Source: Bordetella genomosp. 5
GTDB taxonomy: Bacteria; Pseudomonadota; Gammaproteobacteria; Burkholderiales; Burkholderiaceae_B
DNA: 64,000 nt
Assembly: GCF_002261475.1 (NCBI RefSeq)
Contig: NZ_NEVN01000005.1
Location: 62,001-126,000, forward strand
Reading direction: 5' to 3'
Shown here: positions 1 through 64,000 of the stretch, in pieces
How the letters are laid out: every line of letters starts with the position of its first letter
Numbering within the stretch: position 1 is the first letter of the stretch
The notes under the pieces: model-generated
What the model was told of the DNA's origin: nothing
Seen by the model: only the letters and a program-made list of their open reading frames with translations
Databases searched by the model: none
Position numbers and translations under genes: made by a program

Positions 1-894
1 ACCATTCACAACATGGTCACCTGGATGGTCGGTGAATGGGCCAAGCCCGAGGTCCGGGCGCATTGGGGCCCGCTGCTGGCGAGCGGCGAGAAGCTCGCCT
101 CCTACTGTCTCACCGAACCGGGCGCGGGCTCGGATGCGGGCTCGCTCTCGACCCGCGCCGAACGCGATGGCGACAGCTACGTGCTCAACGGCGCCAAGGC
201 GTTCATCTCGGGCGGGGGCGACACCGATCTGCTGCTCGTGATGGCGCGCACCGGCGGCGCGGGCGCGGGCGGGATCAGCGCCTTCGCGGTGCCGGCCGAC
301 AGCGCCGGCATCACGTACGGCCGCAAGGAAGAAAAGATGGGCTGGAACAGCCAGTCCACCCGGCCCATCACCTTCGAGAACGTGCGCGTGCCGGCCGACC
401 ACCTGCTGGGCCAGGAAGGCGAGGGCTTCAAGTTCGCCATGAAAGGCCTGGACGGCGGCCGCATCAACATCGGCACCTGCTCGGTGGGCGCCGCGCAGGG
501 CGCGCTCGATGCCGCGCGCCGCTACATGGACGAGCGGCGCCAGTTCAATCGCAAGCTCTCCGAGTTCCAGGCGCTGCAGTTCAAGCTGGCCGACATGGCG
601 ACGCATCTCGTGGCGGCGCGCCAGATGGTGCGGCTGGCGGCGTGCAAGCTCGACGCGGGCTCGCCCGACGCGGGCACCTACTGCGCGATGGCCAAGCGCT
701 TCGCCACGGACATGGGGTTTCAGATCTGCCTCGACGCCCAGCAGATACACGGCGGCTATGGGTATTTGCGGGACTACCCGCTGGAGCGCCTTGTGCGCGA
801 TACTCGTGTCCATCAGATACTCGAGGGCACCAACGAGATCATGCGAGTGATCGTTGCGCGTCAGTTGTTGGAGAAAGGAGCAGATATACGATGA
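1..894 (+). CDS. acyl-CoA dehydrogenase, C-terminal part (probable isobutyryl-CoA dehydrogenase); 5' end outside window
   Basis: The frame is open from base 1, so the gene begins upstream and 297 residues are visible. It is an FAD-dependent acyl-CoA dehydrogenase that oxidises a short acyl-CoA to the 2-enoyl-CoA. The middle domain shows YCLTEPGAGSDAGS, and the C-terminal helical domain ends with QIHGGYGYLRDYPLERLVRD and the active-site stretch HQILEGTNEIMR, whose Glu (about residue 275 of the visible part) is the expected catalytic base. The stop codon overlaps the next start (ATGA). With a 3-hydroxyisobutyryl-CoA hydrolase and mmsB following, isobutyryl-CoA from valine is the likeliest substrate. 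That substrate is inferred from context. Confidence 0.9.
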   Translation, partial: TIHNMVTWMVGEWAKPEVRAHWGPLLASGEKLASYCLTEPGAGSDAGSLSTRAERDGDSYVLNGAKAFISGGGDTDLLLVMARTGGAGAGGISAFAVPADSAGITYGRKEEKMGWNSQSTRPITFENVRVPADHLLGQEGEGFKFAMKGLDGGRINIGTCSVGAAQGALDAARRYMDERRQFNRKLSEFQALQFKLADMATHLVAARQMVRLAACKLDAGSPDAGTYCAMAKRFATDMGFQICLDAQQIHGGYGYLRDYPLERLVRDTRVHQILEGTNEIMRVIVARQLLEKGADIR

Positions 895-2069
895 CTTCCC
901 CTGTGTTGTTCGAAGAACGGATCGCCGATAACGGCTCGCGCATCGGCGTGGCCACCCTCAATGCCCCGCAGACGCTCAATGGCCTGTCGCTCGAGATGGT
1001 CGACCTGCTCGATGAGCGCCTGCAACGCTGGGCGGTGGATCCGGCCGTGGCGCTGGTGATTCTGCAAGGGGCGGGCGACCGCGCCTTCTGCGCCGGTGGC
1101 GATCTGCAAGGGCTGTATCGCAGCATGAAAGAGCATCAGGGCGAGGGGCCCTGGGCCAATGCCTACGCCCGCAGGTTCTTCGAGCACGAGTACCGCCTCG
1201 ACTATCGCATTCACGCGTTTCCCAAGCCCATCCTGTGCTGGGGCAGCGGCATCGTGATGGGCGGCGGCATGGGGCTGATGATGGGGGCGAGCCATCGCGT
1301 GGTCAGCGAGACCACGCGCATGGCCATGCCCGAGATCACGATCGGCCTGTTTCCGGACGTGGGGGGCAGCTGGCTGCTCAACCGCATGCCCGGCCGCACC
1401 GGCCTGTTCCTGGCGCTGACCGGCGCCAACCTGAATGGCTCCGACGCGTTCTATGCCGGCATGGCGGATTTCCGCCTCGATACGGCGCGCTGGGACGATT
1501 TCAACGAGGCCCTGCTGCACGAGCCCTGGGCGGCCCAGCCGGGCGGCCCGGGCACGGGCAATATCGCGCCGCGTTCGATCAACGACGGCCTGCTGCGCCA
1601 GGTCTTGCTGGCGCATGAGCCGTCCGCGCCGCTCGAGCCGGGTCCGCTGCGTCACAACGCGTTCCTGGTCAACAGCGTGGCCGGCAGCAATCGCCTCGAA
1701 GAAGTGTATGAAGAGATCGCCGAGCTGAAGGATCACGCCGATCCCTGGCTGGCGCGCGCCGCCCAGACCATGCTGGCCGGCTCGCCCGGCTCGGCGCGCC
1801 TGGCGTTCGCGCTGCAGAACCGCCTGCGTCTGCGCTCGCTCGAGGACGTGTTCCGCGCGGAATACGTGGCCGCGCTCGTCGCGACCTCTTACGGCGACTT
1901 CCAGGAAGGCATCCGCGCGCTGCTGATCGACAAGGACAAGCGCCCGCGCTGGCATCCGGCCACGCTCGAAGACGCGACCGATGCCTGGGTGCAGCAGTTC
2001 TTCGTCGAGCCCTGGCCCGAAGGCACGGAGCATCCGCTCGAAGACCTCGGCCGCGCGGAGCTCGGCTGA
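891..2069 (+). CDS. 3-hydroxyisobutyryl-CoA hydrolase (enoyl-CoA hydratase/isomerase superfamily)
   Basis: A 392-residue crotonase-fold protein, the length typical of HIBYL-CoA hydrolases, which are longer than ordinary enoyl-CoA hydratases. Visible motifs are AFCAGGDLQGLY (first oxyanion-hole segment), GIVMGGGMGLMMGASHRVV (second) and MPEITIGLFPDVGGSWLLNR, characteristic of the hydrolase subgroup. The start ATG at 891 overlaps the previous stop and has a purine-rich ribosome site (GAGAAAGGAG) just upstream, so translational coupling is likely. It would cleave 3-hydroxyisobutyryl-CoA to 3-hydroxyisobutyrate, the substrate of the next gene. A plain enoyl-CoA hydratase is the alternative but fits the length less well. 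Confidence 0.9.
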   Translation: MTSPVLFEERIADNGSRIGVATLNAPQTLNGLSLEMVDLLDERLQRWAVDPAVALVILQGAGDRAFCAGGDLQGLYRSMKEHQGEGPWANAYARRFFEHEYRLDYRIHAFPKPILCWGSGIVMGGGMGLMMGASHRVVSETTRMAMPEITIGLFPDVGGSWLLNRMPGRTGLFLALTGANLNGSDAFYAGMADFRLDTARWDDFNEALLHEPWAAQPGGPGTGNIAPRSINDGLLRQVLLAHEPSAPLEPGPLRHNAFLVNSVAGSNRLEEVYEEIAELKDHADPWLARAAQTMLAGSPGSARLAFALQNRLRLRSLEDVFRAEYVAALVATSYGDFQEGIRALLIDKDKRPRWHPATLEDATDAWVQQFFVEPWPEGTEHPLEDLGRAELG

Positions 2070-2150
2070 CGGGCGCCATCCGCGCGACAGCGCGCAAAAC
2101 ATAAAAAGCGCGGCGCATCCGTGCCGGCGCACCACTTGGAGACGAGCATC

Positions 2151-3044
2151 ATGAGCAGTATTGCATTCATCGGGCTGGGCAACATGGGGGCGCCGATGGC
2201 CTTGAACCTGCTGAAGGCGGGCCACGCGGTCACGGTATTCGACCTGGTGCCCGCCGCGGTCAAGACGCTGACCGACGCCGGGGCGCGCGCCGCCGCGTCG
2301 GCCGATGCCGCCGTGGCCGGTGTGGAAGTCGTGATCACCATGCTTCCGGCCAGCCGCCATGTCGAAGGGCTCTACCTCGAACACGATCTGCTCGGCAAGA
2401 TCGCCACCGGCACGCTGGTCATCGACTGCAGCACGATCGCGCCGGACGCCGCCCGCAAGGTGGCCGCGGCGGCCGAGGCGCGTGGCATTCCGATGATCGA
2501 CGCCCCGGTATCGGGCGGCACCGGCGGCGCGGCCGCCGGCACGCTGACCTTCATCGTGGGCGGCCCCGAGCCGGCGCTGGCGCGGGCGCGGCCCGTGCTC
2601 GAGAACATGGGCAAGAACATCTTTCACGCCGGTGCCGCCGGCGCCGGGCAGGTCGCCAAGATCTGCAACAACATGCTGCTCGGCATCCTGATGGCAGGCA
2701 CGTCCGAGGCGCTGGCGCTGGGCGTGGCCAATGGCCTCGACCCGAAGGTGCTGTCGGACATCATCGCCAAGAGCTCGGGCCGCAACTGGGCCACCGAGCT
2801 CTACAACCCCTGGCCGGGCGTGATGGAACACGCGCCCGCATCCAAGGGCTACGCCGGCGGTTTCGGCGTGGACCTGATGCTCAAGGACCTTGGGCTGGCC
2901 GCCGAGGCCGCGCTCGACAGCCGGGCGTCGATCCCGCTGGGCGAGCTGGCGCGCAACCTGTATGCGCTGCACAGCAAGGGCGGCAGCGGCCGCCTCGACT
3001 TCTCCAGCATCGTCAACCTCTACGCCGACGACGCGTCGCGTTGA
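2151..3044 (+). CDS. mmsB: 3-hydroxyisobutyrate dehydrogenase
   Basis: A 297-residue NAD-dependent dehydrogenase that oxidises 3-hydroxyisobutyrate to methylmalonate semialdehyde in valine degradation. The N-terminus has the dinucleotide-binding signature IAFIGLGNMGAPMALNLLKAGH. The substrate motif DAPVSGGTGGAAAGTL and the catalytic lysine in GAGQVAKICNNM are present. I chose ATG 2151 over an in-frame GTG at 2121 because it puts the Rossmann motif at the very N-terminus and is preceded by TTGGAGACGAG. It lies 81 bp after the hydrolase gene and probably shares its transcript. The usual partner mmsA (semialdehyde dehydrogenase) is not in the window. Confidence 0.93.
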   Translation: MSSIAFIGLGNMGAPMALNLLKAGHAVTVFDLVPAAVKTLTDAGARAAASADAAVAGVEVVITMLPASRHVEGLYLEHDLLGKIATGTLVIDCSTIAPDAARKVAAAAEARGIPMIDAPVSGGTGGAAAGTLTFIVGGPEPALARARPVLENMGKNIFHAGAAGAGQVAKICNNMLLGILMAGTSEALALGVANGLDPKVLSDIIAKSSGRNWATELYNPWPGVMEHAPASKGYAGGFGVDLMLKDLGLAAEAALDSRASIPLGELARNLYALHSKGGSGRLDFSSIVNLYADDASR

Positions 3045-3137
3045 GCGCCTGCGCCGCGGCTCCGGGGCGCCCGGGCCGCGGGCGGGTCACCGCCGCGCGC
3101 CGGCCGCGCCCGGCCCGGCACCCATCACACGGCTTCC

Positions 3138-3575
3138 ATGACTTCCGCTGAATCCCACGACGAGGTCCGCGCACGCGTGCAGGCCAGCTTCGACCGCCAG
3201 AGCATCATGCATCTGATCGGCGCACGGCTGGGCGACGTGACGCCCGGACAGGTCACGATCGAGCTGCCTTACCGGGCCGACCTCTGCCAGCAGAATGGTT
3301 ATCTGCACGCGGGCATTTCCACCACCATCGCGGACAGCGCCGGCGGCTACGCGGCCTACAGCCTGTTTGCGCCGGGCGAGGACGTGCTGAGCTCGGAGTT
3401 CAAGATGAACTTCCTGGCGCCCGCGGGCGGCGAGCGTTTCGTGGCGCAGGGCCGCGTGCTCAAGGAAGGCAGGCGCCTGCAGGTCTGCCAGGTCGAGATG
3501 CACGCCTGGCGCGGCGCCGAGGCCACGCTGTGCCTGGTCGGCCTGCTGACCACGGTGCGCGTGACGCCGCGCTGA
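3138..3575 (+). CDS. PaaI-family hotdog thioesterase
   Basis: A 145-residue single hotdog-fold protein. It carries the family pattern around the active site, CQQNGYLHAGISTTIADSAGGYAAY, with LHAG where many members have LHGG, followed by an SSEFKMNFLAPAGGERF strand. Such enzymes hydrolyse acyl- or phenylacetyl-CoA thioesters and often act as housekeeping CoA-releasing enzymes. It follows the valine-degradation genes on the same strand, so a role in releasing stalled acyl-CoA intermediates is plausible. The true substrate cannot be read from the sequence. Confidence 0.85.
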   Translation: MTSAESHDEVRARVQASFDRQSIMHLIGARLGDVTPGQVTIELPYRADLCQQNGYLHAGISTTIADSAGGYAAYSLFAPGEDVLSSEFKMNFLAPAGGERFVAQGRVLKEGRRLQVCQVEMHAWRGAEATLCLVGLLTTVRVTPR

Positions 3576-3645
3576 GCATGGCGGCGCGCCGGCACCGCTC
3601 TTATACTCCGGACGCAGCCGCCGTGGCTGTCTGAAGGGGCTGGGC

Positions 3646-4335
3646 ATGCCGCCACCCGATCATCACCGAATCAATCGCGCGGGCTGGCTGCGCGCGGCCG
3701 TGCTGGGTGCCAACGATGGTATCGTGTCCACGGCGAGCCTGATCGCTGGCGTCGCGGCGGCCCAGGCCAGCCATGAAGCCATTCTCACCTCGGGCGTGGC
3801 CGCGCTGGTGGCCGGTGCGCTGTCGATGGCCGCCGGGGAATACGTGTCGGTGCAATCGCAGCTCGACATCGAAGAGGCCGACCTGCGCATCGAGAGCGCG
3901 GCCCTGAAAGCAAATTCCGGCGAGGAGCTCGACGAGCTCGCGTTGATCTACATGAAGCGTGGCGTGGCGCCGGATGTGGCGCGCACGGTGGCGCGGCAAC
4001 TGACCGCGCACGATGCGCTGGGCGCGCATGCCCGTGACGAGCTGGGCATCTCGCCGCATAACCGCGCGCGGCCGGTCCAGGCGGCGCTGGCCTCGGCGTG
4101 CTCGTTCGCGTCGGGGGCGGCCTTGCCGCTCTTGCTGTCGGTGCTGGCACCGCTCAGCGTGCTGATCCCGGTGGTGATGGTGGGATCGGTGATCGGTCTG
4201 GGCGCGCTGGGCGCGATCGCGGCGCGGACCGGCGGCGCGCCCATGGGGCGCGCGGCGTTGCGGGTGACCGTGCTGGGCGCGCTGGCCATCGCGCTGACGG
4301 CCGGCGTGGGCGCGCTGTTCGACGTGTCGGTGTAG
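3646..4335 (+). CDS. VIT1/CCC1-family (iron/manganese) transporter-like membrane protein
   Basis: A 229-residue membrane protein of the vacuolar iron transporter family. The first helix region contains the family hallmark WLRAAVLGANDGIVSTASLIAGVAAA, followed by a second helix ending in AAGEYVSVQSQLDIEEADL. A cytoplasmic helical segment of about 75 residues then leads to two or three C-terminal hydrophobic helices. This matches the five-helix layout of VIT/CCC1 proteins, which move Fe(II) or Mn(II) out of the cytoplasm. No metal-responsive site was recognised upstream. A hairpin lies just after the stop. Confidence 0.88.
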   Translation: MPPPDHHRINRAGWLRAAVLGANDGIVSTASLIAGVAAAQASHEAILTSGVAALVAGALSMAAGEYVSVQSQLDIEEADLRIESAALKANSGEELDELALIYMKRGVAPDVARTVARQLTAHDALGAHARDELGISPHNRARPVQAALASACSFASGAALPLLLSVLAPLSVLIPVVMVGSVIGLGALGAIAARTGGAPMGRAALRVTVLGALAIALTAGVGALFDVSV

Positions 4336-4352
4336 CGCGGGCTCAGGCGCGG

Positions 4353-4380
4353 ACGGCCGGCCCGCATTCAGGCCGGCCGT
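4353..4380. terminator. hairpin between convergent genes
   Basis: Perfect 10-bp inverted repeat ACGGCCGGCC / GGCCGGCCGT with an 8-nt loop, between the VIT1-like gene and the oppositely transcribed ygfZ. There is no clear T-tract on either side, so it is a hairpin with probable, not certain, terminator function. Confidence 0.5.
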
Positions 4381-4389
4381 GTGCCTGTG

Positions 4390-5397
4390 TCAGGACGCGT
4401 CCGGCTCGATCGGATAGGGCAGCGCGGCCACGGTGATCGCCGGGCCGTCGGGGGCGCCCAGATGCAGGGCGCCGGCGGGCAGGCTGGCCAGCGTGGTTTC
4501 GAACAGCACCGCGACATGCCGGCCCAGCGCCGCCGCGTCGACCACGCGGCCGCAGGGTTCGTTGGGCTGGGTGGCATCGTACACATCGGTGCCGGCGGCC
4601 ACGGGGCCGCCGTCGGCCAGCGTGCCATAGGCCATGCGGCGCTTGACCGTGCCGCGGTAATGGCTGCGCGCCACCACTTCCTGGCCGGGATAACAGCCCT
4701 TGCGGAAGTTCACGCCACCGATCAGATCCAGGTTGACCGTCTGGGGGATGAAGACATCCTGCGTGGCCTGGGCGATCCAGGGCAGGCCGGCCGCGAGGTC
4801 GGCGGCGCGCCAGCTGTCTTCGTCGGTGCGGCCGAGCAGGGCGGCCAGCGCGGCGCCGTGGCTGTCGAACTGCGGGGCGGTGGCGATCCACCACCAGCGG
4901 CGCTGGGTGTCGGCCGACGGGGCACCGATCCAGGTGCCGCTGGGCAGCTCGGCGCGTTGCCACGGCACATGCGGCAGATCTCCGCCCGCGGCCGCCGCCA
5001 GGGCCTCGACCTGCGCCGGCGCGGCGGTGACGCCGCCGGCCTGCAGATCGGCGCTGGAGAGCTTGGCCTTGGCCCGCAGCACGAACATGCCCAGGCGCTT
5101 GATGAGCGCATCGGCCAGATCGTCGCGCACCAGCGCGTGGAGCTGCGGACCCTCGGGGTCGTCGGTCTGGGTGGCGCGCCACGCCACCATGGTGGCGAGC
5201 AGACGGCCCTTGGCGGTGCAGTACCCGGCCAGCGCGGCGGCCTCGGGCTTGAGCCCGGTGATGTCCTGCGTGACCTGGCCGTGCAGGAAGGCGAGCGCGT
5301 CGCTGCCCGCGGCGGTGATCACGCGGAAGCCGGCGAGCGGCGCGCAGGTGGGCGAACCTTCGCGCGCGGGGGGAATCGAATCGAAGAATGCGTGCAT
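4390..5397 (-). CDS. ygfZ: YgfZ/GcvT-domain folate-binding Fe-S cluster repair protein
   Basis: A 335-residue member of the YgfZ/COG0354 family, related to the T-protein of the glycine cleavage system. The diagnostic motif [12 protein letters not shown] at residues 233-244 contains the conserved cysteine (Cys235) implicated in function. The N-terminal GcvT-like half has [10 protein letters not shown]. In E. coli the protein uses tetrahydrofolate to help maintain some Fe-S enzymes, including tRNA-modifying MiaB. It is divergent from mltG, an arrangement I recall from other beta-proteobacteria. Confidence 0.9.
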
Positions 5398-5552
5398 GGA
5401 CGGAAGGCGCCGGTTTGACCCGCGCCCCAGAGTGGTTGCGACTGCTGTTCATGATACCCGCCACGGCGGGCGCGGCGTCGCAAGTCCGTGTCACCAACAG
5501 GGACGGATGACACGGCGGCGTCGCGTCCGATCCATTACACTCTCGCTCACTT

Positions 5553-6572
5553 ATGATGAAACGCTTCCGCTTTTTCGTTCTGCTGACGTTGTTGCTGGCC
5601 GTTCTGGCGGGCGCCATCGCCGCAGGCGGGGCCTGGTATTGGATGCACCGGCCCATGCACCTGGCCGCCGACCGCGTCGACTTCGTGGTCGATCCGGGCG
5701 CCAGCCCGCGCGTGATCGCCCGCACCCTGAATTCGGCCGGGGTGCCCGTCTGGGAGCCCGGTTTTGTCTGGATGGCGCGCCTGTCCGAGCAGGACAAGCT
5801 GATCAAGGCCGGCGGTTATCAGGCCATCAACGGCGATACCCCCTGGCTGCTGCTGCAGCGCATGGCGCGCGGCGATATGTCGCAGCGCACGCTGACGCTG
5901 CTCGAGGGCTGGAACTTCCGTCAGATCCGGGCCGCGCTGGCCGCGCACCCCGACATCAAACAGACGCTCGAGGGCGTGAGCGACGAAGCGCTGATGGAGC
6001 GCCTCGGGTCCGATATCAAACATCCCGAGGGCATGTTCTTCCCGGACACCTATGTCTTCACGCCGGGCAGCACCGATTACGACATCCTGCGCCGGGCCTA
6101 CCACGAAGGGCAGCGGGTGCTGGCCGATATCTGGGCCCAGCGTGCGCCCGATCTGCCGCTGGCCACGCCCTACGAGGCGCTCATCATGGCGTCCATCGTC
6201 GAGAAAGAAACCGGCCATGGCCCGGAGCGCGCGCGCGTCTCGGGCGTGTTCGCCAACCGGCTGCGCCTGGGCATGCTGCTGCAGACCGATCCCACCGTGA
6301 TCTACGGCATGGGCGAGGCGTACCAGGGCCGCATCCGCAAGCGCGATCTGCAGACCGACACGCCCTGGAATACCTACACGCGTCCGGGCCTGCCGCCCAC
6401 GCCGATCGCGGCGTCGGGCCGGGCCGCGCTGCTGGCGGCGGTGCAGCCCGAAAAACACAAGTTCATCTTTTTCGTGTCGCGCGGCAACGGCACCAGCGAG
6501 TTCTCGGTGAGTCTGGCCGAGCACAACCGCAACGTCGCCCGCTACATCCTGGGACAAGGGCAGAATCAATGA
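5553..6572 (+). CDS. mltG: endolytic murein transglycosylase MltG (YceG-like)
   Basis: A 339-residue inner-membrane lytic transglycosylase that cuts nascent glycan strands. Residues 1-30 form a single N-terminal membrane anchor. The LysM-like region precedes the catalytic domain, which contains [19 protein letters not shown] with the expected catalytic Glu at residue 217, and [23 protein letters not shown] codons at 5553 and 5556 are both possible; neither has a good ribosome site. It starts the mltG-tmk-holB run and overlaps tmk by 4 bp. Confidence 0.93.
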
Positions 6573-7216
6573 CCCAACGAGGACGCTTCATCACGCTCGA
6601 AGGCGTCGATGGCGCCGGCAAGAGCACGCACATCGCGTGGCTGGTCGAGACCCTGCGTGCGCGCGGCCTGGAGGTCGTGTCCACGCGCGAGCCCGGCGGC
6701 ACGCCGCTGGGCGAAAAGCTGCGCGAGCTGGTGCTCAACGAGCCCATGGGCCTGGACACCGAAACCCTGCTCATGTTCGCGGCCCGTACCGAACATCTGC
6801 GCCAGGTGATCGCGCCGGCCCTGGCGCGCGGCGCCTGGGTGGTGTGCGATCGCTATACCGACGCGACCTACGCCTATCAGGGCGGCGGCCGCGAACTCGG
6901 CGCGGCGCGCATCGCCGTGCTCGAACAATGGATGCAACCGCCGCTCGCGCCGGACCGCACCTGGCTGTTCGATGTGCCGCTCGAGGTCGCGCGTGCCCGC
7001 ATGACGGCCGCGCGCACGCCGGACCGTTTCGAACGCGAGCAGCAGGCGTTCTTCGAGCGCACCCGTGCAGCCTATCGGGCGCGCGCGGGCGCCGACGCCG
7101 CCCGCATCCACGTGATCGACGCGAGCCAGTCGCTCGAGCAGGTGCGCGCCGCGCTGGCGGCCGACGTCGAGGCCTTTCTGCGTGAGGCGGGCGTGCCCGC
7201 CGTGTCCGCGGCATGA
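6569..7216 (+). CDS. tmk: thymidylate kinase
   Basis: A 215-residue dTMP kinase that phosphorylates dTMP to dTDP. The P-loop GVDGAGKST lies at residues 12-20, followed by [18 protein letters not shown], the [15 protein letters not shown] dTMP-binding motif (with the conserved DR[YF]) and a LID-type arginine region near AARTPDRFE. The reading frame is open far upstream, but ATG 6569 is right: it overlaps the mltG stop as ATGA and gives the standard N-terminus. The gene in turn overlaps holB by 4 bp. Confidence 0.95.
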
Positions 7217-8268
7217 GTCTGGCGCAATTCCTTCCGTGGCACGAGGCCACCGCGCGTGCGTGGCTCGGCCATCGTGAACGCTTCGCGCATGCCTGGCTGA
7301 TCCACGGCGCCGCGGGGATCGGCAAGCTCGATTTCGCCGCCGCCGCGGCCGCCAGCCTGCTGTGCGAGTCGCCGCGCGATGGCCTGGCCTGCGGCGCCTG
7401 TATCGCCTGTGGCTGGGTCAAGAGCGGCAACCATCCCGACCTGCGCCGCATCCGGCCCGAGGCCGTGGCGCTCGAGGAGGGCGCGGACGCCGCTCCCGAC
7501 AGCGAGGACGGCGCCGAGGCGGCGCCGACCGGCGCGAGCAAGCGCGCGCCTTCCAAGGAAATCCGGATCGACCAGATCCGGTCGCTGGAGTCGTGGTTCA
7601 ACACCGCGACTCACCGCGGTGGCTATCGCGTGGCCTTGTTGTACCCGGCGCAGGCCCTGAACATCATCTCGGCCAATGCCTTGCTCAAGGTGCTGGAAGA
7701 GCCGCCGCCGAATACGGTGTTTCTGCTGGTGATCGAGGCGCCCGACCGGCTCCTGCCCACGCTCGTGTCACGTTGCCGCCGCCTGCCGCTGGCCGCCCCC
7801 GCGCCCGACGTGGCCCTGGCGTGGCTGCGCGAGCAGGGCGTGCGTCCTGCGGAGGGCTGGCTGGCCGCCGCGGGCGGCGCGCCGCTGGGCGCGCTGCGCC
7901 TGGCGCAGCAGGGCGACAGCCCGGTGCCCGCCTGGCTCACGCAGCTCACCGAGCCGCTGGCCGCCGGGCGACAGCCCGATGTGGGCAGCCTGGCGGAGGC
8001 CGTCGAGAAGCTGCCCGCGGCCGAGTGGCTGGACGCGTTGCAACGCTTCTATACCGATCTGATGCTGGCCGCGAGCGGCGCGCCGGTGCGCTATTTTCCG
8101 GCGCTGGCGGGCGATGTCGGCGCGATCGGCAAGCGCGTGCGCGCGGCCCAGGTGGCCGATGCCGCGCAGTGGCTGACGAAGCAGCGCCGCCTTGCCTCGC
8201 ATCCGCTCAATGCCAAGCTCTTCGCCCACGCGACGCTGCAGCGCGTGGTGCTATCCTGCCAGGGTTGA
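7213..8268 (+). CDS. holB: DNA polymerase III subunit delta'
   Basis: A 351-residue clamp-loader subunit. It has an AAA+ fold with [12 protein letters not shown] in the Walker A position, the zinc-binding cysteine cluster [17 protein letters not shown], the sensor region [19 protein letters not shown] and the SRC motif ([10 protein letters not shown]). An acidic, alanine-rich insertion of about 30 residues follows the zinc module, as in several beta-proteobacterial homologues. The start overlaps tmk (ATGA), so translation is coupled. A terminator-like hairpin follows the stop. Confidence 0.94.
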
Positions 8269-8275
8269 GAGACCC

Positions 8276-8304
8276 CGGCCCGGGCGCATTCCGGGCCGAT
8301 TTTT
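8276..8304 (+). terminator. intrinsic terminator after holB
   Basis: Stem CGGCCCGG / CCGGGCCG with a 7-nt loop, followed by ATTTTT. It lies only 10 bp before the start chosen for tatD, so tatD would need either read-through or a start site inside this gap. Confidence 0.7.
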
Positions 8305-8314
8305 GTTGAAGTCC

Positions 8315-9085
8315 ATGTACGTCGATTCGCACTGTCATCTGAATTTTCCCGAGCTCGCCGGCGACCTGCCTGGCGTGCTCGACCGCATGCGCGCCAATCA
8401 GGTCACGCACGCGCTCGTGGTGAGCGTGAACATGCCCGAGTGGCCGGGGCTGATCGAGCTCGTCGAGCCGCACGGCAATCTTTGGGCCTCGGTCGGGGTC
8501 CATCCCGATTACGAAGACACGCCCGATCCCGAGCCCGAGGAGCTGGTGCGCCTCGCGCGGCATCCCAAGGTCGTGGCGATCGGCGAGACGGGCCTCGACT
8601 ACTACCGCCTGAGCGAGCCGCTCGATTGGCAGCGCGCGCGTTTTCGCCGCCACATCCGCGCCGCGCGCGAAACCGGGCTGCCGCTCATCGTCCACACGCG
8701 CTCGTCGGCCGAAGACACGGTCAAGATCCTCAAGGAAGAGGGCGCGGACGAGGTGGGTGGCGTGATGCACTGTTTCACCGAATCCTGGGAGATCGCGCAG
8801 GCCGCGATGGACCTGAACTTTCATATCTCGTTGTCGGGTATCGTCACTTTCAAGAACGCCGCCGTGGTACACGAGGTCGCGACCAACATGCCGCTCGACC
8901 GCCTGCTGATCGAAACGGATTCGCCTTATCTGGCGCCGGTGCCTTACCGGGGCAAGCTCAACGACCCGGCCAAGGTGATCCACGTGGCCGAGAAGATCGC
9001 CGATCTGAAGGGTCTGTCGGTCGCGGAAGTGGCGCAGGCCTCCACCGAGAACTTCTTCAAACTGTTCAGCAAGATCGAGCGCTGA
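8315..9085 (+). CDS. tatD: TatD-family metal-dependent deoxyribonuclease
   Basis: A 256-residue TIM-barrel metallohydrolase of the TatD/YcfH family. All metal-ligand motifs are visible: DSHCHLNF at residues 4-11, GETGLDYY, HTRSSAEDT, MHCFTES and ETDSPYLAPVPYRGK. Members are 3'-5' DNases, and some process D-Tyr-tRNA or quality-control substrates. The start was set at ATG 8315 because the upstream part of the open frame lies across the terminator hairpin and has no family similarity. The position after tmk-holB is conserved in many proteobacteria. Confidence 0.92.
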   Translation: MYVDSHCHLNFPELAGDLPGVLDRMRANQVTHALVVSVNMPEWPGLIELVEPHGNLWASVGVHPDYEDTPDPEPEELVRLARHPKVVAIGETGLDYYRLSEPLDWQRARFRRHIRAARETGLPLIVHTRSSAEDTVKILKEEGADEVGGVMHCFTESWEIAQAAMDLNFHISLSGIVTFKNAAVVHEVATNMPLDRLLIETDSPYLAPVPYRGKLNDPAKVIHVAEKIADLKGLSVAEVAQASTENFFKLFSKIER

Positions 9086-9157
9086 GGGGCCGGCCGCGGG
9101 CCGGCGCCGAATCATGATGGCTGCGGGCGCAACGATCGCGCCCCACGAGGAGGGAGC

Positions 9158-10078
9158 ATGAGCAAGCACAATCGCAACGCCGAATCACGCCGCCTGGGTG
9201 GCCGCGGTCGTTCCTGGCTGGCGGCCTTGCCGCTGATGCTGGCGCTCGCCGTGCCCGGCGCGGCGCTCACCGTGGCGCCGCCCCCGGCCCACGCCGCCGC
9301 CGACATGAGCAACTGGTGGGTGTACGTGACGAACGATCGCGCGGACGACCTGAAGAAGCTGCTGGCGCAGGGCGCCGATCCCAACACGCGGCATCGCACC
9401 GGCCAGCCCACGATCATGCGCGCGGTCGCCGAAGGCGCCTGGGAGGTGTTCGATGTGCTGGCCGCCGATCGGCGCACCGACCTCAATATCGAAAACCCGG
9501 CAGGCGAGACGCCGCTCATGTATCTGGCCATCGCCGGCGACACCCGGCGTGCCGAGGCGCTGATCGCGCGCGGCGCGCAGGTCAATCGCCTGGGCTGGAC
9601 GCCGCTCGCGTATGCCGCCTCCAAGGGCAACGTCGACACGGCGCGCATGCTGCTGCGCCACAAGGCCATGGTCAATGCGCCGTCGGGCGAGGGCCGCACG
9701 CCGCTCATGATGGCCGCGCTGTCCGGCAATCGCGACATGGTGCAGTTGCTGCTGGATGCGGGCGCCGATCCGACCACGACCGATCAGCAGGGCCGCTCGG
9801 CCGCCGATTGGGCGCTGGCCGGCAAATCCGAAAGCCTGTCGGAAGAGCTCAAGCGCATTGCCGACAAGACATGGAAAGAGCGGGACGCGCAGCGCGCGGC
9901 GGGTGCGAGTCTGCCATCGGCCCCGGCCGCGCCGAGCGCGCCTTCCTTGCCGTCGGCGCCGTCCATGCCGTCCGCGCCCGCGGCGGGCGCTCCCGCTGCG
10001 CCCGCTGCGCCCGCCGCGCCCGCGACCAATGGCTCGGGCGTGCAGGGCGTGCAGGGCGTGAACCTCAACCGCTACTGA
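9158..10078 (+). CDS. exported ankyrin-repeat protein
   Basis: A 306-residue protein with a cleavable signal peptide (about residues 1-47, ending AHA|A) and roughly four to five ankyrin repeats. Repeat signatures include TPLMYLAIAGDTRRAEALIARGA, TPLAYAASKGNVDTARMLLRHKA and TPLMMAALSGNRDMVQLLLDAGAD. The C-terminal 60 residues are Ala/Pro/Ser-rich (repeats of the type LPSAPSMPSAP). A strong ribosome site GAGGAGGGAGC precedes the ATG. Periplasmic location is inferred from the signal peptide. The binding partner is unknown. Confidence 0.88.
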   Translation: MSKHNRNAESRRLGGRGRSWLAALPLMLALAVPGAALTVAPPPAHAAADMSNWWVYVTNDRADDLKKLLAQGADPNTRHRTGQPTIMRAVAEGAWEVFDVLAADRRTDLNIENPAGETPLMYLAIAGDTRRAEALIARGAQVNRLGWTPLAYAASKGNVDTARMLLRHKAMVNAPSGEGRTPLMMAALSGNRDMVQLLLDAGADPTTTDQQGRSAADWALAGKSESLSEELKRIADKTWKERDAQRAAGASLPSAPAAPSAPSLPSAPSMPSAPAAGAPAAPAAPAAPATNGSGVQGVQGVNLNRY

Positions 10079-10193
10079 ACGCGTCGCGGTCGTATCCCCG
10101 GCCTGCGGCACGCGGTGATCGGCCAGGCTTGCCGCCGCGGACGTCTTTCTTCGACCCTCCCGCCGCTCGCGCGCGGCGTCTTCGCACGTGCCC

Positions 10194-11339
10194 ATGATCG
10201 GTGCTGAAGTCCGTGTCACGCTGTCCCTGATCGCGCCCGCGCTGCTGGTGGTGTTCGGTCTGGCGTTTTTCGGCCTCTGGTATGGCTTCCGGCGTCGTGC
10301 CCATCTGCTGCATCTGGCCGCCGCCTGCCTGCTGTTCGCGCTGGGGGCGGCGTCGCAGGTGCTCTACATCCCGCGCGACACGGGCCTCAATGCCGTCGTC
10401 TCCGCGACGCTGTACGCCGTTGCCGCCAGCCTGGTCGCCCAGAGCCTGCTGCTGCGCGCGGGACGACCGCTTCCGTGGCGGGTCTATGCCCTGTTCTGCG
10501 GCGCCCTGGTCGGCGTCCTGGCCTACTTCTTCTATATCGATCGCAATCTGCTCGCCCGCGTATACCTGCTCAACGGCGGGCTGGGCGCGCTGTTCTGCGT
10601 CACCGCGCTGCGCATGCGAGGCGCGCGCAGCCGCCGCAGGATCGATCGCGCGCTGTTCGCCATCGTGCTGGTCTTCGGGCTGCACTTCCTGCCGCGCACG
10701 CTGCTCAGCCTGGGCCGCCGCGCGCCCGAAGGCCCGCTGGCGTTCGCGGACTCGCGCTTCTGGCAGCTCACGCAGCTGTCGCTGGCGGTCTTCAGCGTGG
10801 GCCTGGCCATCGCGCTGCTGGCGGCGGTCGCGGCGGACGCGCTCGACGACGCCCGCCGCGAGGGCGACACCGATTGGCTGACCGGGCTCCTGAACCGCCG
10901 TGGGTTCGACGCGCGGCTCGCACCGGCCCGAGCCGGCGTGCCCGCGCCGGCGACGTGCGCCCTGGTGCTGTGCGACGTGGACGACTTCAAGCGGATCAAC
11001 GACGTCTACGGCCATGACGGCGGCGACGCGGTGCTGAAGGATGTGGCGCGCGCGCTGGAAGGCGCCACACAGCCGGGCGACCTGCTCGGCCGCATCGGCG
11101 GCGAGGAGTTCGCAGTGCTGTTGCCGGGTGCCGGCATCGACGACGCGCTGGCGCGCGCGGAACGTCTGCGCGACGCGGTCGCCCGTCAGGTGCGCACGCC
11201 CGATGGCGCGTCCCCCGTCACGCTCAGCGCCGGCGTGGCCGTGGCCGGGGCGGAGGAGGCCTGGGAGGTCTTGTACCGGCGTGCGGATGCCCAGCTGTAC
11301 GCGGCCAAGCGCGGCGGCAAGAACCGCGTAGCGGCCTGA
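10194..11339 (+). CDS. membrane-bound diguanylate cyclase (GGDEF)
   Basis: About 381 residues: an N-terminal half with about six hydrophobic helices, then a GGDEF domain. The active site is RIGGEEFAVLLPG (GGEEF variant), preceded by DTDWLTGLLNRRGFD and CDVDDFKRINDVYGHDGGD. It should make cyclic di-GMP from two GTP at the inner membrane. The allosteric inhibitory RxxD site normally found just before GGEEF reads QPGD, so product inhibition may be lost. The start is uncertain: GTG 10188 and ATG 10194 are in frame and neither has a strong ribosome site. Confidence 0.88.
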   Translation: MIGAEVRVTLSLIAPALLVVFGLAFFGLWYGFRRRAHLLHLAAACLLFALGAASQVLYIPRDTGLNAVVSATLYAVAASLVAQSLLLRAGRPLPWRVYALFCGALVGVLAYFFYIDRNLLARVYLLNGGLGALFCVTALRMRGARSRRRIDRALFAIVLVFGLHFLPRTLLSLGRRAPEGPLAFADSRFWQLTQLSLAVFSVGLAIALLAAVAADALDDARREGDTDWLTGLLNRRGFDARLAPARAGVPAPATCALVLCDVDDFKRINDVYGHDGGDAVLKDVARALEGATQPGDLLGRIGGEEFAVLLPGAGIDDALARAERLRDAVARQVRTPDGASPVTLSAGVAVAGAEEAWEVLYRRADAQLYAAKRGGKNRVAA

Positions 11340-11678
11340 GCGCGGCCGAATCGGAAGGGGCTCGCGCAGCGGGAGAGGAGCGGGAGGAGGATTGAAACGA
11401 ACGCAGCGGAAGGGCCGTCTCTTGATCTGGACGCGAGTCCGAAGGTGGTCTGACACAGGTCTGGACGCGGCAACGGATGGCGTCGTAGCATGAGCGATCA
11501 CAGGGCGTCCGATGCAGGCGCCGCGCAAGGCCGGGAGGGGCGGGTGGCGAGCGGTGGGCCAGCCCGCGGGACGGGGTAGTCATGTATATGTCCCTATTAA
11601 ATATATTTTTATATTAATAGGGGACGTACTACTTTTATCCGTAAAATGGCGCAAATTCAGTGAGGAGCGTCGCTCAAA
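11340..11678 (+). other. intergenic leader of glutamate dehydrogenase
   Basis: A gap of 339 bp without a convincing gene. The first 235 bp are GC-rich and I see nothing in them. The last 100 bp are strikingly AT-rich for this genome and contain the palindrome listed separately. The ribosome site for gdhA is TGAGGAG at 11660-11666. Confidence 0.6.
11590..11625 (+). promoter_or_regulatory. AT-rich imperfect palindrome upstream of gdhA
   Basis: GTCCCTATTAA (11590-11600) pairs with TTAATAGGGGAC (11614-11625) across an all-A/T centre. It sits 53 bp before the gdhA start. It could be an operator or promoter element, or an RNA hairpin in the leader. No known binding consensus was matched. Confidence 0.5.
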
Positions 11679-12968
11679 ATGTCGCAACAACCCGCCCATC
11701 CTTTGCCTTCGTATCTGGACCCTCAGCATCTCGGCCCCTGGGGCATCTACCTGCAGCAGGTGGATCGCGTCACGCCGTATCTGGGATCGCTGGCCCGCTG
11801 GGTCGAAACCCTTAAGCGCCCCAAGCGTACGCTGATCGTCGACGTGCCCATCGAGCTCGATAACGGCACGGTCGCGCACTACGAAGGCTACCGCGTCCAG
11901 CACAACACCTCGCGCGGTCCCGGCAAGGGCGGTGTGCGTTTCCACCAGGATGTCACGCTCTCCGAAGTGATGGCGCTGGCGGCCTGGATGTCGATCAAGA
12001 ACGCGGCGGTCAACCTGCCGTATGGCGGCGCCAAGGGCGGCGTGCGGCTCGATCCGCGCAACCTCTCCCAATCCGAAATCGAGCGCGTCACGCGCCGCTA
12101 CACCTCGGAAATCGGCGTGATCATCGGACCGTCGAAAGACATTCCCGCGCCCGACGTGAACACCAACGCCCAGACCATGGCCTGGATGATGGACACGTAT
12201 TCGATGAACGAAGGCGCGACCGCGACCGGCGTCGTCACCGGCAAGCCGATCGCGCTGGGCGGCAGCCTGGGCCGTGTCGAAGCGACCGGCCGCGGCGTGT
12301 TCGTGGTGGCCTGCGAAGCCGCGCGCGACCAGGGCGTGCCCGTCGAGGGCGCCCGCGTCGTGGTGCAGGGCTTCGGCAACGTGGGTGGCACCGCCGCCCG
12401 CCTGTTCCATGAAGCCGGCGCCAAGGTCATCGCGGCGCAGGATCACACCGGCACCGTGCACAATGCCAACGGCCTGGACGTGCATCGTCTGCTGGCCCAC
12501 GTTTCGCGCACCGGCGGTGTGGGCGGCTTCGGCGAAGCCGAGGCAATCGATGCCGAGACCTTCTGGCACCTCGAAACCGAATTCCTGATCCCGGCCGCAC
12601 TCGAAGGCCAGATCACCAAGGCCAACGCGTCGCAGGTGCGCGCCAAGATCCTGGTCGAAGGCGCCAACGGCCCGACGACCCCCGAGGCCGACGACATCCT
12701 GCGCGAAAACGGCGTGTACGTCGTGCCCGACGTGCTGGCTAACGCCGGCGGCGTGACCGTCAGCTACTTCGAATGGGTGCAGGATTTCTCGATGTTCTTC
12801 TGGAGCGAAGAAGAGATCAATCAGCGCCTCGAGCGCCTGATGCGCGAAGCCTATTCGTCGGTCGCCCTGGTCGCCCGCGAGCACAACATCACGCTGCGCA
12901 CCGCCGCGTTCGTGGTGGCGTGCACCCGCATCCTGCAGGCGCGCCAGGTGCGCGGTCTGTACCCCTGA
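11679..12968 (+). CDS. gdhA: glutamate dehydrogenase (Glu/Leu/Phe/Val dehydrogenase family)
   Basis: A 429-residue amino-acid dehydrogenase interconverting glutamate with 2-oxoglutarate and ammonia. Motifs include the substrate-binding [10 protein letters not shown] (Lys83), the active-site [12 protein letters not shown] with catalytic Lys119, the nucleotide-binding GFGNVGG and [14 protein letters not shown]. The length fits hexameric NAD-type enzymes of this class. The gene is monocistronic, with an AT-rich palindromic leader and a strong bidirectional terminator behind it. Cofactor choice cannot be stated with certainty. A leucine or valine dehydrogenase is less likely given length and N-terminus. 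Confidence 0.93.
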
Positions 12969-13021
12969 TACACAAGGTCGGAGCGGGCGCCGCGAGGTGC
13001 CCGTGAATGGCAGGAGACAGC

Positions 13022-13051
13022 AAAAAGCCCACGGCTCGCCGTGGGCTTTTT
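13022..13051. terminator. bidirectional intrinsic terminator
   Basis: AAAAAGCCCACGG / CCGTGGGCTTTTT with a CTCG loop: a 13-bp perfect stem with A- and T-tracts on both sides. It serves gdhA on the plus strand and the lipoprotein gene on the minus strand. Confidence 0.95.
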
Positions 13052-13068
13052 GCATGCCGAGGGCCGGG

Positions 13069-13911
13069 TCAACCGCGCGGCAGGAACTCCGGTTTCAGCA
13101 CGCCGCGCAGCTGGTCGTAGGGGATCAGCAGCTCGGGTTCGCCGTGGGAGTAGGGCGCGATCGAATAGGCGTCGTACTTGATGACCATGCCTTTCTCGGT
13201 GAGCGCGTAGTTCTCGCTGGGCTGGAACGGCCACATGCGATCGTAGGCGGCGCGGTCGCGCTTTGCGTCTTCGTTGGTGCCGAGCCAGCGCTGATGGGCG
13301 CTCTTGAGCAGCGCGTCGAACTCGGGTTTGCGGCCCGGGATGAACAGGGCGTCGAGCGGGACCACGCTGTTGGTGGCGACCTGCCAGTTGAGGAAGACCG
13401 TGGCCGGGATGCCGTGCGCGGCGCCGGTGAAGTACTGGGCGGTGTGCAGCTCGACGGCGATCACGCCGGCCTGGACGTCGCGCACCTGGGCCTTGAAATA
13501 CGTGGTGTCGCGGCCCTGCGCGTTGCGCCAGAAATACTGCACGAAGGTCGAGAGCGAGTCGTATTGGCCGCGCAGGTTTTCGTCGACGCCGGTGAGGCTG
13601 GCGAGCACACGGTCGACCAGCTTGGTCAGTTGCGGGATGTCGGGAAACGCGACGCTGTCGATCTCGATGCGTGGGCATTCACCGCTGCACTCGGGCTTGA
13701 CGCCTTTCCATTCGATCCGCTCGGTGCGCAGATTGCCCACCTGCACCGCACGGCCGCCGGCCGGCAAGGCCGCGTTGGCGGAGCCGGCTTGCGCGCCGCC
13801 GGGCGGCAGGCTGATGTCGGCCGGGGGCGAGCTGGCGCAGCCGGCGAGGGCGGCGAGCGCGGTGGCGGCGGCGAGCGTGCGCCATGAGGTCAGGGTAAGC
13901 GTGCCGGGCAT
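13069..13911 (-). CDS. DUF3298/RsiV-like lipoprotein
   Basis: A 280-residue protein with a lipoprotein signal: a hydrophobic stretch ending in LAALAGC, the cysteine being the lipidation site. The C-terminal half resembles the DUF3298 (RsiV-like) domain, with EFDALLKSAHQRWLG and YSIAPYSHGEPELLIPYDQL. The start at 13911 has an AAGGAG ribosome site. An in-frame ATG 45 bp further upstream would displace the signal peptide. Outer- or inner-membrane anchoring in the periplasm is expected. RsiV-type domains can bind lysozyme in Firmicutes, but that should not be assumed here. Confidence 0.8.
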   Translation of the reverse strand: MPGTLTLTSWRTLAAATALAALAGCASSPPADISLPPGGAQAGSANAALPAGGRAVQVGNLRTERIEWKGVKPECSGECPRIEIDSVAFPDIPQLTKLVDRVLASLTGVDENLRGQYDSLSTFVQYFWRNAQGRDTTYFKAQVRDVQAGVIAVELHTAQYFTGAAHGIPATVFLNWQVATNSVVPLDALFIPGRKPEFDALLKSAHQRWLGTNEDAKRDRAAYDRMWPFQPSENYALTEKGMVIKYDAYSIAPYSHGEPELLIPYDQLRGVLKPEFLPRG

Positions 13912-13996
13912 GTAACGACGACTCCTTGCAACAGATGACAGGGCGCTCGCGATCACGCGCGCGCCCTGGGACAGACTCCGCGGGCAGCGGGAAAGT

Positions 13997-14773
13997 TCAG
14001 GGCACGAGGCCGATCCAGTCTTCGGTGGCGAACTTCTCGCGCACCTGCTGCTCGGCCTTGGCCAGGGTGTCCTGCGACAGCGTGGCCGGGGTCACGTGGC
14101 ACATGCCGCTGAAGGTCTGCAGCATGCGTTCGATGATGACGTCGCGGGCCAGACCGGTCTGGCTGCGCAGCGGATCGACGCGCTTCTTGGCGCTGGTGGT
14201 GCCCTTGTCGGAGAGTTTTTCGCGGCCGATGCGCAGCACCTCGACCATCTTGTCGGCGTCGATGTCATACGACATTGTCACGTGGTGCAGCACGGCTTTG
14301 GAGCGGCGCGCCTGCGCGGCGCCGCCGATCTTGCCGCCGTCGGACGTGATGTCGTTGAGCGGCTGGTACCAGGCCTTGATGCCGAGCTCGTGCAGCGCCT
14401 TGATCACCCAGCTGTCGAGGAACTCATACGAGTCTTGGAAGCTCATGCCCTGCACCAGGGCTTCGGGCACCGACAGCGAATACGTGATGGTGTTGCCGGG
14501 TTCGACGAACATCGCGCCGCCGCCGCTCACGCGGCGCACGACTTCGACGCCATGCCGGCGCGCGCCTTCAGGGTCGACCTCATTCTTGAGGGATTGGAAA
14601 CGGCCGATCACCACCGCGGGCGCGGCCCACTCCCAGATCCGCAACGTGGGCGGCCGCAGGCCGGAGCCGACTTCGTCGGTGATGACCGCGTCCAATGCCA
14701 TGTGCAGCATCGGCGTGAGCGGGCCCGGGTGGATCAGTTGCCACTCGTAGTCGTTCCAGGCGGTGTGGCTCAT
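13997..14773 (-). CDS. lipoate-protein ligase A family protein
   Basis: A 258-residue biotin/lipoate A/B ligase-fold protein. It shows VVRRVSGGGAMFVEPGNTITYS (the RRxSGGGxV-type lipoyl-AMP motif) and GGKIGGAAQARRSKAVLHH with the conserved lysine. It lacks the C-terminal accessory domain of E. coli LplA. The next gene, overlapping by 4 bp, encodes a small protein that looks like that domain as a separate polypeptide. It should attach lipoate or octanoate to the E2 or GcvH lipoyl domains. A pure octanoyltransferase (LipM-type) is the alternative. Confidence 0.85.
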   Translation of the reverse strand: MSHTAWNDYEWQLIHPGPLTPMLHMALDAVITDEVGSGLRPPTLRIWEWAAPAVVIGRFQSLKNEVDPEGARRHGVEVVRRVSGGGAMFVEPGNTITYSLSVPEALVQGMSFQDSYEFLDSWVIKALHELGIKAWYQPLNDITSDGGKIGGAAQARRSKAVLHHVTMSYDIDADKMVEVLRIGREKLSDKGTTSAKKRVDPLRSQTGLARDVIIERMLQTFSGMCHVTPATLSQDTLAKAEQQVREKFATEDWIGLVP

Positions 14774-15045
14774 GCGAGCGCCCTCCGCACGACGACGGCG
14801 ACGGCCTCGGCCGAAAAGCCGAACAGCTCGGCGTCGGCGGGCAGGGCGCGCGTGACCGCCGCGGCGATGTCGGCTTCGCTGGCCTGGGCCGGCAGGCCGG
14901 TCAGCGCGTGGTTGATCGCGTCGATCGCCTCGGGCGGTTCGAGAAAGAAATCGCCGGAGAGCCGGACCTCGGCGAGGCGGCCGTCGGCCACCGCCAGATC
15001 CACCACCACCAGCTTGCCGCCGGGGACCTTGTATTCGCCATGCAT
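14770..15045 (-). CDS. separate lipoate-ligase accessory domain (LplB-like)
   Basis: A 91-residue protein starting MHGEYKVPGGKLVVVDLAV, with SGDFFLEPPEAIDAINHALTG further on. This resembles the C-terminal accessory domain of lipoate ligases, which archaeal bipartite enzymes carry as a separate subunit (LplB). The ATG at 15045 has a CAGGAG ribosome site. The stop overlaps the ligase start (ATGA), so the two are made together. It likely completes the adenylation function of the ligase. The assignment rests on motif resemblance and context. Confidence 0.75.
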   Translation of the reverse strand: MHGEYKVPGGKLVVVDLAVADGRLAEVRLSGDFFLEPPEAIDAINHALTGLPAQASEADIAAAVTRALPADAELFGFSAEAVAVVVRRALA

Positions 15046-15128
15046 GGCACGGACTCCTGTTGCTGCACGCCGCGTGAGGCGCCGGAATGAAGGGGCCGCG
15101 CGCAAGCGGCGCGGCCGATAGGCGGATT

Positions 15129-15605
15129 CTACAGTTCCAGCTTCATGCCTTCATGGGTGGCGACGAAGCCGAGCGAGGCGTAGAAGCGCTGGGCATCGGC
15201 GCGGCGCTTGTCGGTGGTCAGCTGCACCAGCCCGCAACCGCGTTCGCGGCACTGCGCGATGGCCCATTCGAACAGGGCGCGGCCCGTGCCGGCGCCGCGT
15301 TCGCTGGCGGCCACGCGCACGCTTTCGATGAGGCCGCGCCACAGGCCCAGCCGCGACAGGCCCGGAATGAAGCTCAGCTGCAGGCAGCCGATCACCTGAC
15401 CGCCGCGCTCGGCGACGGCCAGGAGCTGGTTGGGATCGGCATCGATGGCGCCGAAGGCGCGCTCGTAGGCCGCGTTCGGCGGCATGGCCGGATCTTCGCG
15501 GGTCTGGCCCAGGGTGTCGTCGGCCAGCATGGCGATGATGGCGGGCAGGTCGGCGCGGGTGGCGCGGCGAAACAGCAGGTCGGCTTGGCTCATGCCGGTC
15601 ATCAT
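15129..15605 (-). CDS. GNAT-family N-acetyltransferase
   Basis: About 158 residues with the GNAT fold: FRRATRADLPAIIAML at the N-terminus, VIGCLQLSFIPGLSR, the acetyl-CoA loop RVAASERGAGTGRALFEWA, and the C-terminal RFYASLGFVATHEGMKLEL. I set the start at 15605 because it overlaps the upstream transporter stop as ATGA. Internal ATGs at 15602 and 15593 are equally possible on ribosome-site grounds. Substrate unknown. Co-expression with an EamA exporter suggests detoxification or export of a small amine or amino acid, which is inference only. Confidence 0.85.
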   Translation of the reverse strand: MMTGMSQADLLFRRATRADLPAIIAMLADDTLGQTREDPAMPPNAAYERAFGAIDADPNQLLAVAERGGQVIGCLQLSFIPGLSRLGLWRGLIESVRVAASERGAGTGRALFEWAIAQCRERGCGLVQLTTDKRRADAQRFYASLGFVATHEGMKLEL

Positions 15606-16576
15606 AGCCGCGCCGTCGCGTTGCGGCGAGGTGCGGCCGCCACCGTGGGCGCCGGGCGGGAGGCCAGCGTGACACCGGCGACCGCGGCGAAGATGGCGGC
15701 CACGCCCAGCCACTGCTGCGGATCGAGGCGCTGGCCGAACGCCACGAAATCCACCAGGATCGCCACGGCCGGATAGATGAACGACAGCGCCGCCACCGAG
15801 GTGGTCGGCAGCTTCTGGATCGCGCCGTACATCAGGATGTACATCAGCGTGGTGTGCACGAGGCCGAGCGTCACGAGGTAAGCCCAGGGGCCGGCCGTGA
15901 CGGGCAGGGCGCTCACATCCACGAACGGCGCGAGCGCCACGGCGCCCAGCGTGACCTGCACCAGCGCCAGCAGTTGCGGGCGGATGGCGCGCAGCCGCTT
16001 GACCATCAAGGCCGTGAACGCATAGAGCAGCGCCGCGCCCAGGCCGTACAGCGTGCCCAGCAGCAGCTCGTGCCGTTCGGCCGGCGTGCCGTGCCAGGGC
16101 AGCACCAGCAGCACACCGGCAAAGGCCAGCACGCTCCAGCCGACGCGCTTCCAGCCGGGCCGCTCGCCCAGCACCAGCGCGCCCAGGCCGATCAGCAGAA
16201 AGGGCTGGACGTTGTAGACCGCCGTGGCCAGGGAGATCGACGCGTGGCGGTAGGCGGAGAAGAGCAGCACCCAATTGAGCACCAGCGCGGCGCCGGCGGC
16301 CAGCGCCAGCAGCAGCGTGCGCCGCGTGAAGCCGGTGTCGCGCAGCAGACCGGCGCGCCAGCAGTAGAGCGCCAGGCCGAGCGCGCCGAACACGCAGCGC
16401 AGCCAGACGACGTTCCATGGACTTTGGCCGGACTCGATGACGAAGAGGCCGATGGTGCCCGAGAGGGTCATGGCCCCCGCCATTTGCCACAGACCGCTCT
16501 GGCCCGTGGACGCGGGCGAGCGAGGGGCCGGGGCGGGGCCGCCGGAGGACAGGGAGGGAGAAGAGACGGTGCGCAT
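15602..16576 (-). CDS. EamA/DMT-superfamily transporter
   Basis: A 324-residue inner-membrane protein with about ten hydrophobic helices in two EamA repeats. The first repeat opens with GAMTLSGTIGLFVIESGQSP. The second holds TSVAALSFIYPAVAILVDFVAFGQRL, the usual conserved end of such permeases. It is divergently transcribed from an Lrp/AsnC regulator 113 bp away, a common pairing for amino-acid exporters. It overlaps the downstream GNAT gene by 4 bp. Confidence 0.9.
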   Translation of the reverse strand: MRTVSSPSLSSGGPAPAPRSPASTGQSGLWQMAGAMTLSGTIGLFVIESGQSPWNVVWLRCVFGALGLALYCWRAGLLRDTGFTRRTLLLALAAGAALVLNWVLLFSAYRHASISLATAVYNVQPFLLIGLGALVLGERPGWKRVGWSVLAFAGVLLVLPWHGTPAERHELLLGTLYGLGAALLYAFTALMVKRLRAIRPQLLALVQVTLGAVALAPFVDVSALPVTAGPWAYLVTLGLVHTTLMYILMYGAIQKLPTTSVAALSFIYPAVAILVDFVAFGQRLDPQQWLGVAAIFAAVAGVTLASRPAPTVAAAPRRNATARL

Positions 16577-16653
16577 GGCGCGGCTCCGGAGTGGGATTTG
16601 ATGGAAAAATTATCCCAGGCGGAGAAGCGCAGGAGCAGGCATAATCCTCGTTG

Positions 16654-16666
16654 AATACCGAATATT
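16654..16666. promoter_or_regulatory. possible Lrp/AsnC-type operator
   Basis: A short AT-rich dyad (AATA-CCGAA-TATT) between the divergent regulator and EamA transporter, 24 bp before the regulator start. Position and base composition fit an autoregulatory Lrp-family site, but the dyad is short. Confidence 0.3.
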
Positions 16667-16689
16667 AGCCTTGGTTTTGGAGTTATTTA

Positions 16690-17157
16690 ATGCCTTCCGA
16701 CCTTGAAAACGAAAATCACATTCTCGACGGCATCGATCGCCGTCTGGTGCAGGCCCTGACGGACCACGCGCGCACCTCGGTCGCCGACCTTGCGCGTCAG
16801 GTGGGCATGTCCGCCCCCAGCGTGGCGGACCGGTTGCGCCGCCTCGAGGAGAGCGGCGTGATCCGCCGCTACACGGTCGACATCGACCCGGCGGCGCTCG
16901 GCTATGGCCTGACCGCCATCGTGCGCATCCGCCCGTTGCCGGGGCAGTTGCAACGCGTGGAGCGTCTGATTACGGAGATCGAGTCTTTCATCGAGTGCGA
17001 CAAGGTCACGGGCGACGACTGCTTCGTCGCGCGCCTCGTGCTCCGGTCGATCAGCGAGCTCGACGCCATTCTTGAGCGCGTGACCGAGTTTGCCGAGACC
17101 AACACCGCCATCGTGAAGACCTCGCCCATCGCGCGGCGGCTGCCGCCGCTGCGGTAG
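16690..17157 (+). CDS. Lrp/AsnC-family transcriptional regulator
   Basis: A 155-residue regulator. The N-terminal winged helix-turn-helix reads LDGIDRRLVQALTDHARTSV then VADLARQVGMSAPSVADRLRRLEESGVI. The C-terminal RAM/AsnC effector domain has VTGDDCFVARLVLRSISELD. The GGAG ribosome site lies 7 bp before ATG. It is divergent from the EamA-GNAT operon and probably controls it together with itself. The effector is probably an amino acid, as for the family. Confidence 0.92.
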   Translation: MPSDLENENHILDGIDRRLVQALTDHARTSVADLARQVGMSAPSVADRLRRLEESGVIRRYTVDIDPAALGYGLTAIVRIRPLPGQLQRVERLITEIESFIECDKVTGDDCFVARLVLRSISELDAILERVTEFAETNTAIVKTSPIARRLPPLR

Positions 17158-17176
17158 CGTACGTCGCGCCGTGGGG

Positions 17177-17245
17177 TCGGTGTCGGGCTGGAGGCGCGCC
17201 TCTTACCGTCGGTTCGGTGTCGTGCTGCCGGCGCGCCTCTTACCG
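17177..17245 (+). repeat. two direct 32-bp repeats
   Basis: Copies at 17177-17208 and 17214-17245 share the pattern TCGGTGTCG-GCTG-GGCGCGCCTCTTACCG with four mismatches and a 5-bp spacer. They fill the space between the convergent Lrp-type and glutathione peroxidase genes and have no coding role. Confidence 0.7.
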
Positions 17246-17250
17246 GCGTG

Positions 17251-17748
17251 TCACTCGGGCAGCGGCGTGGCCAGCGCGGCTTCGATATCCGATTTGAGCG
17301 AGGCGGGGGTGTCGGTCGGAGCGTAGCGCTTGAGGACCTGGCCGTCGCGGCCGATCAGGAACTTGGTGAAGTTCCACTTGATGCCTTCGGTGCCGAGCAG
17401 GCCGGGCTTCTGTTCTTTGAGCCAGCGGTAGAGCGGGTGGGCATCGGCGCCGTTCACGTCGATCTTGGCGAACAGCGGAAAGCTGATGCCGTATTGCGTT
17501 TCGCAGAACTGGCGGATGGCGCCCTCGTCGCCGGGTTCTTGGTGGCCGAATTGATTGCACGGGAATCCCAGCACCGCGAAACCGCGATCCTGGTAGGCGC
17601 GATACAGGTCTTCGAGGCCGGTGTATTGCGGCGTGAAGCCGCACTGCGAGGCCACATTGACCACCAGCACGACCTGACCGCGCCAGCGGTCGAGCCCGAC
17701 ATCCTGTCCGGCGAGATCGCGTGCGGTGAATTCATAAAGTGTGGCCAT
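17251..17748 (-). CDS. glutathione peroxidase (Cys type)
   Basis: A 165-residue thiol peroxidase of the GPx family that reduces hydroperoxides, using thioredoxin or glutathione. The catalytic cysteine is Cys36 in NVASQCGFTPQYTGLE, with the downstream signatures LGFPCNQFGHQEPG and IKWNFTKFLIGRDGQV supplying the Gln and Trp of the catalytic tetrad. ATG 17748 gives the standard N-terminus MATLYEFTARDL. The frame stays open upstream through another gene, which is a shadow. Single gene, with a hairpin in front. Confidence 0.93.
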   Translation of the reverse strand: MATLYEFTARDLAGQDVGLDRWRGQVVLVVNVASQCGFTPQYTGLEDLYRAYQDRGFAVLGFPCNQFGHQEPGDEGAIRQFCETQYGISFPLFAKIDVNGADAHPLYRWLKEQKPGLLGTEGIKWNFTKFLIGRDGQVLKRYAPTDTPASLKSDIEAALATPLPE

Positions 17749-17762
17749 GATGCCTCCAGCGT

Positions 17763-17794
17763 AAAAGCGGGGCACCCGGTGGGGCATGCCCCGC
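17763..17794 (-). terminator. probable terminator of the DUF1501 gene
   Basis: Stem GCGGGGCA / TGCCCCGC with a 12-nt loop. Read on the minus strand it is followed by TTTTAC. It lies between the DUF1501 stop and the glutathione peroxidase start. Confidence 0.55.
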
Positions 17795-17858
17795 CTGGGT
17801 TCGGACGGGTTCGGCCGCCAGTGTAGCGCCGGGCCGCGCCGCGCGGGAGCGGGCGACG

Positions 17859-19046
17859 TCACACCAATTGCAGATCCTGCGGCTGTACGCCCGGGAAGAT
17901 GCGCGCGAGCCGGTCCGGCGCGAGCCCGTAGAGCCGCCCGAAGAGCCCGCCGAACAACGCCCGGTAGTCGTTGAGCACCGGATAGTCGCGATCCTGGTGC
18001 AAGGTCTTTTGCGCCACCTCGATCTGGCGGCCGGCAAGGCGGCCGCCGCGCACGTTGCCGCCCAGCACCCAATAGACGCTGCCGTGGCCGTGGTCGGTGC
18101 CCTTGTTGCCGTTTTCGCGGAAGGTCCGCCCGAATTCGCTGATGACGACCACGGTCGTCTGCTTCCAGGCCGGCCCCATGGCGTCGGCATACGCGACGAG
18201 CGCGCGGCCCAGTTGGCCGAGCTTGGTGGCGAGGACGCCCTGCGCGCCGCCCTGGCCGACGTGGGTGTCCCAACCGCCCACATCGACGAAGCCCACGTTG
18301 TAGCGCTCGGCCATGAAGCGGCCGATGCGGCGCGCCTCCTGTTCGAGCTTTTCGGTGGAGACCGACTTGCCGTTGGCCTCGGCGAGCTCCTTGGCCAGGG
18401 CCTGGCGCGTGTCGCCCATCACCTGCATGCCTTCGCGCACCGCGGCGTCGAGATCGGTGCCCTGGTACATCTGCGCGATCGCGCGATTGCGGTCGTCGTC
18501 CAGGCGGGATTTGCGGTTGGCGCCACCGAGATCGATGTTGGGCACGCGCGCATTGCCGCGAAAGATCTGCGGCACGTCTTCGGTGAACGCCGCCGCGGGC
18601 ACCGGCCCCCCGAGCTCGGTGACCAGGCGATTGAGAAAGCCCGAGTTGGCCGCGCCGCCCGCGTCGGCACCGCGTCCCAGCTCGATGCGATTCTGTGTTT
18701 CGAAATGGCTGCGGCTGGTGTCGTCGGTGCCCGCGAACGGCACGAATGCCAGCGACTTGTCGCGATAGAGCGGAAGCAGGCTCTGCTCGAGCGCCGGGTG
18801 CAGGCCCCAGCCGTCGGCCAACGCGATCGCGCCGTTGCGCTCGCCCGGACGCGGGATGGCGATGGTGGGCCGCGACTCGTAATACAAGTCGCTGTTTACG
18901 GGCACCAGCAGGTTGGCCGCATCGTAGGCGCCGCGCATGAACACCACCAGCAGGCGCTGATCGGTGGCGGGGGCGGCCAGCAGCCGCGTGGCGTGCCACG
19001 TGAGGGGCAGGGCGAGTGCCCATTTGAGAAGGTCGCGGCGATGCAT
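17859..19046 (-). CDS. DUF1501-domain exported protein (Tat-type signal)
   Basis: A 395-residue protein of the DUF1501/COG4102 family. The N-terminus MHRRDLLKWALALPLTWHA carries a twin-arginine-like motif and a hydrophobic core, so Tat export is likely. Conserved blocks include LLVVFMRGAYDAANLLVPV, NVGFVDVGGWDTHVGQGG, TTVVVISEFGRTFRENGNKG and TDHGHGSVYWVLGG, placing it in the alkaline-phosphatase/sulfatase-like superfamily. The start at 19046 has a GGGAGA ribosome site. It follows the DUF1800 gene by 64 bp. The pair is widely conserved but its biochemical role is unknown. Confidence 0.9.
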   Translation of the reverse strand: MHRRDLLKWALALPLTWHATRLLAAPATDQRLLVVFMRGAYDAANLLVPVNSDLYYESRPTIAIPRPGERNGAIALADGWGLHPALEQSLLPLYRDKSLAFVPFAGTDDTSRSHFETQNRIELGRGADAGGAANSGFLNRLVTELGGPVPAAAFTEDVPQIFRGNARVPNIDLGGANRKSRLDDDRNRAIAQMYQGTDLDAAVREGMQVMGDTRQALAKELAEANGKSVSTEKLEQEARRIGRFMAERYNVGFVDVGGWDTHVGQGGAQGVLATKLGQLGRALVAYADAMGPAWKQTTVVVISEFGRTFRENGNKGTDHGHGSVYWVLGGNVRGGRLAGRQIEVAQKTLHQDRDYPVLNDYRALFGGLFGRLYGLAPDRLARIFPGVQPQDLQLV

Positions 19047-19110
19047 GGAATCTCCCGGTCGGCGGTCAGGCGGGCCTGCGCGGTAGCGGCGCGCGGCAGC
19101 GGCGTGCGCG

Positions 19111-20661
19111 CTAGCGGCGCATGAACTCCGGCGCCGCCAGCACGTAAGTGTTGGCGTCGCGCAGGTTGCGGGTGTCGGTGATGGCCTCGCGCGAGGCGGG
19201 CGACCACTGGGCGAAGGGGCCGTCCTGGCCATAGGCCTGGGCCAGACGCGGCAGCGGTGCGAGCTCGGGCTTGGGTTCGCCCTTGCGTTGATAGAACGTG
19301 GCCGGCACGGCGGCCACCGCGCGCGCGGCCTCGAAGCGCGTGGTCATCTGCCCCGAGCCGGACCAGTCGGTCTGCATCATGGGCCAGCCATCGGGTGTCA
19401 GGCGTTGATAGAGCGGTTGGCCCATGCGGTCGAGCCAGGCCACCACGGCCTCGGGATGGCGGATCGGCTCGCGATCGGCATAGGCCAGCCGCACGGCCGA
19501 GATCATGTAGTGCGTGGGGTCCTTGAACTTGCCTGTCTTGAGCGAGGCGGTGAAGGCGTCGGAGTCGATCAGGGTGCGCAGCACTTCGGCGATGTCGCCA
19601 TCGGTGCGCTGCCAGGTTTGCACCATGGCGTCGATGAGTGCCTTGGGCGGCGTATCCGACACGAAGTACACGGCCAGCTTGGTGCTGACGTGCCGCGCGG
19701 TGGCGGGGTGGCGGGCCAGCAGGTCCAGCGCGGTCTCGACCTCGGGCCATCCGCCACCGTGGATCGTCTTGCCCAGCAGCACTTTGTCGCCGGCGTCGTG
19801 ACGCTGCGGGTTGAACGCGAACAGGCCGTCTTCTACCACGCGATCACGCAGGGCCGCGCGCACCTTCAAGGGCTGGTCGGTCTGGTTCAGCCCGACGCCG
19901 GTCAGCACGCGCGCGAGCTCCTGCACGTCTTTCTGGCTGTAGCCGCCATGCACGCCCAGCGTGTGCAGCTCCAGCAACTCGCGCGCGTAGTTCTCGTTGA
20001 TCGCGCCGTCGGTGTTGCGGATGTTGTCCAGGTAGATGAGCATGGCGGGCGACATCGCGGTGGCGCGCAACAAGTCGCTGAACTTGCCCAGCGCATGGGC
20101 GCGGATCGTGCGGTCTTCGTAATCGGCCAGCACGGTCCCGACGTTGGCCTTGCCCGCATAGACGCTGAAATGGTTCATCCAGAACCACGTCAGTTGCTCC
20201 TGCAACTGATTGGGCGAATACAGCGCGAGCCAGACGGCCCGCGCCTGCGTCTGCGCCGCGCGCTCGCGGCCATAGTTGCGATTCTCGCGGCGTGCCGCGA
20301 GCTTGTCGTCTGGATCCTGGATCTCCTGCACCTCGGCATTGCGCGCACGCTGCGTCAGCACCGCCTCGCGTGCGTCCACCTTGCTGATCGGCATGGCCGC
20401 GATCTGCGCAGCCACGTAGGCCGGCAGGGCGGGTCGGGCGGCCGGCGCCAGCTGGGCGTCTCGCCACGCGGGCCAGCCCATCTTGCGCGCACGTTCGAGC
20501 TCGGCCGGCGTGTTGCCCCAGGTGAGGCGGTCGACGCGCGCGGCCAGGTCGGCGGGCGCGACGGATTCCGCTGCCAGCACGGCGCTCTGCGCGAGCGCGG
20601 CGGCGGCAAGAAGGAGCAGCGCGGCGGCGCGCTTGAACAGATGCGGATGGCGGTGGAGCAC
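19111..20661 (-). CDS. DUF1800-domain exported protein
   Basis: A protein of about 516 residues of the DUF1800/COG5267 family, always found with DUF1501 proteins. Recognisable blocks are RLTWGNTPAELERARKMGWP, QLTWFWMNHFSVYAGKANVG, NIRNTDGAINENYARELLEL, HTLGVHGGYSQKDVQELARV and VLRTLIDSDAF. A signal peptide runs through FKRAAALLLLAAAALAQSAVLAAE. The frame is open up to 20781. GTG 20661 is my best start because it places the signal peptide at the N-terminus, but ATG 20751 is possible. First gene of the pair and probably periplasmic. Confidence 0.85.
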   Translation of the reverse strand: MLHRHPHLFKRAAALLLLAAAALAQSAVLAAESVAPADLAARVDRLTWGNTPAELERARKMGWPAWRDAQLAPAARPALPAYVAAQIAAMPISKVDAREAVLTQRARNAEVQEIQDPDDKLAARRENRNYGRERAAQTQARAVWLALYSPNQLQEQLTWFWMNHFSVYAGKANVGTVLADYEDRTIRAHALGKFSDLLRATAMSPAMLIYLDNIRNTDGAINENYARELLELHTLGVHGGYSQKDVQELARVLTGVGLNQTDQPLKVRAALRDRVVEDGLFAFNPQRHDAGDKVLLGKTIHGGGWPEVETALDLLARHPATARHVSTKLAVYFVSDTPPKALIDAMVQTWQRTDGDIAEVLRTLIDSDAFTASLKTGKFKDPTHYMISAVRLAYADREPIRHPEAVVAWLDRMGQPLYQRLTPDGWPMMQTDWSGSGQMTTRFEAARAVAAVPATFYQRKGEPKPELAPLPRLAQAYGQDGPFAQWSPASREAITDTRNLRDANTYVLAAPEFMRR

Positions 20662-20840
20662 GAGCGGTTTCCAGGGACGACTGTGGTTCTGGACCGCACT
20701 ATCGCTCAAGAATTCCGCGATTTGCGTGGCGGGAAACGCTCCGACACACATGGTTTTTCCCTGTCTGACGCGCTTGCGCACCTATCATCATGGGATCGGT
20801 CACGCGCGTACGCGCGGGCAGCACGGAGGAAAAAGCGGCT

Positions 20841-21179
20841 ATGGCGGAGATGATCGCGCGCCTGAGCGCCATGTTGGCGCAGGGACAGGACAACATGTTG
20901 TTGCGTTTCACGCTGGGCAAAACCTATGCCGAGCAGGAGCAATACGCCGAGGCCGTCACGCATTTGCGGGCGGCCCTGGGCTTCGATGCGACGTATTCGG
21001 TGGCCTGGAAGTGGCTCGGGCGCGCCTTGCTGGCGCAGGGCGATGCGGCGGGCGCGCGCGAGGCCTGGGAGCAGGGCGCGCGCTGCGCCAGCGAGCGCGG
21101 CGACAAGCAGGTGGAAAAAGAGATCGGCGTGTTTCTGCGCCGGCTGGACAAGGCGGCCTCGGAAACGCCGGGCAGCTGA
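20841..21179 (+). CDS. small tetratricopeptide-repeat protein
   Basis: A 112-residue, all-helical protein with about two TPR units, LLRFTLGKTYAEQEQYAEAVTHLRAALG and VAWKWLGRALLAQGDAAGAREAWEQG. I chose ATG 20841, since GGAGGA lies 10 bp upstream. An in-frame ATG at 20790 would add 17 residues with no family similarity. No signal peptide, so cytoplasmic. Similar small TPR proteins stand alone in many beta-proteobacteria, and the function is unknown. Confidence 0.82.
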   Translation: MAEMIARLSAMLAQGQDNMLLRFTLGKTYAEQEQYAEAVTHLRAALGFDATYSVAWKWLGRALLAQGDAAGAREAWEQGARCASERGDKQVEKEIGVFLRRLDKAASETPGS

Positions 21180-21215
21180 GCCTGGGGCGGCGCGCGCCCG
21201 AGCGCGGGCGATGCA

Positions 21216-21235
21216 CGGCCCGGCACGCCGGGCCG
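21216..21235. terminator. GC-rich hairpin between convergent genes
   Basis: CGGCCCGGC / GCCGGGCCG, nearly contiguous, sits between the TPR gene and phrB. No T-tract is present, so termination is uncertain. Confidence 0.4.
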
Positions 21236-21236
21236 C

Positions 21237-22667
21237 TCAGGTCGGCAGCGCGCGCGGCAGGGCGGCGAACGCCTCGATGGCGCGCTGGCGGCTGCTCTTG
21301 AGATCGACGATGGCCTCGGGGTAGCCGGTCGCGCGGCGTTGGGCCGCGCTGGGCTCGTGCAGGCTGTCGTTGTCGAGGTCGGCCAGCTCGGGCAGCCAGC
21401 GGCGCAAGAACACGCCCTGCGGATCGAACTTGCGCGACTGCGACACCGGGTTGAACACGCGGAAGTAGGGCGCGGCGTCCGCGCCCGTGGACGCGCTCCA
21501 CTGCCAGCCGCCGTTGTTCGCGGCGAGCTCGCCGTCGATCAGGTGGGCCATGAACCAGGCCTCGCCCTGGCGCCAGTCGATCAACAGATTCTTGGTGAGA
21601 AACATCGCCGTGACCATGCGCAGGCGATTGTGCATCCAGCCCGTCGCGAGCAACTGGCGCTGCGCGGCATCGACGATCGGGATGCCGGTGCGCCCGTTCT
21701 GCCAGGCGGCGAGATCGTCGGGGGCGTCGCGCCACTGCAGATACACCGTCTCGGGGCGCATCGGCTGATGCATCGAGAGGCCGGGCGATGCGGCGAGCAG
21801 GTGCTGGTAGAACTCGCGCCACAGCAGCTCGGTGATCCACGTGCGCGGTCCGATTCCGCCGCTGTCGATCTCGCCCTGATTGGCCGACAGCGCGGCGCGC
21901 AGGCATTGCGCGGGCGACAGCACCCCGGCCGCCAGATAGGGCGAGAGCATGCTGGTACCGCGTTGCGCCGGGAAGTCGCGCGCGTCGTGATACTCGGCGA
22001 TCTCGCCATCGAGAAACGCGCGCAGGCGCTCGTGCGCGGCGTCCTCGCCCGCCGGCCACTGCGTGCGCAAGGCCTCGTCGGGCGTGTCGTAGCCGTCGAA
22101 GGACGCGGGCAGCGGATCACTGCGCAGGCCCGCCTCGGGCTGAGCACGCGGTGCCCGCACGGCCTGCGGCATGGCGCCCTGCAGGCGCGCGCGGCAGGAC
22201 TTCGCGTAGGGCGTGAACACTTTGTAGGTGTCGCCCTTGCCGGTGAGCACGCTGCCGGGTATCAGCAGCGTGCCGCCGTGATGCAGGGTGAAGTCGATGC
22301 CTGCGTCGGCCAGGGCCTCGGCGGTCGCCGCATCGCGGCGCTGCTCGTTGATGCCCCACTCGGCGTTGGCATGGACGGCCGCGATGTCGTGGTCGCGGCA
22401 CCAGCGCGCCAGCGCCTCGGGTGCCTCGCCCCAATCCGCGACGGGCAGCAGCGCGAGCGCGATGTTGCGTTCGGCCAGACTGGCCTGCAAAGCGTGCAGG
22501 TTGCGCAGCCAGAAGTCGACCTTGACCGCGGCGTCGCCGTGCGAGCGCCACTGCGCGGGCGCCGGCATGAAGAGCGCCGTGACGGTCCCCCCTTCGGCCG
22601 CGGCGGCGAGGGCGGGGTTGTCGTGCAGGCGCAGGTCGGTGCGCAGCCAGGCCAGGGTGTGCGTCAT
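21237..22667 (-). CDS. phrB: deoxyribodipyrimidine photolyase
   Basis: A 476-residue class I CPD photolyase that uses blue light and FADH- to split cyclobutane pyrimidine dimers. The N-terminal antenna domain starts LAWLRTDLRLHDNPALAAA. The C-terminal FAD domain has GTSMLSPYLAAGVLSPAQCL, WITELLWREFYQHLL, TGWMHNRLRMVTAMFLTKNL and NNGGWQWSASTGADAAPYFR with FLRRWLPEL near the end, the usual order for E. coli-type PhrB. Antenna chromophore (MTHF or 8-HDF) cannot be decided. Convergent with the TPR gene. Confidence 0.94.
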   Translation of the reverse strand: MTHTLAWLRTDLRLHDNPALAAAAEGGTVTALFMPAPAQWRSHGDAAVKVDFWLRNLHALQASLAERNIALALLPVADWGEAPEALARWCRDHDIAAVHANAEWGINEQRRDAATAEALADAGIDFTLHHGGTLLIPGSVLTGKGDTYKVFTPYAKSCRARLQGAMPQAVRAPRAQPEAGLRSDPLPASFDGYDTPDEALRTQWPAGEDAAHERLRAFLDGEIAEYHDARDFPAQRGTSMLSPYLAAGVLSPAQCLRAALSANQGEIDSGGIGPRTWITELLWREFYQHLLAASPGLSMHQPMRPETVYLQWRDAPDDLAAWQNGRTGIPIVDAAQRQLLATGWMHNRLRMVTAMFLTKNLLIDWRQGEAWFMAHLIDGELAANNGGWQWSASTGADAAPYFRVFNPVSQSRKFDPQGVFLRRWLPELADLDNDSLHEPSAAQRRATGYPEAIVDLKSSRQRAIEAFAALPRALPT

Positions 22668-23097
22668 GGAGTCTGATCGGTACGATGTTCATGCCAACGC
22701 GTCATGCGGCAGGGCCCGGGGGGCCGTCCGACATGCGCGGCGATCCGGCATTCTACGTGGATGAGCACGCCCCGGGCAGCCGCGATGGTGCGCTGCACGA
22801 TGCCCGCGCCGCAGGTTCCGCGCGGCGCGGTTTCGTGTAAAACGTGAGTGAAGTTGTGACCAAAGCACGAGCGGTAGCATCTCCGCAACGTCGGTCCGGC
22901 CGCGCGCCGGGTCCGGTGCAAGACCGCGCCAGTGCTGGCTCGCCGCCCCGCCAGCGAGCAATGGCGCGGCCTGGCAGGCACCTCCAACGCGTCAAACCGT
23001 GAAACACCGTGGCGCGGCGGGTTTCTTGACGCCTGGCGACCCGGAGTTCTGTAATCCAGGTGCTGGAAAAGTGAGAACGACGCGTGGAACGAAGGCT
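22668..23097 (+). other. intergenic region upstream of the CaiB-like gene
   Basis: A gap of 430 bp between divergent genes phrB and the CoA-transferase-like gene. No supported gene, RNA or repeat was recognised apart from the promoter candidate listed next. Confidence 0.5.
23026..23055 (+). promoter_or_regulatory. candidate sigma-70 promoter
   Basis: TTGACG and TGTAAT separated by 18 bp, each one base from consensus, ending 42 bp before the chosen start of the CoA-transferase-like gene. This is one of few good sigma-70 matches in the window. Confidence 0.5.
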
Positions 23098-24555
23098 ATG
23101 GGAAATTTGATGGATTTGCGCTCCCCCTTTTCGCGGGGACAAGCGAAAACCAACTCGACGGGCAAGACGGCACTGCACGCCCTGCAGAACATCTGGCGTG
23201 GCGCCGATCTTCCGGATGAGTCGCTGGAGCACGTGGTGCTTCGCGGCACGGAGCCCGTGTTGCCCTCGTCGTTCGCGGTGGGCACCGCGGCGCAGGCCAG
23301 CATCGCCGCGGCTGCGCTGGCGGCCGCCGAGATCTGGCATCTGCGCGGCAAGCCGCGCCAGACCGTCTCCCTGGACATGCTGCATGCCGCCCAGGAGTGC
23401 CGCAGCCACTTCCTGATCAATGGCATCGCGCCCAATATCTGGGATCCGATCACGGGCGTCTATCCCTGTGGCGATGGCGGATGGGTCCGAATTCATGCCA
23501 ATTTCGCGCATCATCGCGACGGCGCACTGGCCTTGCTGGGCTGCGCGCCGGGCGATGGCTCCACGCGAGCCACCGTAGAGCAGGCGCTCACCCGTTGGCG
23601 CGCGTTCGATTTCGAGCAAGTGGCCGCCGACGCGGGGCTCGCGGTCGCGGCCATGCGCAGCTTCGACGAGTGGGACGCCCATCCGCAGTCGCTGGCGCTC
23701 GCGTCCGAACCGCTGGTCGCCATCGAGCGCATCGGTGACGCCGACCCGCGACCGTTGCCCAAGTACGGCCACGAGGCCCGCCCGCTGCAGGGTATCCGCG
23801 TGCTCGACCTCACCCGCATCATCGCGGGCCCGGTCTGCGGCCGCGCACTGGCCGCCTACGGCGCGGACGTGATGCTGGTGAACTCGCCGCATCTTCCGAA
23901 CATCGACAACATCATCGACACCAGCCGCGGCAAGCTTTCGGTGCATGCCGACCTCGAGACCGCCGATGGCCGGATCGCCTTGGGCAATCTGCTGCGCAGC
24001 GCGCACGTCTTCGTGCAGGGCTATCGGCCCGGTGGCATGGCCGCGCTCGGATTCGGTCCCGAAGAAGTGGCCCGCATCCGGCCCGGCGCGGTCTACGTGT
24101 CCTTGTCGGCTTACGGCTCCCAGGGTCCGTGGTCGGCGCGGCGCGGATTCGATTCGCTGGTGCAGACCGCGACGGGCTTCAATCACGCCGAAGCGCAGGC
24201 AGCCGGACAGGCGCAGCCCAAGCCGCTGCCGGTGCAGATCCTCGACCACGCCAGCGGGTATTTGATGGCGTTCGGTGCGCTGGCCGCGCTGGCGCGTCAG
24301 AGCACCGAAGGCGGCAGCTGGCATGTGCGCGTGTCGCTCGCCCGCACCGCCGCGTGGCTGCGCAGCCTGGGCCGCGTGGCGGACGGGCTTGCCTGTCCCT
24401 TGCCCGATATCGAAGGCCTGCTCGACACCGAGACCTCGGGCTTCGGCTCGCTGCGCGCGGTGCGTCATGCCGCGCAATTCTCGGCCACGCCGGCACGCTG
24501 GACGCGGCCCTCGGTGCCGCCCGGCACCCATCCGACGGTATGGCCGTTCAACTGA
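23098..24555 (+). CDS. CaiB/BaiF (class III) CoA-transferase-like protein with unusual domain order
   Basis: About 485 residues. The block that normally opens class III CoA-transferases, LQGIRVLDLTRIIAGPVCGR then GADVMLV, appears only near residue 230. It is followed by NIIDTSRGKLSVHADLETADGR, VYVSLSAYGSQGPW and GFDSLVQTATGF. The candidate catalytic Asp is residue 383 in VQILDHASGYLMAFGALAAL. The 230 residues before it resemble the usual C-terminal part (CGDGGWVRIHANFAHHRDGALALLG, then LAVAAMRSFDEWDAHPQ). The gene looks intact. Start uncertain (ATG 23098, ATG 23110 or GTG 23071). Substrate unknown. Confidence 0.8.
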   Translation: MGNLMDLRSPFSRGQAKTNSTGKTALHALQNIWRGADLPDESLEHVVLRGTEPVLPSSFAVGTAAQASIAAAALAAAEIWHLRGKPRQTVSLDMLHAAQECRSHFLINGIAPNIWDPITGVYPCGDGGWVRIHANFAHHRDGALALLGCAPGDGSTRATVEQALTRWRAFDFEQVAADAGLAVAAMRSFDEWDAHPQSLALASEPLVAIERIGDADPRPLPKYGHEARPLQGIRVLDLTRIIAGPVCGRALAAYGADVMLVNSPHLPNIDNIIDTSRGKLSVHADLETADGRIALGNLLRSAHVFVQGYRPGGMAALGFGPEEVARIRPGAVYVSLSAYGSQGPWSARRGFDSLVQTATGFNHAEAQAAGQAQPKPLPVQILDHASGYLMAFGALAALARQSTEGGSWHVRVSLARTAAWLRSLGRVADGLACPLPDIEGLLDTETSGFGSLRAVRHAAQFSATPARWTRPSVPPGTHPTVWPFN

Positions 24556-24661
24556 AGGGGTAAGGCACCGGCCGGCGCGCGGCCGGGGTAGACTGGGCGC
24601 TTGTTTCAGCAAGCCGCGCGGGCGCGCTTCGGCAGCACCGCGCAACCTCTGAGGAGCCCTC

Positions 24662-25012
24662 ATGTCCGCCACCATCTATCACAACCCGCGTTGCAGTACC
24701 TCGCGCAACGTGTTGCAGGCCCTGCGGGACGCGGGGATCGAACCCACCATCATCGAGTATCTCAAGACGCCGCCGTCGCGCCCCACGCTGGCCGGGCTGA
24801 TTCAGCAGTCGGGACTGTCCGTGCGCGAGGCCGTGCGCAGCAAAGAGTCGCTCTACGACGTGCTCGGCCTGGGCGAGCCCGGTGTCGACGACGAAGCCTT
24901 GCTCGACGCGATGGTCGAGAACCCCATCCTGATCAACCGCCCGTTCGTCGTGACCGAGCGCGGCGCGCGCCTGTGCCGCCCGGCCGAGCGGGTGCAGGAA
25001 ATCCTGCCCTGA
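24662..25012 (+). CDS. arsC: ArsC-family reductase (glutaredoxin-dependent arsenate reductase type)
   Basis: A 116-residue ArsC/Spx-fold protein. The catalytic cysteine is Cys11 in YHNPRCSTSRN, and the arginine triad region is represented by NRPFVVTERGARLCRP. This matches E. coli plasmid R773-type ArsC, which reduces arsenate with glutathione and glutaredoxin. No arsR, arsB or acr3 lies nearby, so it is an orphan; the YfgD-like subgroup is equally possible. Ribosome site GAGGAG upstream, strong terminator downstream. Confidence 0.88.
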   Translation: MSATIYHNPRCSTSRNVLQALRDAGIEPTIIEYLKTPPSRPTLAGLIQQSGLSVREAVRSKESLYDVLGLGEPGVDDEALLDAMVENPILINRPFVVTERGARLCRPAERVQEILP

Positions 25013-25052
25013 GCGACGCGACGCGCCGCGGCCGGGTCGTGGTCCGCAACGC

Positions 25053-25084
25053 AAGTGGCCCCGCGCAAGCGGGGCCACTTTTTT
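25053..25084 (+). terminator. intrinsic terminator after arsC
   Basis: AAGTGGCCCCGC / GCGGGGCCACTT with a GCAA tetraloop, then TTTT. Twelve perfect base pairs. The partial A-tract in front means it could also act on the convergent peroxiredoxin transcript. Confidence 0.92.
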
Positions 25085-25162
25085 GTGAACGGGTCGCGCG
25101 GGTCCGTTGCGCCTGCAACGATCCGCACAGGTCCCGGCACGTGGCCGGGACCGGACGCGCGC

Positions 25163-25744
25163 TCAGGACGGCTGCTTCGCCTTCCAGTCCTGCACGGCCT
25201 TGAGCGTGTTGGTCACGTGGTGCTCGAAGTTGCTGTCGGTATGGCTGTACACGATCTCGCCCTTGGGCGAGATGACGTACGAGGTGCGCTTGGAGCGCGC
25301 GGGGTCGCGGCTGGAGGTGACTTCGTAGGCCTTGATGATGTCGGCGGTGCCCGCGGCCACGGGAAACTTGCCACCGCACTCGCTGACCGAGAATTTCTGC
25401 AGCGTCTGGATGTCGTCGCCCGATACGCCGACCACGCTGGCCCCGAGCGCCTTGTACTGATCGATGGCCTCGGCGAACGCGCGCGCCTCGAGCGAGCAGC
25501 CCTGGGTGAACGCCGCGGGGTAGAAGTAGAGGACCACGGGGCCGTCGCGCAACGCCGCGCCGAGGTCGTAGCGGAACACCTTGCCGGCGAGGGCCGCTTC
25601 GGTGGAGAACGTGGGGGCCTTGGCGCCCGCCGGCAGCTCGGCATGCGCCGCGCCGGAAAGCGATAGGGCGGTCAGCGCGGTGCTCAGCGCCAGACCATGC
25701 AAGACGCGCAGGCCGCGCAGTTTGCCGAAAGAAAAGACGGACAT
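25163..25744 (-). CDS. exported peroxiredoxin (AhpC/TSA, BCP-like)
   Basis: A 193-residue thioredoxin-fold peroxidase with a signal peptide of about 35 residues ending GAAHA|E. The peroxidatic cysteine is Cys83 in YPAAFTQGCSLEARAFAEA, the position of the PxxxTxxC motif. Cys123 (VSECGG) may be the resolving cysteine, as in atypical 2-Cys BCP enzymes. It should reduce peroxides in the periplasm, which would need a periplasmic thiol donor. Most BCP homologues are cytoplasmic, so export is a distinguishing point. Confidence 0.88.
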   Translation of the reverse strand: MSVFSFGKLRGLRVLHGLALSTALTALSLSGAAHAELPAGAKAPTFSTEAALAGKVFRYDLGAALRDGPVVLYFYPAAFTQGCSLEARAFAEAIDQYKALGASVVGVSGDDIQTLQKFSVSECGGKFPVAAGTADIIKAYEVTSSRDPARSKRTSYVISPKGEIVYSHTDSNFEHHVTNTLKAVQDWKAKQPS

Positions 25745-25945
25745 GAAGGACTCCTGGCGGCCCGTGCGGCAGGGGTTTCTGTCGCAATCCTCGCAGGCCT
25801 TGCGTTAATTTATAGACAGATGTTTCTCCGGTCCAGTTACGCGCCGATCCCGTACACATTCGTTTACGTGGGCCCGTTGACCGGTGCGTGCCGATCAGGG
25901 AGTCTGAGGGGGTCTAAACCGCGTCATCACGGCAAGGAGGATGTC

Positions 25946-26575
25946 ATGAACCAACTCGAACAATCGCGTGTCCGTCCGCTGTCCCGTATCTTGTCCCGCC
26001 CGGTGCTGGCCGCGAGCCTGACCGCCGCCATGGTGTTCGGCGCTGGCGCCGCGCACGCGCAGGGCTGGCAGCCGCCGGCCCCTGGCGCCGCCACGCCTAC
26101 GCAGACGTATCAGACGCCGCCGGCCCAGCAGCCTGGCTATCAGACGCCGGCCCCGCAGCCGGGCTATCAGAATGCGCCGGCCGCGCCCCAACCCGGCTAC
26201 CAGACGCCGCCGCCTGCGCCGCAGCCCGGCTACCAGACGCCCCCGCCGGCGCCGCAGCCGGGTTACCAGACCCCGCCGCCCCGCCCGGGCTATCAGACTC
26301 CGCCGCCGCCTCCGGCTGGCGCGGCCGCACCGATGGGCGCCCCCGCGCCGGCGCCGGTGGCCTTGCCGGGCGATCCGCCGCAATGGCACCGCGAGGACGT
26401 GACGCCCAAGCAGCGTTACGAAACCAAGCGCAAGGAAGCCGTGAATGGCTACGATGAGTCGCGCAAGCAGTGCCGCGCGATGGGCGCTGCCGAGCGCAAG
26501 GGTTGCGAAGCCGAAGCGCGCCGCAACTACAACGACGATCTCGCCGCGGCAAAGCGTGAGCTCGACGGCAAGTAA
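25946..26575 (+). CDS. exported Pro/Gln-rich repeat protein
   Basis: A 209-residue protein with a signal peptide (residues 1 to about 38, ending GAAHA|Q). About six imperfect tandem copies of a PQPGYQTPPPA-type repeat follow. The C-terminal 70 residues are charged and helical, with RYETKRKEAVNGYDESRKQC, then a second cysteine in KGCEAEARRNYNDDL. AAGGAGG lies 5 bp before the ATG. The layout suggests a periplasmic or surface protein with a flexible proline spacer. No enzymatic motif and no confident family. Confidence 0.82.
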   Translation: MNQLEQSRVRPLSRILSRPVLAASLTAAMVFGAGAAHAQGWQPPAPGAATPTQTYQTPPAQQPGYQTPAPQPGYQNAPAAPQPGYQTPPPAPQPGYQTPPPAPQPGYQTPPPRPGYQTPPPPPAGAAAPMGAPAPAPVALPGDPPQWHREDVTPKQRYETKRKEAVNGYDESRKQCRAMGAAERKGCEAEARRNYNDDLAAAKRELDGK

Positions 26576-26662
26576 TCGCGACGGCTTGCGCGGCCCGCGC
26601 TGACGACCCTGCGCCCGCGACGGCCGGGGTTGTGCAGTTGGTTGCGCATGCAACCAAAAGAG

Positions 26663-26691
26663 AAAAGGCATCGGATCTTCCGATGCCTTTT
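26663..26691. terminator. bidirectional terminator between two repeat-protein genes
   Basis: AAAAGGCATCGGA / TCCGATGCCTTTT with a 3-nt loop and T-tract. A second perfect hairpin, TTGGTTGC-GCAT-GCAACCAA, lies just before it at 26638-26657. Serves the convergent genes on both sides. Confidence 0.9.
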
Positions 26692-26701
26692 TTCGTTAGG
26701 C

Positions 26702-28210
26702 TTAGCCGCGATCGGAGCGGGGGCCGCCGCCACCGCCACCGCCGCCACCGCCCCGATCGCCGCCTCCGCCCCCGCGACCGCCGCCGTCGCCGCGATCATT
26801 GCCGCGAGGCGCTGCGCGCTCCGGACCGCGCTGTTGCTGCGGCTGTCCGGCGTTGGGATTTTGGGGCCGCGCCTCGCGCTGGGGGGGCGGACGGCTTTCG
26901 CGTTGCGGCGGCCGCTCGGCCTGGGGCCGTCCGGAACCTCCGCCGGCGCCGGGCTGGCCACCGTCCGGCCGGGGGCGCGACGGCCGGGCCGCGTCAGGCC
27001 GGGTCGCGCCAGGCCGCGCCGCGTCAGGCCGCCCCGAGTCGGGTCGCCCTGTGTCGGGTCGCCCCGAGTCGGGTCGCGCCGTGTCGGGTCGGCCCTGGCC
27101 CGGGCGGTTGTCGGGCCCACGCCACGTTTCCGGTCGCGTGGGCGAGGGCGTCGGCGCGGGCCGCGAGAAGCCGGGGTGCCCGTTGGGCAGCGGCGGCTGC
27201 GGCCGCGGCGTGAGTTGTCCGCCGTCGGGGCGATTGGGGTTGGGCCGTAGCTGGCCGTTGTCGGGACGATTCGGATTGGGGGTGAGGTTGTCGCGATCCG
27301 GGCGCTGCGGGTTCGGACGCGTGCTCCATTCCTGTCCCGGGCGGCCGCCTTGCGCGACATTGCCGCGGCCAGGTTGCCCGTCGTCCCAACGCCGTCCGTC
27401 GCGGGGGCCGCCGATCGGCCGGTCGTCGGCCATGCGCGCCGGCCCGTTGCCATGACCGTAGCGCTGGCCGCGTTCGTTGCCGGCCCAGCGCGCGTGATCG
27501 AACTGCGCCTGCGTGGGCGGGCGGTGGCGCTCGTTGCGCGCGGCAAGCTCCTGCGGGCTCGGCGCGCGCTGGATGCCGCGCGGGCCGCCGTGATAGCTGA
27601 TGCGGCCGCGGTCGTAGTCGTGCACGTCGATACGGCGATCGTAGACGTACTTCACGCGGGTGACGTTGACCATGGTGACGGCGCGGTTGTAGTAGAAGCG
27701 GTCCGCGTTCCAGTAGCCGCCCACGTAGCCGAAGCCGAGGTAGCCATAGCCGTAGTTGATGCCGCCATAGAAGCCCACGTGAGGACCCCAGTAGCCGGGG
27801 TTCCAGCGGTAGTAGCTGGTGTCGTAGGCCCAGTATCCCGGGGTCCAGAGCGCGCCGGCATACGGCGCGATGACCCAGGCGCCGGGCACCCAGTAAAAGC
27901 CGATGGCGTTGCGGGCCCAGTAACCGGGCACCCAGATATAGCCATCTCCGGGCACCGGAGGCTGCTGATAGGCCGGCAGCGGCGGCGGGGCTTCCTGAGA
28001 GATGGACACCGGCGCCATGTTGGCGGTGGCCGGATCGGTGCCCTGAGCCGCGGGGTAGGCGGCGTCGTAAGCGGGATCGTAGCCGGGCGCATAGGCGGGA
28101 TCGGCAACCTGGGCCTGCGCGCAGGCCGCCAGCAGGGGCAGGACGAGCGGCAAGGCCAGCCGGCCGGCGTGGCGGGGCAGCGCGAGCGGGGAAAGACGAG
28201 GGATCTTCAT
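26702..28210 (-). CDS. YXWGXW-repeat exported protein with long RP/G-rich tail
   Basis: About 502 residues. A lipoprotein-like or Sec signal (LALPLVLPLLAACAQAQ) comes first. A Trp/Tyr-rich block of about 130 residues follows, with repeated WVPGYW-type units (GYIWVPGYWARN, FYWVPGAWV, LWTPGYWAYD, RWNPGYWGPH). The C-terminal half is low-complexity: RPD[TS]GRPD repeats, Pro/Gln stretches and a final poly-Gly region. YXWGXW proteins are exported and of unknown role. The start at 28210 lacks a clear ribosome site. LAAC could lipidate the protein. Confidence 0.82.
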   Translation of the reverse strand: MKIPRLSPLALPRHAGRLALPLVLPLLAACAQAQVADPAYAPGYDPAYDAAYPAAQGTDPATANMAPVSISQEAPPPLPAYQQPPVPGDGYIWVPGYWARNAIGFYWVPGAWVIAPYAGALWTPGYWAYDTSYYRWNPGYWGPHVGFYGGINYGYGYLGFGYVGGYWNADRFYYNRAVTMVNVTRVKYVYDRRIDVHDYDRGRISYHGGPRGIQRAPSPQELAARNERHRPPTQAQFDHARWAGNERGQRYGHGNGPARMADDRPIGGPRDGRRWDDGQPGRGNVAQGGRPGQEWSTRPNPQRPDRDNLTPNPNRPDNGQLRPNPNRPDGGQLTPRPQPPLPNGHPGFSRPAPTPSPTRPETWRGPDNRPGQGRPDTARPDSGRPDTGRPDSGRPDAARPGATRPDAARPSRPRPDGGQPGAGGGSGRPQAERPPQRESRPPPQREARPQNPNAGQPQQQRGPERAAPRGNDRGDGGGRGGGGGDRGGGGGGGGGGPRSDRG

Positions 28211-28403
28211 GGTGCGGGTCCGGGTGGCGCGCCGGCAGGCGGCGCCGAGTCTGGATGCTTCCATTAGGCCACCGTGCGCGGGCCGCGTGCATCGATGTAA
28301 TGGATGAGAAACACCTTTAATCGGTGACCGGCATTGACAATTGTTGCAGCGGCGGCCGACGCGCGACGCCGGTGCGGCTCTCCTGCGCGTCGACGGCGCG
28401 CAT

Positions 28404-28438
28404 AAAAAAACCGGCCGGCGCTCGCGCACCGGCCGGTT
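28404..28438 (-). terminator. intrinsic terminator of the DoxX gene
   Basis: AACCGGCCGG / CCGGCCGGTT. On the minus strand the stem is followed by seven T. It lies 14 bp after the DoxX stop. Confidence 0.9.
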
Positions 28439-28451
28439 GTCCAAGCCAGGA

Positions 28452-28859
28452 TCAGTTCCAGCGGCCGCCGGAGCCGGCGAGGCTGAAGCGGCCCGCGCCC
28501 ATGAACATCAGCGCCAGCGCCGTGAACAGGAACATGCCCTGCAGCTCGATCTGCCAGCCGCCGGTCTGGGCGTTGAGCGCCGCGATCTGATGGCTGTGGG
28601 CCAGCAGGATCGCAACCACCATGTTGACGGCGATGATGAGCGCGCCGAGGCGCGTGTAGATGCCCAGGATGATGAGCAGGGGGCCAACGATTTCGCCCAC
28701 ATAGGCGCCGTAGGCCAGGAAGGCAGGCAGGCCGTGCTGCGAGAGCATGCCGGCGATGCCGCCCACGCCGCTGCTCAGTTTGAACAGGCCATGCAGCAGG
28801 ATCAGGATGCCCAGGGCGAGACGCAGGATCAGCTTGCCAGTGTCGTCGGATTTAATCAT
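28452..28859 (-). CDS. DoxX-family membrane protein
   Basis: A 135-residue protein with four hydrophobic helices of the DoxX/YphA type: LILRLALGILILLHGLFKLS, GAYVGEIVGPLLIILGIYTR, LGALIIAVNMVVAILLAH and GMFLFTALALMFMGAGRFSL. These are small inner-membrane proteins, sometimes linked to thiosulfate:quinone oxidoreductase or oxidative stress complexes. The HGLFKL and HSHQI motifs hold possible ligands. Monocistronic with its own terminator. Specific role unknown. Confidence 0.9.
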   Translation of the reverse strand: MIKSDDTGKLILRLALGILILLHGLFKLSSGVGGIAGMLSQHGLPAFLAYGAYVGEIVGPLLIILGIYTRLGALIIAVNMVVAILLAHSHQIAALNAQTGGWQIELQGMFLFTALALMFMGAGRFSLAGSGGRWN

Positions 28860-29021
28860 GGTAGGAACTCGGCTAGTAGAGGTGTTAGAGATCTGACGCG
28901 GGACGGGACAGTGTCGGGCGCAAGAGCGCGAGTCAGAGCCGGGCCTGGGTCGGAAAGTTCCGCGAAAAGCGGCTCATTATTGCAAATTCCGCGCAAGTGG
29001 AATAGCTATACCGAGGGATGG

Positions 29022-29975
29022 CTAACGTAGCGCTTCCAACTTGTCTTTCCACCAGCCGGGCTCCGGAATCGTGCCGGTGCCCGCCGCCAGGTTGTCGCGC
29101 ATGTGGCGCACACGCGCGGTGCCCGGAATGGCACAGGTCACGGCGGGCTGCGACAACACGAATTTCAGCAGCACCTGCGCCCAGGAGCCCGCGCCGATCT
29201 CGCCGGCCCAGCCGGGCAGCGGCCGGTCCGCCAGGCGGCGCAGCAGGCCACCGCCCCCGAACGGGCGGTTGATGATCACCGCCACGCCGCGCTCCGCGGC
29301 GAGCGGCAGGATGCGTCGTGCCGCCTCGCGGTCGTCGGCGGCGTAATTGATCTGCAGAAAGTCGAGCTTTTCCTGGCGCAGCACCGCCTCCACCTGATCG
29401 TAGGCGCTCGAGGTGTAGTGCGTGATGCCGAGATAGCGGATGCGGCCGTCGGCCTGCCACTGCCGCAGTTGCGGCAGATGGGTGCGCCAGTCCAGCAGGT
29501 TGTGGATCTGCATGAGATCGATGTGATCGGTGCGCAGCAGCCGGAACGAGTCTTCCATCTGGGCGATGCCCGCGGCCCGGCCACTGGTCCAGACCTTGGT
29601 GGCGAGAAAGGTGCGGTCACGCAGGCCCAGGCGCTGCACGATCTCGCCGGTGACGGCTTCGGCGCGCCCGTACATCGGCGAGCTGTCGAGCACCGATCCG
29701 CCGCCGTCGACCAGCGCCCGGACCACGCCGTCGAGCTCGCCACCCGCGGCCTTGCCCTCGGCGGCATCGAAGCCGATGTAGGTGCCGCAGCCGATGACGG
29801 GAAGCAACGCGCCGCTCGACGGGATCCTGCGCCGCGCGAGCGCGGAGGCGGACTGCCCGTGCGCCGGCAGCACACGCGTACCCGCGGCGACGGCGCAGGC
29901 GGCGAGGCCGGCGCGCAGCAGGCGGGCGCGAGCCGGATTGGACGGCGCGTCGGCGGGGGCAGGGCGAAGGGACAT
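29022..29975 (-). CDS. exported aldo/keto reductase
   Basis: A 317-residue NADPH-type aldo/keto reductase. The catalytic tetrad is visible in order: Asp and Tyr in VLDSSPMYGRAEAV, Lys in FLATKVW and His in IDLMQIHNLLDW. The first 40 residues look like an export signal (ARARLLRAGLAACAVAAGTRVLPAHGQ), Tat-like but without a full RR pair. ATG 29975 has an AGGAG ribosome site. Export of a nucleotide-dependent enzyme usually means folded Tat transport with bound cofactor. Substrate unknown. Confidence 0.87.
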   Translation of the reverse strand: MSLRPAPADAPSNPARARLLRAGLAACAVAAGTRVLPAHGQSASALARRRIPSSGALLPVIGCGTYIGFDAAEGKAAGGELDGVVRALVDGGGSVLDSSPMYGRAEAVTGEIVQRLGLRDRTFLATKVWTSGRAAGIAQMEDSFRLLRTDHIDLMQIHNLLDWRTHLPQLRQWQADGRIRYLGITHYTSSAYDQVEAVLRQEKLDFLQINYAADDREAARRILPLAAERGVAVIINRPFGGGGLLRRLADRPLPGWAGEIGAGSWAQVLLKFVLSQPAVTCAIPGTARVRHMRDNLAAGTGTIPEPGWWKDKLEALR

Positions 29976-30381
29976 GCGTACTCCTATAGGACGGCCAGTG
30001 GGCGGCGGCAGCCTGCGCCACCGCGGCGGTGCGGGCCGCGGCCACGGCTGGTGCGCACGGTACGGCCGCGCGCGGCGCTCTGCGCAGTAGATCACGGGGG
30101 CCGCACGCTTGCCCATCCCCCAGGGCTGGCGGACTGTGCGCCAGCGGTGGCGGCTGCCGTCGAAGCCCGGGCCTGTCGTACCTGGCGCCCGGGAAGCGTC
30201 CGATCGTTTTGATGCGAGACTTAGGGATTACGCTCGAATGGTAAGCGCGGCGGGGGCGGGGGGTAGCGTGCGTAACAGGTCTGGGGCACCATGTGGCCCG
30301 CGCGATCCGCACGGGATGCGCAGTGGGGCCGGCTATCCGGGCCCGCTCAACCCTCCGCCACCCGAGAGCCTGTCAGACCCG

Positions 30382-31140
30382 ATGTCGTCTTCGTCTTCAT
30401 CCTCGTTTGCCTCGACCCATCACGACGCCGGTGGCCGCCACAAGATCAAGCCGTACCATGCGACGGTGTTGTCCATCCTCGGCGAGATGGGCGCGCAACG
30501 GGTGCTCGATGCACCGTGCGGCCAAGGCTGGCTCGGCCAGGCGCTCAAGCAGCAGGGGCGCTCGCTGCACCTCGACGGCCTGGGGCTGTGGGAGTTTCCG
30601 GAAGCCGATGACGGCTACGCCAGCGCCCGCGAGCACGACCTCGACACGCCGCTGCCGTCGGACTGCCAGCAGTACGACGCCGTGGTCTGCGGCGAAGCCT
30701 TGCATCTGGTGCGCAATCCGGGGCTGTTGCTCGATGGTTTCGTGCAAGCGGTACGGCCCGGCGGCAGGATCATCATCACGACGCCGAACACCTGGAATCT
30801 GGCCAGCCGGCTGCAGTATTTCCTGCGCGGCTATCACTCGGGATTCCGCCCGTGCGTCGGGCTGAAGCGCGGCGACTATATCCCGTACTTTCCGTTTTCG
30901 TTCCCGCAGCTGCACCTGTTCCTGGACAGCGCCGGCCTGCAGGATATCCAGCTGCACGAGGTGAACGAACCCAAGCCGCGCCGCATGCGCGAACGGCTGC
31001 TGGCGCTGCCGGCCAAGATGTACCTGTCCGGACGCCGCCGGCGCGCGGCCGACGCGTACGAGCGCGATTACTGGACCCAGGCCGCGCGCGACCAGGCGCT
31101 GCACGGGCGTTGGCTCGTGATGTCAGGGAAAAAAGGGTAA
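30382..31140 (+). CDS. class I SAM-dependent methyltransferase
   Basis: A 252-residue methyltransferase. Motif I is VLDAPCGQGWLGQALKQQG. The post-I region is YDAVVCGEALHLVRNPGLLLDGF, and RPGGRIIITTPNTWNLASRL is typical of the Methyltransf_11/23 group. The C-terminus is basic (MYLSGRRRRAADAYERDYW). The frame is open upstream to 30109. I chose ATG 30382 because upstream residues are low-complexity, though the ribosome site is weak. Two copies of the dispersed repeat follow. Substrate unknown; cell-envelope sugar or lipid methylation is possible. Confidence 0.82.
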   Translation: MSSSSSSSFASTHHDAGGRHKIKPYHATVLSILGEMGAQRVLDAPCGQGWLGQALKQQGRSLHLDGLGLWEFPEADDGYASAREHDLDTPLPSDCQQYDAVVCGEALHLVRNPGLLLDGFVQAVRPGGRIIITTPNTWNLASRLQYFLRGYHSGFRPCVGLKRGDYIPYFPFSFPQLHLFLDSAGLQDIQLHEVNEPKPRRMRERLLALPAKMYLSGRRRRAADAYERDYWTQAARDQALHGRWLVMSGKKG

Positions 31141-31155
31141 ACAAAAAGGGTTGGG

Positions 31156-31298
31156 CCACCACGCTGCGCCTTCGGCTTGCTGCCCCCGGAGGGGGCGCTT
31201 TTTTCCTTGGGGCGGCCCAGCGAGGAAAATGCCCCCACGCTGCGCCTTCGGCTTGCTGCCCCCCGAGGGGGCGCTTTTTTCCTCGGGGCGGCCCAGCG
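31156..31298 (+). repeat. dispersed GC-rich repeat, two tandem copies
   Basis: Copies at 31156-31222 and 31232-31298, each about 67 bp. Shared order: ACGCTGCGCCTTCGGCTTGC, then TGCCCCC-GAGGGGGCGC, a T-tract, then GGGGCGGCCCAGCG. The inner C-run/G-run forms a hairpin followed by T6, so each copy could work as a terminator for the methyltransferase gene. Three more copies lie at 56013-56232. Confidence 0.9.
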
Positions 31299-31299
31299 G

Positions 31300-31344
31300 A
31301 AAAAAAATAGCCCCGGCCGCGCCGATCCCGCGCGTGCCGGGGCT
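31300..31344 (-). terminator. intrinsic terminator of the UspA gene
   Basis: AGCCCCGGC (31309-31317) pairs with GCCGGGGCT (31336-31344). On the minus strand the stem is followed within two bases by eight T. Lies 30 bp after the UspA stop. Confidence 0.75.
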
Positions 31345-31373
31345 GTGCGCATCGTCGCGATGCGCGCTGCTGT

Positions 31374-31799
31374 TTACTTGATGAGGGTGACCGGCACTTC
31401 GGCCACGTGGATCACCTTGCGCGCCACGGAGCCGAGCACCAGGCCGGCGACGGCGCCCAGGCCGCGCGTGCCCATCACGATGCGGTCGCAGCCGTGTTCT
31501 TTGGCGGCGGTGGCGATGGTTTCGCCGAGCTGGCCGCTGCGCATTTCCGATTTGTACGACACGCCGCTCGCCTCGGCGCGCTTGACGGCTTCTTCGAGCG
31601 CGGTCTTGGCCTCGGCGGCGTAGTACTCGTCGATCTCGTTATTGCGCAGGAACATCTTGGCGTGGCCGGACACGATGGGCACCTGCACGTTGAGCAGGTA
31701 GAGCTCGGCGCTGGCACTGTCTTTCGCCATGGCGATGGCGTTGTCGAGCGCTCGCAGGGAGCAGTCCGAACCGTCGATGGGAACCTGGATCTTGAGCAT
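31374..31799 (-). CDS. universal stress protein (UspA family)
   Basis: A 141-residue single UspA domain: MLKIQVPIDGSDCSLRALDN at the N-terminus and IVMGTRGLGAVAGLVLGSVA at the C-terminal ATP-binding loop (G-2x-G-9x-GS pattern), suggesting a nucleotide-binding subtype. ATG 31799 follows an AAGGAAGAG ribosome site. Divergent from a TetR regulator 299 bp away. The family helps survival under starvation, low oxygen or oxidants; the precise role here is unknown. Confidence 0.92.
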   Translation of the reverse strand: MLKIQVPIDGSDCSLRALDNAIAMAKDSASAELYLLNVQVPIVSGHAKMFLRNNEIDEYYAAEAKTALEEAVKRAEASGVSYKSEMRSGQLGETIATAAKEHGCDRIVMGTRGLGAVAGLVLGSVARKVIHVAEVPVTLIK

Positions 31800-32037
31800 G
31801 ATGGTCTCTTCCTTAGTATGCGGCGGGGTCGCCGGCGGGCGCCCCGTGCGCCTGCCTCCCCGCTCGTAACCCGCAAGTCCAGGATAGCAAAGTAGAAAGT
31901 TCGTGCCTTGCGCACGATCAAATAGTGTGTATCGGCATGTCGCGAGCCTTTCCAATGCGCGCCCCGCGGGCCCGAACGGCGTCGGGAACGCGGTTTCGGC
32001 ACACTGCTTGCGGCGCGTTTGATACAGATCAATGAAT

Positions 32038-32051
32038 CGACCGGGCGGTCG
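32038..32051. promoter_or_regulatory. candidate TetR operator
   Basis: CGACCG-GG-CGGTCG, perfect 6-bp arms, in the region between uspA and the tetR-like gene and 47 bp before the latter's start. The shape and position suit an autoregulatory TetR site. The rest of the 299-bp gap (31800-32098) shows nothing else I can support. Confidence 0.45.
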
Positions 32052-32098
32052 GATTTCAATGGGGCATCACTGTAAATGCCGGCCGCTCGCCGCCCCTC

Positions 32099-32755
32099 AT
32101 GGACACTCGCCACGCCCCCGCCTCGATCCCGTCCGGCCACTTGCCGGTTCGTCGCCGGCTCCCGCCCGCCCTGCGCATACACCAGATCCTGGATGCGGCG
32201 CTGGTGCAGTTCGCCGAAGGCGGCTATGCCGAGACGCGCATGGACGACATCGCCCGCCGCGCGGGCCTGTCCAAAGGAGGGCTGTACGCGCATTTCCGCA
32301 GCAAAGAGCGCGTGTTCGAAGCGCTGCTCGAACGCGGCCTGGCGCCGCTGCCGCTGGATGTGGCCGCGCTGGTAGATTTCGCGCCGGATCTGCGCACCCT
32401 GATCGAGCGCTTCCTGGCCCAGGTCTATGAGTGGATCGGGCAGCCCGACCGGATTCGCGTTCTGCGGCTGCTGCTGACCGAAAGCCAGCGTGTGCCCGAA
32501 CTGGTGCAGCGCTGGCGTGAAGAAGCGGTGGCGCAACATCTGCGCGCCGTCACCGACATGCTCCGGCGCGCGCGCGAGCGCGGCTTGTGCGGCGATACGG
32601 TGCTGATCGAACAACCCTGGCTCGCGCTCTCGCCGCTGGTCCACGGCATCGTGCTCACGCTGACCGAGCCGCCCGGCAGCACGGCCGGCTGGATCGAGCG
32701 CCGCGACGCCCATGTCCGGCTGCTGTGCGAGGTGCTGGGCGCCACCGCGCGCTGA
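32099..32755 (+). CDS. TetR-family transcriptional regulator
   Basis: A 218-residue repressor-type regulator. The helix-turn-helix domain reads ILDAALVQFAEGGYAETRMD then DIARRAGLSKGGLYAHFRSK, canonical for TetR. The C-terminal domain (about residues 85-210) is helical, with EPPGSTAGWIERRDAHVRLL near the end, and defines no known ligand. It stands alone: the divergent neighbour is uspA, the downstream neighbour a sensor kinase. A palindrome upstream suggests autoregulation. An extended Pro/Arg-rich N-terminus of 28 residues may mean translation starts a little downstream. Confidence 0.88.
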   Translation: MDTRHAPASIPSGHLPVRRRLPPALRIHQILDAALVQFAEGGYAETRMDDIARRAGLSKGGLYAHFRSKERVFEALLERGLAPLPLDVAALVDFAPDLRTLIERFLAQVYEWIGQPDRIRVLRLLLTESQRVPELVQRWREEAVAQHLRAVTDMLRRARERGLCGDTVLIEQPWLALSPLVHGIVLTLTEPPGSTAGWIERRDAHVRLLCEVLGATAR

Positions 32756-33140
32756 GCGCCGCAGCGGGCACGCTCTGCCCGGAACGCGTGGTCCCTGACC
32801 CGCGCAGGCGCCCCCCCACGGCGTCATCTCCCGCCCGCTATTGAGGCGCCGGCGCGCCACCGCGCAACGCGGCGGCGAGGGTGCGCCGTGCCCGCCCGCG
32901 CGGGGGCGGCTGCCCCACTCGGTTACCATGCGGAGTCCGGTCACTGTTTCTCCGCCCTATGTCCCGCTCCCTCAGAGCGACCGCCGGTCGCTATTCCCGC
33001 ATGGCACATCGTTTGCTGGCGCCCGCGGGCCGGGCAGGACTTGGCGCATGCCGTCATCCGCAATACAGTCGGCATAGGATACGAAGCACCGTTTTGGGGA
33101 GGCCGATGGGCAGAATGGTTGCAGGCGCGGGAGGGCAAGC
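32756..33140 (+). other. intergenic region before the hybrid kinase
   Basis: A gap of 385 bp. Open frames here have no family resemblance or good ribosome sites. I see no RNA gene, repeat or convincing promoter; the region presumably holds the kinase promoter. Confidence 0.4.
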
Positions 33141-36100
33141 ATGCTGAGCAAGGGCGACCAGGTCAGCAATCCATGGACCGATACCCTGGCGCGTCTCGAA
33201 GACGAGCGCGTCATGCTGCAACGCATTGCCGCGGGCGTGCCGCTCGCGGATGTGCTGGCGCATGTGCTGCATGCGGTCGAGGCGCAGTCCAGTGTTCCGT
33301 TGCGCACGGCGATTTCGTTTCTGGACGACACCGGCGAGCACCTGATCGATGTCGTGGGGCCGAGCCTGCCGCAGGCCTATCTCGACACCATCGAGCAGGC
33401 GCCGATCGGGCCGACCGTGGCGTCGTGGGGCGCGGCCGCGTATTTCTGTGCGCCGGTCTATGTCGATGACATCGCTCAGCATCCCAACTGGACGGCCTGG
33501 CGCGACGAGGCGCTGGCCCATGGCCTGCGCGCCTGCTGGTCCACGCCGATCCGCGCCACCGATGGCCGCGTGCTCGGCGTCTTCTCGAATTACTACCTGA
33601 CGCCGCACACGCCCTCCGCGCAGGACATCGACGCGATCGCGCTGGTGACGCGCACCGCGGCCCTGGTGATCGAACGCTACATGAGCGATCGCGCGCTGCG
33701 CCGCAGCAGCGAGCGGTGGCGCGGCATCTTCGAACGCATGCAGGAAGGCTTCTTCCTGAGCGAGGCGATCCGCGACCGCAATGGCCAGATCACCGACTTC
33801 CGCTTTCTCGAGGTGAATCCGGCGCTCGAACGCCAGAGCGGCCTGCGCGCGGGCGACACGCTGGGACGCACGCTGCGCGAGATGTTTCCGCGCGTGCCCG
33901 ACCAGATCATGCAGACCTTCATCAACGTGGTGGAGACGGGCGAACCGGCGCAGTTCGAGATCGCCGTGCCCGGCCCGCGCGAGGGCTGGTACGAGGCGCG
34001 CGCCCGGCGCGAAGGCCACGATCAGCTCACCGCGCTGTTTCTCGACGTCTCCGCGCGCAAGGCGGCCGAGGCCGAGCTTTGGGAAGGGCAGCACCGCAAG
34101 AGCTTTCTGCTGACGCTGGGCGATACGCTGCGCAATCAGCAAGGCCAGCACGAGATCGAAACGACGGCCTGCGAGGCCCTGGGCCGCCACCTGGGGCTGG
34201 GCGTGTCGGCCGTGGTCGATGTCGAGGCCGACGACCGCGTGACGCTCTCGACCTGCTGGTTCGCCCACGGTGAAGACGAGCTCGAGCCGGATGCGTTGGC
34301 CAATCAGCTGAGCAGCGAATTCCGCGAAGCCGTGCGCAGCGGCAAGACCGCGTATCTCGCGCCGTTTCTCACCACCGCCACGGGCACCGCGCATCCGAGC
34401 GCGCTCGCGGTGCCGATGCGCCGGTGGGGCCGCATGGGCGGCGCGCTGTATGTGCGGCCCAGCGCCGGCGGACGCATCAAGGGCAACGACATCGCGTTCA
34501 TCGAAGAGGTGGCCGAACGCGTCTGCGACGCCATCGAGCGCGCGGGCTATTCCAAGATGCTCGAGCAGCGCGTGGAATTCGCGATCGCCGAACGCGACCG
34601 CATCTGGCGCCTGTCGCCCGAGCTGCTGGCCGTCGTCAACGCCGAGGGCCGCTTCATCAGCGTGAATCCGGCCGTCCGATCGATTCTGGGCTGGAGCCCG
34701 GATCAGTTTCTGTCGATGCCGCTGGCCGAGCTGGTGCACGCCGAAGACCTCGCCGACACGCTGGCCGCGTTCAGTCCGCCGCAACCGGGTCAGCTGGGCG
34801 CGCGCCACCTCGAAAGCCGGCTGCTCAATCGCAACGGCAGCTATAGCTGGATCACCTGGAGCATGGCCCAGACCCAGGGCATGCTGTACCTGGCGGGCCG
34901 CGACGATACCGAAATGAAGGCGCAGGCCGAGGCGCTGGCCCAGACGGCCGACGCCCTGCGCCAATCGCAGAAGATGGAGGCGGTGGGCCGCCTCACGGGC
35001 GGCATCGCCCACGATTTCAACAACATGCTGCAGGGGATCTCCGGCGCGCTCTACCTGATCCGCCGCAAGCTGGCGTCGGGCAAGGTCGATGAGGTCGAAC
35101 GCTTTATCAACACGGCCATGGAGTCGACCGAGCGCGCCGCACGGCTCACGCAGCGGCTGCTGACATTCTCGCGCCGCCAGCCCATCGATCCCAAACCGCT
35201 GTCGCCGGCCCGGGTGTTGACCTCGATGGAGGATTTGTTCCGCCGCTACATCGGCGAGCACGTCGCGCTGGTGCTGGACTTCGCCGACGATCTGGCGGGC
35301 GTTCGTTGCGATGGCAACCAACTCGAAAACGCGCTGCTCAATCTGGTGATCAACGGCCGTGACGCGATGCCCGATGGCGGCACGCTGCGCATTCGCGCCG
35401 AGAATCGCCGTCTCGAGCCGGTCGTGACGCGGCAGTTTCCCGAACTGGTGCCGGGCGAGTATGTCGCGCTGTCGGTCATCGATACCGGCGTCGGCATGCC
35501 GCCCGACGTGGTCGCGCAGGCCTTCGATCCGTTCTTCACCACCAAGCCGCTGGGCGAGGGCACGGGCCTCGGCCTGTCGATGATCTATGGCTTCGCGCAG
35601 CAGGCCGGCGGCGTGGCCACCATCCAGAGCGCGCCGGGCCGCGGCACGACGGTCACCATCTTCCTGCCGCGTTACGACGGTGTCGTGACGGAAGTGCCGC
35701 CCGATGTCTTCGACGCGAGCGTGGGCCCGGTCGGCGATCCGCATGCCGTGGTGGCGCTGGTGGAAGACGATGCCGGCGTGCGCGAGATGGTGCGCGCCAG
35801 CCTGGAGCAGCTGCAGGTGCGCGTGATCACGGCGGCGGATGGCGAAGCGGGCCGCAACATGGTGTGCAACGCGCCGCGCGTCGACGTGCTGCTGACCGAC
35901 GTCGGACTGCCGGGCCTGAACGGGCGTCAGCTGGCCGACGCGGCGCGCATCACCCATCCGCACGTGAAGATCATCCTCATGACCGGCTACGCCGAGAATG
36001 CGGCGCGCGGCAAGGGCTTTCTCGATGAGGGCATGGAGCTCATCGTGAAGCCGTTCCACATGGAAGAGCTGACGCAGCGCGTGAGTCGCGTGCTGCGTCA

Positions 36101-36182
36101 GCAGCAGATGCGCCAGCTCACGGGCCCGGACGGGGCGGCCGGGGCCGTGGCGCCCGAACCGCCCGCCTCCGACGTGGCCTGA
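33141..36182 (+). CDS. hybrid sensor histidine kinase (GAF-PAS-GAF-PAS-HisKA-HATPase-REC)
   Basis: A 1013-residue soluble hybrid kinase with no membrane helix. Approximate order: GAF 20-175, PAS 190-305, GAF 325-460, PAS 485-590, dimerisation/phosphoacceptor 610-680 with H-box GGIAHDFNNMLQGISG (His624), ATPase 720-845 (NALLNLVINGRDAM, DTGVGMP, GTGLGLSMIYGF) and a receiver at 870-985 with DVLLTDVGLPG (Asp920) and VKPFHMEEL. HDFNN places it in the HWE/NtrB-like hybrid group. No response regulator is adjacent. It converges on treY with 30 bp between stops. The ligand is unknown; GAF domains could sense a cytoplasmic small molecule or redox state. Confidence 0.92.
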   Translation: MLSKGDQVSNPWTDTLARLEDERVMLQRIAAGVPLADVLAHVLHAVEAQSSVPLRTAISFLDDTGEHLIDVVGPSLPQAYLDTIEQAPIGPTVASWGAAAYFCAPVYVDDIAQHPNWTAWRDEALAHGLRACWSTPIRATDGRVLGVFSNYYLTPHTPSAQDIDAIALVTRTAALVIERYMSDRALRRSSERWRGIFERMQEGFFLSEAIRDRNGQITDFRFLEVNPALERQSGLRAGDTLGRTLREMFPRVPDQIMQTFINVVETGEPAQFEIAVPGPREGWYEARARREGHDQLTALFLDVSARKAAEAELWEGQHRKSFLLTLGDTLRNQQGQHEIETTACEALGRHLGLGVSAVVDVEADDRVTLSTCWFAHGEDELEPDALANQLSSEFREAVRSGKTAYLAPFLTTATGTAHPSALAVPMRRWGRMGGALYVRPSAGGRIKGNDIAFIEEVAERVCDAIERAGYSKMLEQRVEFAIAERDRIWRLSPELLAVVNAEGRFISVNPAVRSILGWSPDQFLSMPLAELVHAEDLADTLAAFSPPQPGQLGARHLESRLLNRNGSYSWITWSMAQTQGMLYLAGRDDTEMKAQAEALAQTADALRQSQKMEAVGRLTGGIAHDFNNMLQGISGALYLIRRKLASGKVDEVERFINTAMESTERAARLTQRLLTFSRRQPIDPKPLSPARVLTSMEDLFRRYIGEHVALVLDFADDLAGVRCDGNQLENALLNLVINGRDAMPDGGTLRIRAENRRLEPVVTRQFPELVPGEYVALSVIDTGVGMPPDVVAQAFDPFFTTKPLGEGTGLGLSMIYGFAQQAGGVATIQSAPGRGTTVTIFLPRYDGVVTEVPPDVFDASVGPVGDPHAVVALVEDDAGVREMVRASLEQLQVRVITAADGEAGRNMVCNAPRVDVLLTDVGLPGLNGRQLADAARITHPHVKIILMTGYAENAARGKGFLDEGMELIVKPFHMEELTQRVSRVLRQQQMRQLTGPDGAAGAVAPEPPASDVA

Positions 36183-36212
36183 ACCCGCAGGGAGCCGGGC
36201 GCGTGTCCGCGC

Positions 36213-38885
36213 TCAGGCGCCGTGCAGCAGGGCCACGGGCAGCCGGCCCCACAGATCGGCCAGCGTCAGCTGATCCTGGCCATCGTGCGCCGCGATCCGC
36301 GCCGCTGCGGCGTCTCCCGACAGCGCATCGGTCCAGCTCAAGCCGGCCAGGTCCGCGGGCAGACCGATACGCGTATCGGCCAGCCACTGCTTCGTTGCGG
36401 CGTCGTCGGGCGCGGCCAGGCGCGTGGCGCAGCCCCGCGGCACCACCACCAGCATCCAGCGGCCGCCGTGCGCGCGCAGGAACGCGATGACGTGGTCCGC
36501 GCCGGGGCCGGTCGCCGTCAGGGGCGTGTAGTCGCCCTGCGCGTACAGGGCGGGCCAGTCCTGCCGGCTCGCGAGCGCCGCGCGAATCACGCGCTGCTTC
36601 ACGCTGCCGTCTTCCCAGTCGCCCGCGGCCGGTGCGGTGCCGGCTTGCGCCGGACGCGCCAGCAGCGCCGCGCGTGCGTCGAAATCGACCGGGCGCCGGT
36701 TGTCGGGGTCGACCAGGCTGTAGTCCCAGAGGTCGGTGCCCTGGTATAGATCGGGCACGCCCGGCGTGGTCAGGCGCAGCAAGGTCTGCGCCAGGCTATT
36801 GATGCGGCCGGCGGGCGTGAGTCGGGCGGACAGCGCCGCGGCGCGTTGCATCAGCGGGGCGAGCGGGGCGCCCGGTGCCAGCGCCTCGAGCAACGCGGTG
36901 CACGCGGCCTCGTAGTCGGCGTCCGGATCGGTCCAGCTCGTGCGCTCCTTCGCTTCACGCAGCGACTTCATCCACCATTGCTCCAGCCGCTCGCGCCAGG
37001 CCTGCACGCCTTCGGCGTCGTCGGGGCTCAGGCCGTCGGGCCATGCGCCCACGAGCGTCTGCGCGAGCTGGTAGCGGTCGGCGGGATGGACGCGCGTCGC
37101 GGCGCCGGCATCGGCGACCCAGTCGTGCGCCCATCGCACCCAGTGCTCAGGGTCTTCGGTGAGTACGGCGAGACGTGCGCGCACGTCTTCGCCGCGCTTG
37201 TGATCATGCGTGGCGGTGGCGAGCATCGCCTGCGGATGATGGCTCACGCGCGTGGTACACGCCTCATGGAAGTCGGCCACGGACAGCGCGAAGTGGGTCG
37301 GCTCCGAGCCCACTTCATTGCGCGAGAGCAGCGGCGCGTAGCGGTAGAAAAGCGTGTCTTCGAGCGACTTCGCGGCCAGCGGCGGGGTCAGTTGTTCGAA
37401 GCGTTGCACGGCCTGGGCGCGCAGGCGCGCCTGCGTCTCGGCCTGCGCGCGCTGCCCGTTGGTGGCCTTGCTGGCGGGGGCGCCGCCCGAGAGCCACTGG
37501 TCGATCTGCCTGAGCAAGTCCTGTTGCGCGGGGTCGCCCGCCGACTCGGCCAGCGCCGCCTGCAGGGCCACATCGCAGGCTTGCTGATCCGACGGGCTGC
37601 GGCCGTGCTCGCCGGCATAGCTGCGGTAGCGCGGAAAGTGGCGCAACAGCAGATACTGCGCGCGGCCGATCGCGGCCTCGGTCCAGTCGCGCGTGGCGCG
37701 ATCGCTGCGGGCGATCTCGGCCAGCAGGCGGGTGAGGGTGCGCCGTTCGGCGACGAAATGCCGGCGCAGCATGCGGTCGCGCGCGGCCAGCCACTGTTCC
37801 TCTACGGGGCGGTCGTCGTGGGCGAGCTCCTGCCACAGCGCCTCGAACGGTGCCTGCGCGTCGGGCAGGTGGAGGACGGCCGACACCTGATCCATGAAGT
37901 CGTATCCGGTCGTGCCCTGCACCTGCCAGCTCGCGGGCAGCGGCTCGCCGGCGGCAAGAATCTTTTCGACGACGATATAGGGCTCGACGCTCAGACCCTG
38001 GGCCTGCCGATGGGCGCCGGCATCGCGCAGCGCGGTACGCAGGCGGCGCGCATACGCGCCCGGCTGGGCCAGGCCGTCGATGTGGTCGACGCGCACGCCA
38101 TCGATGAGGCCGGCGCCGTACAGGCGCAGCACGAGCGCATGCACGGCATCGAAGACCTCTTCCTCCTCGACGCGCACGCCCACGAGTTCACTGATCTCGA
38201 AGAAGCGGCGCCAGTTGATCTGGTCGGGCGCGCAACGCCACCACGCCAGGCGGTAATGCTGGGCTTCGAGCAATTCGTGCAGACGGGCGCGGCCGGCCGC
38301 ATCGTCGGGCGCATGGGCGGCCAGCGTGACGTCGGGCAGGGCGTCCGCCGCGAAGGAGCCCTCTGCCACCGGCAGATGCGTGCCGCCCGCGGCGACGGCG
38401 TACCGCGCGGCGCTGGTGTCGAAGACCAGCCGCAGGTCGCCGCTCTCGAGCGCCTGCCCGTAGGGCTGGCCCAGGATGGGCAGCAGGACCTTGCCGCGCA
38501 GCGCGGGGTCCTGCGCATGCCAATCGATATCGAACCAGCGTGCGTGAACGCTCGCGGCGCCATTGGCCAGCACATCCCACCACCAGGCATTGCTGGGATG
38601 CGCCGCCATGTGGTTGGGCACGATGTCGATGATGAGGCCGAGCCCGTGCGTGCGGGCCGTTTCGGCGAGTCGCCGCAGGGCCGAGATGCCGCCCAGATGT
38701 GGACTCACGACGGTGTGATCGACGACGTCGTAGCCGTGCGTCGATCCCTCGCGCGCCTGCGTGATCGGAGAGAGGTACAGGTGGCTCACACCCAGTGCCG
38801 CGTAATACGGAACCTGGTCGCGAGCCTGATCGAGGGTGAAGCCTGCATGCAGCTGCAGGCGGGCGGTGGCGCGCGGGGAACTCAT
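36213..38885 (-). CDS. treY: malto-oligosyltrehalose synthase
   Basis: An 890-residue GH13 enzyme that isomerises the reducing-end alpha-1,4 bond of maltodextrin to alpha,alpha-1,1, the first step of the TreYZ route. TreY hallmarks are RLQLHAGFTLDQARDQVPYY, GVSHLYLSPITQAREGSTHG and VPNHMAAHPSNAWWWDVL. The nucleophile is Asp267 (GVRVDHIDGL) and the acid Glu307 (IVVEKIL). The start overlaps the malQ stop (ATGA). Last gene of the operon. It works with treZ two genes upstream to release trehalose from glycogen-like glucan. Confidence 0.95.
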   Translation of the reverse strand: MSSPRATARLQLHAGFTLDQARDQVPYYAALGVSHLYLSPITQAREGSTHGYDVVDHTVVSPHLGGISALRRLAETARTHGLGLIIDIVPNHMAAHPSNAWWWDVLANGAASVHARWFDIDWHAQDPALRGKVLLPILGQPYGQALESGDLRLVFDTSAARYAVAAGGTHLPVAEGSFAADALPDVTLAAHAPDDAAGRARLHELLEAQHYRLAWWRCAPDQINWRRFFEISELVGVRVEEEEVFDAVHALVLRLYGAGLIDGVRVDHIDGLAQPGAYARRLRTALRDAGAHRQAQGLSVEPYIVVEKILAAGEPLPASWQVQGTTGYDFMDQVSAVLHLPDAQAPFEALWQELAHDDRPVEEQWLAARDRMLRRHFVAERRTLTRLLAEIARSDRATRDWTEAAIGRAQYLLLRHFPRYRSYAGEHGRSPSDQQACDVALQAALAESAGDPAQQDLLRQIDQWLSGGAPASKATNGQRAQAETQARLRAQAVQRFEQLTPPLAAKSLEDTLFYRYAPLLSRNEVGSEPTHFALSVADFHEACTTRVSHHPQAMLATATHDHKRGEDVRARLAVLTEDPEHWVRWAHDWVADAGAATRVHPADRYQLAQTLVGAWPDGLSPDDAEGVQAWRERLEQWWMKSLREAKERTSWTDPDADYEAACTALLEALAPGAPLAPLMQRAAALSARLTPAGRINSLAQTLLRLTTPGVPDLYQGTDLWDYSLVDPDNRRPVDFDARAALLARPAQAGTAPAAGDWEDGSVKQRVIRAALASRQDWPALYAQGDYTPLTATGPGADHVIAFLRAHGGRWMLVVVPRGCATRLAAPDDAATKQWLADTRIGLPADLAGLSWTDALSGDAAAARIAAHDGQDQLTLADLWGRLPVALLHGA

Positions 38886-41002
38886 TGTGGCTCGCTTTCG
38901 GTAGAGGTGGGTCCGGGTCGTGCAGCGCGCAGCAGGGCCGCGCGGCGTTGCACGGCCGCTTGGTCGAAGGGCGCGGCGAGCCGCGCGGGCAGGCGGCGCC
39001 GCCAATTGGGGTGGCCGCTGACGGTGCCCGGCAGATTGGGCTGTTCGGTCGCGGCGCAGAGGTCTTCCAGCGTCGCGATCATCAGCGGGGCGGGCGTGGC
39101 GGCCACGTGGTCGAGCACGCGCGCCAGCGGGGCGGCGACGGGCGCGGGCCGGCGCGAGGCCGGCGCCAGCGTCTGCCACAGCGCTTCGCGATCCGCCGCG
39201 CGGGCTTCGCGCATACTCGCCTCGGTTTCGTCGGGGCCGAGCAGGTTCAGCTGCACGCGCCAGTCGATGTCGCGTTCGCGCCACCAGCCGCGCACGGTGG
39301 GAAGATCGTGCGTCGTGGTCAGCGCGAGCTTGCGGTCGGACCATTCGCGCGCGGGCAGGAAGGGCGCCGGGCCGTCCTGGGCGGCGCCCCGTTCGAACCA
39401 GAGCACGCTCATGCCGGCCACGCCGGCCGCCTCCAACGCTTCGCCCATACCCTCGGGCACGGTGCCCAGGTCCTCGCCGATGGCCACGGCTTCATGCCGC
39501 CATGCCTCGAGCGCCACCAGCCGCAGCATATCGGCCAGCGGATAGCGCAGGTAAACGCCCTCGGCGGGCACGTTGCCCGGCACCAGCCACAGGCGTGCGA
39601 GGCCGAGGATGTGATCGATGCGCACGCCGCCCGCCGGCTTGAGGCTGGCGCGCAGCAGGTCGATGAAGGGCTGATAGCCCTGCGCGCGCAGCGCGGTCGG
39701 CGAGTAGGCCGACAGGCCCCAGGCCTGGCCGAGCGGGTTGTAGATGTCGGGAGGCGCCCCGATCGAGAGCTGCGCCAGGAAGTCGCCGGGCCGGCTCCAG
39801 GTCTGGCTGCCGCGCGGATCCGCGCCCACGGCCAGGTCGGTGATGAGCCCGACGCGCATGCCCGCGCGGCGCGCCGCCAGCTGCGTCTCGCTCAGGCTGG
39901 CGGAGGTGAGCCACTGCGCGAAGCAATGAAAATCGACGTCGTCCTCGTGACGCAGCGCATAGGCCGCCACGGCGCTGGAGCGGGCGTCGCGCAACGGCTC
40001 CGCCCAGTGCTGCCAGTGCGCCTCGGCCACGCTGCCCACGGCGGTGGTGTGCTCGGCGTGCAGCGACTCGAACACCGCGTGGTCGCGCAAGGCCTGGCCG
40101 CCGGCCGTTCGAAAGCCGGCATAGCGCCGCTTGAGAACGGCGGGCGCGCGGGCAAAGTCGCGATGCAGCTGACGCAGCAGCGCGAAGCGCACGCGCGCGG
40201 CGCGCGGCCAGTCGATCTCGCTGCGGGCATCGATCTGCGCCGCGAGCGCGCGCTCGGACTCGGGCAGGGCCTGCCACGCGCGTTCCACCATGGCGCTGCC
40301 GAGCACGGCCGCGGCATCGGCATAAAGCGGATTGAAAAAGAGCCGGCTCGACGGCGAGTAAGGGCTGTCGTGCGCGGGATGCGCGGCGTAGAGCGCATGG
40401 ACGGGACTGATGGCGACGGCCTGGGCGCCTTGCGCGGCGGCCGCGACGGCCAGTTCGCGCAGCGCGGCGAAGTCGCCGTGGCCGGCGCGGCTGGAGGGGC
40501 GCGCCGGATCGCCGCAACGCAGACCGTAGACCTGTGCGGCCACGCCCCAGGAGCGCGCCGGCAGCGAGGTCGGCGTGGCGGGCGCCACGGCCAGTCGCAC
40601 GCTGTGCGAGCCAATGACCAACTGATGGTAGCCCGGGCGCTGCGGCGCCACGATGCAGGGCCGGCCCTGCGTGTCCAGCTGCAGCACGCCCTGCGCGACC
40701 GAGCCGTTGTCGAGCTGGATCTCGTAGGGGCCGCTAGCCGAACCCGGCAGACCGGCGATCGGGCACGCGGCGCCCGCGTCGGTGACCAGCAGCGCGGGCG
40801 GGGCCTCCTGCTGCGCGCGCAGGTCGGCGAGGCTCTCGCGCGCCTGCTCCAGGCTGGCCGCGGGGAAGCCGAGTGCGTCCAGCACGGTGCGCAGGGTGTC
40901 CGGGCCCACCTGCTGGCCGCGGCCCTGGGCATCGGTCCAGTGCTGCGCCAGCCCGGCGGCCTCGGCCAGTTCGCTCAGGAGGGGATCGGCGCGATGCGTC
41001 AT
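38882..41002 (-). CDS. malQ: 4-alpha-glucanotransferase (amylomaltase)
   Basis: A 706-residue GH77 disproportionating enzyme that transfers maltodextrin units between chains. The catalytic region shows RPGDFLAQLSIGAPPDIYNP, nucleophile Asp463 in GVRIDHILGLARLWLVP and acid Glu510 in AIGEDLGTVPEGM. An N-terminal domain of about 150 residues (TDAQGRGQQVGPDTLRTVLD) is typical of the longer proteobacterial MalQ. ATGA overlaps join it to treZ and treY. It can recycle short maltodextrins left by TreYZ and GlgX back into usable chains. Confidence 0.94.
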   Translation of the reverse strand: MTHRADPLLSELAEAAGLAQHWTDAQGRGQQVGPDTLRTVLDALGFPAASLEQARESLADLRAQQEAPPALLVTDAGAACPIAGLPGSASGPYEIQLDNGSVAQGVLQLDTQGRPCIVAPQRPGYHQLVIGSHSVRLAVAPATPTSLPARSWGVAAQVYGLRCGDPARPSSRAGHGDFAALRELAVAAAAQGAQAVAISPVHALYAAHPAHDSPYSPSSRLFFNPLYADAAAVLGSAMVERAWQALPESERALAAQIDARSEIDWPRAARVRFALLRQLHRDFARAPAVLKRRYAGFRTAGGQALRDHAVFESLHAEHTTAVGSVAEAHWQHWAEPLRDARSSAVAAYALRHEDDVDFHCFAQWLTSASLSETQLAARRAGMRVGLITDLAVGADPRGSQTWSRPGDFLAQLSIGAPPDIYNPLGQAWGLSAYSPTALRAQGYQPFIDLLRASLKPAGGVRIDHILGLARLWLVPGNVPAEGVYLRYPLADMLRLVALEAWRHEAVAIGEDLGTVPEGMGEALEAAGVAGMSVLWFERGAAQDGPAPFLPAREWSDRKLALTTTHDLPTVRGWWRERDIDWRVQLNLLGPDETEASMREARAADREALWQTLAPASRRPAPVAAPLARVLDHVAATPAPLMIATLEDLCAATEQPNLPGTVSGHPNWRRRLPARLAAPFDQAAVQRRAALLRAARPGPTSTESEPQ

Positions 41003-42819
41003 GCGGCCTCGTCGGGAGCGGTCAGGAGCGCGATGGTGCAGGCGGGCGCCAGCACGCCATCGCTCAAGGCGTCGAGCGCGCCATCACGGCTCTCGAAGCG
41101 CGTTCCGGTGTCGATGCCGGCGAGCTGTTGACGCAGCCCGGCGGGCAGCACGGCTTCGGCCTCGCCCAGGTTGGCCAGCAACAGCAGCGTGCTGCCGTCA
41201 CCGAGCCGCCAGCTGGCGTACACGGCGGCGGGGCCCAGCGGCTGAGCATCGACGGCGCGGGCACCCACCAGGCGCGGCGTGACCCACTCGGCACGTCGCT
41301 GCAGCAGCAAGGTGTAATAGTCGATCCACGCGGTCGCGCGCACGTCCGGGATGGCTTCGCCGGGCGCCGGCAGCAGTTCGGGCTGGCTCGCGATGAAGGT
41401 CGACGCCGCATTGGGATCCGGCAGGGTGGCGCTGTCGTGATCGCGCAGGAAGCTCGCGAACTCGCGTTGACGGCCCTCGCGCACGGCCTGGGCCAGCGCG
41501 GGATCGGGATGGCTGGTGAAGTACTGGAACGGCACCTGCGAACCGGTTTCCTCGCCCATGAACAGCAGCGGGATTTGCGGCGCGAGCAGTTGCAGCGCGA
41601 CCGCCGCGCGCAGTCGTTCCGGGTCGTCGACCAGCGCCTGCAGGCGGTCGCCGAGTGCGCGGTTGCCGGTCTGATCATGATTCTGCAGGAACAGCACGAA
41701 CGCCGTGGGCGGCAGTGCGCCGCTGGGCTCGCCGCGCGGCACGCCGCCGCGGTGCGCCGACGCCTGGCCCTGGTAGACGAAGCCTTCGCGCAGGCAGCGC
41801 GCCAGCAGCGTGGCCGGTTCCTCGTTGTAGTCGCCGTAGTAGCCGGCGGACTCGCCGGTCAACAGGCGATGCAGCACGTGGTGGCCGTCGTCGTTCCATT
41901 GCGCGTCGTACGCGTTCTGCAGCAGATGGGCGCGGTTGTCGTCGTTCTCGAGCACCAGATGCAGATGGCGGCCATCGCCGATTTCGGCGCGCAAGGTGGC
42001 GGCGAGCTCCACGAGCCATTCGTCGCTGGCGATGGCGTGCACGGCGTCCAGCCGCAGGCCATCGAAGCGATATTCCTTGAGCCAGTGCAGCGCGCTCTCG
42101 GCGAAGAACTGCCGCACCGCGGTCTGGCTGAAATCGATGGCGGAGCCCCACGGCGTGGAGGCATCGGCCGTGAAGAACGGACCCGCATACAACGGGAGAT
42201 AGTTGCCGTCGGGCCCGAAGTGGTTGTAGACCACATCCAGCATCACCGACACGCCCAGGCCATGGGCGGTGTCGATCAGCGCCTTCAGTTCGTCGGGCGT
42301 GCCATAGGCCGTGTCCGGCGCGTAGGGCAACACGCCGTCGTAGCCCCAATTGCGCGGGCCGGGGAAGTCGGCGATCGGCATCAGCTCGAGCACGGTGATG
42401 CCCAGCGCGGCCAGCGCGGGCAGCCGCGCGGCAAGACCGGCGTAGCCGCCGGCCAGGCCGGGATGGGCTTCGTAGATGACGGACTCGTGCCAGGGGCGGC
42501 CACGCCATTCGGTGTGTTGCCAGGCATAGCTGTCGGGCGCGACGACGACGCTGGGGTCGTGCACATCGCCGTCCTGCAGGCGCGACGCGGGATCCGGTAC
42601 CACCGTGTCGTCGTCGATGCGGTAACGGTAGCGGGCGCCCGGCCCGCAATCGACCACGGTCTCGGCGTAGCCGTCGGCGTCAGGCACCAGCGGAATCGGC
42701 GCGCGGCCGTCGATCTCGAGGGCCAGGCCGGGCGGGGCGCTGGGCGCCCACAGGCGGAAGCGGGTGCGTCCGTCGGGGAGCACCCAGGCGCCAAAGGCGG
42801 GGAAACGAGCCTGAATCAT
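40999..42819 (-). CDS. treZ: malto-oligosyltrehalose trehalohydrolase
   Basis: A 606-residue GH13 enzyme that cuts free trehalose from maltooligosyl-trehalose made by TreY. An N-terminal CBM48/E-set domain (FRLWAPSAPPGLALEIDG) precedes the barrel. Nucleophile Asp258 lies in [17 protein letters not shown] and the acid Glu291 in LHLVLENDDNRAHLL. LFMGEETGSQVPFQYFTSHP is typical of TreZ. Start 42819 overlaps the glgX stop (ATGA). Standing between glgX and malQ, it couples debranching to trehalose release. Confidence 0.95.
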   Translation of the reverse strand: MIQARFPAFGAWVLPDGRTRFRLWAPSAPPGLALEIDGRAPIPLVPDADGYAETVVDCGPGARYRYRIDDDTVVPDPASRLQDGDVHDPSVVVAPDSYAWQHTEWRGRPWHESVIYEAHPGLAGGYAGLAARLPALAALGITVLELMPIADFPGPRNWGYDGVLPYAPDTAYGTPDELKALIDTAHGLGVSVMLDVVYNHFGPDGNYLPLYAGPFFTADASTPWGSAIDFSQTAVRQFFAESALHWLKEYRFDGLRLDAVHAIASDEWLVELAATLRAEIGDGRHLHLVLENDDNRAHLLQNAYDAQWNDDGHHVLHRLLTGESAGYYGDYNEEPATLLARCLREGFVYQGQASAHRGGVPRGEPSGALPPTAFVLFLQNHDQTGNRALGDRLQALVDDPERLRAAVALQLLAPQIPLLFMGEETGSQVPFQYFTSHPDPALAQAVREGRQREFASFLRDHDSATLPDPNAASTFIASQPELLPAPGEAIPDVRATAWIDYYTLLLQRRAEWVTPRLVGARAVDAQPLGPAAVYASWRLGDGSTLLLLANLGEAEAVLPAGLRQQLAGIDTGTRFESRDGALDALSDGVLAPACTIALLTAPDEAA

Positions 42820-45059
42820 GGGGACACCTGTGCTTCGGGTTGCGCGGCGGGCTGATCGGCGCCGCCATCGTCCGGGCGCGGTTCGCCCGGCGCGTCGGGC
42901 TCGGGCGATCCGGCCTCCTGTTTTTTTGCGGGGGCGGCGTCGCTCGCCGCCGGCACCCGCACGCACAGCACGCGCAGCGCGTGCGCGCCGACCGCAATGG
43001 TGGCTTCGCCATGCGGGCCGGGCGCGGCATCTGGCGCGGCGCTGTCCAGGGCGCTTTCCCACGCCAGTTGCGGCTGGGGCAGCGTGACCTCGGCATCGTC
43101 GTCACCGGCGTTCATGATGAGCAGCGTCACGTCGACGGAGCCGTCTTCGCAGCGGAAGGCGCGCCGCAGTTGCAGCACGCGGTCTTCGGCGTTCTCCCAG
43201 GCCGGCTGGTTCATGTGCTGGCCACCGGCATCGAACCAGGTGACGGCGTTCACGCCGGGATGCAGTTCCTCGTCGGCGTTGCCGAAGCGCGCGGCGCGCA
43301 GGCTCGGGTGCTCGCGGCGCAGCGCCGCCACGCGGCCGACGTAGGCCGTCAGCGACCGGCCCTCGGGCGAGGCGGCCTGGTTCCAGTCCAGCCACGAGAG
43401 CGGGTTGTCCTGGCAATAGGCGTTGTTGTTGCCGTCCTGGCTGTTGCCGAACTCATCGCCCGCCAGCAGCATGGGCGTGCCGTCGGCCAGCAACACGCTC
43501 GACAGCAAGGCACGCTGCACGCGGGCGCGCGTGGCCAGCACGTCGGCGTTGTCGGTCGGGCCTTCTTCGCCCCAGTTGCGGCTGTAGTTCTCGCTGTGAC
43601 CGTCGCGCCCTTCCTCGCCATTGGCTTCGTTGTGGCGCTCGTTGTAGCTCACGATGTCCGCGGTCGTGAAGCCATCGTGGGCGGCCACGAAGTTCACGCT
43701 GGCCCAGGGCCGGCGGTGGCGCCGGTCGAAGACGTCGCGCGAGCCGACAAGCCGTGCCGCGAGATCGCCGCGCTGGCCGGGGTCGCCGCGCCAGTAACGC
43801 CGCACGCCATCGCGGAAGCGGTCGTTCCATTCGGCGAAGCGGGGCGGGTGGTTGCCGAGCTGGTAGCCGTCGGGGCCGATGTCCCAGGGTTCGGAAATCA
43901 GTTTCACGCCGTTCAGCACGGGATCCTGCAGCACCGCGTCGAAGAAGCCCGAGCCCGGGTCGAAGCCCGTGCCTTCGCGGCCGAGCGTCGAGCCCAGGTC
44001 GAAGCGGAACCCGTCGACCTGGTACGACTGCACCCAGTGGCGCAGCGAATCGGTGATCATCTGCAGCACGCGCGGGTGCGACACGTTGACCGTGTTGCCG
44101 ACGCCCGTGTCGTTGATGTAGTAGCGCTCTTCGCCGGGCATCAGGCGGTAATAGCTGGCGTTGTCCAGACCGCGCCACGACAGGGTCGGGCCGAGTTCGC
44201 TGCCTTCGCAGGTGTGGTTGTAGACCACGTCGAGAATGACTTCGATGCCGGCCGCGTGCAGCCGGCGGATCGCCTGGCGCAGTTCGTTCGGGCCCTGCTG
44301 CGGCACGTAGGCGGGCTCCGGCGCGAAGAACGCCAGCGTGCTGTAGCCCCAGTAGTTGCGCAGCCCGCGTTCGGTCAGGAAACGTTCCTGCAGGAAGGCG
44401 TGGACCGGCAGCAGCTCGATCGCGGTCGCGCCGATGCGATGCAGGTGATCGATGAAGCGGGGATCGCCGAGGGCGGTGGCGGTGCCGCGCATGGGCTGGC
44501 GCAGATCGTCGCGCTGCATCGACACGCCGCGCACATGCGCCTCGTACACCACGGTGTCGTTCCAGTTGGTGCGCGGCGGGCGCGTATCGCCCCAGTTGAA
44601 GACGCCGTCTTCGGTCACGACGGCCTTGGGCATGGCCGGCGCGCTGTCGCGGCGGTCCATGCTCAGGTCGGCGCGCGCGTGGTTCAGGCGATAGCCGAAC
44701 AGCGCATCGGACCACTGCAAGGGCGCCGACAACTGGCGCGCGTAAGGGTCGAGCAGCAGCTTGTGCGGGTTGAAGCGGTGACCGTTGCGCGGATCGTAGG
44801 GACCATAAGCGCGATAGCCATAAAGCAGGCCGGGCTGGGCGTCGGGCAGGTAGCCGTGCCAGACCTCGTCGGTGCACTCGGGCAGGGTGAAGCGCTTGAG
44901 CTCCTTGCGTCCGCGTGCATCGAAAATGCAAAGCTCGATGCGGGTGGCGTTGGCCGAGAAAACCGCGAAATTCACGCCCAGGCCGTCGCTGGTGGCGCCG
45001 AGCGGGTAGGGACGGCCTGGCAGCAGGCGGGGCAGACCGAGATAATCCATGGGAGTCAT
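42816..45059 (-). CDS. glgX: glycogen debranching enzyme GlgX
   Basis: A 747-residue GH13 isoamylase-type enzyme that removes short alpha-1,6 branches. It has an N-terminal CBM48 ([20 protein letters not shown]), nucleophile Asp354 in [15 protein letters not shown], acid Glu390 in LISEPWDIG, and [20 protein letters not shown] near the active site. The C-terminus ends in an acidic Ala/Pro-rich tail of about 40 residues not needed for the fold. The ATG overlaps the glgB stop (ATGA). An internal ATG three codons in is possible. Confidence 0.94.
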
Positions 45060-47257
45060 TCCTTGAACGACAGGTAGATCGTGGAGAGGCCGGGGAGGGT
45101 GAGGGAAAGCGATTGCGAATGACCATGGGCCGGCGTCTCGGCGGTCTGTGCCGCGCCGCCGTTGCCTTCACCATGGCCGCCATAGACACTGGCGTCGGTG
45201 TTCAGGCATTCGGTCCAGCGGCCGGCGCGAGGCACGCCGATGCGATACTCGCGGCGCGTGACCGGCGTGAGGTTGCTCACCGCGAGCACCCAGTCCTGCC
45301 CGTCGGTGCGCAGCATGGCGAGCACGCTGTTGTCGGCGTCGTCGCCGATGGCCCACGCGAAGCCCGAGGGCTCGCAGTCGCGCGCCGAGAGCGCGGGCAG
45401 GTCGCGGTAGAGACGGTTGAGGTCGCCCACCAGACGCTGCACGCCGCGATGCCGCGCCTGGTCGAGCAGGTGCCACGGCAGCGGTGCATCGTGGTTCCAC
45501 TCCTCGAACTGCGCCAGCTCGCCGCCCATGAACAGCAGCTTCTTGCCGGGATGGGCCCACATGTAGCCGAAGTACGCGCGCAGATTGGCCAGCCGGGTCT
45601 CGTCGTCGCCCGGCATCTTGCGCACGAGCGAGCCCTTGCCGTGAACCACTTCATCGTGCGAGAGCGGCAGGACGAAGTGCTCGGAGTAGGCGTAGACCAT
45701 GCCGAAGGTCATGTCGTGGTGATGATGCTTGCGATGCACCGGGTCGTGCGCCATGTAGCGCAGCGTGTCGTGCATCCAGCCCATGTTCCACTTGTAATGG
45801 AAGCCCAGACCGCCTTGCGCGACCGGTGCCGTCACGCCAGGCCACGCGGTGGACTCCTCGGCCACCGAGATGGCGCCGGGGCAGTGCTCGCGCAGCGTCT
45901 CGTTCAGGCTCTGCAGGAAGGCCACGGACTCGAGATTCTCGCGGCCACCGTGCACGTTGGGAATCCACTCTCCGGCCTTGCGGCTGTAATCGCGATACAG
46001 CATCGAGGCCACCGCGTCGACGCGCAGGCCGTCGATGTGAAACTGCTGCAGCCAGTGCATGGCGCTGGCGATCATGAAGGCCCGCACTTCGGTGCGGCCC
46101 AGGTTGTAGACCAGCGTGTGCCAATCGGGGTGATAGCCTTCGCGCGGATCTTCGTATTCGTACAGCGCCGTGCCGTCGAAGCGGCCCAGGCCATGGGCGT
46201 CGTCGGGGAAGTGCGCCGGCACCCAGTCGAGGATCACGCCGATGCCCGCGGCATGGCAGCGGTCGACGAAGCGCGCGAACTCGGCGGGCGTGCCGTAGCG
46301 CGCGCTCGGCGCGAACATCGAGAGCGGCTGGTAGCCCCAGGAGCCGCCGAACGGATGCTCCATGATCGGCATGAGCTCGATGTGGGTGAAGCCCAGCGAT
46401 TGCACGTAGTCGGGCAGCCGGTCCGCGAGGCGGGCCCACACGCTGTCGCCGTCGGTCGTGCCGGGCGCGGGCAACCACGACGTGGGTTGCAGCTCGTAGA
46501 TCGAAATGGGCGCCTGCGGCGATTGCGCCGCGGCGCGCCGGTCCATCCAGGCCTGGTCCGACCAGGTGTAGGTGGCGGGCTCGGCCACCACCGACGCGGT
46601 GGCGGGCGGCAGCTCGGTCTGGCGCGCGCAGGGGTCGGCCTTCATCAGCGTCTGGCCCGCGCGGGTGGTGATGGCGAACTTGTAGCGTTCGCCCGGCCCG
46701 ATGGCAGGGACGAAAATTTCCCAGACGCCGGCGGCATGGCGCAGCCGCATGGCATGCCGGCGCGTGTCCCAGCCGTTGAAGTCGCCCACGACCGCGACGC
46801 GGTCGGCATTGGGCGCCCAGACCGCGAATCGCACGCCGTCGATCTCGTGCACCGTCATCGGCGTGGCGCCGAGCACCTGGCCCGCATGCCACCACGAGCC
46901 CTGCGCCAGGCCATGCACGGTGTCGTCGTCGAGCAGCGGCCCGAAGGCATACGTGTCGGCGGTTTCGATCTCGGTCTGCTGGCCGGCGCTGCCCGGCCAG
47001 ACGATGGCGAGCCGGTACGAGCCGGGCTCGCCCGCGCGCGCGAAATCGACCGGCGCGCTGAACACGCCGGCCGTGGTTTCTTCGAGCGCGACGCGTTCGC
47101 CGTCCGGGGAGAGCGCCGTGACCGAGACGGCGCCGGGCAGCAGCGCGCGCACCTCGCCGGCGTGCGGGCCCAGCACCGCATAGGGATCGGCGTGACGGCC
47201 CGCGACCAGCGCGGCGAGGTCCGTGTCGGAGACGGGGGTACGGCGGGAAGACATCAC
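45056..47257 (-). CDS. glgB: 1,4-alpha-glucan branching enzyme
   Basis: A 733-residue GH13 enzyme that creates alpha-1,6 branch points. Two N-terminal CBM48-type modules come first ([11 protein letters not shown] near residue 24 and [20 protein letters not shown] near 144). The catalytic barrel carries nucleophile Asp414 in [19 protein letters not shown], the acid in [13 protein letters not shown] (A-E-E at 466-468) and [16 protein letters not shown]. Both ends overlap neighbours by 4 bp (treS stop and glgX start). It branches glucan made by GlgE or GlgA. Confidence 0.96.
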
Positions 47258-50200
47258 TCGGGGTCCTTGTCGAGGGCGGCGTCGATCAGGCAGGCGCGCG
47301 CCTGTTCGGCCAGTGCGTGCAGGGGGATGGAGATCCAGTCGGGGCGATGCGCCGCCTCGTAGCAGATCTCGTAGGCGGCCTTTTCCAGCTGGGCGAGCAA
47401 CAGCAGCGGCTCCGACACGGTCTGGCCGCCCGTCGCGTAACCCGCGAGGAAGGCCTGCGCCGCGCGTGCCCGCACCCGGCCCAGCAGATGGTCACGTTGT
47501 TCTTGCGGTTGGCCGGCGGCGGTGGCCGGCGGCGTGTTGGCGTCCAGCGGCACCGCGCCCGCGGCTTCATCGCGCTGCAGCGTGGCGGTGGCGTAATCGA
47601 ACGAGCGCAGCATGCCGGCCACGTCCTTCATGGGGCTGGCGAGCGCGCGACGCTGCTCCAGACCCTGGATGGGTTCACCCTCGAAGTCGATCAGGTAGGC
47701 GTCGGTCTGCGCCACGAGGATCTGGCCCAGGTGCAGGTCGCCGTGCACGCGAGACAGCGTGGTGCCGGTCAGGTGGCCCGTGAGGCGCTCGATCAGCGCG
47801 ACCAGCCGGTCACGGTGCTCGGCCAGCCAGGCCGCGCACGCGCGGGAGCCGGGCTCGAGTCGGGCCTGCGTGGCCGTGAGCGCCGCCAGCGCCGCGTCGA
47901 GTTGTGCCACGACGCGCGCGGCAGCAGCCTCGCCGTCCTCGTCGCTCGCCGTCTGCGGTGCGAACGCTGCGTCGTCGCTGGGCTGCGCCAGCAGCGCGTG
48001 CAGCTCGGCCAGACGCTGGCCCATGGTGCCGACCATGACCTCGAAGCCCTCGAGATTGGCTTCGAATTCTTCGACGGACGTGCCGGTCAGCAGGGCGCCG
48101 TCCAGATGGCGCTTGACGGTATCGAGCGTCCAGCGCCAGGCGTCGCCTTCGTTCACGACGTATTCATGCATCACGCCCAGCGTGCGGCGCTCGCCCTGAG
48201 CGTCGATGCGCACCATTTCGCCCAGCAGGGCCGGCGTGTGGCGATACCCGCCGCGCGTGAGGTAGCGGCTCATCTCGACTTCGGGCGAGGCGCCGGGCGC
48301 GACGGTACGCATCAGCTTGAACACGGCGTGCTCGCCGATGACGACGGAAGTATTGGATTGCTCGGCCGACAACCAGCGCAGCTCGATCTCGGCCGCGTCG
48401 ATCTCCGGCAGGCCGGCCTCGGCCTCGAAGCTGACCTCGCCGTCGGGCGCGCCGTCGGCATCGATGCTGGGCAGGCGGGTCTGTTGCGCGAACTGCGACA
48501 CCAGCGCACGGACAAACTCGGGCAACAGCATCGCGTCGGTCATCGTGCCGACCTCGGCCACGCGGCGGGCGCGGGCGATCGCGTAGGGCACGGAGGCATC
48601 CGCGAAGCACAGCGCGAGTGGCGCCTGCATGCGTGTGGGCGCCGCGCCGGTATCGAGCTCGGTGAGATAGCACTCGAGTTCGCTGGAGGCCACCGGCAGC
48701 GCCGTGATGCTGACCACCTGGGCGCGCGACGGCGCGCCGTCCGCGGGGTACCAGCGCTGACGTGCCAGATAGGCGGGCAGCACCTCGCGTTCGAGCAGCG
48801 GCTGCGAGGTGTCGGTAAACGCCAGGCCGCCGCGGCGCTTGCCGCGCAGGACCAGCGTGAGTTGATCGGGCATCGCTTCCGGCATGCTGGCGTGCCATCC
48901 CGGCGGCGCCACATCGGCGCTCAGGTCGAGCCAGTAGAAGCCGTAGGGCGGCAGGGTCAGCAGGTAGGGCAGTTCGCCGATGCCGGGGAAGGGCGTCTTG
49001 CCCAGCATCTCGACCGGCACCCGGCCGTTGTAGTCCTGCAGATGAAGTTCCACCGGTTGCGCCGCGGACGAAAGATTGGCCACGCACAGAATGGTGGTGT
49101 CCTGCCAGGTGCGCAGATACGCCAGCACCTTGCGGTTGCCCGGATACAGAAAGCGCAGCGAGCCGCGGCCGAAGGCCTGCGTCTGGCGGCGCTGCGCCAG
49201 CAGGCGGCGGGTCCAGTTCAGCAGCGAATGCGGATCACGCTGCTGCGCCTCGACGTTGATGGCTTCGTAGCCGTAGAGCGGGCCCATGATGACCGGCAGC
49301 GGCAGGCGCTCCGGATCGGCGCGCGAAAAGCCGCCGTTGCGGTCGGGCGACCATTGCATCGGCGTGCGCACGCCATCGCGGTCGCCGAGATGGACGTTGT
49401 CGCCCATGCCGAGCTCGTCGCCGTAGTACAGCACCGGCGTGCCGGGCATCGAGAACAGCAGGCTGTTCATCAGCTCCACCCGGCGGCGGTCACGCTCCAG
49501 CAGCGGCGCCAGGCGCCGGCGGATGCCGAGGTTGATGCGGGCACGCGGCTCGGCCGCATACACGCTCCAGAGATAGTCGCGCTCGCGGCTGGTCACCATT
49601 TCGAGCGTGAGCTCGTCGTGGTTGCGCAGGAAGATCGCCCACTGGCAGGTCTCGGGGATGTCCGGCGTCTGGCGGATGATGTCGGTGATGGGCAGGCGGT
49701 CTTCCTGCGCGATGGCCATGTACATGCGCGGCATCAGCGGGAAGTGGAACGACATATGGCACTCGTCGCCCTTGCCGAAGTATTCCTGCGCGTCTTCGGG
49801 CCACTGGTTGGCCTCGGCAAGCAGCATGCGGCCGGGATACTCCGCGTCGATCACGGCACGGATCTGGCGCAGCACATCATGGGTTTCCGGCAGGTTTTCG
49901 TTGTTGGTGCCTTCGCGCTCGACCAGATAAGGCACCGCGTCCAGACGCAGACCATCGACGCCCATGTCGAGCCAGTGCCGCATGACGGACAGCACTTCCC
50001 GCAGCACCTGCGGGTTGTCGTAGTTCAGGTCGGGCTGATGGGAATAGAAGCGGTGCCAGAAGTAGGCGCCCGCGACCGGGTCCCAGGTCCAGTTCGACTT
50101 TTCGGTGTCGACAAAGATGATGCGGGTGCCGGCATACGCCTTGTCGTCATCCGACCAGACATAGAAATTGCGGGCGGCCGAGCCCGGCTTGGCGCGGCGC

Positions 50201-50574
50201 GCGCGCTGGAACCACGGGTGCTGATCGGAGGTGTGGTTCACCACCAGCTCGGTGATCACACGCAGCCCCCGGGCGTGCGCGGCGCGGATGAGGCGGCGCA
50301 CGTCGGCGACGTTGCCGTAATCCTGATGCACCCCGCGGTAATCCGCGATGTCGTAACCATCGTCGCGGCGCGGCGACGGGTAGAACGGCAACAGCCACAG
50401 CGTGTTCACGCCCAGGTCGGCGATGTAGTCCAGCTTGGACAACAGGCCGGCAAAATCGCCCACGCCGTCATTGTTGGCGTCGAAGAACGACTTCACGTGC
50501 AATTGATAGATGATGGCGTCCTTGTACCAGAGACCATCGTCCTGCTGAGCGGTGTTCGCGCCGGGTGTATCCAT
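47254..50574 (-). CDS. treS: trehalose synthase fused to maltokinase (TreS-Pep2)
   Basis: A 1106-residue bifunctional enzyme. Residues 1 to about 550 are TreS, a GH13 mutase interconverting trehalose and maltose: [20 protein letters not shown], nucleophile Asp212 ([13 protein letters not shown]), acid Glu254 ([10 protein letters not shown]), Asp320 (FLRNHDE). Residues from about 600 are an ATP-dependent maltokinase of the Pep2/Mak type, with [18 protein letters not shown], catalytic HGDLHLGQ (His944, Asp946) and metal-binding DFEGEP (Asp963). Product: maltose 1-phosphate for GlgE. The gene starts 14 bp after glgE with a GAAGG site and overlaps glgB by 4 bp. Such fusions are common in proteobacteria; in mycobacteria the two parts are separate partners. 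Confidence 0.95.
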
Positions 50575-50588
50575 GTCTGCTGCCTTCG

Positions 50589-53500
50589 TTAGTCCTGCGC
50601 CGAGAGGCGCCAGATGCCGTAGGGTTGGGTGGGGTCCAGCCGCAGGGTGACCCGCGGTCCGGTCCAGCGCTGCCGCGCGTCCTCGATCTGATCGTGCGCC
50701 GCCAGCGAGCCGTGCTCGGGCAGCCCGAACAGATCCAGCGGCAGCGCGATGCTGGCCTGCTGGGCCTGTGACGGATCGAGGTTGATGGCGACGAGCACCA
50801 CGTTGCCGCGCCGGGGCGTGTGCCGGCAGAACGCCAGCACCTGCCCGTTGTCGCAGGGCAGCGAGACGTAGCCGGTGTGGCTCTGCAATGCGGCGTTGGC
50901 ACGGCGGATTTCATTCAACCGCGTGATCTCGCGGCGGATGTGACCGGGCGCATCCCAATCGCGCCAGCGCAGCTCGTATTTCTCGGAGTCGAGATACTCT
51001 TCCTTGCCGGGCAGGGGCGCGCTCTCGCAGATCTCGAAGCCGCTGTACATGCCCCACAGCCCCGACCCCGTGCAGGCCAGCGCCGCGCGGATCAGGAATC
51101 CGGGACGACCCGAGGTCTGCAGGAAGTAGGGATTGATGTCCGGCGTGTTCACGAAGAAGTGCGGCCGGAAGTACTGCGCGGCAGGGGTATTGGAGAGCTC
51201 GTCGAAATACGCGTCGAGTTCGGTGCGGTGGTTGCGCCAGGTGAAGTAGGTATAGGACTGCGTGAATCCGACCTTGGCCAGGCGGCGCATCATCTTGGGC
51301 CGCGTGAACGCTTCCGACAGAAAGATCGCGTCGGGCGCCTGTGCGTGCACTTCGGCGATCAGCCACTCCCAGAACGGCAGCGGCTTGGTATGCGGGTTGT
51401 CGACACGGAAGGTCCGCACGCCTTGCTCGACCCAGAACAGCACCACGTCGCGCAGCGCGCGCCACAGCGCCATGCGGCGCGCCTGGCGGGCACCGCCATA
51501 GAAGTTCACGTTGACGATGTCTTCGTACTTCTTGGGCGGATTCTCGGCGTGGCGCATCGAGCCATCGGCACGCCAGGAGAACCAGTCGGGGTGGTCGCGC
51601 AGCCAGGGATGATCGGGCGAGCACTGAATCGCGAAATCCAGCGCGAGCTCCAGATCGTGCGCGGCCGCGGCCTTGACCAGCGCGAGGAAATCCTCGAGGG
51701 TGCCGAGCGCGGGTTCGATGGCATCGTGTCCGCCGGCCTCGCTGCCGATGGCATACGGACTGCCGACATCGTCGGGACCGGCGCGCAGGCTGTTGTTGCG
51801 GCCTTTGCGGTTGCGCGTGCCGATGGGGTGAATGGGCGGGAAGTACAACACGTCGAAGCCCATGGCCCGCACGGCCGGCAGGCGCGCGATCACGTCGCGC
51901 AAGGTGCCGTGCTGGCCCGGCTCGCTGCCCTGCGAACGCGGGAACAGCTCGTACCAGTTGGCGTGCCGCGCCGCGGCGCGATCCACCCACAGCGGCCACG
52001 GCCCGGCGCTCGCCGGAAACGCGCGCGTCTGCACCGCGGCCATGGCCTCGCTCAGCTCGGCGCTCAGCAAGGCATCGATGCCCGCCGCGTCCAGCCACTG
52101 GTCGCTCTGCGCCATCGCATCGCGCGGCTGGGCCGGCATGGCGGCGAAACGCGTCAGCGTTGCCTTCAACACCGGATACTCGGCGGCCTCGGGCCGCGTC
52201 GCCGCGGCGCGCAGCAGCGCGAGTCCTTCGATCACTTCGAGCGCGACCGGCACGCCGGCGCGATGCTTGGCGGACAGCTCATGCGTATACGTGCCCCAGC
52301 CGTCGCGCCAGGCCTGCACGACGAACTCGTGGGCGCCGATGCGTTCCGGACGGAATACGGCGCGCCAGCGATCGTTCGTGCCAGCCACCAGCGGCACGCG
52401 TTGCCACTGCGCGTCGTCCACGGCGCGCCAGAGCACTTCGGCGGCCAGCACGTCATGGCCGTCCATGAAGATGTCGGCTTCCACCGCCACGGCATCATGC
52501 ACCACGCACTTGGCCGCGTAGCGCCCGTTCTCGACGGAAGGGGTGACGGTCTCGATGACAATCCGCGGCGCGTCCGACGTGGCCCGGGGCGCGCCCGGCA
52601 CGGGGGTGCCGACGGGGGGCAGGGGATCGAGCCGGAGCCTGACGCAGTCGCCGGGCGCGACCGCTTCTTCGCGCCAGCTTTTTTGAGACGTGCCGACGCG
52701 GCCGATGCGGCCCGGCGAGACGATGCCCGTCAGCAGATCCAGGTCGGGCAGCGCGGGCGCGTCGTCGCGCGGGTTGATTGCCAACAGGTCGAGACCGCGC
52801 GAGAGCAGCGTGGCGCGGCCGTCGACACCGACGGCCAGGCGCAGCGGCGCGCGCGAATGGGGCTCGCTGGCCCACTGGTTCACTTCTTTCAGCAAGGTGG
52901 CGGGCGCCGTGGCCGATTGGGGGTAGATCCAGGCGTCGCCGGCATATGCGGCCGTCCACAGCGCGCGGCGCCAGCGCGCGTCGCCCGTGTCCGGCGTCGC
53001 GCCGCCTGCGTGCGGGGGCACGGCCGGCAGGTAGGCGATGGGCGCCAGCGCGCTCAGGCGCGCATGTTCCTCGGCGAGCCAGTCGGTGCGGTAGTTCCAC
53101 CATGGCAGCGAGCCGTGCACCAGATCGAATCCCGCGCCGTGCAGGCGGTCGAGCTGGCCCGGCGTCAGGCCGGCGCCCTGCGCCTGCAGCACCACCGTCG
53201 GGCGCTTCTCGCGCAAGGCGGTGAAAAGTTGCCGCCAGTCGTCGGCCGCGACGCGTTCGGGGCGCTGAAAGCGCAGGCCGTCGACGCCGGCGTCCAGCCA
53301 CGCCGCAAGGCGGTCGCGCCAGTCCGTCATCGCGGCGTCCGTCATGCGGGCACCGGCCAACAGCGCCACGTCGCGGGCCTCGCCGGGCAGGCGGGGATCG
53401 CGCGCGCTCTGCTCACCCGACTGCACATAGGCCTCGGGAAGCGCCTTCGCATACGGGCCGCGCAGGCTGGCGCGCGTGAGGTCCAGATCGAGCCAGAGCG

Positions 53501-53756
53501 CCAGCTTCTGCGCGCGGCATGCCTCGACCCACTTGCCTATCGTGGCGGCGGTGCTGCCGCCGTCCGGCATGCGATCGGGGTCCAGCCACGCGCCGTTGAG
53601 CGCATCGCGGCTGCCGGGTGCGGCAATCAGAATCGCGTTGAAGCCCAGGGCGCGCCACTCGCCGAGCAGTCGCTCGTCAAGGAAGGGACCGTCGGCCAAT
53701 ACAACGCGCCAGGAGCCGGCGGGCTCCTGGCGGGGACGTTGAGCAGGGCGCGCCAT
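50589..53756 (-). CDS. glgE: alpha-1,4-glucan:maltose-1-phosphate maltosyltransferase GlgE with extra N-terminal region
   Basis: A 1055-residue protein; ordinary GlgE has about 660-700 residues. The canonical enzyme begins near residue 396 (APRIVIETVTPSVENGRYAA) and holds nucleophile Asp786 (FRVDNPHTKPLPFWEW), acid Glu815 (IFLSEAFTRPKMM) and YFPPIHPIGTRNRKGRNNSL. It transfers maltosyl units from maltose 1-phosphate to alpha-glucan. Residues 1-390 look like an additional (beta/alpha)8 barrel plus beta domain, with Gln in place of the usual GH13 acids (GLRFQRPERV at 160-169, VVLQAQ at 188-193). The AAGGAGG ribosome site overlaps the glgA stop. Similar long forms exist in other beta-proteobacteria, to my knowledge. 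Confidence 0.94.
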   Translation of the reverse strand: MARPAQRPRQEPAGSWRVVLADGPFLDERLLGEWRALGFNAILIAAPGSRDALNGAWLDPDRMPDGGSTAATIGKWVEACRAQKLALWLDLDLTRASLRGPYAKALPEAYVQSGEQSARDPRLPGEARDVALLAGARMTDAAMTDWRDRLAAWLDAGVDGLRFQRPERVAADDWRQLFTALREKRPTVVLQAQGAGLTPGQLDRLHGAGFDLVHGSLPWWNYRTDWLAEEHARLSALAPIAYLPAVPPHAGGATPDTGDARWRRALWTAAYAGDAWIYPQSATAPATLLKEVNQWASEPHSRAPLRLAVGVDGRATLLSRGLDLLAINPRDDAPALPDLDLLTGIVSPGRIGRVGTSQKSWREEAVAPGDCVRLRLDPLPPVGTPVPGAPRATSDAPRIVIETVTPSVENGRYAAKCVVHDAVAVEADIFMDGHDVLAAEVLWRAVDDAQWQRVPLVAGTNDRWRAVFRPERIGAHEFVVQAWRDGWGTYTHELSAKHRAGVPVALEVIEGLALLRAAATRPEAAEYPVLKATLTRFAAMPAQPRDAMAQSDQWLDAAGIDALLSAELSEAMAAVQTRAFPASAGPWPLWVDRAAARHANWYELFPRSQGSEPGQHGTLRDVIARLPAVRAMGFDVLYFPPIHPIGTRNRKGRNNSLRAGPDDVGSPYAIGSEAGGHDAIEPALGTLEDFLALVKAAAAHDLELALDFAIQCSPDHPWLRDHPDWFSWRADGSMRHAENPPKKYEDIVNVNFYGGARQARRMALWRALRDVVLFWVEQGVRTFRVDNPHTKPLPFWEWLIAEVHAQAPDAIFLSEAFTRPKMMRRLAKVGFTQSYTYFTWRNHRTELDAYFDELSNTPAAQYFRPHFFVNTPDINPYFLQTSGRPGFLIRAALACTGSGLWGMYSGFEICESAPLPGKEEYLDSEKYELRWRDWDAPGHIRREITRLNEIRRANAALQSHTGYVSLPCDNGQVLAFCRHTPRRGNVVLVAINLDPSQAQQASIALPLDLFGLPEHGSLAAHDQIEDARQRWTGPRVTLRLDPTQPYGIWRLSAQD

Positions 53757-53765
53757 CGCGCCTCC

Positions 53766-55334
53766 TTACAGCGCGGCAGGCGCGGGGGGCGGCGTGCCAG
53801 GTTGGGCGGGACGCTGCACGGTGTACGGCCAGGCCGACACGCGGCGAGCGCGTTGAGGTTGGGCCGACGCGCCCGTGGTGCTGGTCAGGCTGTCGAACAA
53901 TTGCAGGTAGGGCTGCACGGCGCTGTCCCAGCCGAAATCGGCGGTCATGGCGTTGCGTTGCATGGCCTGCCAGATCGGTTCCTGGCGGCGCAGGTGCAGC
54001 GCGCGGCCGATGGCCGACAGCATGTCTTCGTCGCCTTCGCCGTCGAACAGCAGGCCGTTGGCCGTGCGCATCGCGGCGATCGGCGCGCGGGGACCCGGAT
54101 CATGGATGGTGTCGGCCATGCCGCCCACGCGCGAACCGATCGGCAGCGTGCCGTAGCGCATCGCGTACAGCGGCGTGAGGCCGAAGGGCTCGAAACGGCT
54201 GCCATGCAGCAGGATGTCGGCGCCGGCGTGCAGGTGGTGGGCCGTGGCCTCGTCGTAGCCGATGCGCACCGCGCAACGGTCGGGCCAGGCGCGGGCCATG
54301 TCACGCATCGCCTCTTCGAGATGGCGTTCGCCCTGGCCCAGAATGAAGACTTGCACGTCGTCGTGAGCCTGCAGAATGCGCGGCAGGACGCGGGCCGCCA
54401 CATCGGCCATCTTCTGGCCGGTGAGACGGCTACCCATCGCGATCAGCGTGGCGTCGGGCTTGACCGGCAGACCCAGCTCCTGTTGCAGCGCGGCCTTGCA
54501 ATGCGCCTTGTTGCGGGCATCGCGCGCGCTGTAGCGATAGACGCCGAGGTGGCGGTCGTTGGCCGGATTCCACAGCGTGTCGTCGATACCGTTGGCGATC
54601 GGCACCAGATCGGCCACGCGCTGGCGCAGCAGGCCCTCGAGACCGCAGCCGAAAGCGGGGGTCAGGATCTCACGGGAGTAGGTGTGGCTCACGGTGGTGA
54701 TCACATCGGCGTAGCGCAGGCCCGCCTTCATGAAATTGAGCTTGCCCCAGGCCTCGATGCCCTGTTCGCCCAGCATGTCGGCGGGGATCGCGAGCACATT
54801 GGCCAGTTCCGTCGGGAACTGCCCCTGGAACGCCAGGTTGTGGATCGTGAGCACGCTTTTGGTGGTGCAGCCGCGGGCGCGCATCAGCGCCGGGACCAGC
54901 GCCGCGTGCCAGTCGTGCGCATGGACGACGTCGGGGCGCGGCACGCCGGGCTGACCCTGGGCAATGCGGGCGGCGGCGTGCGCCAGCGCGGCGAAACGCA
55001 GCGCGTTATCGGGGTAGTCGCCTTTTTCGTCGGCGTAGAGGCCCGAGCGATCGTAGAGGTCATCATTCTCGAGCAGCAGCACGTTGAAGCCGCCTTGCGA
55101 GCACGAGCCGCCGATCAGGCGGGCCGGGCCACCGGGCAGGCCACGCAGTTCGGCCACTTCGCGCACACGCGAAAGCTGGTCACGTGTGCCGCGATAGGCG
55201 GGCATCAGGACGGTAACGTGCGCTCCGCCCGCATCGAGGGCGCGCGCCATACCGGTCACCGCATCCCCCAGTCCGCCGCTCTTGGCCAACGGGTAAGCCT
55301 CGGACGCCACAATGAGAATTCTGCTGGTTGCCAT
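53766..55334 (-). CDS. glgA: glycogen synthase (ADP-glucose dependent, GT5)
   Basis: A 522-residue GT5 glycosyltransferase. The donor-binding KSGGLGD motif is at residues 18-24 (ILIVASEAYPLAKSGGLGDA), with HAHDWHAALVPALMRA, LTIHNLAFQGQFP and the C-terminal GSRFEPFGLTPLYAMRYGTLPIGSRVGGM typical of GlgA. It elongates alpha-1,4-glucan from ADP-glucose; actinobacterial relatives (GlgM) instead make maltose 1-phosphate from ADP-glucose and glucose 1-phosphate, but those are GT4. First gene of the operon. ATG 55334 has an AGGAG site. No glgC is present here, so ADP-glucose must come from elsewhere. About 30 residues after the catalytic core form a variable tail. Confidence 0.95.
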   Translation of the reverse strand: MATSRILIVASEAYPLAKSGGLGDAVTGMARALDAGGAHVTVLMPAYRGTRDQLSRVREVAELRGLPGGPARLIGGSCSQGGFNVLLLENDDLYDRSGLYADEKGDYPDNALRFAALAHAAARIAQGQPGVPRPDVVHAHDWHAALVPALMRARGCTTKSVLTIHNLAFQGQFPTELANVLAIPADMLGEQGIEAWGKLNFMKAGLRYADVITTVSHTYSREILTPAFGCGLEGLLRQRVADLVPIANGIDDTLWNPANDRHLGVYRYSARDARNKAHCKAALQQELGLPVKPDATLIAMGSRLTGQKMADVAARVLPRILQAHDDVQVFILGQGERHLEEAMRDMARAWPDRCAVRIGYDEATAHHLHAGADILLHGSRFEPFGLTPLYAMRYGTLPIGSRVGGMADTIHDPGPRAPIAAMRTANGLLFDGEGDEDMLSAIGRALHLRRQEPIWQAMQRNAMTADFGWDSAVQPYLQLFDSLTSTTGASAQPQRARRVSAWPYTVQRPAQPGTPPPAPAAL

Positions 55335-55501
55335 GCTTGCTCCTGTGTGGGCGGGGCAGGTCTGCGATATGCGACCCGTCTTCCCCTGGCAATACGCCAT
55401 GTAGCAAGGGCCGTGCCCGGGACGCGGCAGTGCAGCAAAAATGCCCGCGGGCACGCGCCTTGCGACGGGATGGGCTCAGTTCAACCACCAGGAGTCACCC
55501 C

Positions 55502-55867
55502 ATGAAAGCCAGAGCCCCGCTGTGCGCCCTCGTCCTGATGGGTGCGGTACTTTCGCCGCTCGGCGCCGCCCAGGCGCAGAACAGCTACCCGGCCACGCCG
55601 TCGGTGTCGCCCAATGACGGCACCGCCACGCCGCCGAACCGTCCGGTGCCGGAAGGCCAGACGCCGGCCGCCCCCGTTCCGGGTACGCCGCAAGGCACGA
55701 ACCCGCCCAACCTGGACAAGTCGAAGTCCATGGACGGCAATGCCCGCGAAACGCGCAAGAACGATCTGCCCAACGCCCCGCGCGAAGCGAACGACAACGT
55801 TCCGCGTACGCCGAGCCAGGGTGCCGCGCCTCCCCCGGGATACCCCAACACCGGCGGCTCGCGCTGA
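55502..55867 (+). CDS. small exported Pro/Asn-rich protein
   Basis: A 121-residue protein with a clear signal peptide (MKARAPLCALVLMGAVLSPL, cut after AAQAQ-type residues). The remainder is hydrophilic and rich in Pro, Asn, Thr and Gly (TPPNRPVPEGQTPAAPVPG, DNVPRTPSQGAAPPPG). Ribosome site AGGAG at 55491-55495. It is divergent from glgA, sharing a 167-bp promoter region. No known domain. Probably intrinsically disordered and periplasmic; any link to glucan metabolism is only positional. Confidence 0.75.
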   Translation: MKARAPLCALVLMGAVLSPLGAAQAQNSYPATPSVSPNDGTATPPNRPVPEGQTPAAPVPGTPQGTNPPNLDKSKSMDGNARETRKNDLPNAPREANDNVPRTPSQGAAPPPGYPNTGGSR

Positions 55868-55889
55868 TCTTCTGACATCGGTAAAAAAG

Positions 55890-55925
55890 TTGCCCGCGCA
55901 ACCTTTTGGTTGCGCGGGCAATTTT
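55890..55925 (+). terminator. intrinsic terminator
   Basis: TTGCCCGCGCAACC / GGTTGCGCGGGCAA, 14 perfect pairs with a TTTT loop, then TTTTCTTTT. Follows the small exported protein. Confidence 0.93.
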
Positions 55926-56012
55926 CTTTTGGGGCCTGCGCCGCCGTTGGCCGAGCCGTGGGCTCAAGGCCGGCAGGGCCCACGTGGCCGCCGCGGTCGG
56001 GCAAGAGAACTG

Positions 56013-56232
56013 CCCCCACGCTGCGCCTTCGGCTTGCTGCCCCCAAGGGGGCGTTTTTGTCTTGGGACGGCCCGGCGACAAAAAAGGCCCCCACGCTGCG
56101 CCTTCGGCTTGCTGCCCCCCCGAGGGGGCGCTTTTTGTCTTGGGGCGGCCCGGCGACAAAAAAGGCCCCCACTCTGCGCCTTCGGCTTGCTGCCCCCCGA
56201 GGGGGCGCTTTTTGTCTTGGGGCGGCCCGGCG
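56013..56232 (+). repeat. dispersed GC-rich repeat, three tandem copies
   Basis: Copies at 56013-56077, 56088-56155 and 56166-56232. They are 65-68 bp each, separated by about ten bases containing A5-A6 and GG. Same motif order as the pair at 31156-31298, ending GGGGCGGCCCGGCG here. Each has an internal C-run/G-run hairpin followed by a T-tract. No ORF with family resemblance is present. Confidence 0.92.
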
Positions 56233-56234
56233 AC

Positions 56235-56262
56235 AAAAAAAGCGCCCGGCGCGAGGCCGGGC
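56235..56262 (-). terminator. intrinsic terminator of rpoN
   Basis: GCCCGGC-GCGAG-GCCGGGC stem. Reading the minus strand, the stem is followed closely by a run of seven T. Lies 25 bp after the rpoN stop. Confidence 0.8.
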
Positions 56263-56287
56263 GGCAAGGGGGGTGACACCGGAGATT

Positions 56288-57787
56288 CTAGTGACGGCGC
56301 AGCTCGGCGGGCGCGAGGCGCATCTGGCCGCGATACTTCGTGACCGTGCGACGGGCCACCACGATACCGTTGGCCGCGAGGCGCTCGGTCAGCGTGACAT
56401 CGGACAGCGGTTCGGCGGGGTCCTCGGCGTCGATCAGTTCGCGGATCAGGGCGCGGACGGCCGCCGACGAGCACGAGCCGCCCGACTCGGTCGCGAGTTC
56501 GCGCGAGAAGAAGTGGCGAAATTCGAACACGCCGCGCGGCGTGACCATGTATTTGTTGGCGGTGGCGCGCGACACGGTCGACTCATGCATGTCGAGGTCG
56601 TCGGCAACCTCGCGCAGCATCAGCGGCCGCAGCGCGACTTCGCCGTATTCGAAGAAGCGTTGCTGGCGTTTCACGATCGCTTCGGCCACACGCTGGATGG
56701 TGGTGTAGCGTTGCTCGACGTTGCGCACCAGCCAGCGCGCTTCCTGCAGCTCCTGCGCCATCGGGCTGCGGTTGTCCACGCGGGCCCGGCGGAACAGATC
56801 GGCGTAGGTCTGGTAGAGACGGGCGCGCGGCATCGCATGGCGGTTCGGGACGACGCGCCAGCGCGACTGGTACTTGCTCACGAACACGTCCGGCACGACA
56901 TACGCCGGCGCCTGGTTGTCGTAGCGGCGGCCGGGCTTGGGGTCCAGGCCGCGGATCAGCGCGCAGGCGGTCTGCAGGGCTTCGGCGTCACAACCGATCA
57001 GCTTCTGCAGGCCGTTCATGTCATTGCGGCCGAGGCGCTCGAGATGGTGTTCCACGATGGTCTGTGCCAGCGCCTGACCCGGCTCGGTGCGGCCCTGCAG
57101 TTGCAGCAGCAGGCATTCGCGCAGGTCGCGGGCGGCCAGGCCGGGGATGTCCATGCTCTGCACGAGCTTGAGCGCCGCCAGCCATTCGCCCTCGTCGGGC
57201 TCGGGCTCGAAGCCCGCATCGCCCGCGAGCTCGCACAGCGGCGTGCGCAGATAGCCGTCGGAATCGAGGGCATCGATGATGAAGGCGGCGAGCGCGCGGT
57301 CGCGCTCGTTCAGGGTGTAGGTGCCGAGCTCGCGCAGCAGGCGATCGCACAGCGACGGGCTGTGCGCCACCCAGTGGGCCAGGTCGTTGCCCTGTGCACC
57401 GCTGCCGTGGCTAGTCGGGTAGTCGCCCGAGTATTCACCGGGAAACTCGCTTGCATACTCGGGCGCGTAATCGGCCTCGGAGGCGCCGGCGGTCTCGCTG
57501 GCACCGCCTTCGGCGCCGTCACCCGCCTCGGGGGCGGAGGGCGCCGTGTCGTTCATGGAGTCGGGGGCACCGCTGGCGGCGCCCACGGCGACGGGCATCC
57601 CGGCTACCAAGGGGTCTGCCGGCATGTCATCGCTCGTATCCTCAAGAAAGGGATTGGTCGCCAACGCATGCTGGACGGCAGTGGTGAACTCCAATGCCGA
57701 CATCTGCAACAGCTTTACCGACTGCTGCAGGCGGGGGGCCAGCGTGGTCTGCTGGCGCAAACGCAATTCCTGGGCGGCGTAACTCAC
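56288..57787 (-). CDS. rpoN: RNA polymerase sigma-54 factor
   Basis: A 499-residue sigma-54. Region I is LRLRQQTTLAPRLQQSVKLL (usual consensus LRLGQQL). An acidic region II runs about 60-130. The core-binding domain and helix-turn-helix follow, and the RpoN box ARRTVTKYRGQMRLAP is near the C-terminus. The start is GTG 57787 with AGGAG six bases upstream. It directs transcription from -24/-12 promoters with ATP-dependent activators, two of which are adjacent. The normal neighbours lptB, hpf and ptsN are absent, so it may be a relocated or second rpoN. Confidence 0.94.
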   Translation of the reverse strand: MSYAAQELRLRQQTTLAPRLQQSVKLLQMSALEFTTAVQHALATNPFLEDTSDDMPADPLVAGMPVAVGAASGAPDSMNDTAPSAPEAGDGAEGGASETAGASEADYAPEYASEFPGEYSGDYPTSHGSGAQGNDLAHWVAHSPSLCDRLLRELGTYTLNERDRALAAFIIDALDSDGYLRTPLCELAGDAGFEPEPDEGEWLAALKLVQSMDIPGLAARDLRECLLLQLQGRTEPGQALAQTIVEHHLERLGRNDMNGLQKLIGCDAEALQTACALIRGLDPKPGRRYDNQAPAYVVPDVFVSKYQSRWRVVPNRHAMPRARLYQTYADLFRRARVDNRSPMAQELQEARWLVRNVEQRYTTIQRVAEAIVKRQQRFFEYGEVALRPLMLREVADDLDMHESTVSRATANKYMVTPRGVFEFRHFFSRELATESGGSCSSAAVRALIRELIDAEDPAEPLSDVTLTERLAANGIVVARRTVTKYRGQMRLAPAELRRH

Positions 57788-58100
57788 TTATATCTCCTGG
57801 GGGTGATGCACCGGTAAGCGCCGGCGGGTACTCGGAGATATAGATGCAAGATCCATGCCATCCTAGGGTAATCCCTGAGTTGGCGGGGGCGTTCCCAGGG
57901 GAAAACGGGCAGGGCGGGGGAAGGGTGGCCGGATGGGATGCGCCACCCTTACCGGCTGGCGGTAAGAATTGCGCATGTGGCGTGCCTGGGTCGCATAGCC
58001 CGGGGCGCGATCGAAGAATCGCGACGCCTGTTACTTTCTTCTACGGCGGGGATGTAACAGCAAGGCACGGTCCCGGTTGCCGGAACCGCGCCCCATACGC
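57788..58100. other. intergenic region with hairpin, upstream of rpoN
   Basis: 313 bp between the orphan activator stop and rpoN. A perfect 9-bp inverted repeat, AAGGGTGGC / GCCACCCTT, spans 57921-57950 with a 12-nt loop and no T-tract. No gene or recognised promoter. Confidence 0.45.
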
Positions 58101-59090
58101 TCACTCGTCGGCCGGAATGTCGTAGGCCGCGAGCCGGTTGTAGAGCGTTTTGACACTGATGCCGAGCGCCTGCGCGGCGCGCTGCTTGTCGTCGTCGCAT
58201 TGCGCGAGCGTGGCGAGGATCAGCCGGCGCTGGGCGTCGGCCAGATTGGTGCCCACGGCGATGTCGAGCTGGTCTTCGTCGCCGGCGCCCGCCGCCATCG
58301 GGCGCGGCTTGGGCGCGAGGGCGTCCCCGATTTCGTTGTCGGCCATGATGTAGGCACGTTGCACGATGTTCTTGAGCTCGCGCACATTGCCGGGCCAGTC
58401 ATAGCGCTGCAGCGCCTCGATCATGGCGGGCGCGAAGCGCTTGTCGCTGCGGTTGCTCTTGTTCAGATCATCGAGCATGCGCTGCGCCAGCACCGGGATG
58501 TCTTCGAGGCGCTCACGCAGGGGCGGCACCCGCAGCGGCACGACCAGCAGCCGGTGCAGGAAGTCTTCGCGCAGACGGCCCTGCGCCACGGCCTCGAGCG
58601 GGTCGCGGTTGCTCGCACAGATCAGCCGCACGTTGGCACGCAGCAGGTCGGTGCCGCCGACGCGCTGATAGGTGCCGGTCTCGAGGACGCGCAGGAAGTG
58701 CACCTGCATGTCGGTCGACATTTCGGTGACTTCGTCGAGGAACAGGGTGCCGCCGCTGGCGTGTTCGAAATAGCCGGCGTTCTGGGCCAGCGCGCCCGTG
58801 AAACTGCCTTTTTCGTGACCGAACAGGACGGCGTGCGCCAGGCTGCGGCTGATGGCGCCGCAGTTGACAGCCACGAAGGGCCGGTCGGCGCGCGGGCTGC
58901 CGGCATGAATGGCGCGCGCAACCAGCTCTTTACCGGCGCCGCTCTCGCCCACGATGAACACCGACGCATCGGTGGCCGCGGCGCGGTCGATCTGGCGGGT
59001 GAGCTGACGCATGACATCGCTGATACCCAGTATGTCCAGGTCGGGCGCTTTCCGGCTGGAGGATGGGGGCGTGGTGCTGCGGGCGGGCAT
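58101..59090 (-). CDS. sigma-54-dependent activator without receiver domain
   Basis: A 329-residue AAA+ enhancer-binding protein. The Walker [14 protein letters not shown] is at residues 48-60, the sigma-54 contact loop GSFTGA at 95-100 (Ser in place of the usual Ala), [12 protein letters not shown] (Walker B) and [17 protein letters not shown]. The C-terminal Fis-type helix-turn-helix is [19 protein letters not shown]. Only about 20 residues precede the AAA+ domain, so no sensory or receiver domain exists and it may be constitutive or protein-regulated, like PspF. Start 59090 has GAGG upstream. Divergent from the following regulator; rpoN lies 313 bp downstream. Confidence 0.92.
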
Positions 59091-59396
59091 GCATATACCT
59101 CTGCAATGACAGAACGCACATGATAGCGGCAGGTCACGCCCGCAGGGGGGGAAATGCGACGAGATGCAAATACCCGTATCATCCGGCGCGCGTCCGTATC
59201 GAATGTTTACGTATCCAACCCCTGGTGGTCGCATTTCTTCTAATGTCCACGCTATGCTCAAGGGTGCGGGTTCGGAAGCGATGATCGTGCGGGGCACAAA
59301 AGGCCCCAGCGCGCTTTCGAACGGGGAATGGCGCTACCGCGCCGACACCGCGTAGCGGTCACGACACTACACATATAAGCCAGAAGGAAAGCTTTC
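59091..59396. other. divergent intergenic region between two sigma-54 activators
   Basis: 306 bp containing the promoters of both regulators. It is slightly more AT-rich than its neighbours (for example GAATGTTTACGTATCC). I could not identify a convincing -24/-12 or -35/-10 pair. Confidence 0.4.
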
Positions 59397-60782
59397 ATGC
59401 CACACCTGCTCGTCGTCGATGATGATGATGCTATCCGCGAGACCCTGGCCGAGATCGGCCGCGAGAGCGGCTTCACGGTCGCCATGGCGGGTTCCGTGCG
59501 CGATGCGGTGCTGCAATGGGAACGCAAACTGCCTGACCTGGTGCTGGCGGACGTGCGCCTGCCGGAAGGCAACGGCATGGATATCTTCCGCCGCGTCCCG
59601 ATCGGCAATGCCGAAGTGGTGGTGATCACCGGTCATGGCAGCATGGACAGCGCCGTCGAGGCCCTGCGTCTGGGCGCGACGGACTACCTGGTCAAGCCGA
59701 TCAGCATGGAACGCCTGCAGCAGATCATGGACCGCGTGGCCGGCACGGCCGATAGCACGCCGTCGGATCAGCCGTTTTCCGAGGATGGCCGTTTCGGTCA
59801 GATGCTGGGCCGCTCGGAAGTCATGCAGCGTGTCTACGAACAATTGGCGCGGGTCGCGCCCACCGATGTCTCGACGCTGCTGATCGGCGAGAGCGGCACC
59901 GGCAAGGAGCTGGCGGCCCATGCGATTCACGATCTCAGCCCGCGGCGCCAGCGTCCGTTCGTGGCGGTGAACTGTGGTGCGATTTCGCCCAACCTGATCG
60001 AGAGCGAGCTGTTCGGCCACGAGAAGGGCAGCTTCACCGGCGCCGACCGCCAGCACAAGGGCTACTTCGAACGCGCGGACGGCGGCACGCTGTTTCTCGA
60101 TGAAGTGACCGAGATGCCGCTCGATCTGCAGGTCAAGCTGCTGCGCGTGCTCGAGACCGGCCATTTCATGCGGGTCGGTACCAATCGCGAGATCGCCTGC
60201 GATGTCCGCATCGTGGCGGCGACCAATCGCAGCCCCGATCAGGCCGTGGCGCAGGGTCGCCTGCGCGAAGATCTGTATTACCGCCTGAGCGTCTTCCCGC
60301 TCGAGCTGCCCGCGCTGCGTGATCGTGGCGACGACATCCTGTTTCTGTGCGAGCGCTTCCTCGAGGCGCAGAACAAGGACAACGGCACGCAGAAGCGTTT
60401 CACCGACGCCGCGCGCGCGGCGATCATGGCGCATGGCTGGCCGGGCAACGTCCGCGAACTCAAGAACTTCGTGCGTCGCGCCTACATCCTTGCCGAGACC
60501 GACGACATCACGGACGAGTCGCTGCTGCCGCAGACCTCGCCCAAGACCAGCCGGGCCGACGATGCCTCGCGCGTCAGCGTGAAGGTGGGCGCCACGCTGG
60601 CCGAAGCCGATCGCCGTTTGATCCTTGCGACGCTGGCGCGTTGCGGGGGCGTGAAGAAGCAGACCGCGGCGATCCTGGGCATCAGTGCCAAGACGCTGTA
60701 CAACCGCCTCGAAGAGTACGAACGCGACGGCTACCTGATCCCGGTGGACAAGGACGCCGCGGGCGCGCACGAGGCCTCCTGA
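59397..60782 (+). CDS. sigma-54-dependent response regulator (NtrC family)
   Basis: A 461-residue regulator: receiver 1-120 with acidic pocket VVDDDDA and phospho-acceptor Asp52 ([13 protein letters not shown]) plus Lys100, AAA+ 135-370 with GESGTGKEL (164-172) and GSFTGA (211-216), [17 protein letters not shown], and a C-terminal Fis-type helix-turn-helix ([18 protein letters not shown]). It activates sigma-54 promoters when phosphorylated. No kinase gene adjoins it. The DNA-binding helix is very like that of the divergent activator, so the two may share targets. Ribosome site AAGGAAAG. Confidence 0.94.
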
Positions 60783-60804
60783 GGCGTTCTGCGTGTCCCT
60801 CACA

Positions 60805-60831
60805 GCCGGCGCCGGCATTGCCCGCGCCGGC
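60805..60831 (+). terminator. GC-rich hairpin after the response regulator
   Basis: GCCGGCGC / GCGCCGGC with an 11-nt loop, 22 bp after the stop. There is no T-tract, so terminator function is uncertain. Confidence 0.4.
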
Positions 60832-60983
60832 CGTCTGTCGTCCGCGCAAAGGAGATGATGCCTTCCGTGATGCCGACGGAATGAGGCGGGCCGCCGGGCT
60901 CGCTCGCCCTTGCGCGGAAAGGGCAGGAACAGCGGTTGCTGCAAGCGTGAGCTTTCCATCGTGTCAGCCCATGGGAGCGCCGC

Positions 60984-62762
60984 ATGCAGACAGTCTCCGA
61001 CTTCGTCCTCACCCGCTTGTCCGAATGGGGGATCCGCCGTGTGTTCGGCTATCCCGGCGACGGTATCAATGGTCTGATCGGCGCCTTCGGCCGCACCGAA
61101 GCGCCGCTCGAGTTCGTGCAGGCGCGGCACGAAGAGGGCGCGGCCTTCATGGCGTGCGCGCATGCCAAATTTACCGGTCAGGTCGGTGTGTGTCTCGCGA
61201 CCTCGGGCCCCGGCGCCATTCATCTGCTCAACGGTCTTTACGACGCCAAGCTCGATCACCAGCCCGTGGTCGCGCTGGTGGGTCAGCAGGCGCGTAGCGC
61301 GCTGGGCGGCGACTTCCAGCAGGAAGTCGATCTGGTGAGCCTGTTCAAGGACGTGGCCCACGATTTCGTGCAGGTCGCGGCCAGCGCGGAGCAGGCGCGT
61401 CATCTGGTCGACCGCGCGCTGCGTATCGCGCTGGAACGCCGCGCGGTGACCTGCGTGATCTTCCCCAACGATGTTCAGGATCTGCCGGCGGTGGCCGAGC
61501 CGCCGCGCGCGCACGGCATGCTGCATACCGGTATCGGCATCACCTCGCATGCCTCGGTGCCGAGCGAGGCGGCGCTGCGCAACGCCGCCGATATTCTGAA
61601 TCGCGGTGAGCGCGTGGCGATGCTGGTCGGGGCCGGCGCGCTCGAGGCCGGCGCCGAAGTACGTGCCGTGGCCGAACGCCTGGGCGCCGGCGTCGCGAAG
61701 GCGCTGCTCGGCAAGGCCGTGCTGCCGGACAATCTGCCCTACGTGACGGGTGCGATCGGCCAGCTCGGCACCCAGCCCAGTTGGCAGATGATGAACGAGT
61801 GCGACACGCTGCTGATGGTGGGCACGTCGTTCCCATACTCGGAGTTTCTGCCGGAGCCGGGCCGTGCCCGGGCCGTGCAGATCGATCGCGACGGCCGCAA
61901 GATCTCGCTGCGCTATCCGGTCGAGCTCGGCCTGGTGGGCGAGGCGCGCGGCACTTTGCAGGCCTTGCTGCCCCTACTCGACGCCGAGATGCCGCCCGCG
62001 CGCAAGCGCTGGACGGAGCAGGTGGCGCGCATGAACGAACGTTGGCAGAAGACCGTCACGGCGCGGGCGATGGACGAAGGCAAGCGCATGAATCCGCAAC
62101 GGCCTTTTCTGGAGCTCTCCCGGCAGCTGCCGGAGCGCACGATCGTCACCTGCGACTCGGGGTCCGCGGCCAATTGGTATGCGCGCGACATCTCGCTGCG
62201 CGAGGGCATGATGGGCTCGGTCTCGGGTGGCCTGGCGACCATGGGCTGCGCCGTGCCTTATGCCGTGGCCGCCAAGCTCGCGCACCCCGACCGACCGGTG
62301 GTCGCGCTGGTGGGCGACGGTGCGATGCAGATGCTCGGCATCAATGAACTCATCACCATTGCGCACCGCTGGCGCGATTGGGCCGACCCCCGCATGGTGA
62401 TTCTGGTCCTCAATAACGGCGATCTGAATCTCGTGACCTGGGAGCAGCGCGTGATGGGCGGCGACCCGCGCTTTCACGACTCGCAGTGGCTGCCGGAGTT
62501 CCAGTACGCGGAGTACGCGCGGATGCTGGGTCTGGAAGGCATCCGCATCGAAAAGGGCGACGAGTGCGCGGCCGCGTTCGAGCGTGCCTTCGCCGCCGAC
62601 AAGCCCGTGCTGATCGAAGCGGTCACCGATCCCGAGATGCCGCCCATCCCGCCGCATGTGCCGTTCAAACAGATCAAGGCCTATCTGCAGGCCTTGCGCA
62701 AGGAAGATGCGAGCGGCCGTGACGCGTTGCGCGCGACCCTCTCCCAATGGTGGGCGGGCTGA
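60984..62762 (+). CDS. ThDP-dependent enzyme, pyruvate oxidase/acetolactate synthase-like
   Basis: A 592-residue three-domain thiamine diphosphate enzyme. The Pyr domain holds the catalytic glutamate in VQARHEEGAAFMACAHAKFT, the middle domain follows, and the PP domain carries LVGDGAMQMLGINELITIAH then VILVLNNGDLNLVTWEQR, the GDG-NN cofactor motif. SGPGAIHLLNGLYDAKLDHQ is typical of PoxB-like proteins. It lacks an obvious membrane-binding tail, so PoxB itself is not certain; acetolactate-synthase- or sulfoacetaldehyde-type decarboxylases are alternatives. Heads a group of stress-type genes. Confidence 0.88.
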   Translation: MQTVSDFVLTRLSEWGIRRVFGYPGDGINGLIGAFGRTEAPLEFVQARHEEGAAFMACAHAKFTGQVGVCLATSGPGAIHLLNGLYDAKLDHQPVVALVGQQARSALGGDFQQEVDLVSLFKDVAHDFVQVAASAEQARHLVDRALRIALERRAVTCVIFPNDVQDLPAVAEPPRAHGMLHTGIGITSHASVPSEAALRNAADILNRGERVAMLVGAGALEAGAEVRAVAERLGAGVAKALLGKAVLPDNLPYVTGAIGQLGTQPSWQMMNECDTLLMVGTSFPYSEFLPEPGRARAVQIDRDGRKISLRYPVELGLVGEARGTLQALLPLLDAEMPPARKRWTEQVARMNERWQKTVTARAMDEGKRMNPQRPFLELSRQLPERTIVTCDSGSAANWYARDISLREGMMGSVSGGLATMGCAVPYAVAAKLAHPDRPVVALVGDGAMQMLGINELITIAHRWRDWADPRMVILVLNNGDLNLVTWEQRVMGGDPRFHDSQWLPEFQYAEYARMLGLEGIRIEKGDECAAAFERAFAADKPVLIEAVTDPEMPPIPPHVPFKQIKAYLQALRKEDASGRDALRATLSQWWAG

Positions 62763-62795
62763 CGCGCCGCCCCGGACAAGCACCAGGAGCCAATC

Positions 62796-62996
62796 ATGAG
62801 CAAACCGAAATCTCAGCCGGACGAGCGCGCGGACAAACCGGCCGGCGGCAAGCCGACGGAGGCCGACAAGGAAAGGGGCGAGGGCGAGGCGGATCGCAAC
62901 AAGCCGCAGGACAACTATCCGCCGGACAGCCTGCGCAATCCTTTGCCAGGCCTGGATCCGCAGCAGACACCGGGATCCGACCGGAACGATTTGTAA
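62796..62996 (+). CDS. small hydrophilic protein
   Basis: A 66-residue, highly charged protein without hydrophobic stretches: the first half is Lys/Asp/Glu-rich (DKPAGGKPTEADKERGEGEA), the second Pro/Asp-rich (NPLPGLDPQQTPGSDRNDL). It has a good AGGAG ribosome site 34 bp after the ThDP enzyme and is probably co-transcribed. The composition suits an intrinsically disordered, hydrophilin-like protein. No family was recognised. Confidence 0.72.
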   Translation: MSKPKSQPDERADKPAGGKPTEADKERGEGEADRNKPQDNYPPDSLRNPLPGLDPQQTPGSDRNDL

Positions 62997-63040
62997 GGCG
63001 TGCCGACCGCACGTCATCACCCAGGCAGGAGCCGTCGACG

Positions 63041-63688
63041 ATGCAAGTGATGAAACTGGAGGCCGAGATGCGCGGCCGTACGCAACTCTCGGATCGTATG
63101 CCGCCGCGTAACACCGGCTGCGCGCAGGGCCCGCACGTGGCGCGGCGCGCAGCCGTGCGCGCACGCGTTGCGGCAGACCTCGGCGCGAGCGGCGCGAACG
63201 CGGTGCCCGCCCCGGCGTTTCCCGCCCGTGGCGACGTCGGTGCGGCCGCGCAGGCGGTCACGCTGGTCATGCCGATGATCGAGCGCGCGCTGCCCGACGA
63301 GACCGTGGGCGGCGGCGACGGCCTGCACATCGTCGTGCTGGATCCGCAGGCCGATCCGCGGCGCGATCCGTTCGAGCGCGCCGTGCTTTACGAACTGAGC
63401 GTGGGCGACGTGGCCGGATCGGACGGCCGCTATGCGGACGAGGCGCGGTCGCGCGCGCAGCTGAGCTATCAGACCGGACTGTCAGGCCGCGATGCCGCGA
63501 CGCTGGCGCCCTATCTGCTGCCCGAAGGGCGGGTGGATGCGTGGGGCAGCGTGGTGGTCGATGGCCTCGTGGTGGCCGTGTGCGGCGCCAATCCCTGGTA
63601 CGACGACGCGTTCGCGGGCGCCATCGCCCACGCGTTTCAGGCGGTGCGCATCACGCGCGGCGATCCGCCGGGAGCGGCGGCCATGTGA
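63041..63688 (+). CDS. conserved-looking hypothetical protein
   Basis: About 215 residues, unrecognised. The first 60 residues are basic and Ala/Arg-rich. The rest has the pattern of a compact alpha/beta domain: AVTLVMPMIERALPDETVGG, GLHIVVLDPQADPRRDPFER, LYELSVGDV and VDAWGSVVVDGLVVAVCGAN. No signal peptide. A GCAGGAG ribosome site lies upstream of ATG 63041; ATG 63050 is also possible. Same strand and close spacing as the preceding small gene, so probably in the same stress-type group. Confidence 0.65.
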   Translation: MQVMKLEAEMRGRTQLSDRMPPRNTGCAQGPHVARRAAVRARVAADLGASGANAVPAPAFPARGDVGAAAQAVTLVMPMIERALPDETVGGGDGLHIVVLDPQADPRRDPFERAVLYELSVGDVAGSDGRYADEARSRAQLSYQTGLSGRDAATLAPYLLPEGRVDAWGSVVVDGLVVAVCGANPWYDDAFAGAIAHAFQAVRITRGDPPGAAAM

Positions 63689-63767
63689 GCCGCGGCGCGG
63701 CCCTGCGAGGCGGCGGGCTGGCGGGTGCGCCGGCCCGGGCACGCGACTTGCTAAATCATCCTCTCGG

Positions 63768-63787
63768 GGTGCGCCGCAGGGCGCACC
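63768..63787 (+). other. short hairpin in the DUF883 gene leader
   Basis: GGTGCGCC-GCAG-GGCGCACC, perfect 8-bp stem, 25 bp before the next start. A T6 run follows nine bases later, so it could be a weak terminator of the previous gene or a leader structure. Confidence 0.4.
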
Positions 63788-63812
63788 ATGCTTCATTTTT
63801 TAAGGAGAGGTC

Positions 63813-64000
63813 ATGACGAAACGCTACGAACGCGATATCGCCGGAGCCAAGAATCAGGTCAAGCAAAGTCTCAGCGAGCTGATCTCCGGCACCGAAGCGC
63901 TGCTGCGCAGCACGGCGACTTACGGCGGTGCCGAGATCGAATCCGCGCGCGACCGTCTCAAGCATCAGCTGGAATCCGCCCGTGAGCACGCCGGGCCCTG
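63813..64000 (+). CDS. DUF883 family protein (ElaB/YqjD-like), 3' end outside window
   Basis: Sixty-two residues are visible before the window ends. The start has a strong TAAGGAGAGG ribosome site. The sequence MTKRYERDIAGAKNQVKQSL then SELISGTEALLRSTATYGGA and ESARDRLKHQLESAREHAGP is the long amphipathic helix of DUF883 proteins. These end in a C-terminal membrane helix that ties ribosomes or stress factors to the inner membrane in E. coli. That helix would lie beyond the edge. Often RpoS-controlled in enterobacteria. Confidence 0.8.
   Translation, partial: MTKRYERDIAGAKNQVKQSLSELISGTEALLRSTATYGGAEIESARDRLKHQLESAREHAGP

Follow-up and report, generated by a model that had tools for sequence, protein, structure and literature searches.

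A predicted trehalose-glucan operon of Bordetella genomosp. 5 encodes a GlgE extended by a GH13-like domain that lacks the catalytic residues

The GlgE pathway has been studied mainly in mycobacteria, streptomycetes, and Pseudomonas aeruginosa PAO1. In PAO1, a network of GlgA, TreYZ, TreS-Pep2, and GlgE was shown to operate, and its authors, in the portion of the article available, left the question of a futile cycle open (PMC8084333). The GlgE pathway is also used by Criblamydiaceae and Waddliaceae after the loss of glgC and glgP, according to the available portions of two further articles (PMC7935935; the loss is summarized in PMC11046441).

Here, we analyzed a stretch of 64,000 nucleotides from Bordetella genomosp. 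5 (the window), which carries the genes for the same enzymes in a single block. We consider it likely that this block is a stress-protection operon with a probable sigma-54 switch, a cycle fed by UDP-glucose, and a two-part GlgE that bears a catalytically dead GH13 domain with a docking or regulatory role.

Operon layout and gene calls

The eight genes, in the order glgA-glgE-treS/pep2-glgB-glgX-treZ-malQ-treY, are all open, in frame, and on the minus strand between the glgA start at 55334 and the treY stop at 36213, and in profile searches each scored above the curated threshold set for the family to which it belongs (Table 1); the treZ and treY scores were obtained with longer frames, extending to 43062 and 39344, respectively. 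These data confirmed the genes, order, and strand given in the initial annotation, and recomputation returned the same junctions, namely gaps of 9 and 14 bp followed by five overlaps of 4 bp. The overlaps had all been read as ATGA; four are, but that between treS/pep2 and glgB is GTGA if glgB starts at its GTG, an alternative ATG lying 3 bp downstream. One strand with short gaps or overlaps at every junction is the layout of a coupled operon, and a related gene order in many other Burkholderiales agrees with the single unit proposed earlier. The proposal that coupling sets a fixed stoichiometry is unsupported because overlapping starts and stops permit coupling without setting ratios. Internal terminators numbered 9, compared with 6.3 ± 2.6 in shuffled sequences, and gave no clear split of the block. 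An 11-bp hairpin lies just within glgE (53707-53732), and it coincides with the lowest folding energy among the eight gene starts (−49.9 kcal/mol for glgE compared with −17.7 to −29.8 kcal/mol).

Table 1. Features of the operon and its upstream region, in window positions
Feature	Position	Strand	Evidence or detail
glgA, GT5 glycogen synthase, 522 aa	53766..55334	-	NF001899 621 bits > 459; TIGR02095 518 > 328
glgE, 1055 aa, dead GH13 N-terminal domain plus GlgE proper	50589..53756	-	PF11896 with PF21702
GlgE residues 1-390, predicted GH13-like fold without catalytic residues (pseudo-amylase domain)	52587..53756	-	
GlgE residues 396-1055, canonical GlgE	50589..52571	-	PF11896 172.7 bits; PF21702 60 bits; Streptomyces GlgE alignment
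treS/pep2 fusion (trehalose synthase-maltokinase), 1106 aa	47254..50574	-	TIGR02456 926.7 > 678; TIGR02457 494 > 375
glgB branching enzyme, 733 aa	45056..47257	-	TIGR01515 857 > 464; GTG start, GTGA overlap
glgX debranching enzyme, 747 aa	42816..45059	-	TIGR02100 1000 > 641
treZ, 606 aa	40999..42819	-	TIGR02402 639 > 539
malQ, 706 aa	38882..41002	-	TIGR00217 301 > 206; PF02446
treY, 890 aa	36213..38885	-	TIGR02401 969 > 499
Sigma-54 (-24/-12) motif, 68 nt upstream of the glgA ATG, GGGCACGGCCCTTGCT	55403..55418	-	1 mismatch to TGGCACGNNNNTTGCW
Second, divergent sigma-54-like motif, toward the small gene at 55502	55449..55464	+	2 mismatches; exact core GGCAC-N5-TTGC
rpoN (sigma-54)	56288..57787	-	PF04552, PF04963, PF00309
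Sigma-54 activator, no sensor domain found by Pfam	58101..59297	-	PF00158 207 bits; PF02954
NtrC-type response regulator, transcribed divergently from the activator gene	59397..60782	+	PF00072; PF00158 239.5 bits; PF02954

The N-terminal extension of GlgE

Both GlgE domains scored above their Pfam cut-offs (25 for PF11896 and 27 for PF21702). Residues 396-1043 align over nearly the full length of Streptomyces GlgE with the catalytic Asp, Glu, and Asp kept, the segments RVDNPHTKP, LSEAF, and NTPDI matching the Streptomyces chain. Asp-786, Glu-815, and Asp-873, which we take to be the catalytic residues of the GH13_3 barrel, are invariant in eight relatives. The product is predicted to use maltose 1-phosphate. 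A stand-alone GlgE has ~660-720 residues; at 1055 residues, this protein has ~390 more at its N terminus than the solved GlgE chains compared (663-723 residues), and none of the solved chains matched covers residues 1-390. The initial annotation does not mention this extension, the GH13-like half of GlgE.

Residues 1-390 were modeled as a complete GH13 fold, with a (β/α)8 barrel and a C domain. The columns of the catalytic Asp, Glu, and Asp hold Gln, Gln, and Pro instead; the usual change of the Glu to Trp is thus missing here, with Gln in its place. The acid Glu is absent from all 67 fused copies and the HD pair of region IV is kept in none of the 67, whereas 15 of 67 keep the nucleophile Asp. 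Among eight N-domain sequences, Trp-146, Trp-174, Arg-182, Asp-211, Trp-219, Trp-220, and Trp-226 are invariant. The dN/dS ratios place the N-domain under purifying selection, at higher values than in the C-terminal part in 13 of 15 pairs.

The retained nucleophile-position Asp and the conserved Trp, Asp, and Arg positions could mean that the domain is alive, catalyzing another reaction or using other residues, for instance in a transferase step feeding GlgE. We regard this as very improbable given the universal loss of the acid Glu and of the HD pair, and we know of no GH13 mechanism that lacks the acid. Most likely, the dead domain provides GlgE with a platform for glucan docking or for regulation.

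The fused form occurs in alpha-, beta-, and gammaproteobacteria, in 64 of 80 named loci among the best matches listed, a share biased upward by the fused query; in an evenly drawn order sample, only 8 of 38 GlgE genomes carry it. A Cupriavidus necator record (L086) is among those with the fused protein. GlgE is unfused in the eight Pseudomonadaceae loci sampled (663-687 residues), and the Halomonadaceae loci sampled are also without the N-domain. A ~200-residue extension in one genome (G058) fitted the N-domain poorly by eye and was excluded from the counts. The absence of the domain from the sampled Pseudomonas and Halomonadaceae loci, together with its lower conservation relative to the enzyme half, would suit a more ordinary explanation, in which the extra length is a poorly conserved, functionless tail and the locus is simply a conserved GlgE-pathway operon known from comparative genomics, its order shared by many Burkholderiales and its network already described in PAO1 (available portion of PMC8084333). 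A tail of this kind would not be expected to model as a complete GH13 fold, to recur in so many of the matched loci (even with their upward bias), or to evolve under purifying selection, and we find this explanation unlikely.

Seven separate GH13 open reading frames of 428-513 residues represent the same domain, as judged by profile and alignment, and keep the catalytic residues intact; the three tested gave GH13-type Pfam matches. Four of the seven lie directly upstream of glgE (G062, G073, G026, and G573, the last with glgE split over two frames), and in the other three genomes (G078, G033, and G273) the frame and glgE are on different contigs. A long frame in G026 that resembled a fused GlgE proved to be two separate open reading frames. 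Because the separate-gene relatives keep their catalytic residues, the loss of these residues probably accompanied the fusion, the order of the two events being read from these comparisons. A single origin of the fusion is favored. The deep branches of the midpoint-rooted tree have SH-aLRT values of 80-88, and the unfused rows G072 and G116 are placed, without resolution, inside the fused group. Six changes were counted on this tree, two of them from L071 and L082, where GlgE looks unfused but its match starts just 3 and 83 bases away from the end of a contig; both were treated as cut off.

A wider picture can be drawn tentatively, and we hold it as a possibility only: that many proteobacterial GlgE proteins are two-part machines in which a neighboring amylase gene was fused and its catalysis lost, the old active site becoming a glucan-holding site often lined by the Trp that replaces the catalytic Glu, with this part apparently lost in Pseudomonas. 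Pseudomonas is the main proteobacterial model, and its apparent lack of the N-domain would be why the domain went unseen. Our literature search found no paper combining GlgE, N-terminal, and pseudoenzyme, and Chandra et al. (2011) possibly mention long GlgE forms.

Sugar donor, carbon exits, and a candidate promoter

Searches of the genome, which is 99.99% complete, extended to the entire genome the absence of glgC and glgP that the initial annotation had seen in the block, and the wider search it proposed for these genes and otsA recovered none. For glgC, nothing rose above the cut-off; the best match (35 bits compared with 424.9) is galU, and four weaker ones scored 24-31 bits, the frames chosen for two of them giving no family. 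For glgP, there was no PF00343 match, and otsA, the only one of the otsAB pair covered, had no match either. An unlinked glgC as the source of ADP-glucose, as suggested earlier, is therefore very unlikely, and the presence of galU without a glgC above cut-off indicates that the donor of GlgA is probably UDP-glucose, a better guess than ADP-glucose. The classical GlgC-GlgA glycogen pathway is accordingly incomplete here. An exit of trehalose as in E. coli, through trehalase or glucokinase, was also looked for and not found: neither PF01204 nor PF02685 had a match in the genome, in a search confined to these two families that did not extend to ROK kinases, GH15, GH65, or further hydrolases and phosphorylases acting on trehalose or maltose.

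In the scheme we propose, with flux directions predicted from gene content, GlgA would build a linear α-1,4-glucan from the UDP-glucose supplied by GalU, TreY and TreZ would convert it to trehalose, and TreS/Pep2 would turn the trehalose into maltose 1-phosphate, from which GlgE and GlgB would make a branched glucan whose chains GlgX and MalQ would return to TreY. The trehalose-glucan cycle of the initial annotation is supported in that the same enzymes work in this way in PAO1 (available portion of PMC8084333), but "closed" needs qualification: carbon could circulate with few recognized exits, since glgP, PF01204 trehalase, and PF02685 glucokinase all lacked matches. For the same reason, the pool is probably a stress solute and polymer reserve more than an energy store.

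With neither glgC nor otsA in the genome, an internal source of trehalose would depend on GlgA alone, so GlgA and GlgE might instead be alternative rather than serial suppliers, GlgA contributing little and imported trehalose feeding TreS/Pep2 and GlgE. However, glgA opens the unit, its product is the only PF08323 match in the genome, and PAO1 cells that have lost glgA contain none of the downstream metabolites (available portion of PMC8084333); we judge such an arrangement quite improbable and retain the serial scheme.

Upstream of glgA, a sigma-54 motif matches 11 of 12 positions with the GG and GC elements and their spacing kept. A comparable site precedes glgA in 14 of 18 glgA-first loci at 10/12 or better, and the best site in the remaining four reaches only 9/12. 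Across the window as a whole, such motifs show no enrichment (12 found compared with 13.9 expected), so the case for sigma-54 is one of position and conservation. The initial annotation had not included this motif. Among the inverted repeats listed before glgA, none stood out as an activator-binding site; the one pair of note consists of the two sigma-54 motifs. Of the relatives, only four (L066, L072, L090, and G158) were observed to have RpoN or activator genes close to the cluster.

In P. fluorescens, RpoN dependence of the homologous genes was reported, and rpoN loss left NaCl resistance unchanged (available portion of PMC8202526); for a P. syringae cbrB screen, the text of the follow-up metabolome test opens "No significant difference was observed" in the part available. 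The lack of enrichment, and the additional link of Pseudomonas trehalose synthesis to AlgU and ppGpp (available portion of PMC8084333), would fit transcription from sigma-70 or a stress sigma factor with an incidental sigma-54 motif. This seems unlikely to us: the sole sigma-70-like match in 36000-55700 sits on the opposite strand, and the conservation before glgA and the P. fluorescens dependence both favor sigma-54. The operon is probably sigma-54-dependent and would be switched on by sigma-54 polymerase at a single promoter before glgA.

Significance and comparison with known systems

If these readings are correct, the conserved dead amylase domain, carried on GlgE by many alpha- and betaproteobacteria and by some gammaproteobacteria, would add a layer of regulation or polymer handling that is invisible in the mycobacterial, streptomycete, and PAO1 models. 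A genome without glgC, glgP, PF01204, or PF02685 matches offers a natural case for weighing a glycogen-like glucan in stress survival against energy storage, and the sigma-54 motif is a candidate switch for the trehalose-glucan cycle.

The locus resembles PAO1 in its eight enzymes, the fused TreS-Pep2, and the absence of glgC and otsA. It differs in forming one block without glgP, where PAO1 has two operons and an orphan glgP; PAO1 GlgA uses UDP-glucose, which is predicted for the enzyme here (PAO1 data from the available portion of PMC8084333). The Criblamydiaceae and Waddliaceae likewise have a GlgE pathway without glgC and glgP, but their glgA is fused to glgB, unlike here, and the available portion of the article does not mention an N-terminal GlgE domain (PMC7935935).

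At the protein level, Pseudomonadaceae GlgE lacks the fusion that brings the chain to 1055 residues here. The actinobacterial structures, from Streptomyces and Mycobacterium, correspond to the enzyme half with its catalytic triad, and those matched stop short of the N-domain. The separate GH13 open reading frames share this domain, but as genes of their own with intact catalytic residues. Non-catalytic GH13 relatives exist in 4F2hc/CD98hc, an amino acid transporter partner, and in the plant isoamylase ISA2, a member of a debranching complex, both in contexts unrelated to GlgE.

Layout of the operon and gene content of the genome

The eight genes lie on the minus strand in the order glgA-glgE-treS/pep2-glgB-glgX-treZ-malQ-treY, as initially annotated, and each scored over the curated cut-off of its own family. 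Measurement of the junctions in the window bore out the two gaps, of 9 and 14 bp, and the five overlaps of 4 bp, but the overlap between treS/pep2 and glgB reads GTGA and not ATGA as claimed. A scan of 36000-55700 returned one sigma-70-type promoter-like site, on the strand opposite to the operon, and nine terminator-like sites against 6.3 expected. The 3' end of treY faces the hybrid sensor kinase gene tail-to-tail. At the 5' end of glgE, the predicted fold extends over the ribosome site and start, and such a fold would suit coupling to translation of glgA. The NCBIfam model PRK14507 has malQ and treY in one frame and is matched by both MalQ and TreY of the window; the two appear as a single open frame in L081 and L137 (Bosea and an uncultured Halomonas).

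Features in and around the operon
Feature	Position	Strand	Remark
Sigma-54-like site	33002-33017	+	one mismatch; ~120 nt before hybrid sensor kinase gene
Hybrid sensor kinase gene	33141-36182	+	
Hairpin, 11 pairs	53707-53732	-	within first codons of glgE
Gene for 121-aa proline-rich protein	55502-55867	+	signal-like N-terminus; divergent from glgA
Strong two-way hairpin	55883-55928		after 78-nt repeats, towards glgA
78-nt GC-rich unit, three tandem copies	56035-56267		just downstream of rpoN
rpoN	56288-57787		adjoins operon
Sigma-54-like site	57845-57860	-	one mismatch; just upstream of rpoN
Activator gene, no recognised sensor domain	58101-59297		adjoins operon
NtrC-type regulator gene	59397-60782		divergent; adjoins operon
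Thiamine-pyrophosphate enzyme gene	60984-62762	+	adjoins NtrC-type regulator

Conservation was followed in 80 loci of named relatives, the highest-ranking hits of a fused query among the matches listed. The order from glgA to treZ, continuing into part of malQ where the locus was long enough, was found in Achromobacter, Bordetella, Parapusillimonas, Verticiella and Pusillimonas; it was seen as far as treZ in Schauerella, Ralstonia and Oxalicibacterium and, with longer gaps, in four Caballeronia-type loci (L110-L113). Among the 80 loci, the glgE-treS/pep2-glgB core is distributed more widely than the full order. At 2744-10200 of L063 (genome G273), a tandem pair of treS/pep2 fusion genes stands behind glgE.

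The initial annotation had reported glgC and glgP absent and called for a genome search that included otsA. Family profile searches of the genome (5.2 Mb, 13 contigs, 99.99% complete) found none of the three over cut-off. The best glgC match is galU (TIGR01099, 370 bits > 326.8), and the glgP, otsA, PF01204 trehalase and PF02685 glucokinase searches gave no match. Among 14 control genomes, glgC exceeded the cut-off in 7, glgP in 12, otsA in 5, trehalase in 3, and glucokinase in 4. PF00128 has seven matches in the genome, all within the operon, and PF08323 (glgA) a single one.

The N-terminal domain of GlgE

GlgE of the window joins a GH13-like N-domain (residues 1-390) to the enzyme part (residues 396-1055) in one frame. 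We compared 67 fused N-domains (frames >850 aa) with six encoded by separate ORFs. The 67 comprise the window, 64 of the 80 loci, G158, and G285; because a fused query selected the 80 as its top hits among the matches listed, 64/80 is not a frequency. Within these 64, the window N-domain had no separate BLAST match in L116 or L126, and the L101 copy is shortened. The remaining 16 loci, with frames <850 aa, are Pseudomonas and relatives, Halomonadaceae, Methylopila, and two loci ended by contig ends.

The general acid Glu is missing from all 67 fused N-domains (Trp in 48), as is the region I His (Arg in 48, gap in 4). The nucleophile Asp is kept in 15, and the region IV column holds Asp in six, the HD pair in none; in the window, Gln occupies the nucleophile column as well as the acid column. 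In contrast, all six separate ORFs keep all four residues. Judged by eye, a seventh separate ORF (G573) also keeps the motifs, and four fused copies left out of the 67 (G138, G098, G119, and G255) have no Glu at the acid column either. Across 15 pairs of relatives, dN/dS was 0.02-0.41 for the N-domain and 0.03-0.24 for the enzyme part, the N-domain value being higher in 13.

In G062, G073, G026, and G573, glgE is immediately preceded by the separate ORF, the arrangement needed for a fusion; glgE itself is split over two frames in G573. In G078, G033, and G273 the ORF and glgE are on different contigs. At E<=1e-57, an N-domain profile (A2), whose sources include the window and several genomes among those it went on to find, identified 17 places in a search of 398 genomes from the phylum. 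Of these, 16 are in frames >1000 aa and one is a separate ORF; three weaker matches (G565, G322, and G620) are fused as well. When the catalytic parts of 100 GlgEs were placed on a tree, the outside group consisted of seven unfused GlgEs, six from genomes with the separate ORF. Fused forms make up most of the remainder, with a Pseudomonas/Halomonas group nested within, adjoining a fused Sinobacteraceae form. This topology, with weak deep branches and a midpoint root, favours one fusion followed by apparent loss in Pseudomonas and Halomonas. Among 25 plasmid records listed, the annotated ones call long GlgE proteins maltosyltransferase or 'maltotransferase domain-containing protein'. Our survey of the open-licence literature, judged mostly from listings, found no description of a dead amylase half of GlgE.

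A candidate sigma-54 switch before glgA

The glgA start is preceded, at a distance of 68 nt, by a sigma-54 motif that matches at 11 of 12 positions. The best score before glgA in 18 glgA-first loci (the window, 15 loci, L066, and L069), some of them near relatives and thus not independent, was 11/12 in 12, 10/12 in two, and 9/12 in four; random 380-nt segments scored at least 11 in 21/4000 and at least 10 in 133/4000. The exact core GGCAC-N5-TTGC occurs in 15/18 (best sites read) versus 334/20000 random segments, real sites included among the latter. Seven of 64 loci scored as glgE-first reach 11, six from Paraburkholderia and one from Cupriavidus, the latter inside the frame; L066 and L069 were counted within these 64, although glgA is actually first there. 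The window overall showed no enrichment of the motif (12 found, 13.9 expected).

In loci extending ~8 kb upstream, activator homologues stand near the cluster in four cases (L066, L072, L090, and G158), two of which, L072 and L090, also have rpoN there. The site before rpoN may serve self-regulation of rpoN, and the 121-aa protein gene is preceded by a sigma-54-like core of its own. Copies of the 78-nt unit are 100%, 88%, and 63% identical to the first.

Passages of PMC8202526 report the same genes as RpoN-dependent in P. fluorescens, citing P. aeruginosa, with NaCl resistance unchanged, and passages of PMC8982409 describe a P. syringae transposon screen suggesting the NtrC-family regulator CbrB as activator of glgA; sigma-54 control as such is therefore not new. 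Literature listings, including passages of PMC8202526, PMC9611204, and PMC8982409, revealed no conserved glgA promoter motif in Burkholderiales.

Comparison with the P. aeruginosa PAO1 network

Among 300 genomes of the order, 38 (hand count) had a GlgE match at E<=1e-130. Eight have the long GlgE, with glgC in two and glgP in four; the other 30 have glgC in 28 and glgP in 17. The rarity of glgC with long GlgE gave a Fisher p of 0.00025, uncorrected for kinship.

According to passages of PMC8084333, the same enzymes form one network in PAO1, where GlgA uses UDP-glucose, TreY/TreZ supply trehalose, TreS/Pep2 maltose 1-phosphate, and GlgE with GlgB branched glucan. PAO1 is described there as lacking glgC and otsA/otsB, with its genes split into two operons; the glgP it has is missing in the genome of the window. 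The same passages name a futile-cycle problem and propose that GlgX requires prior GlgP action. The operon itself is of a known kind; its GlgE, long and carrying a dead amylase half, sets it apart within that kind.
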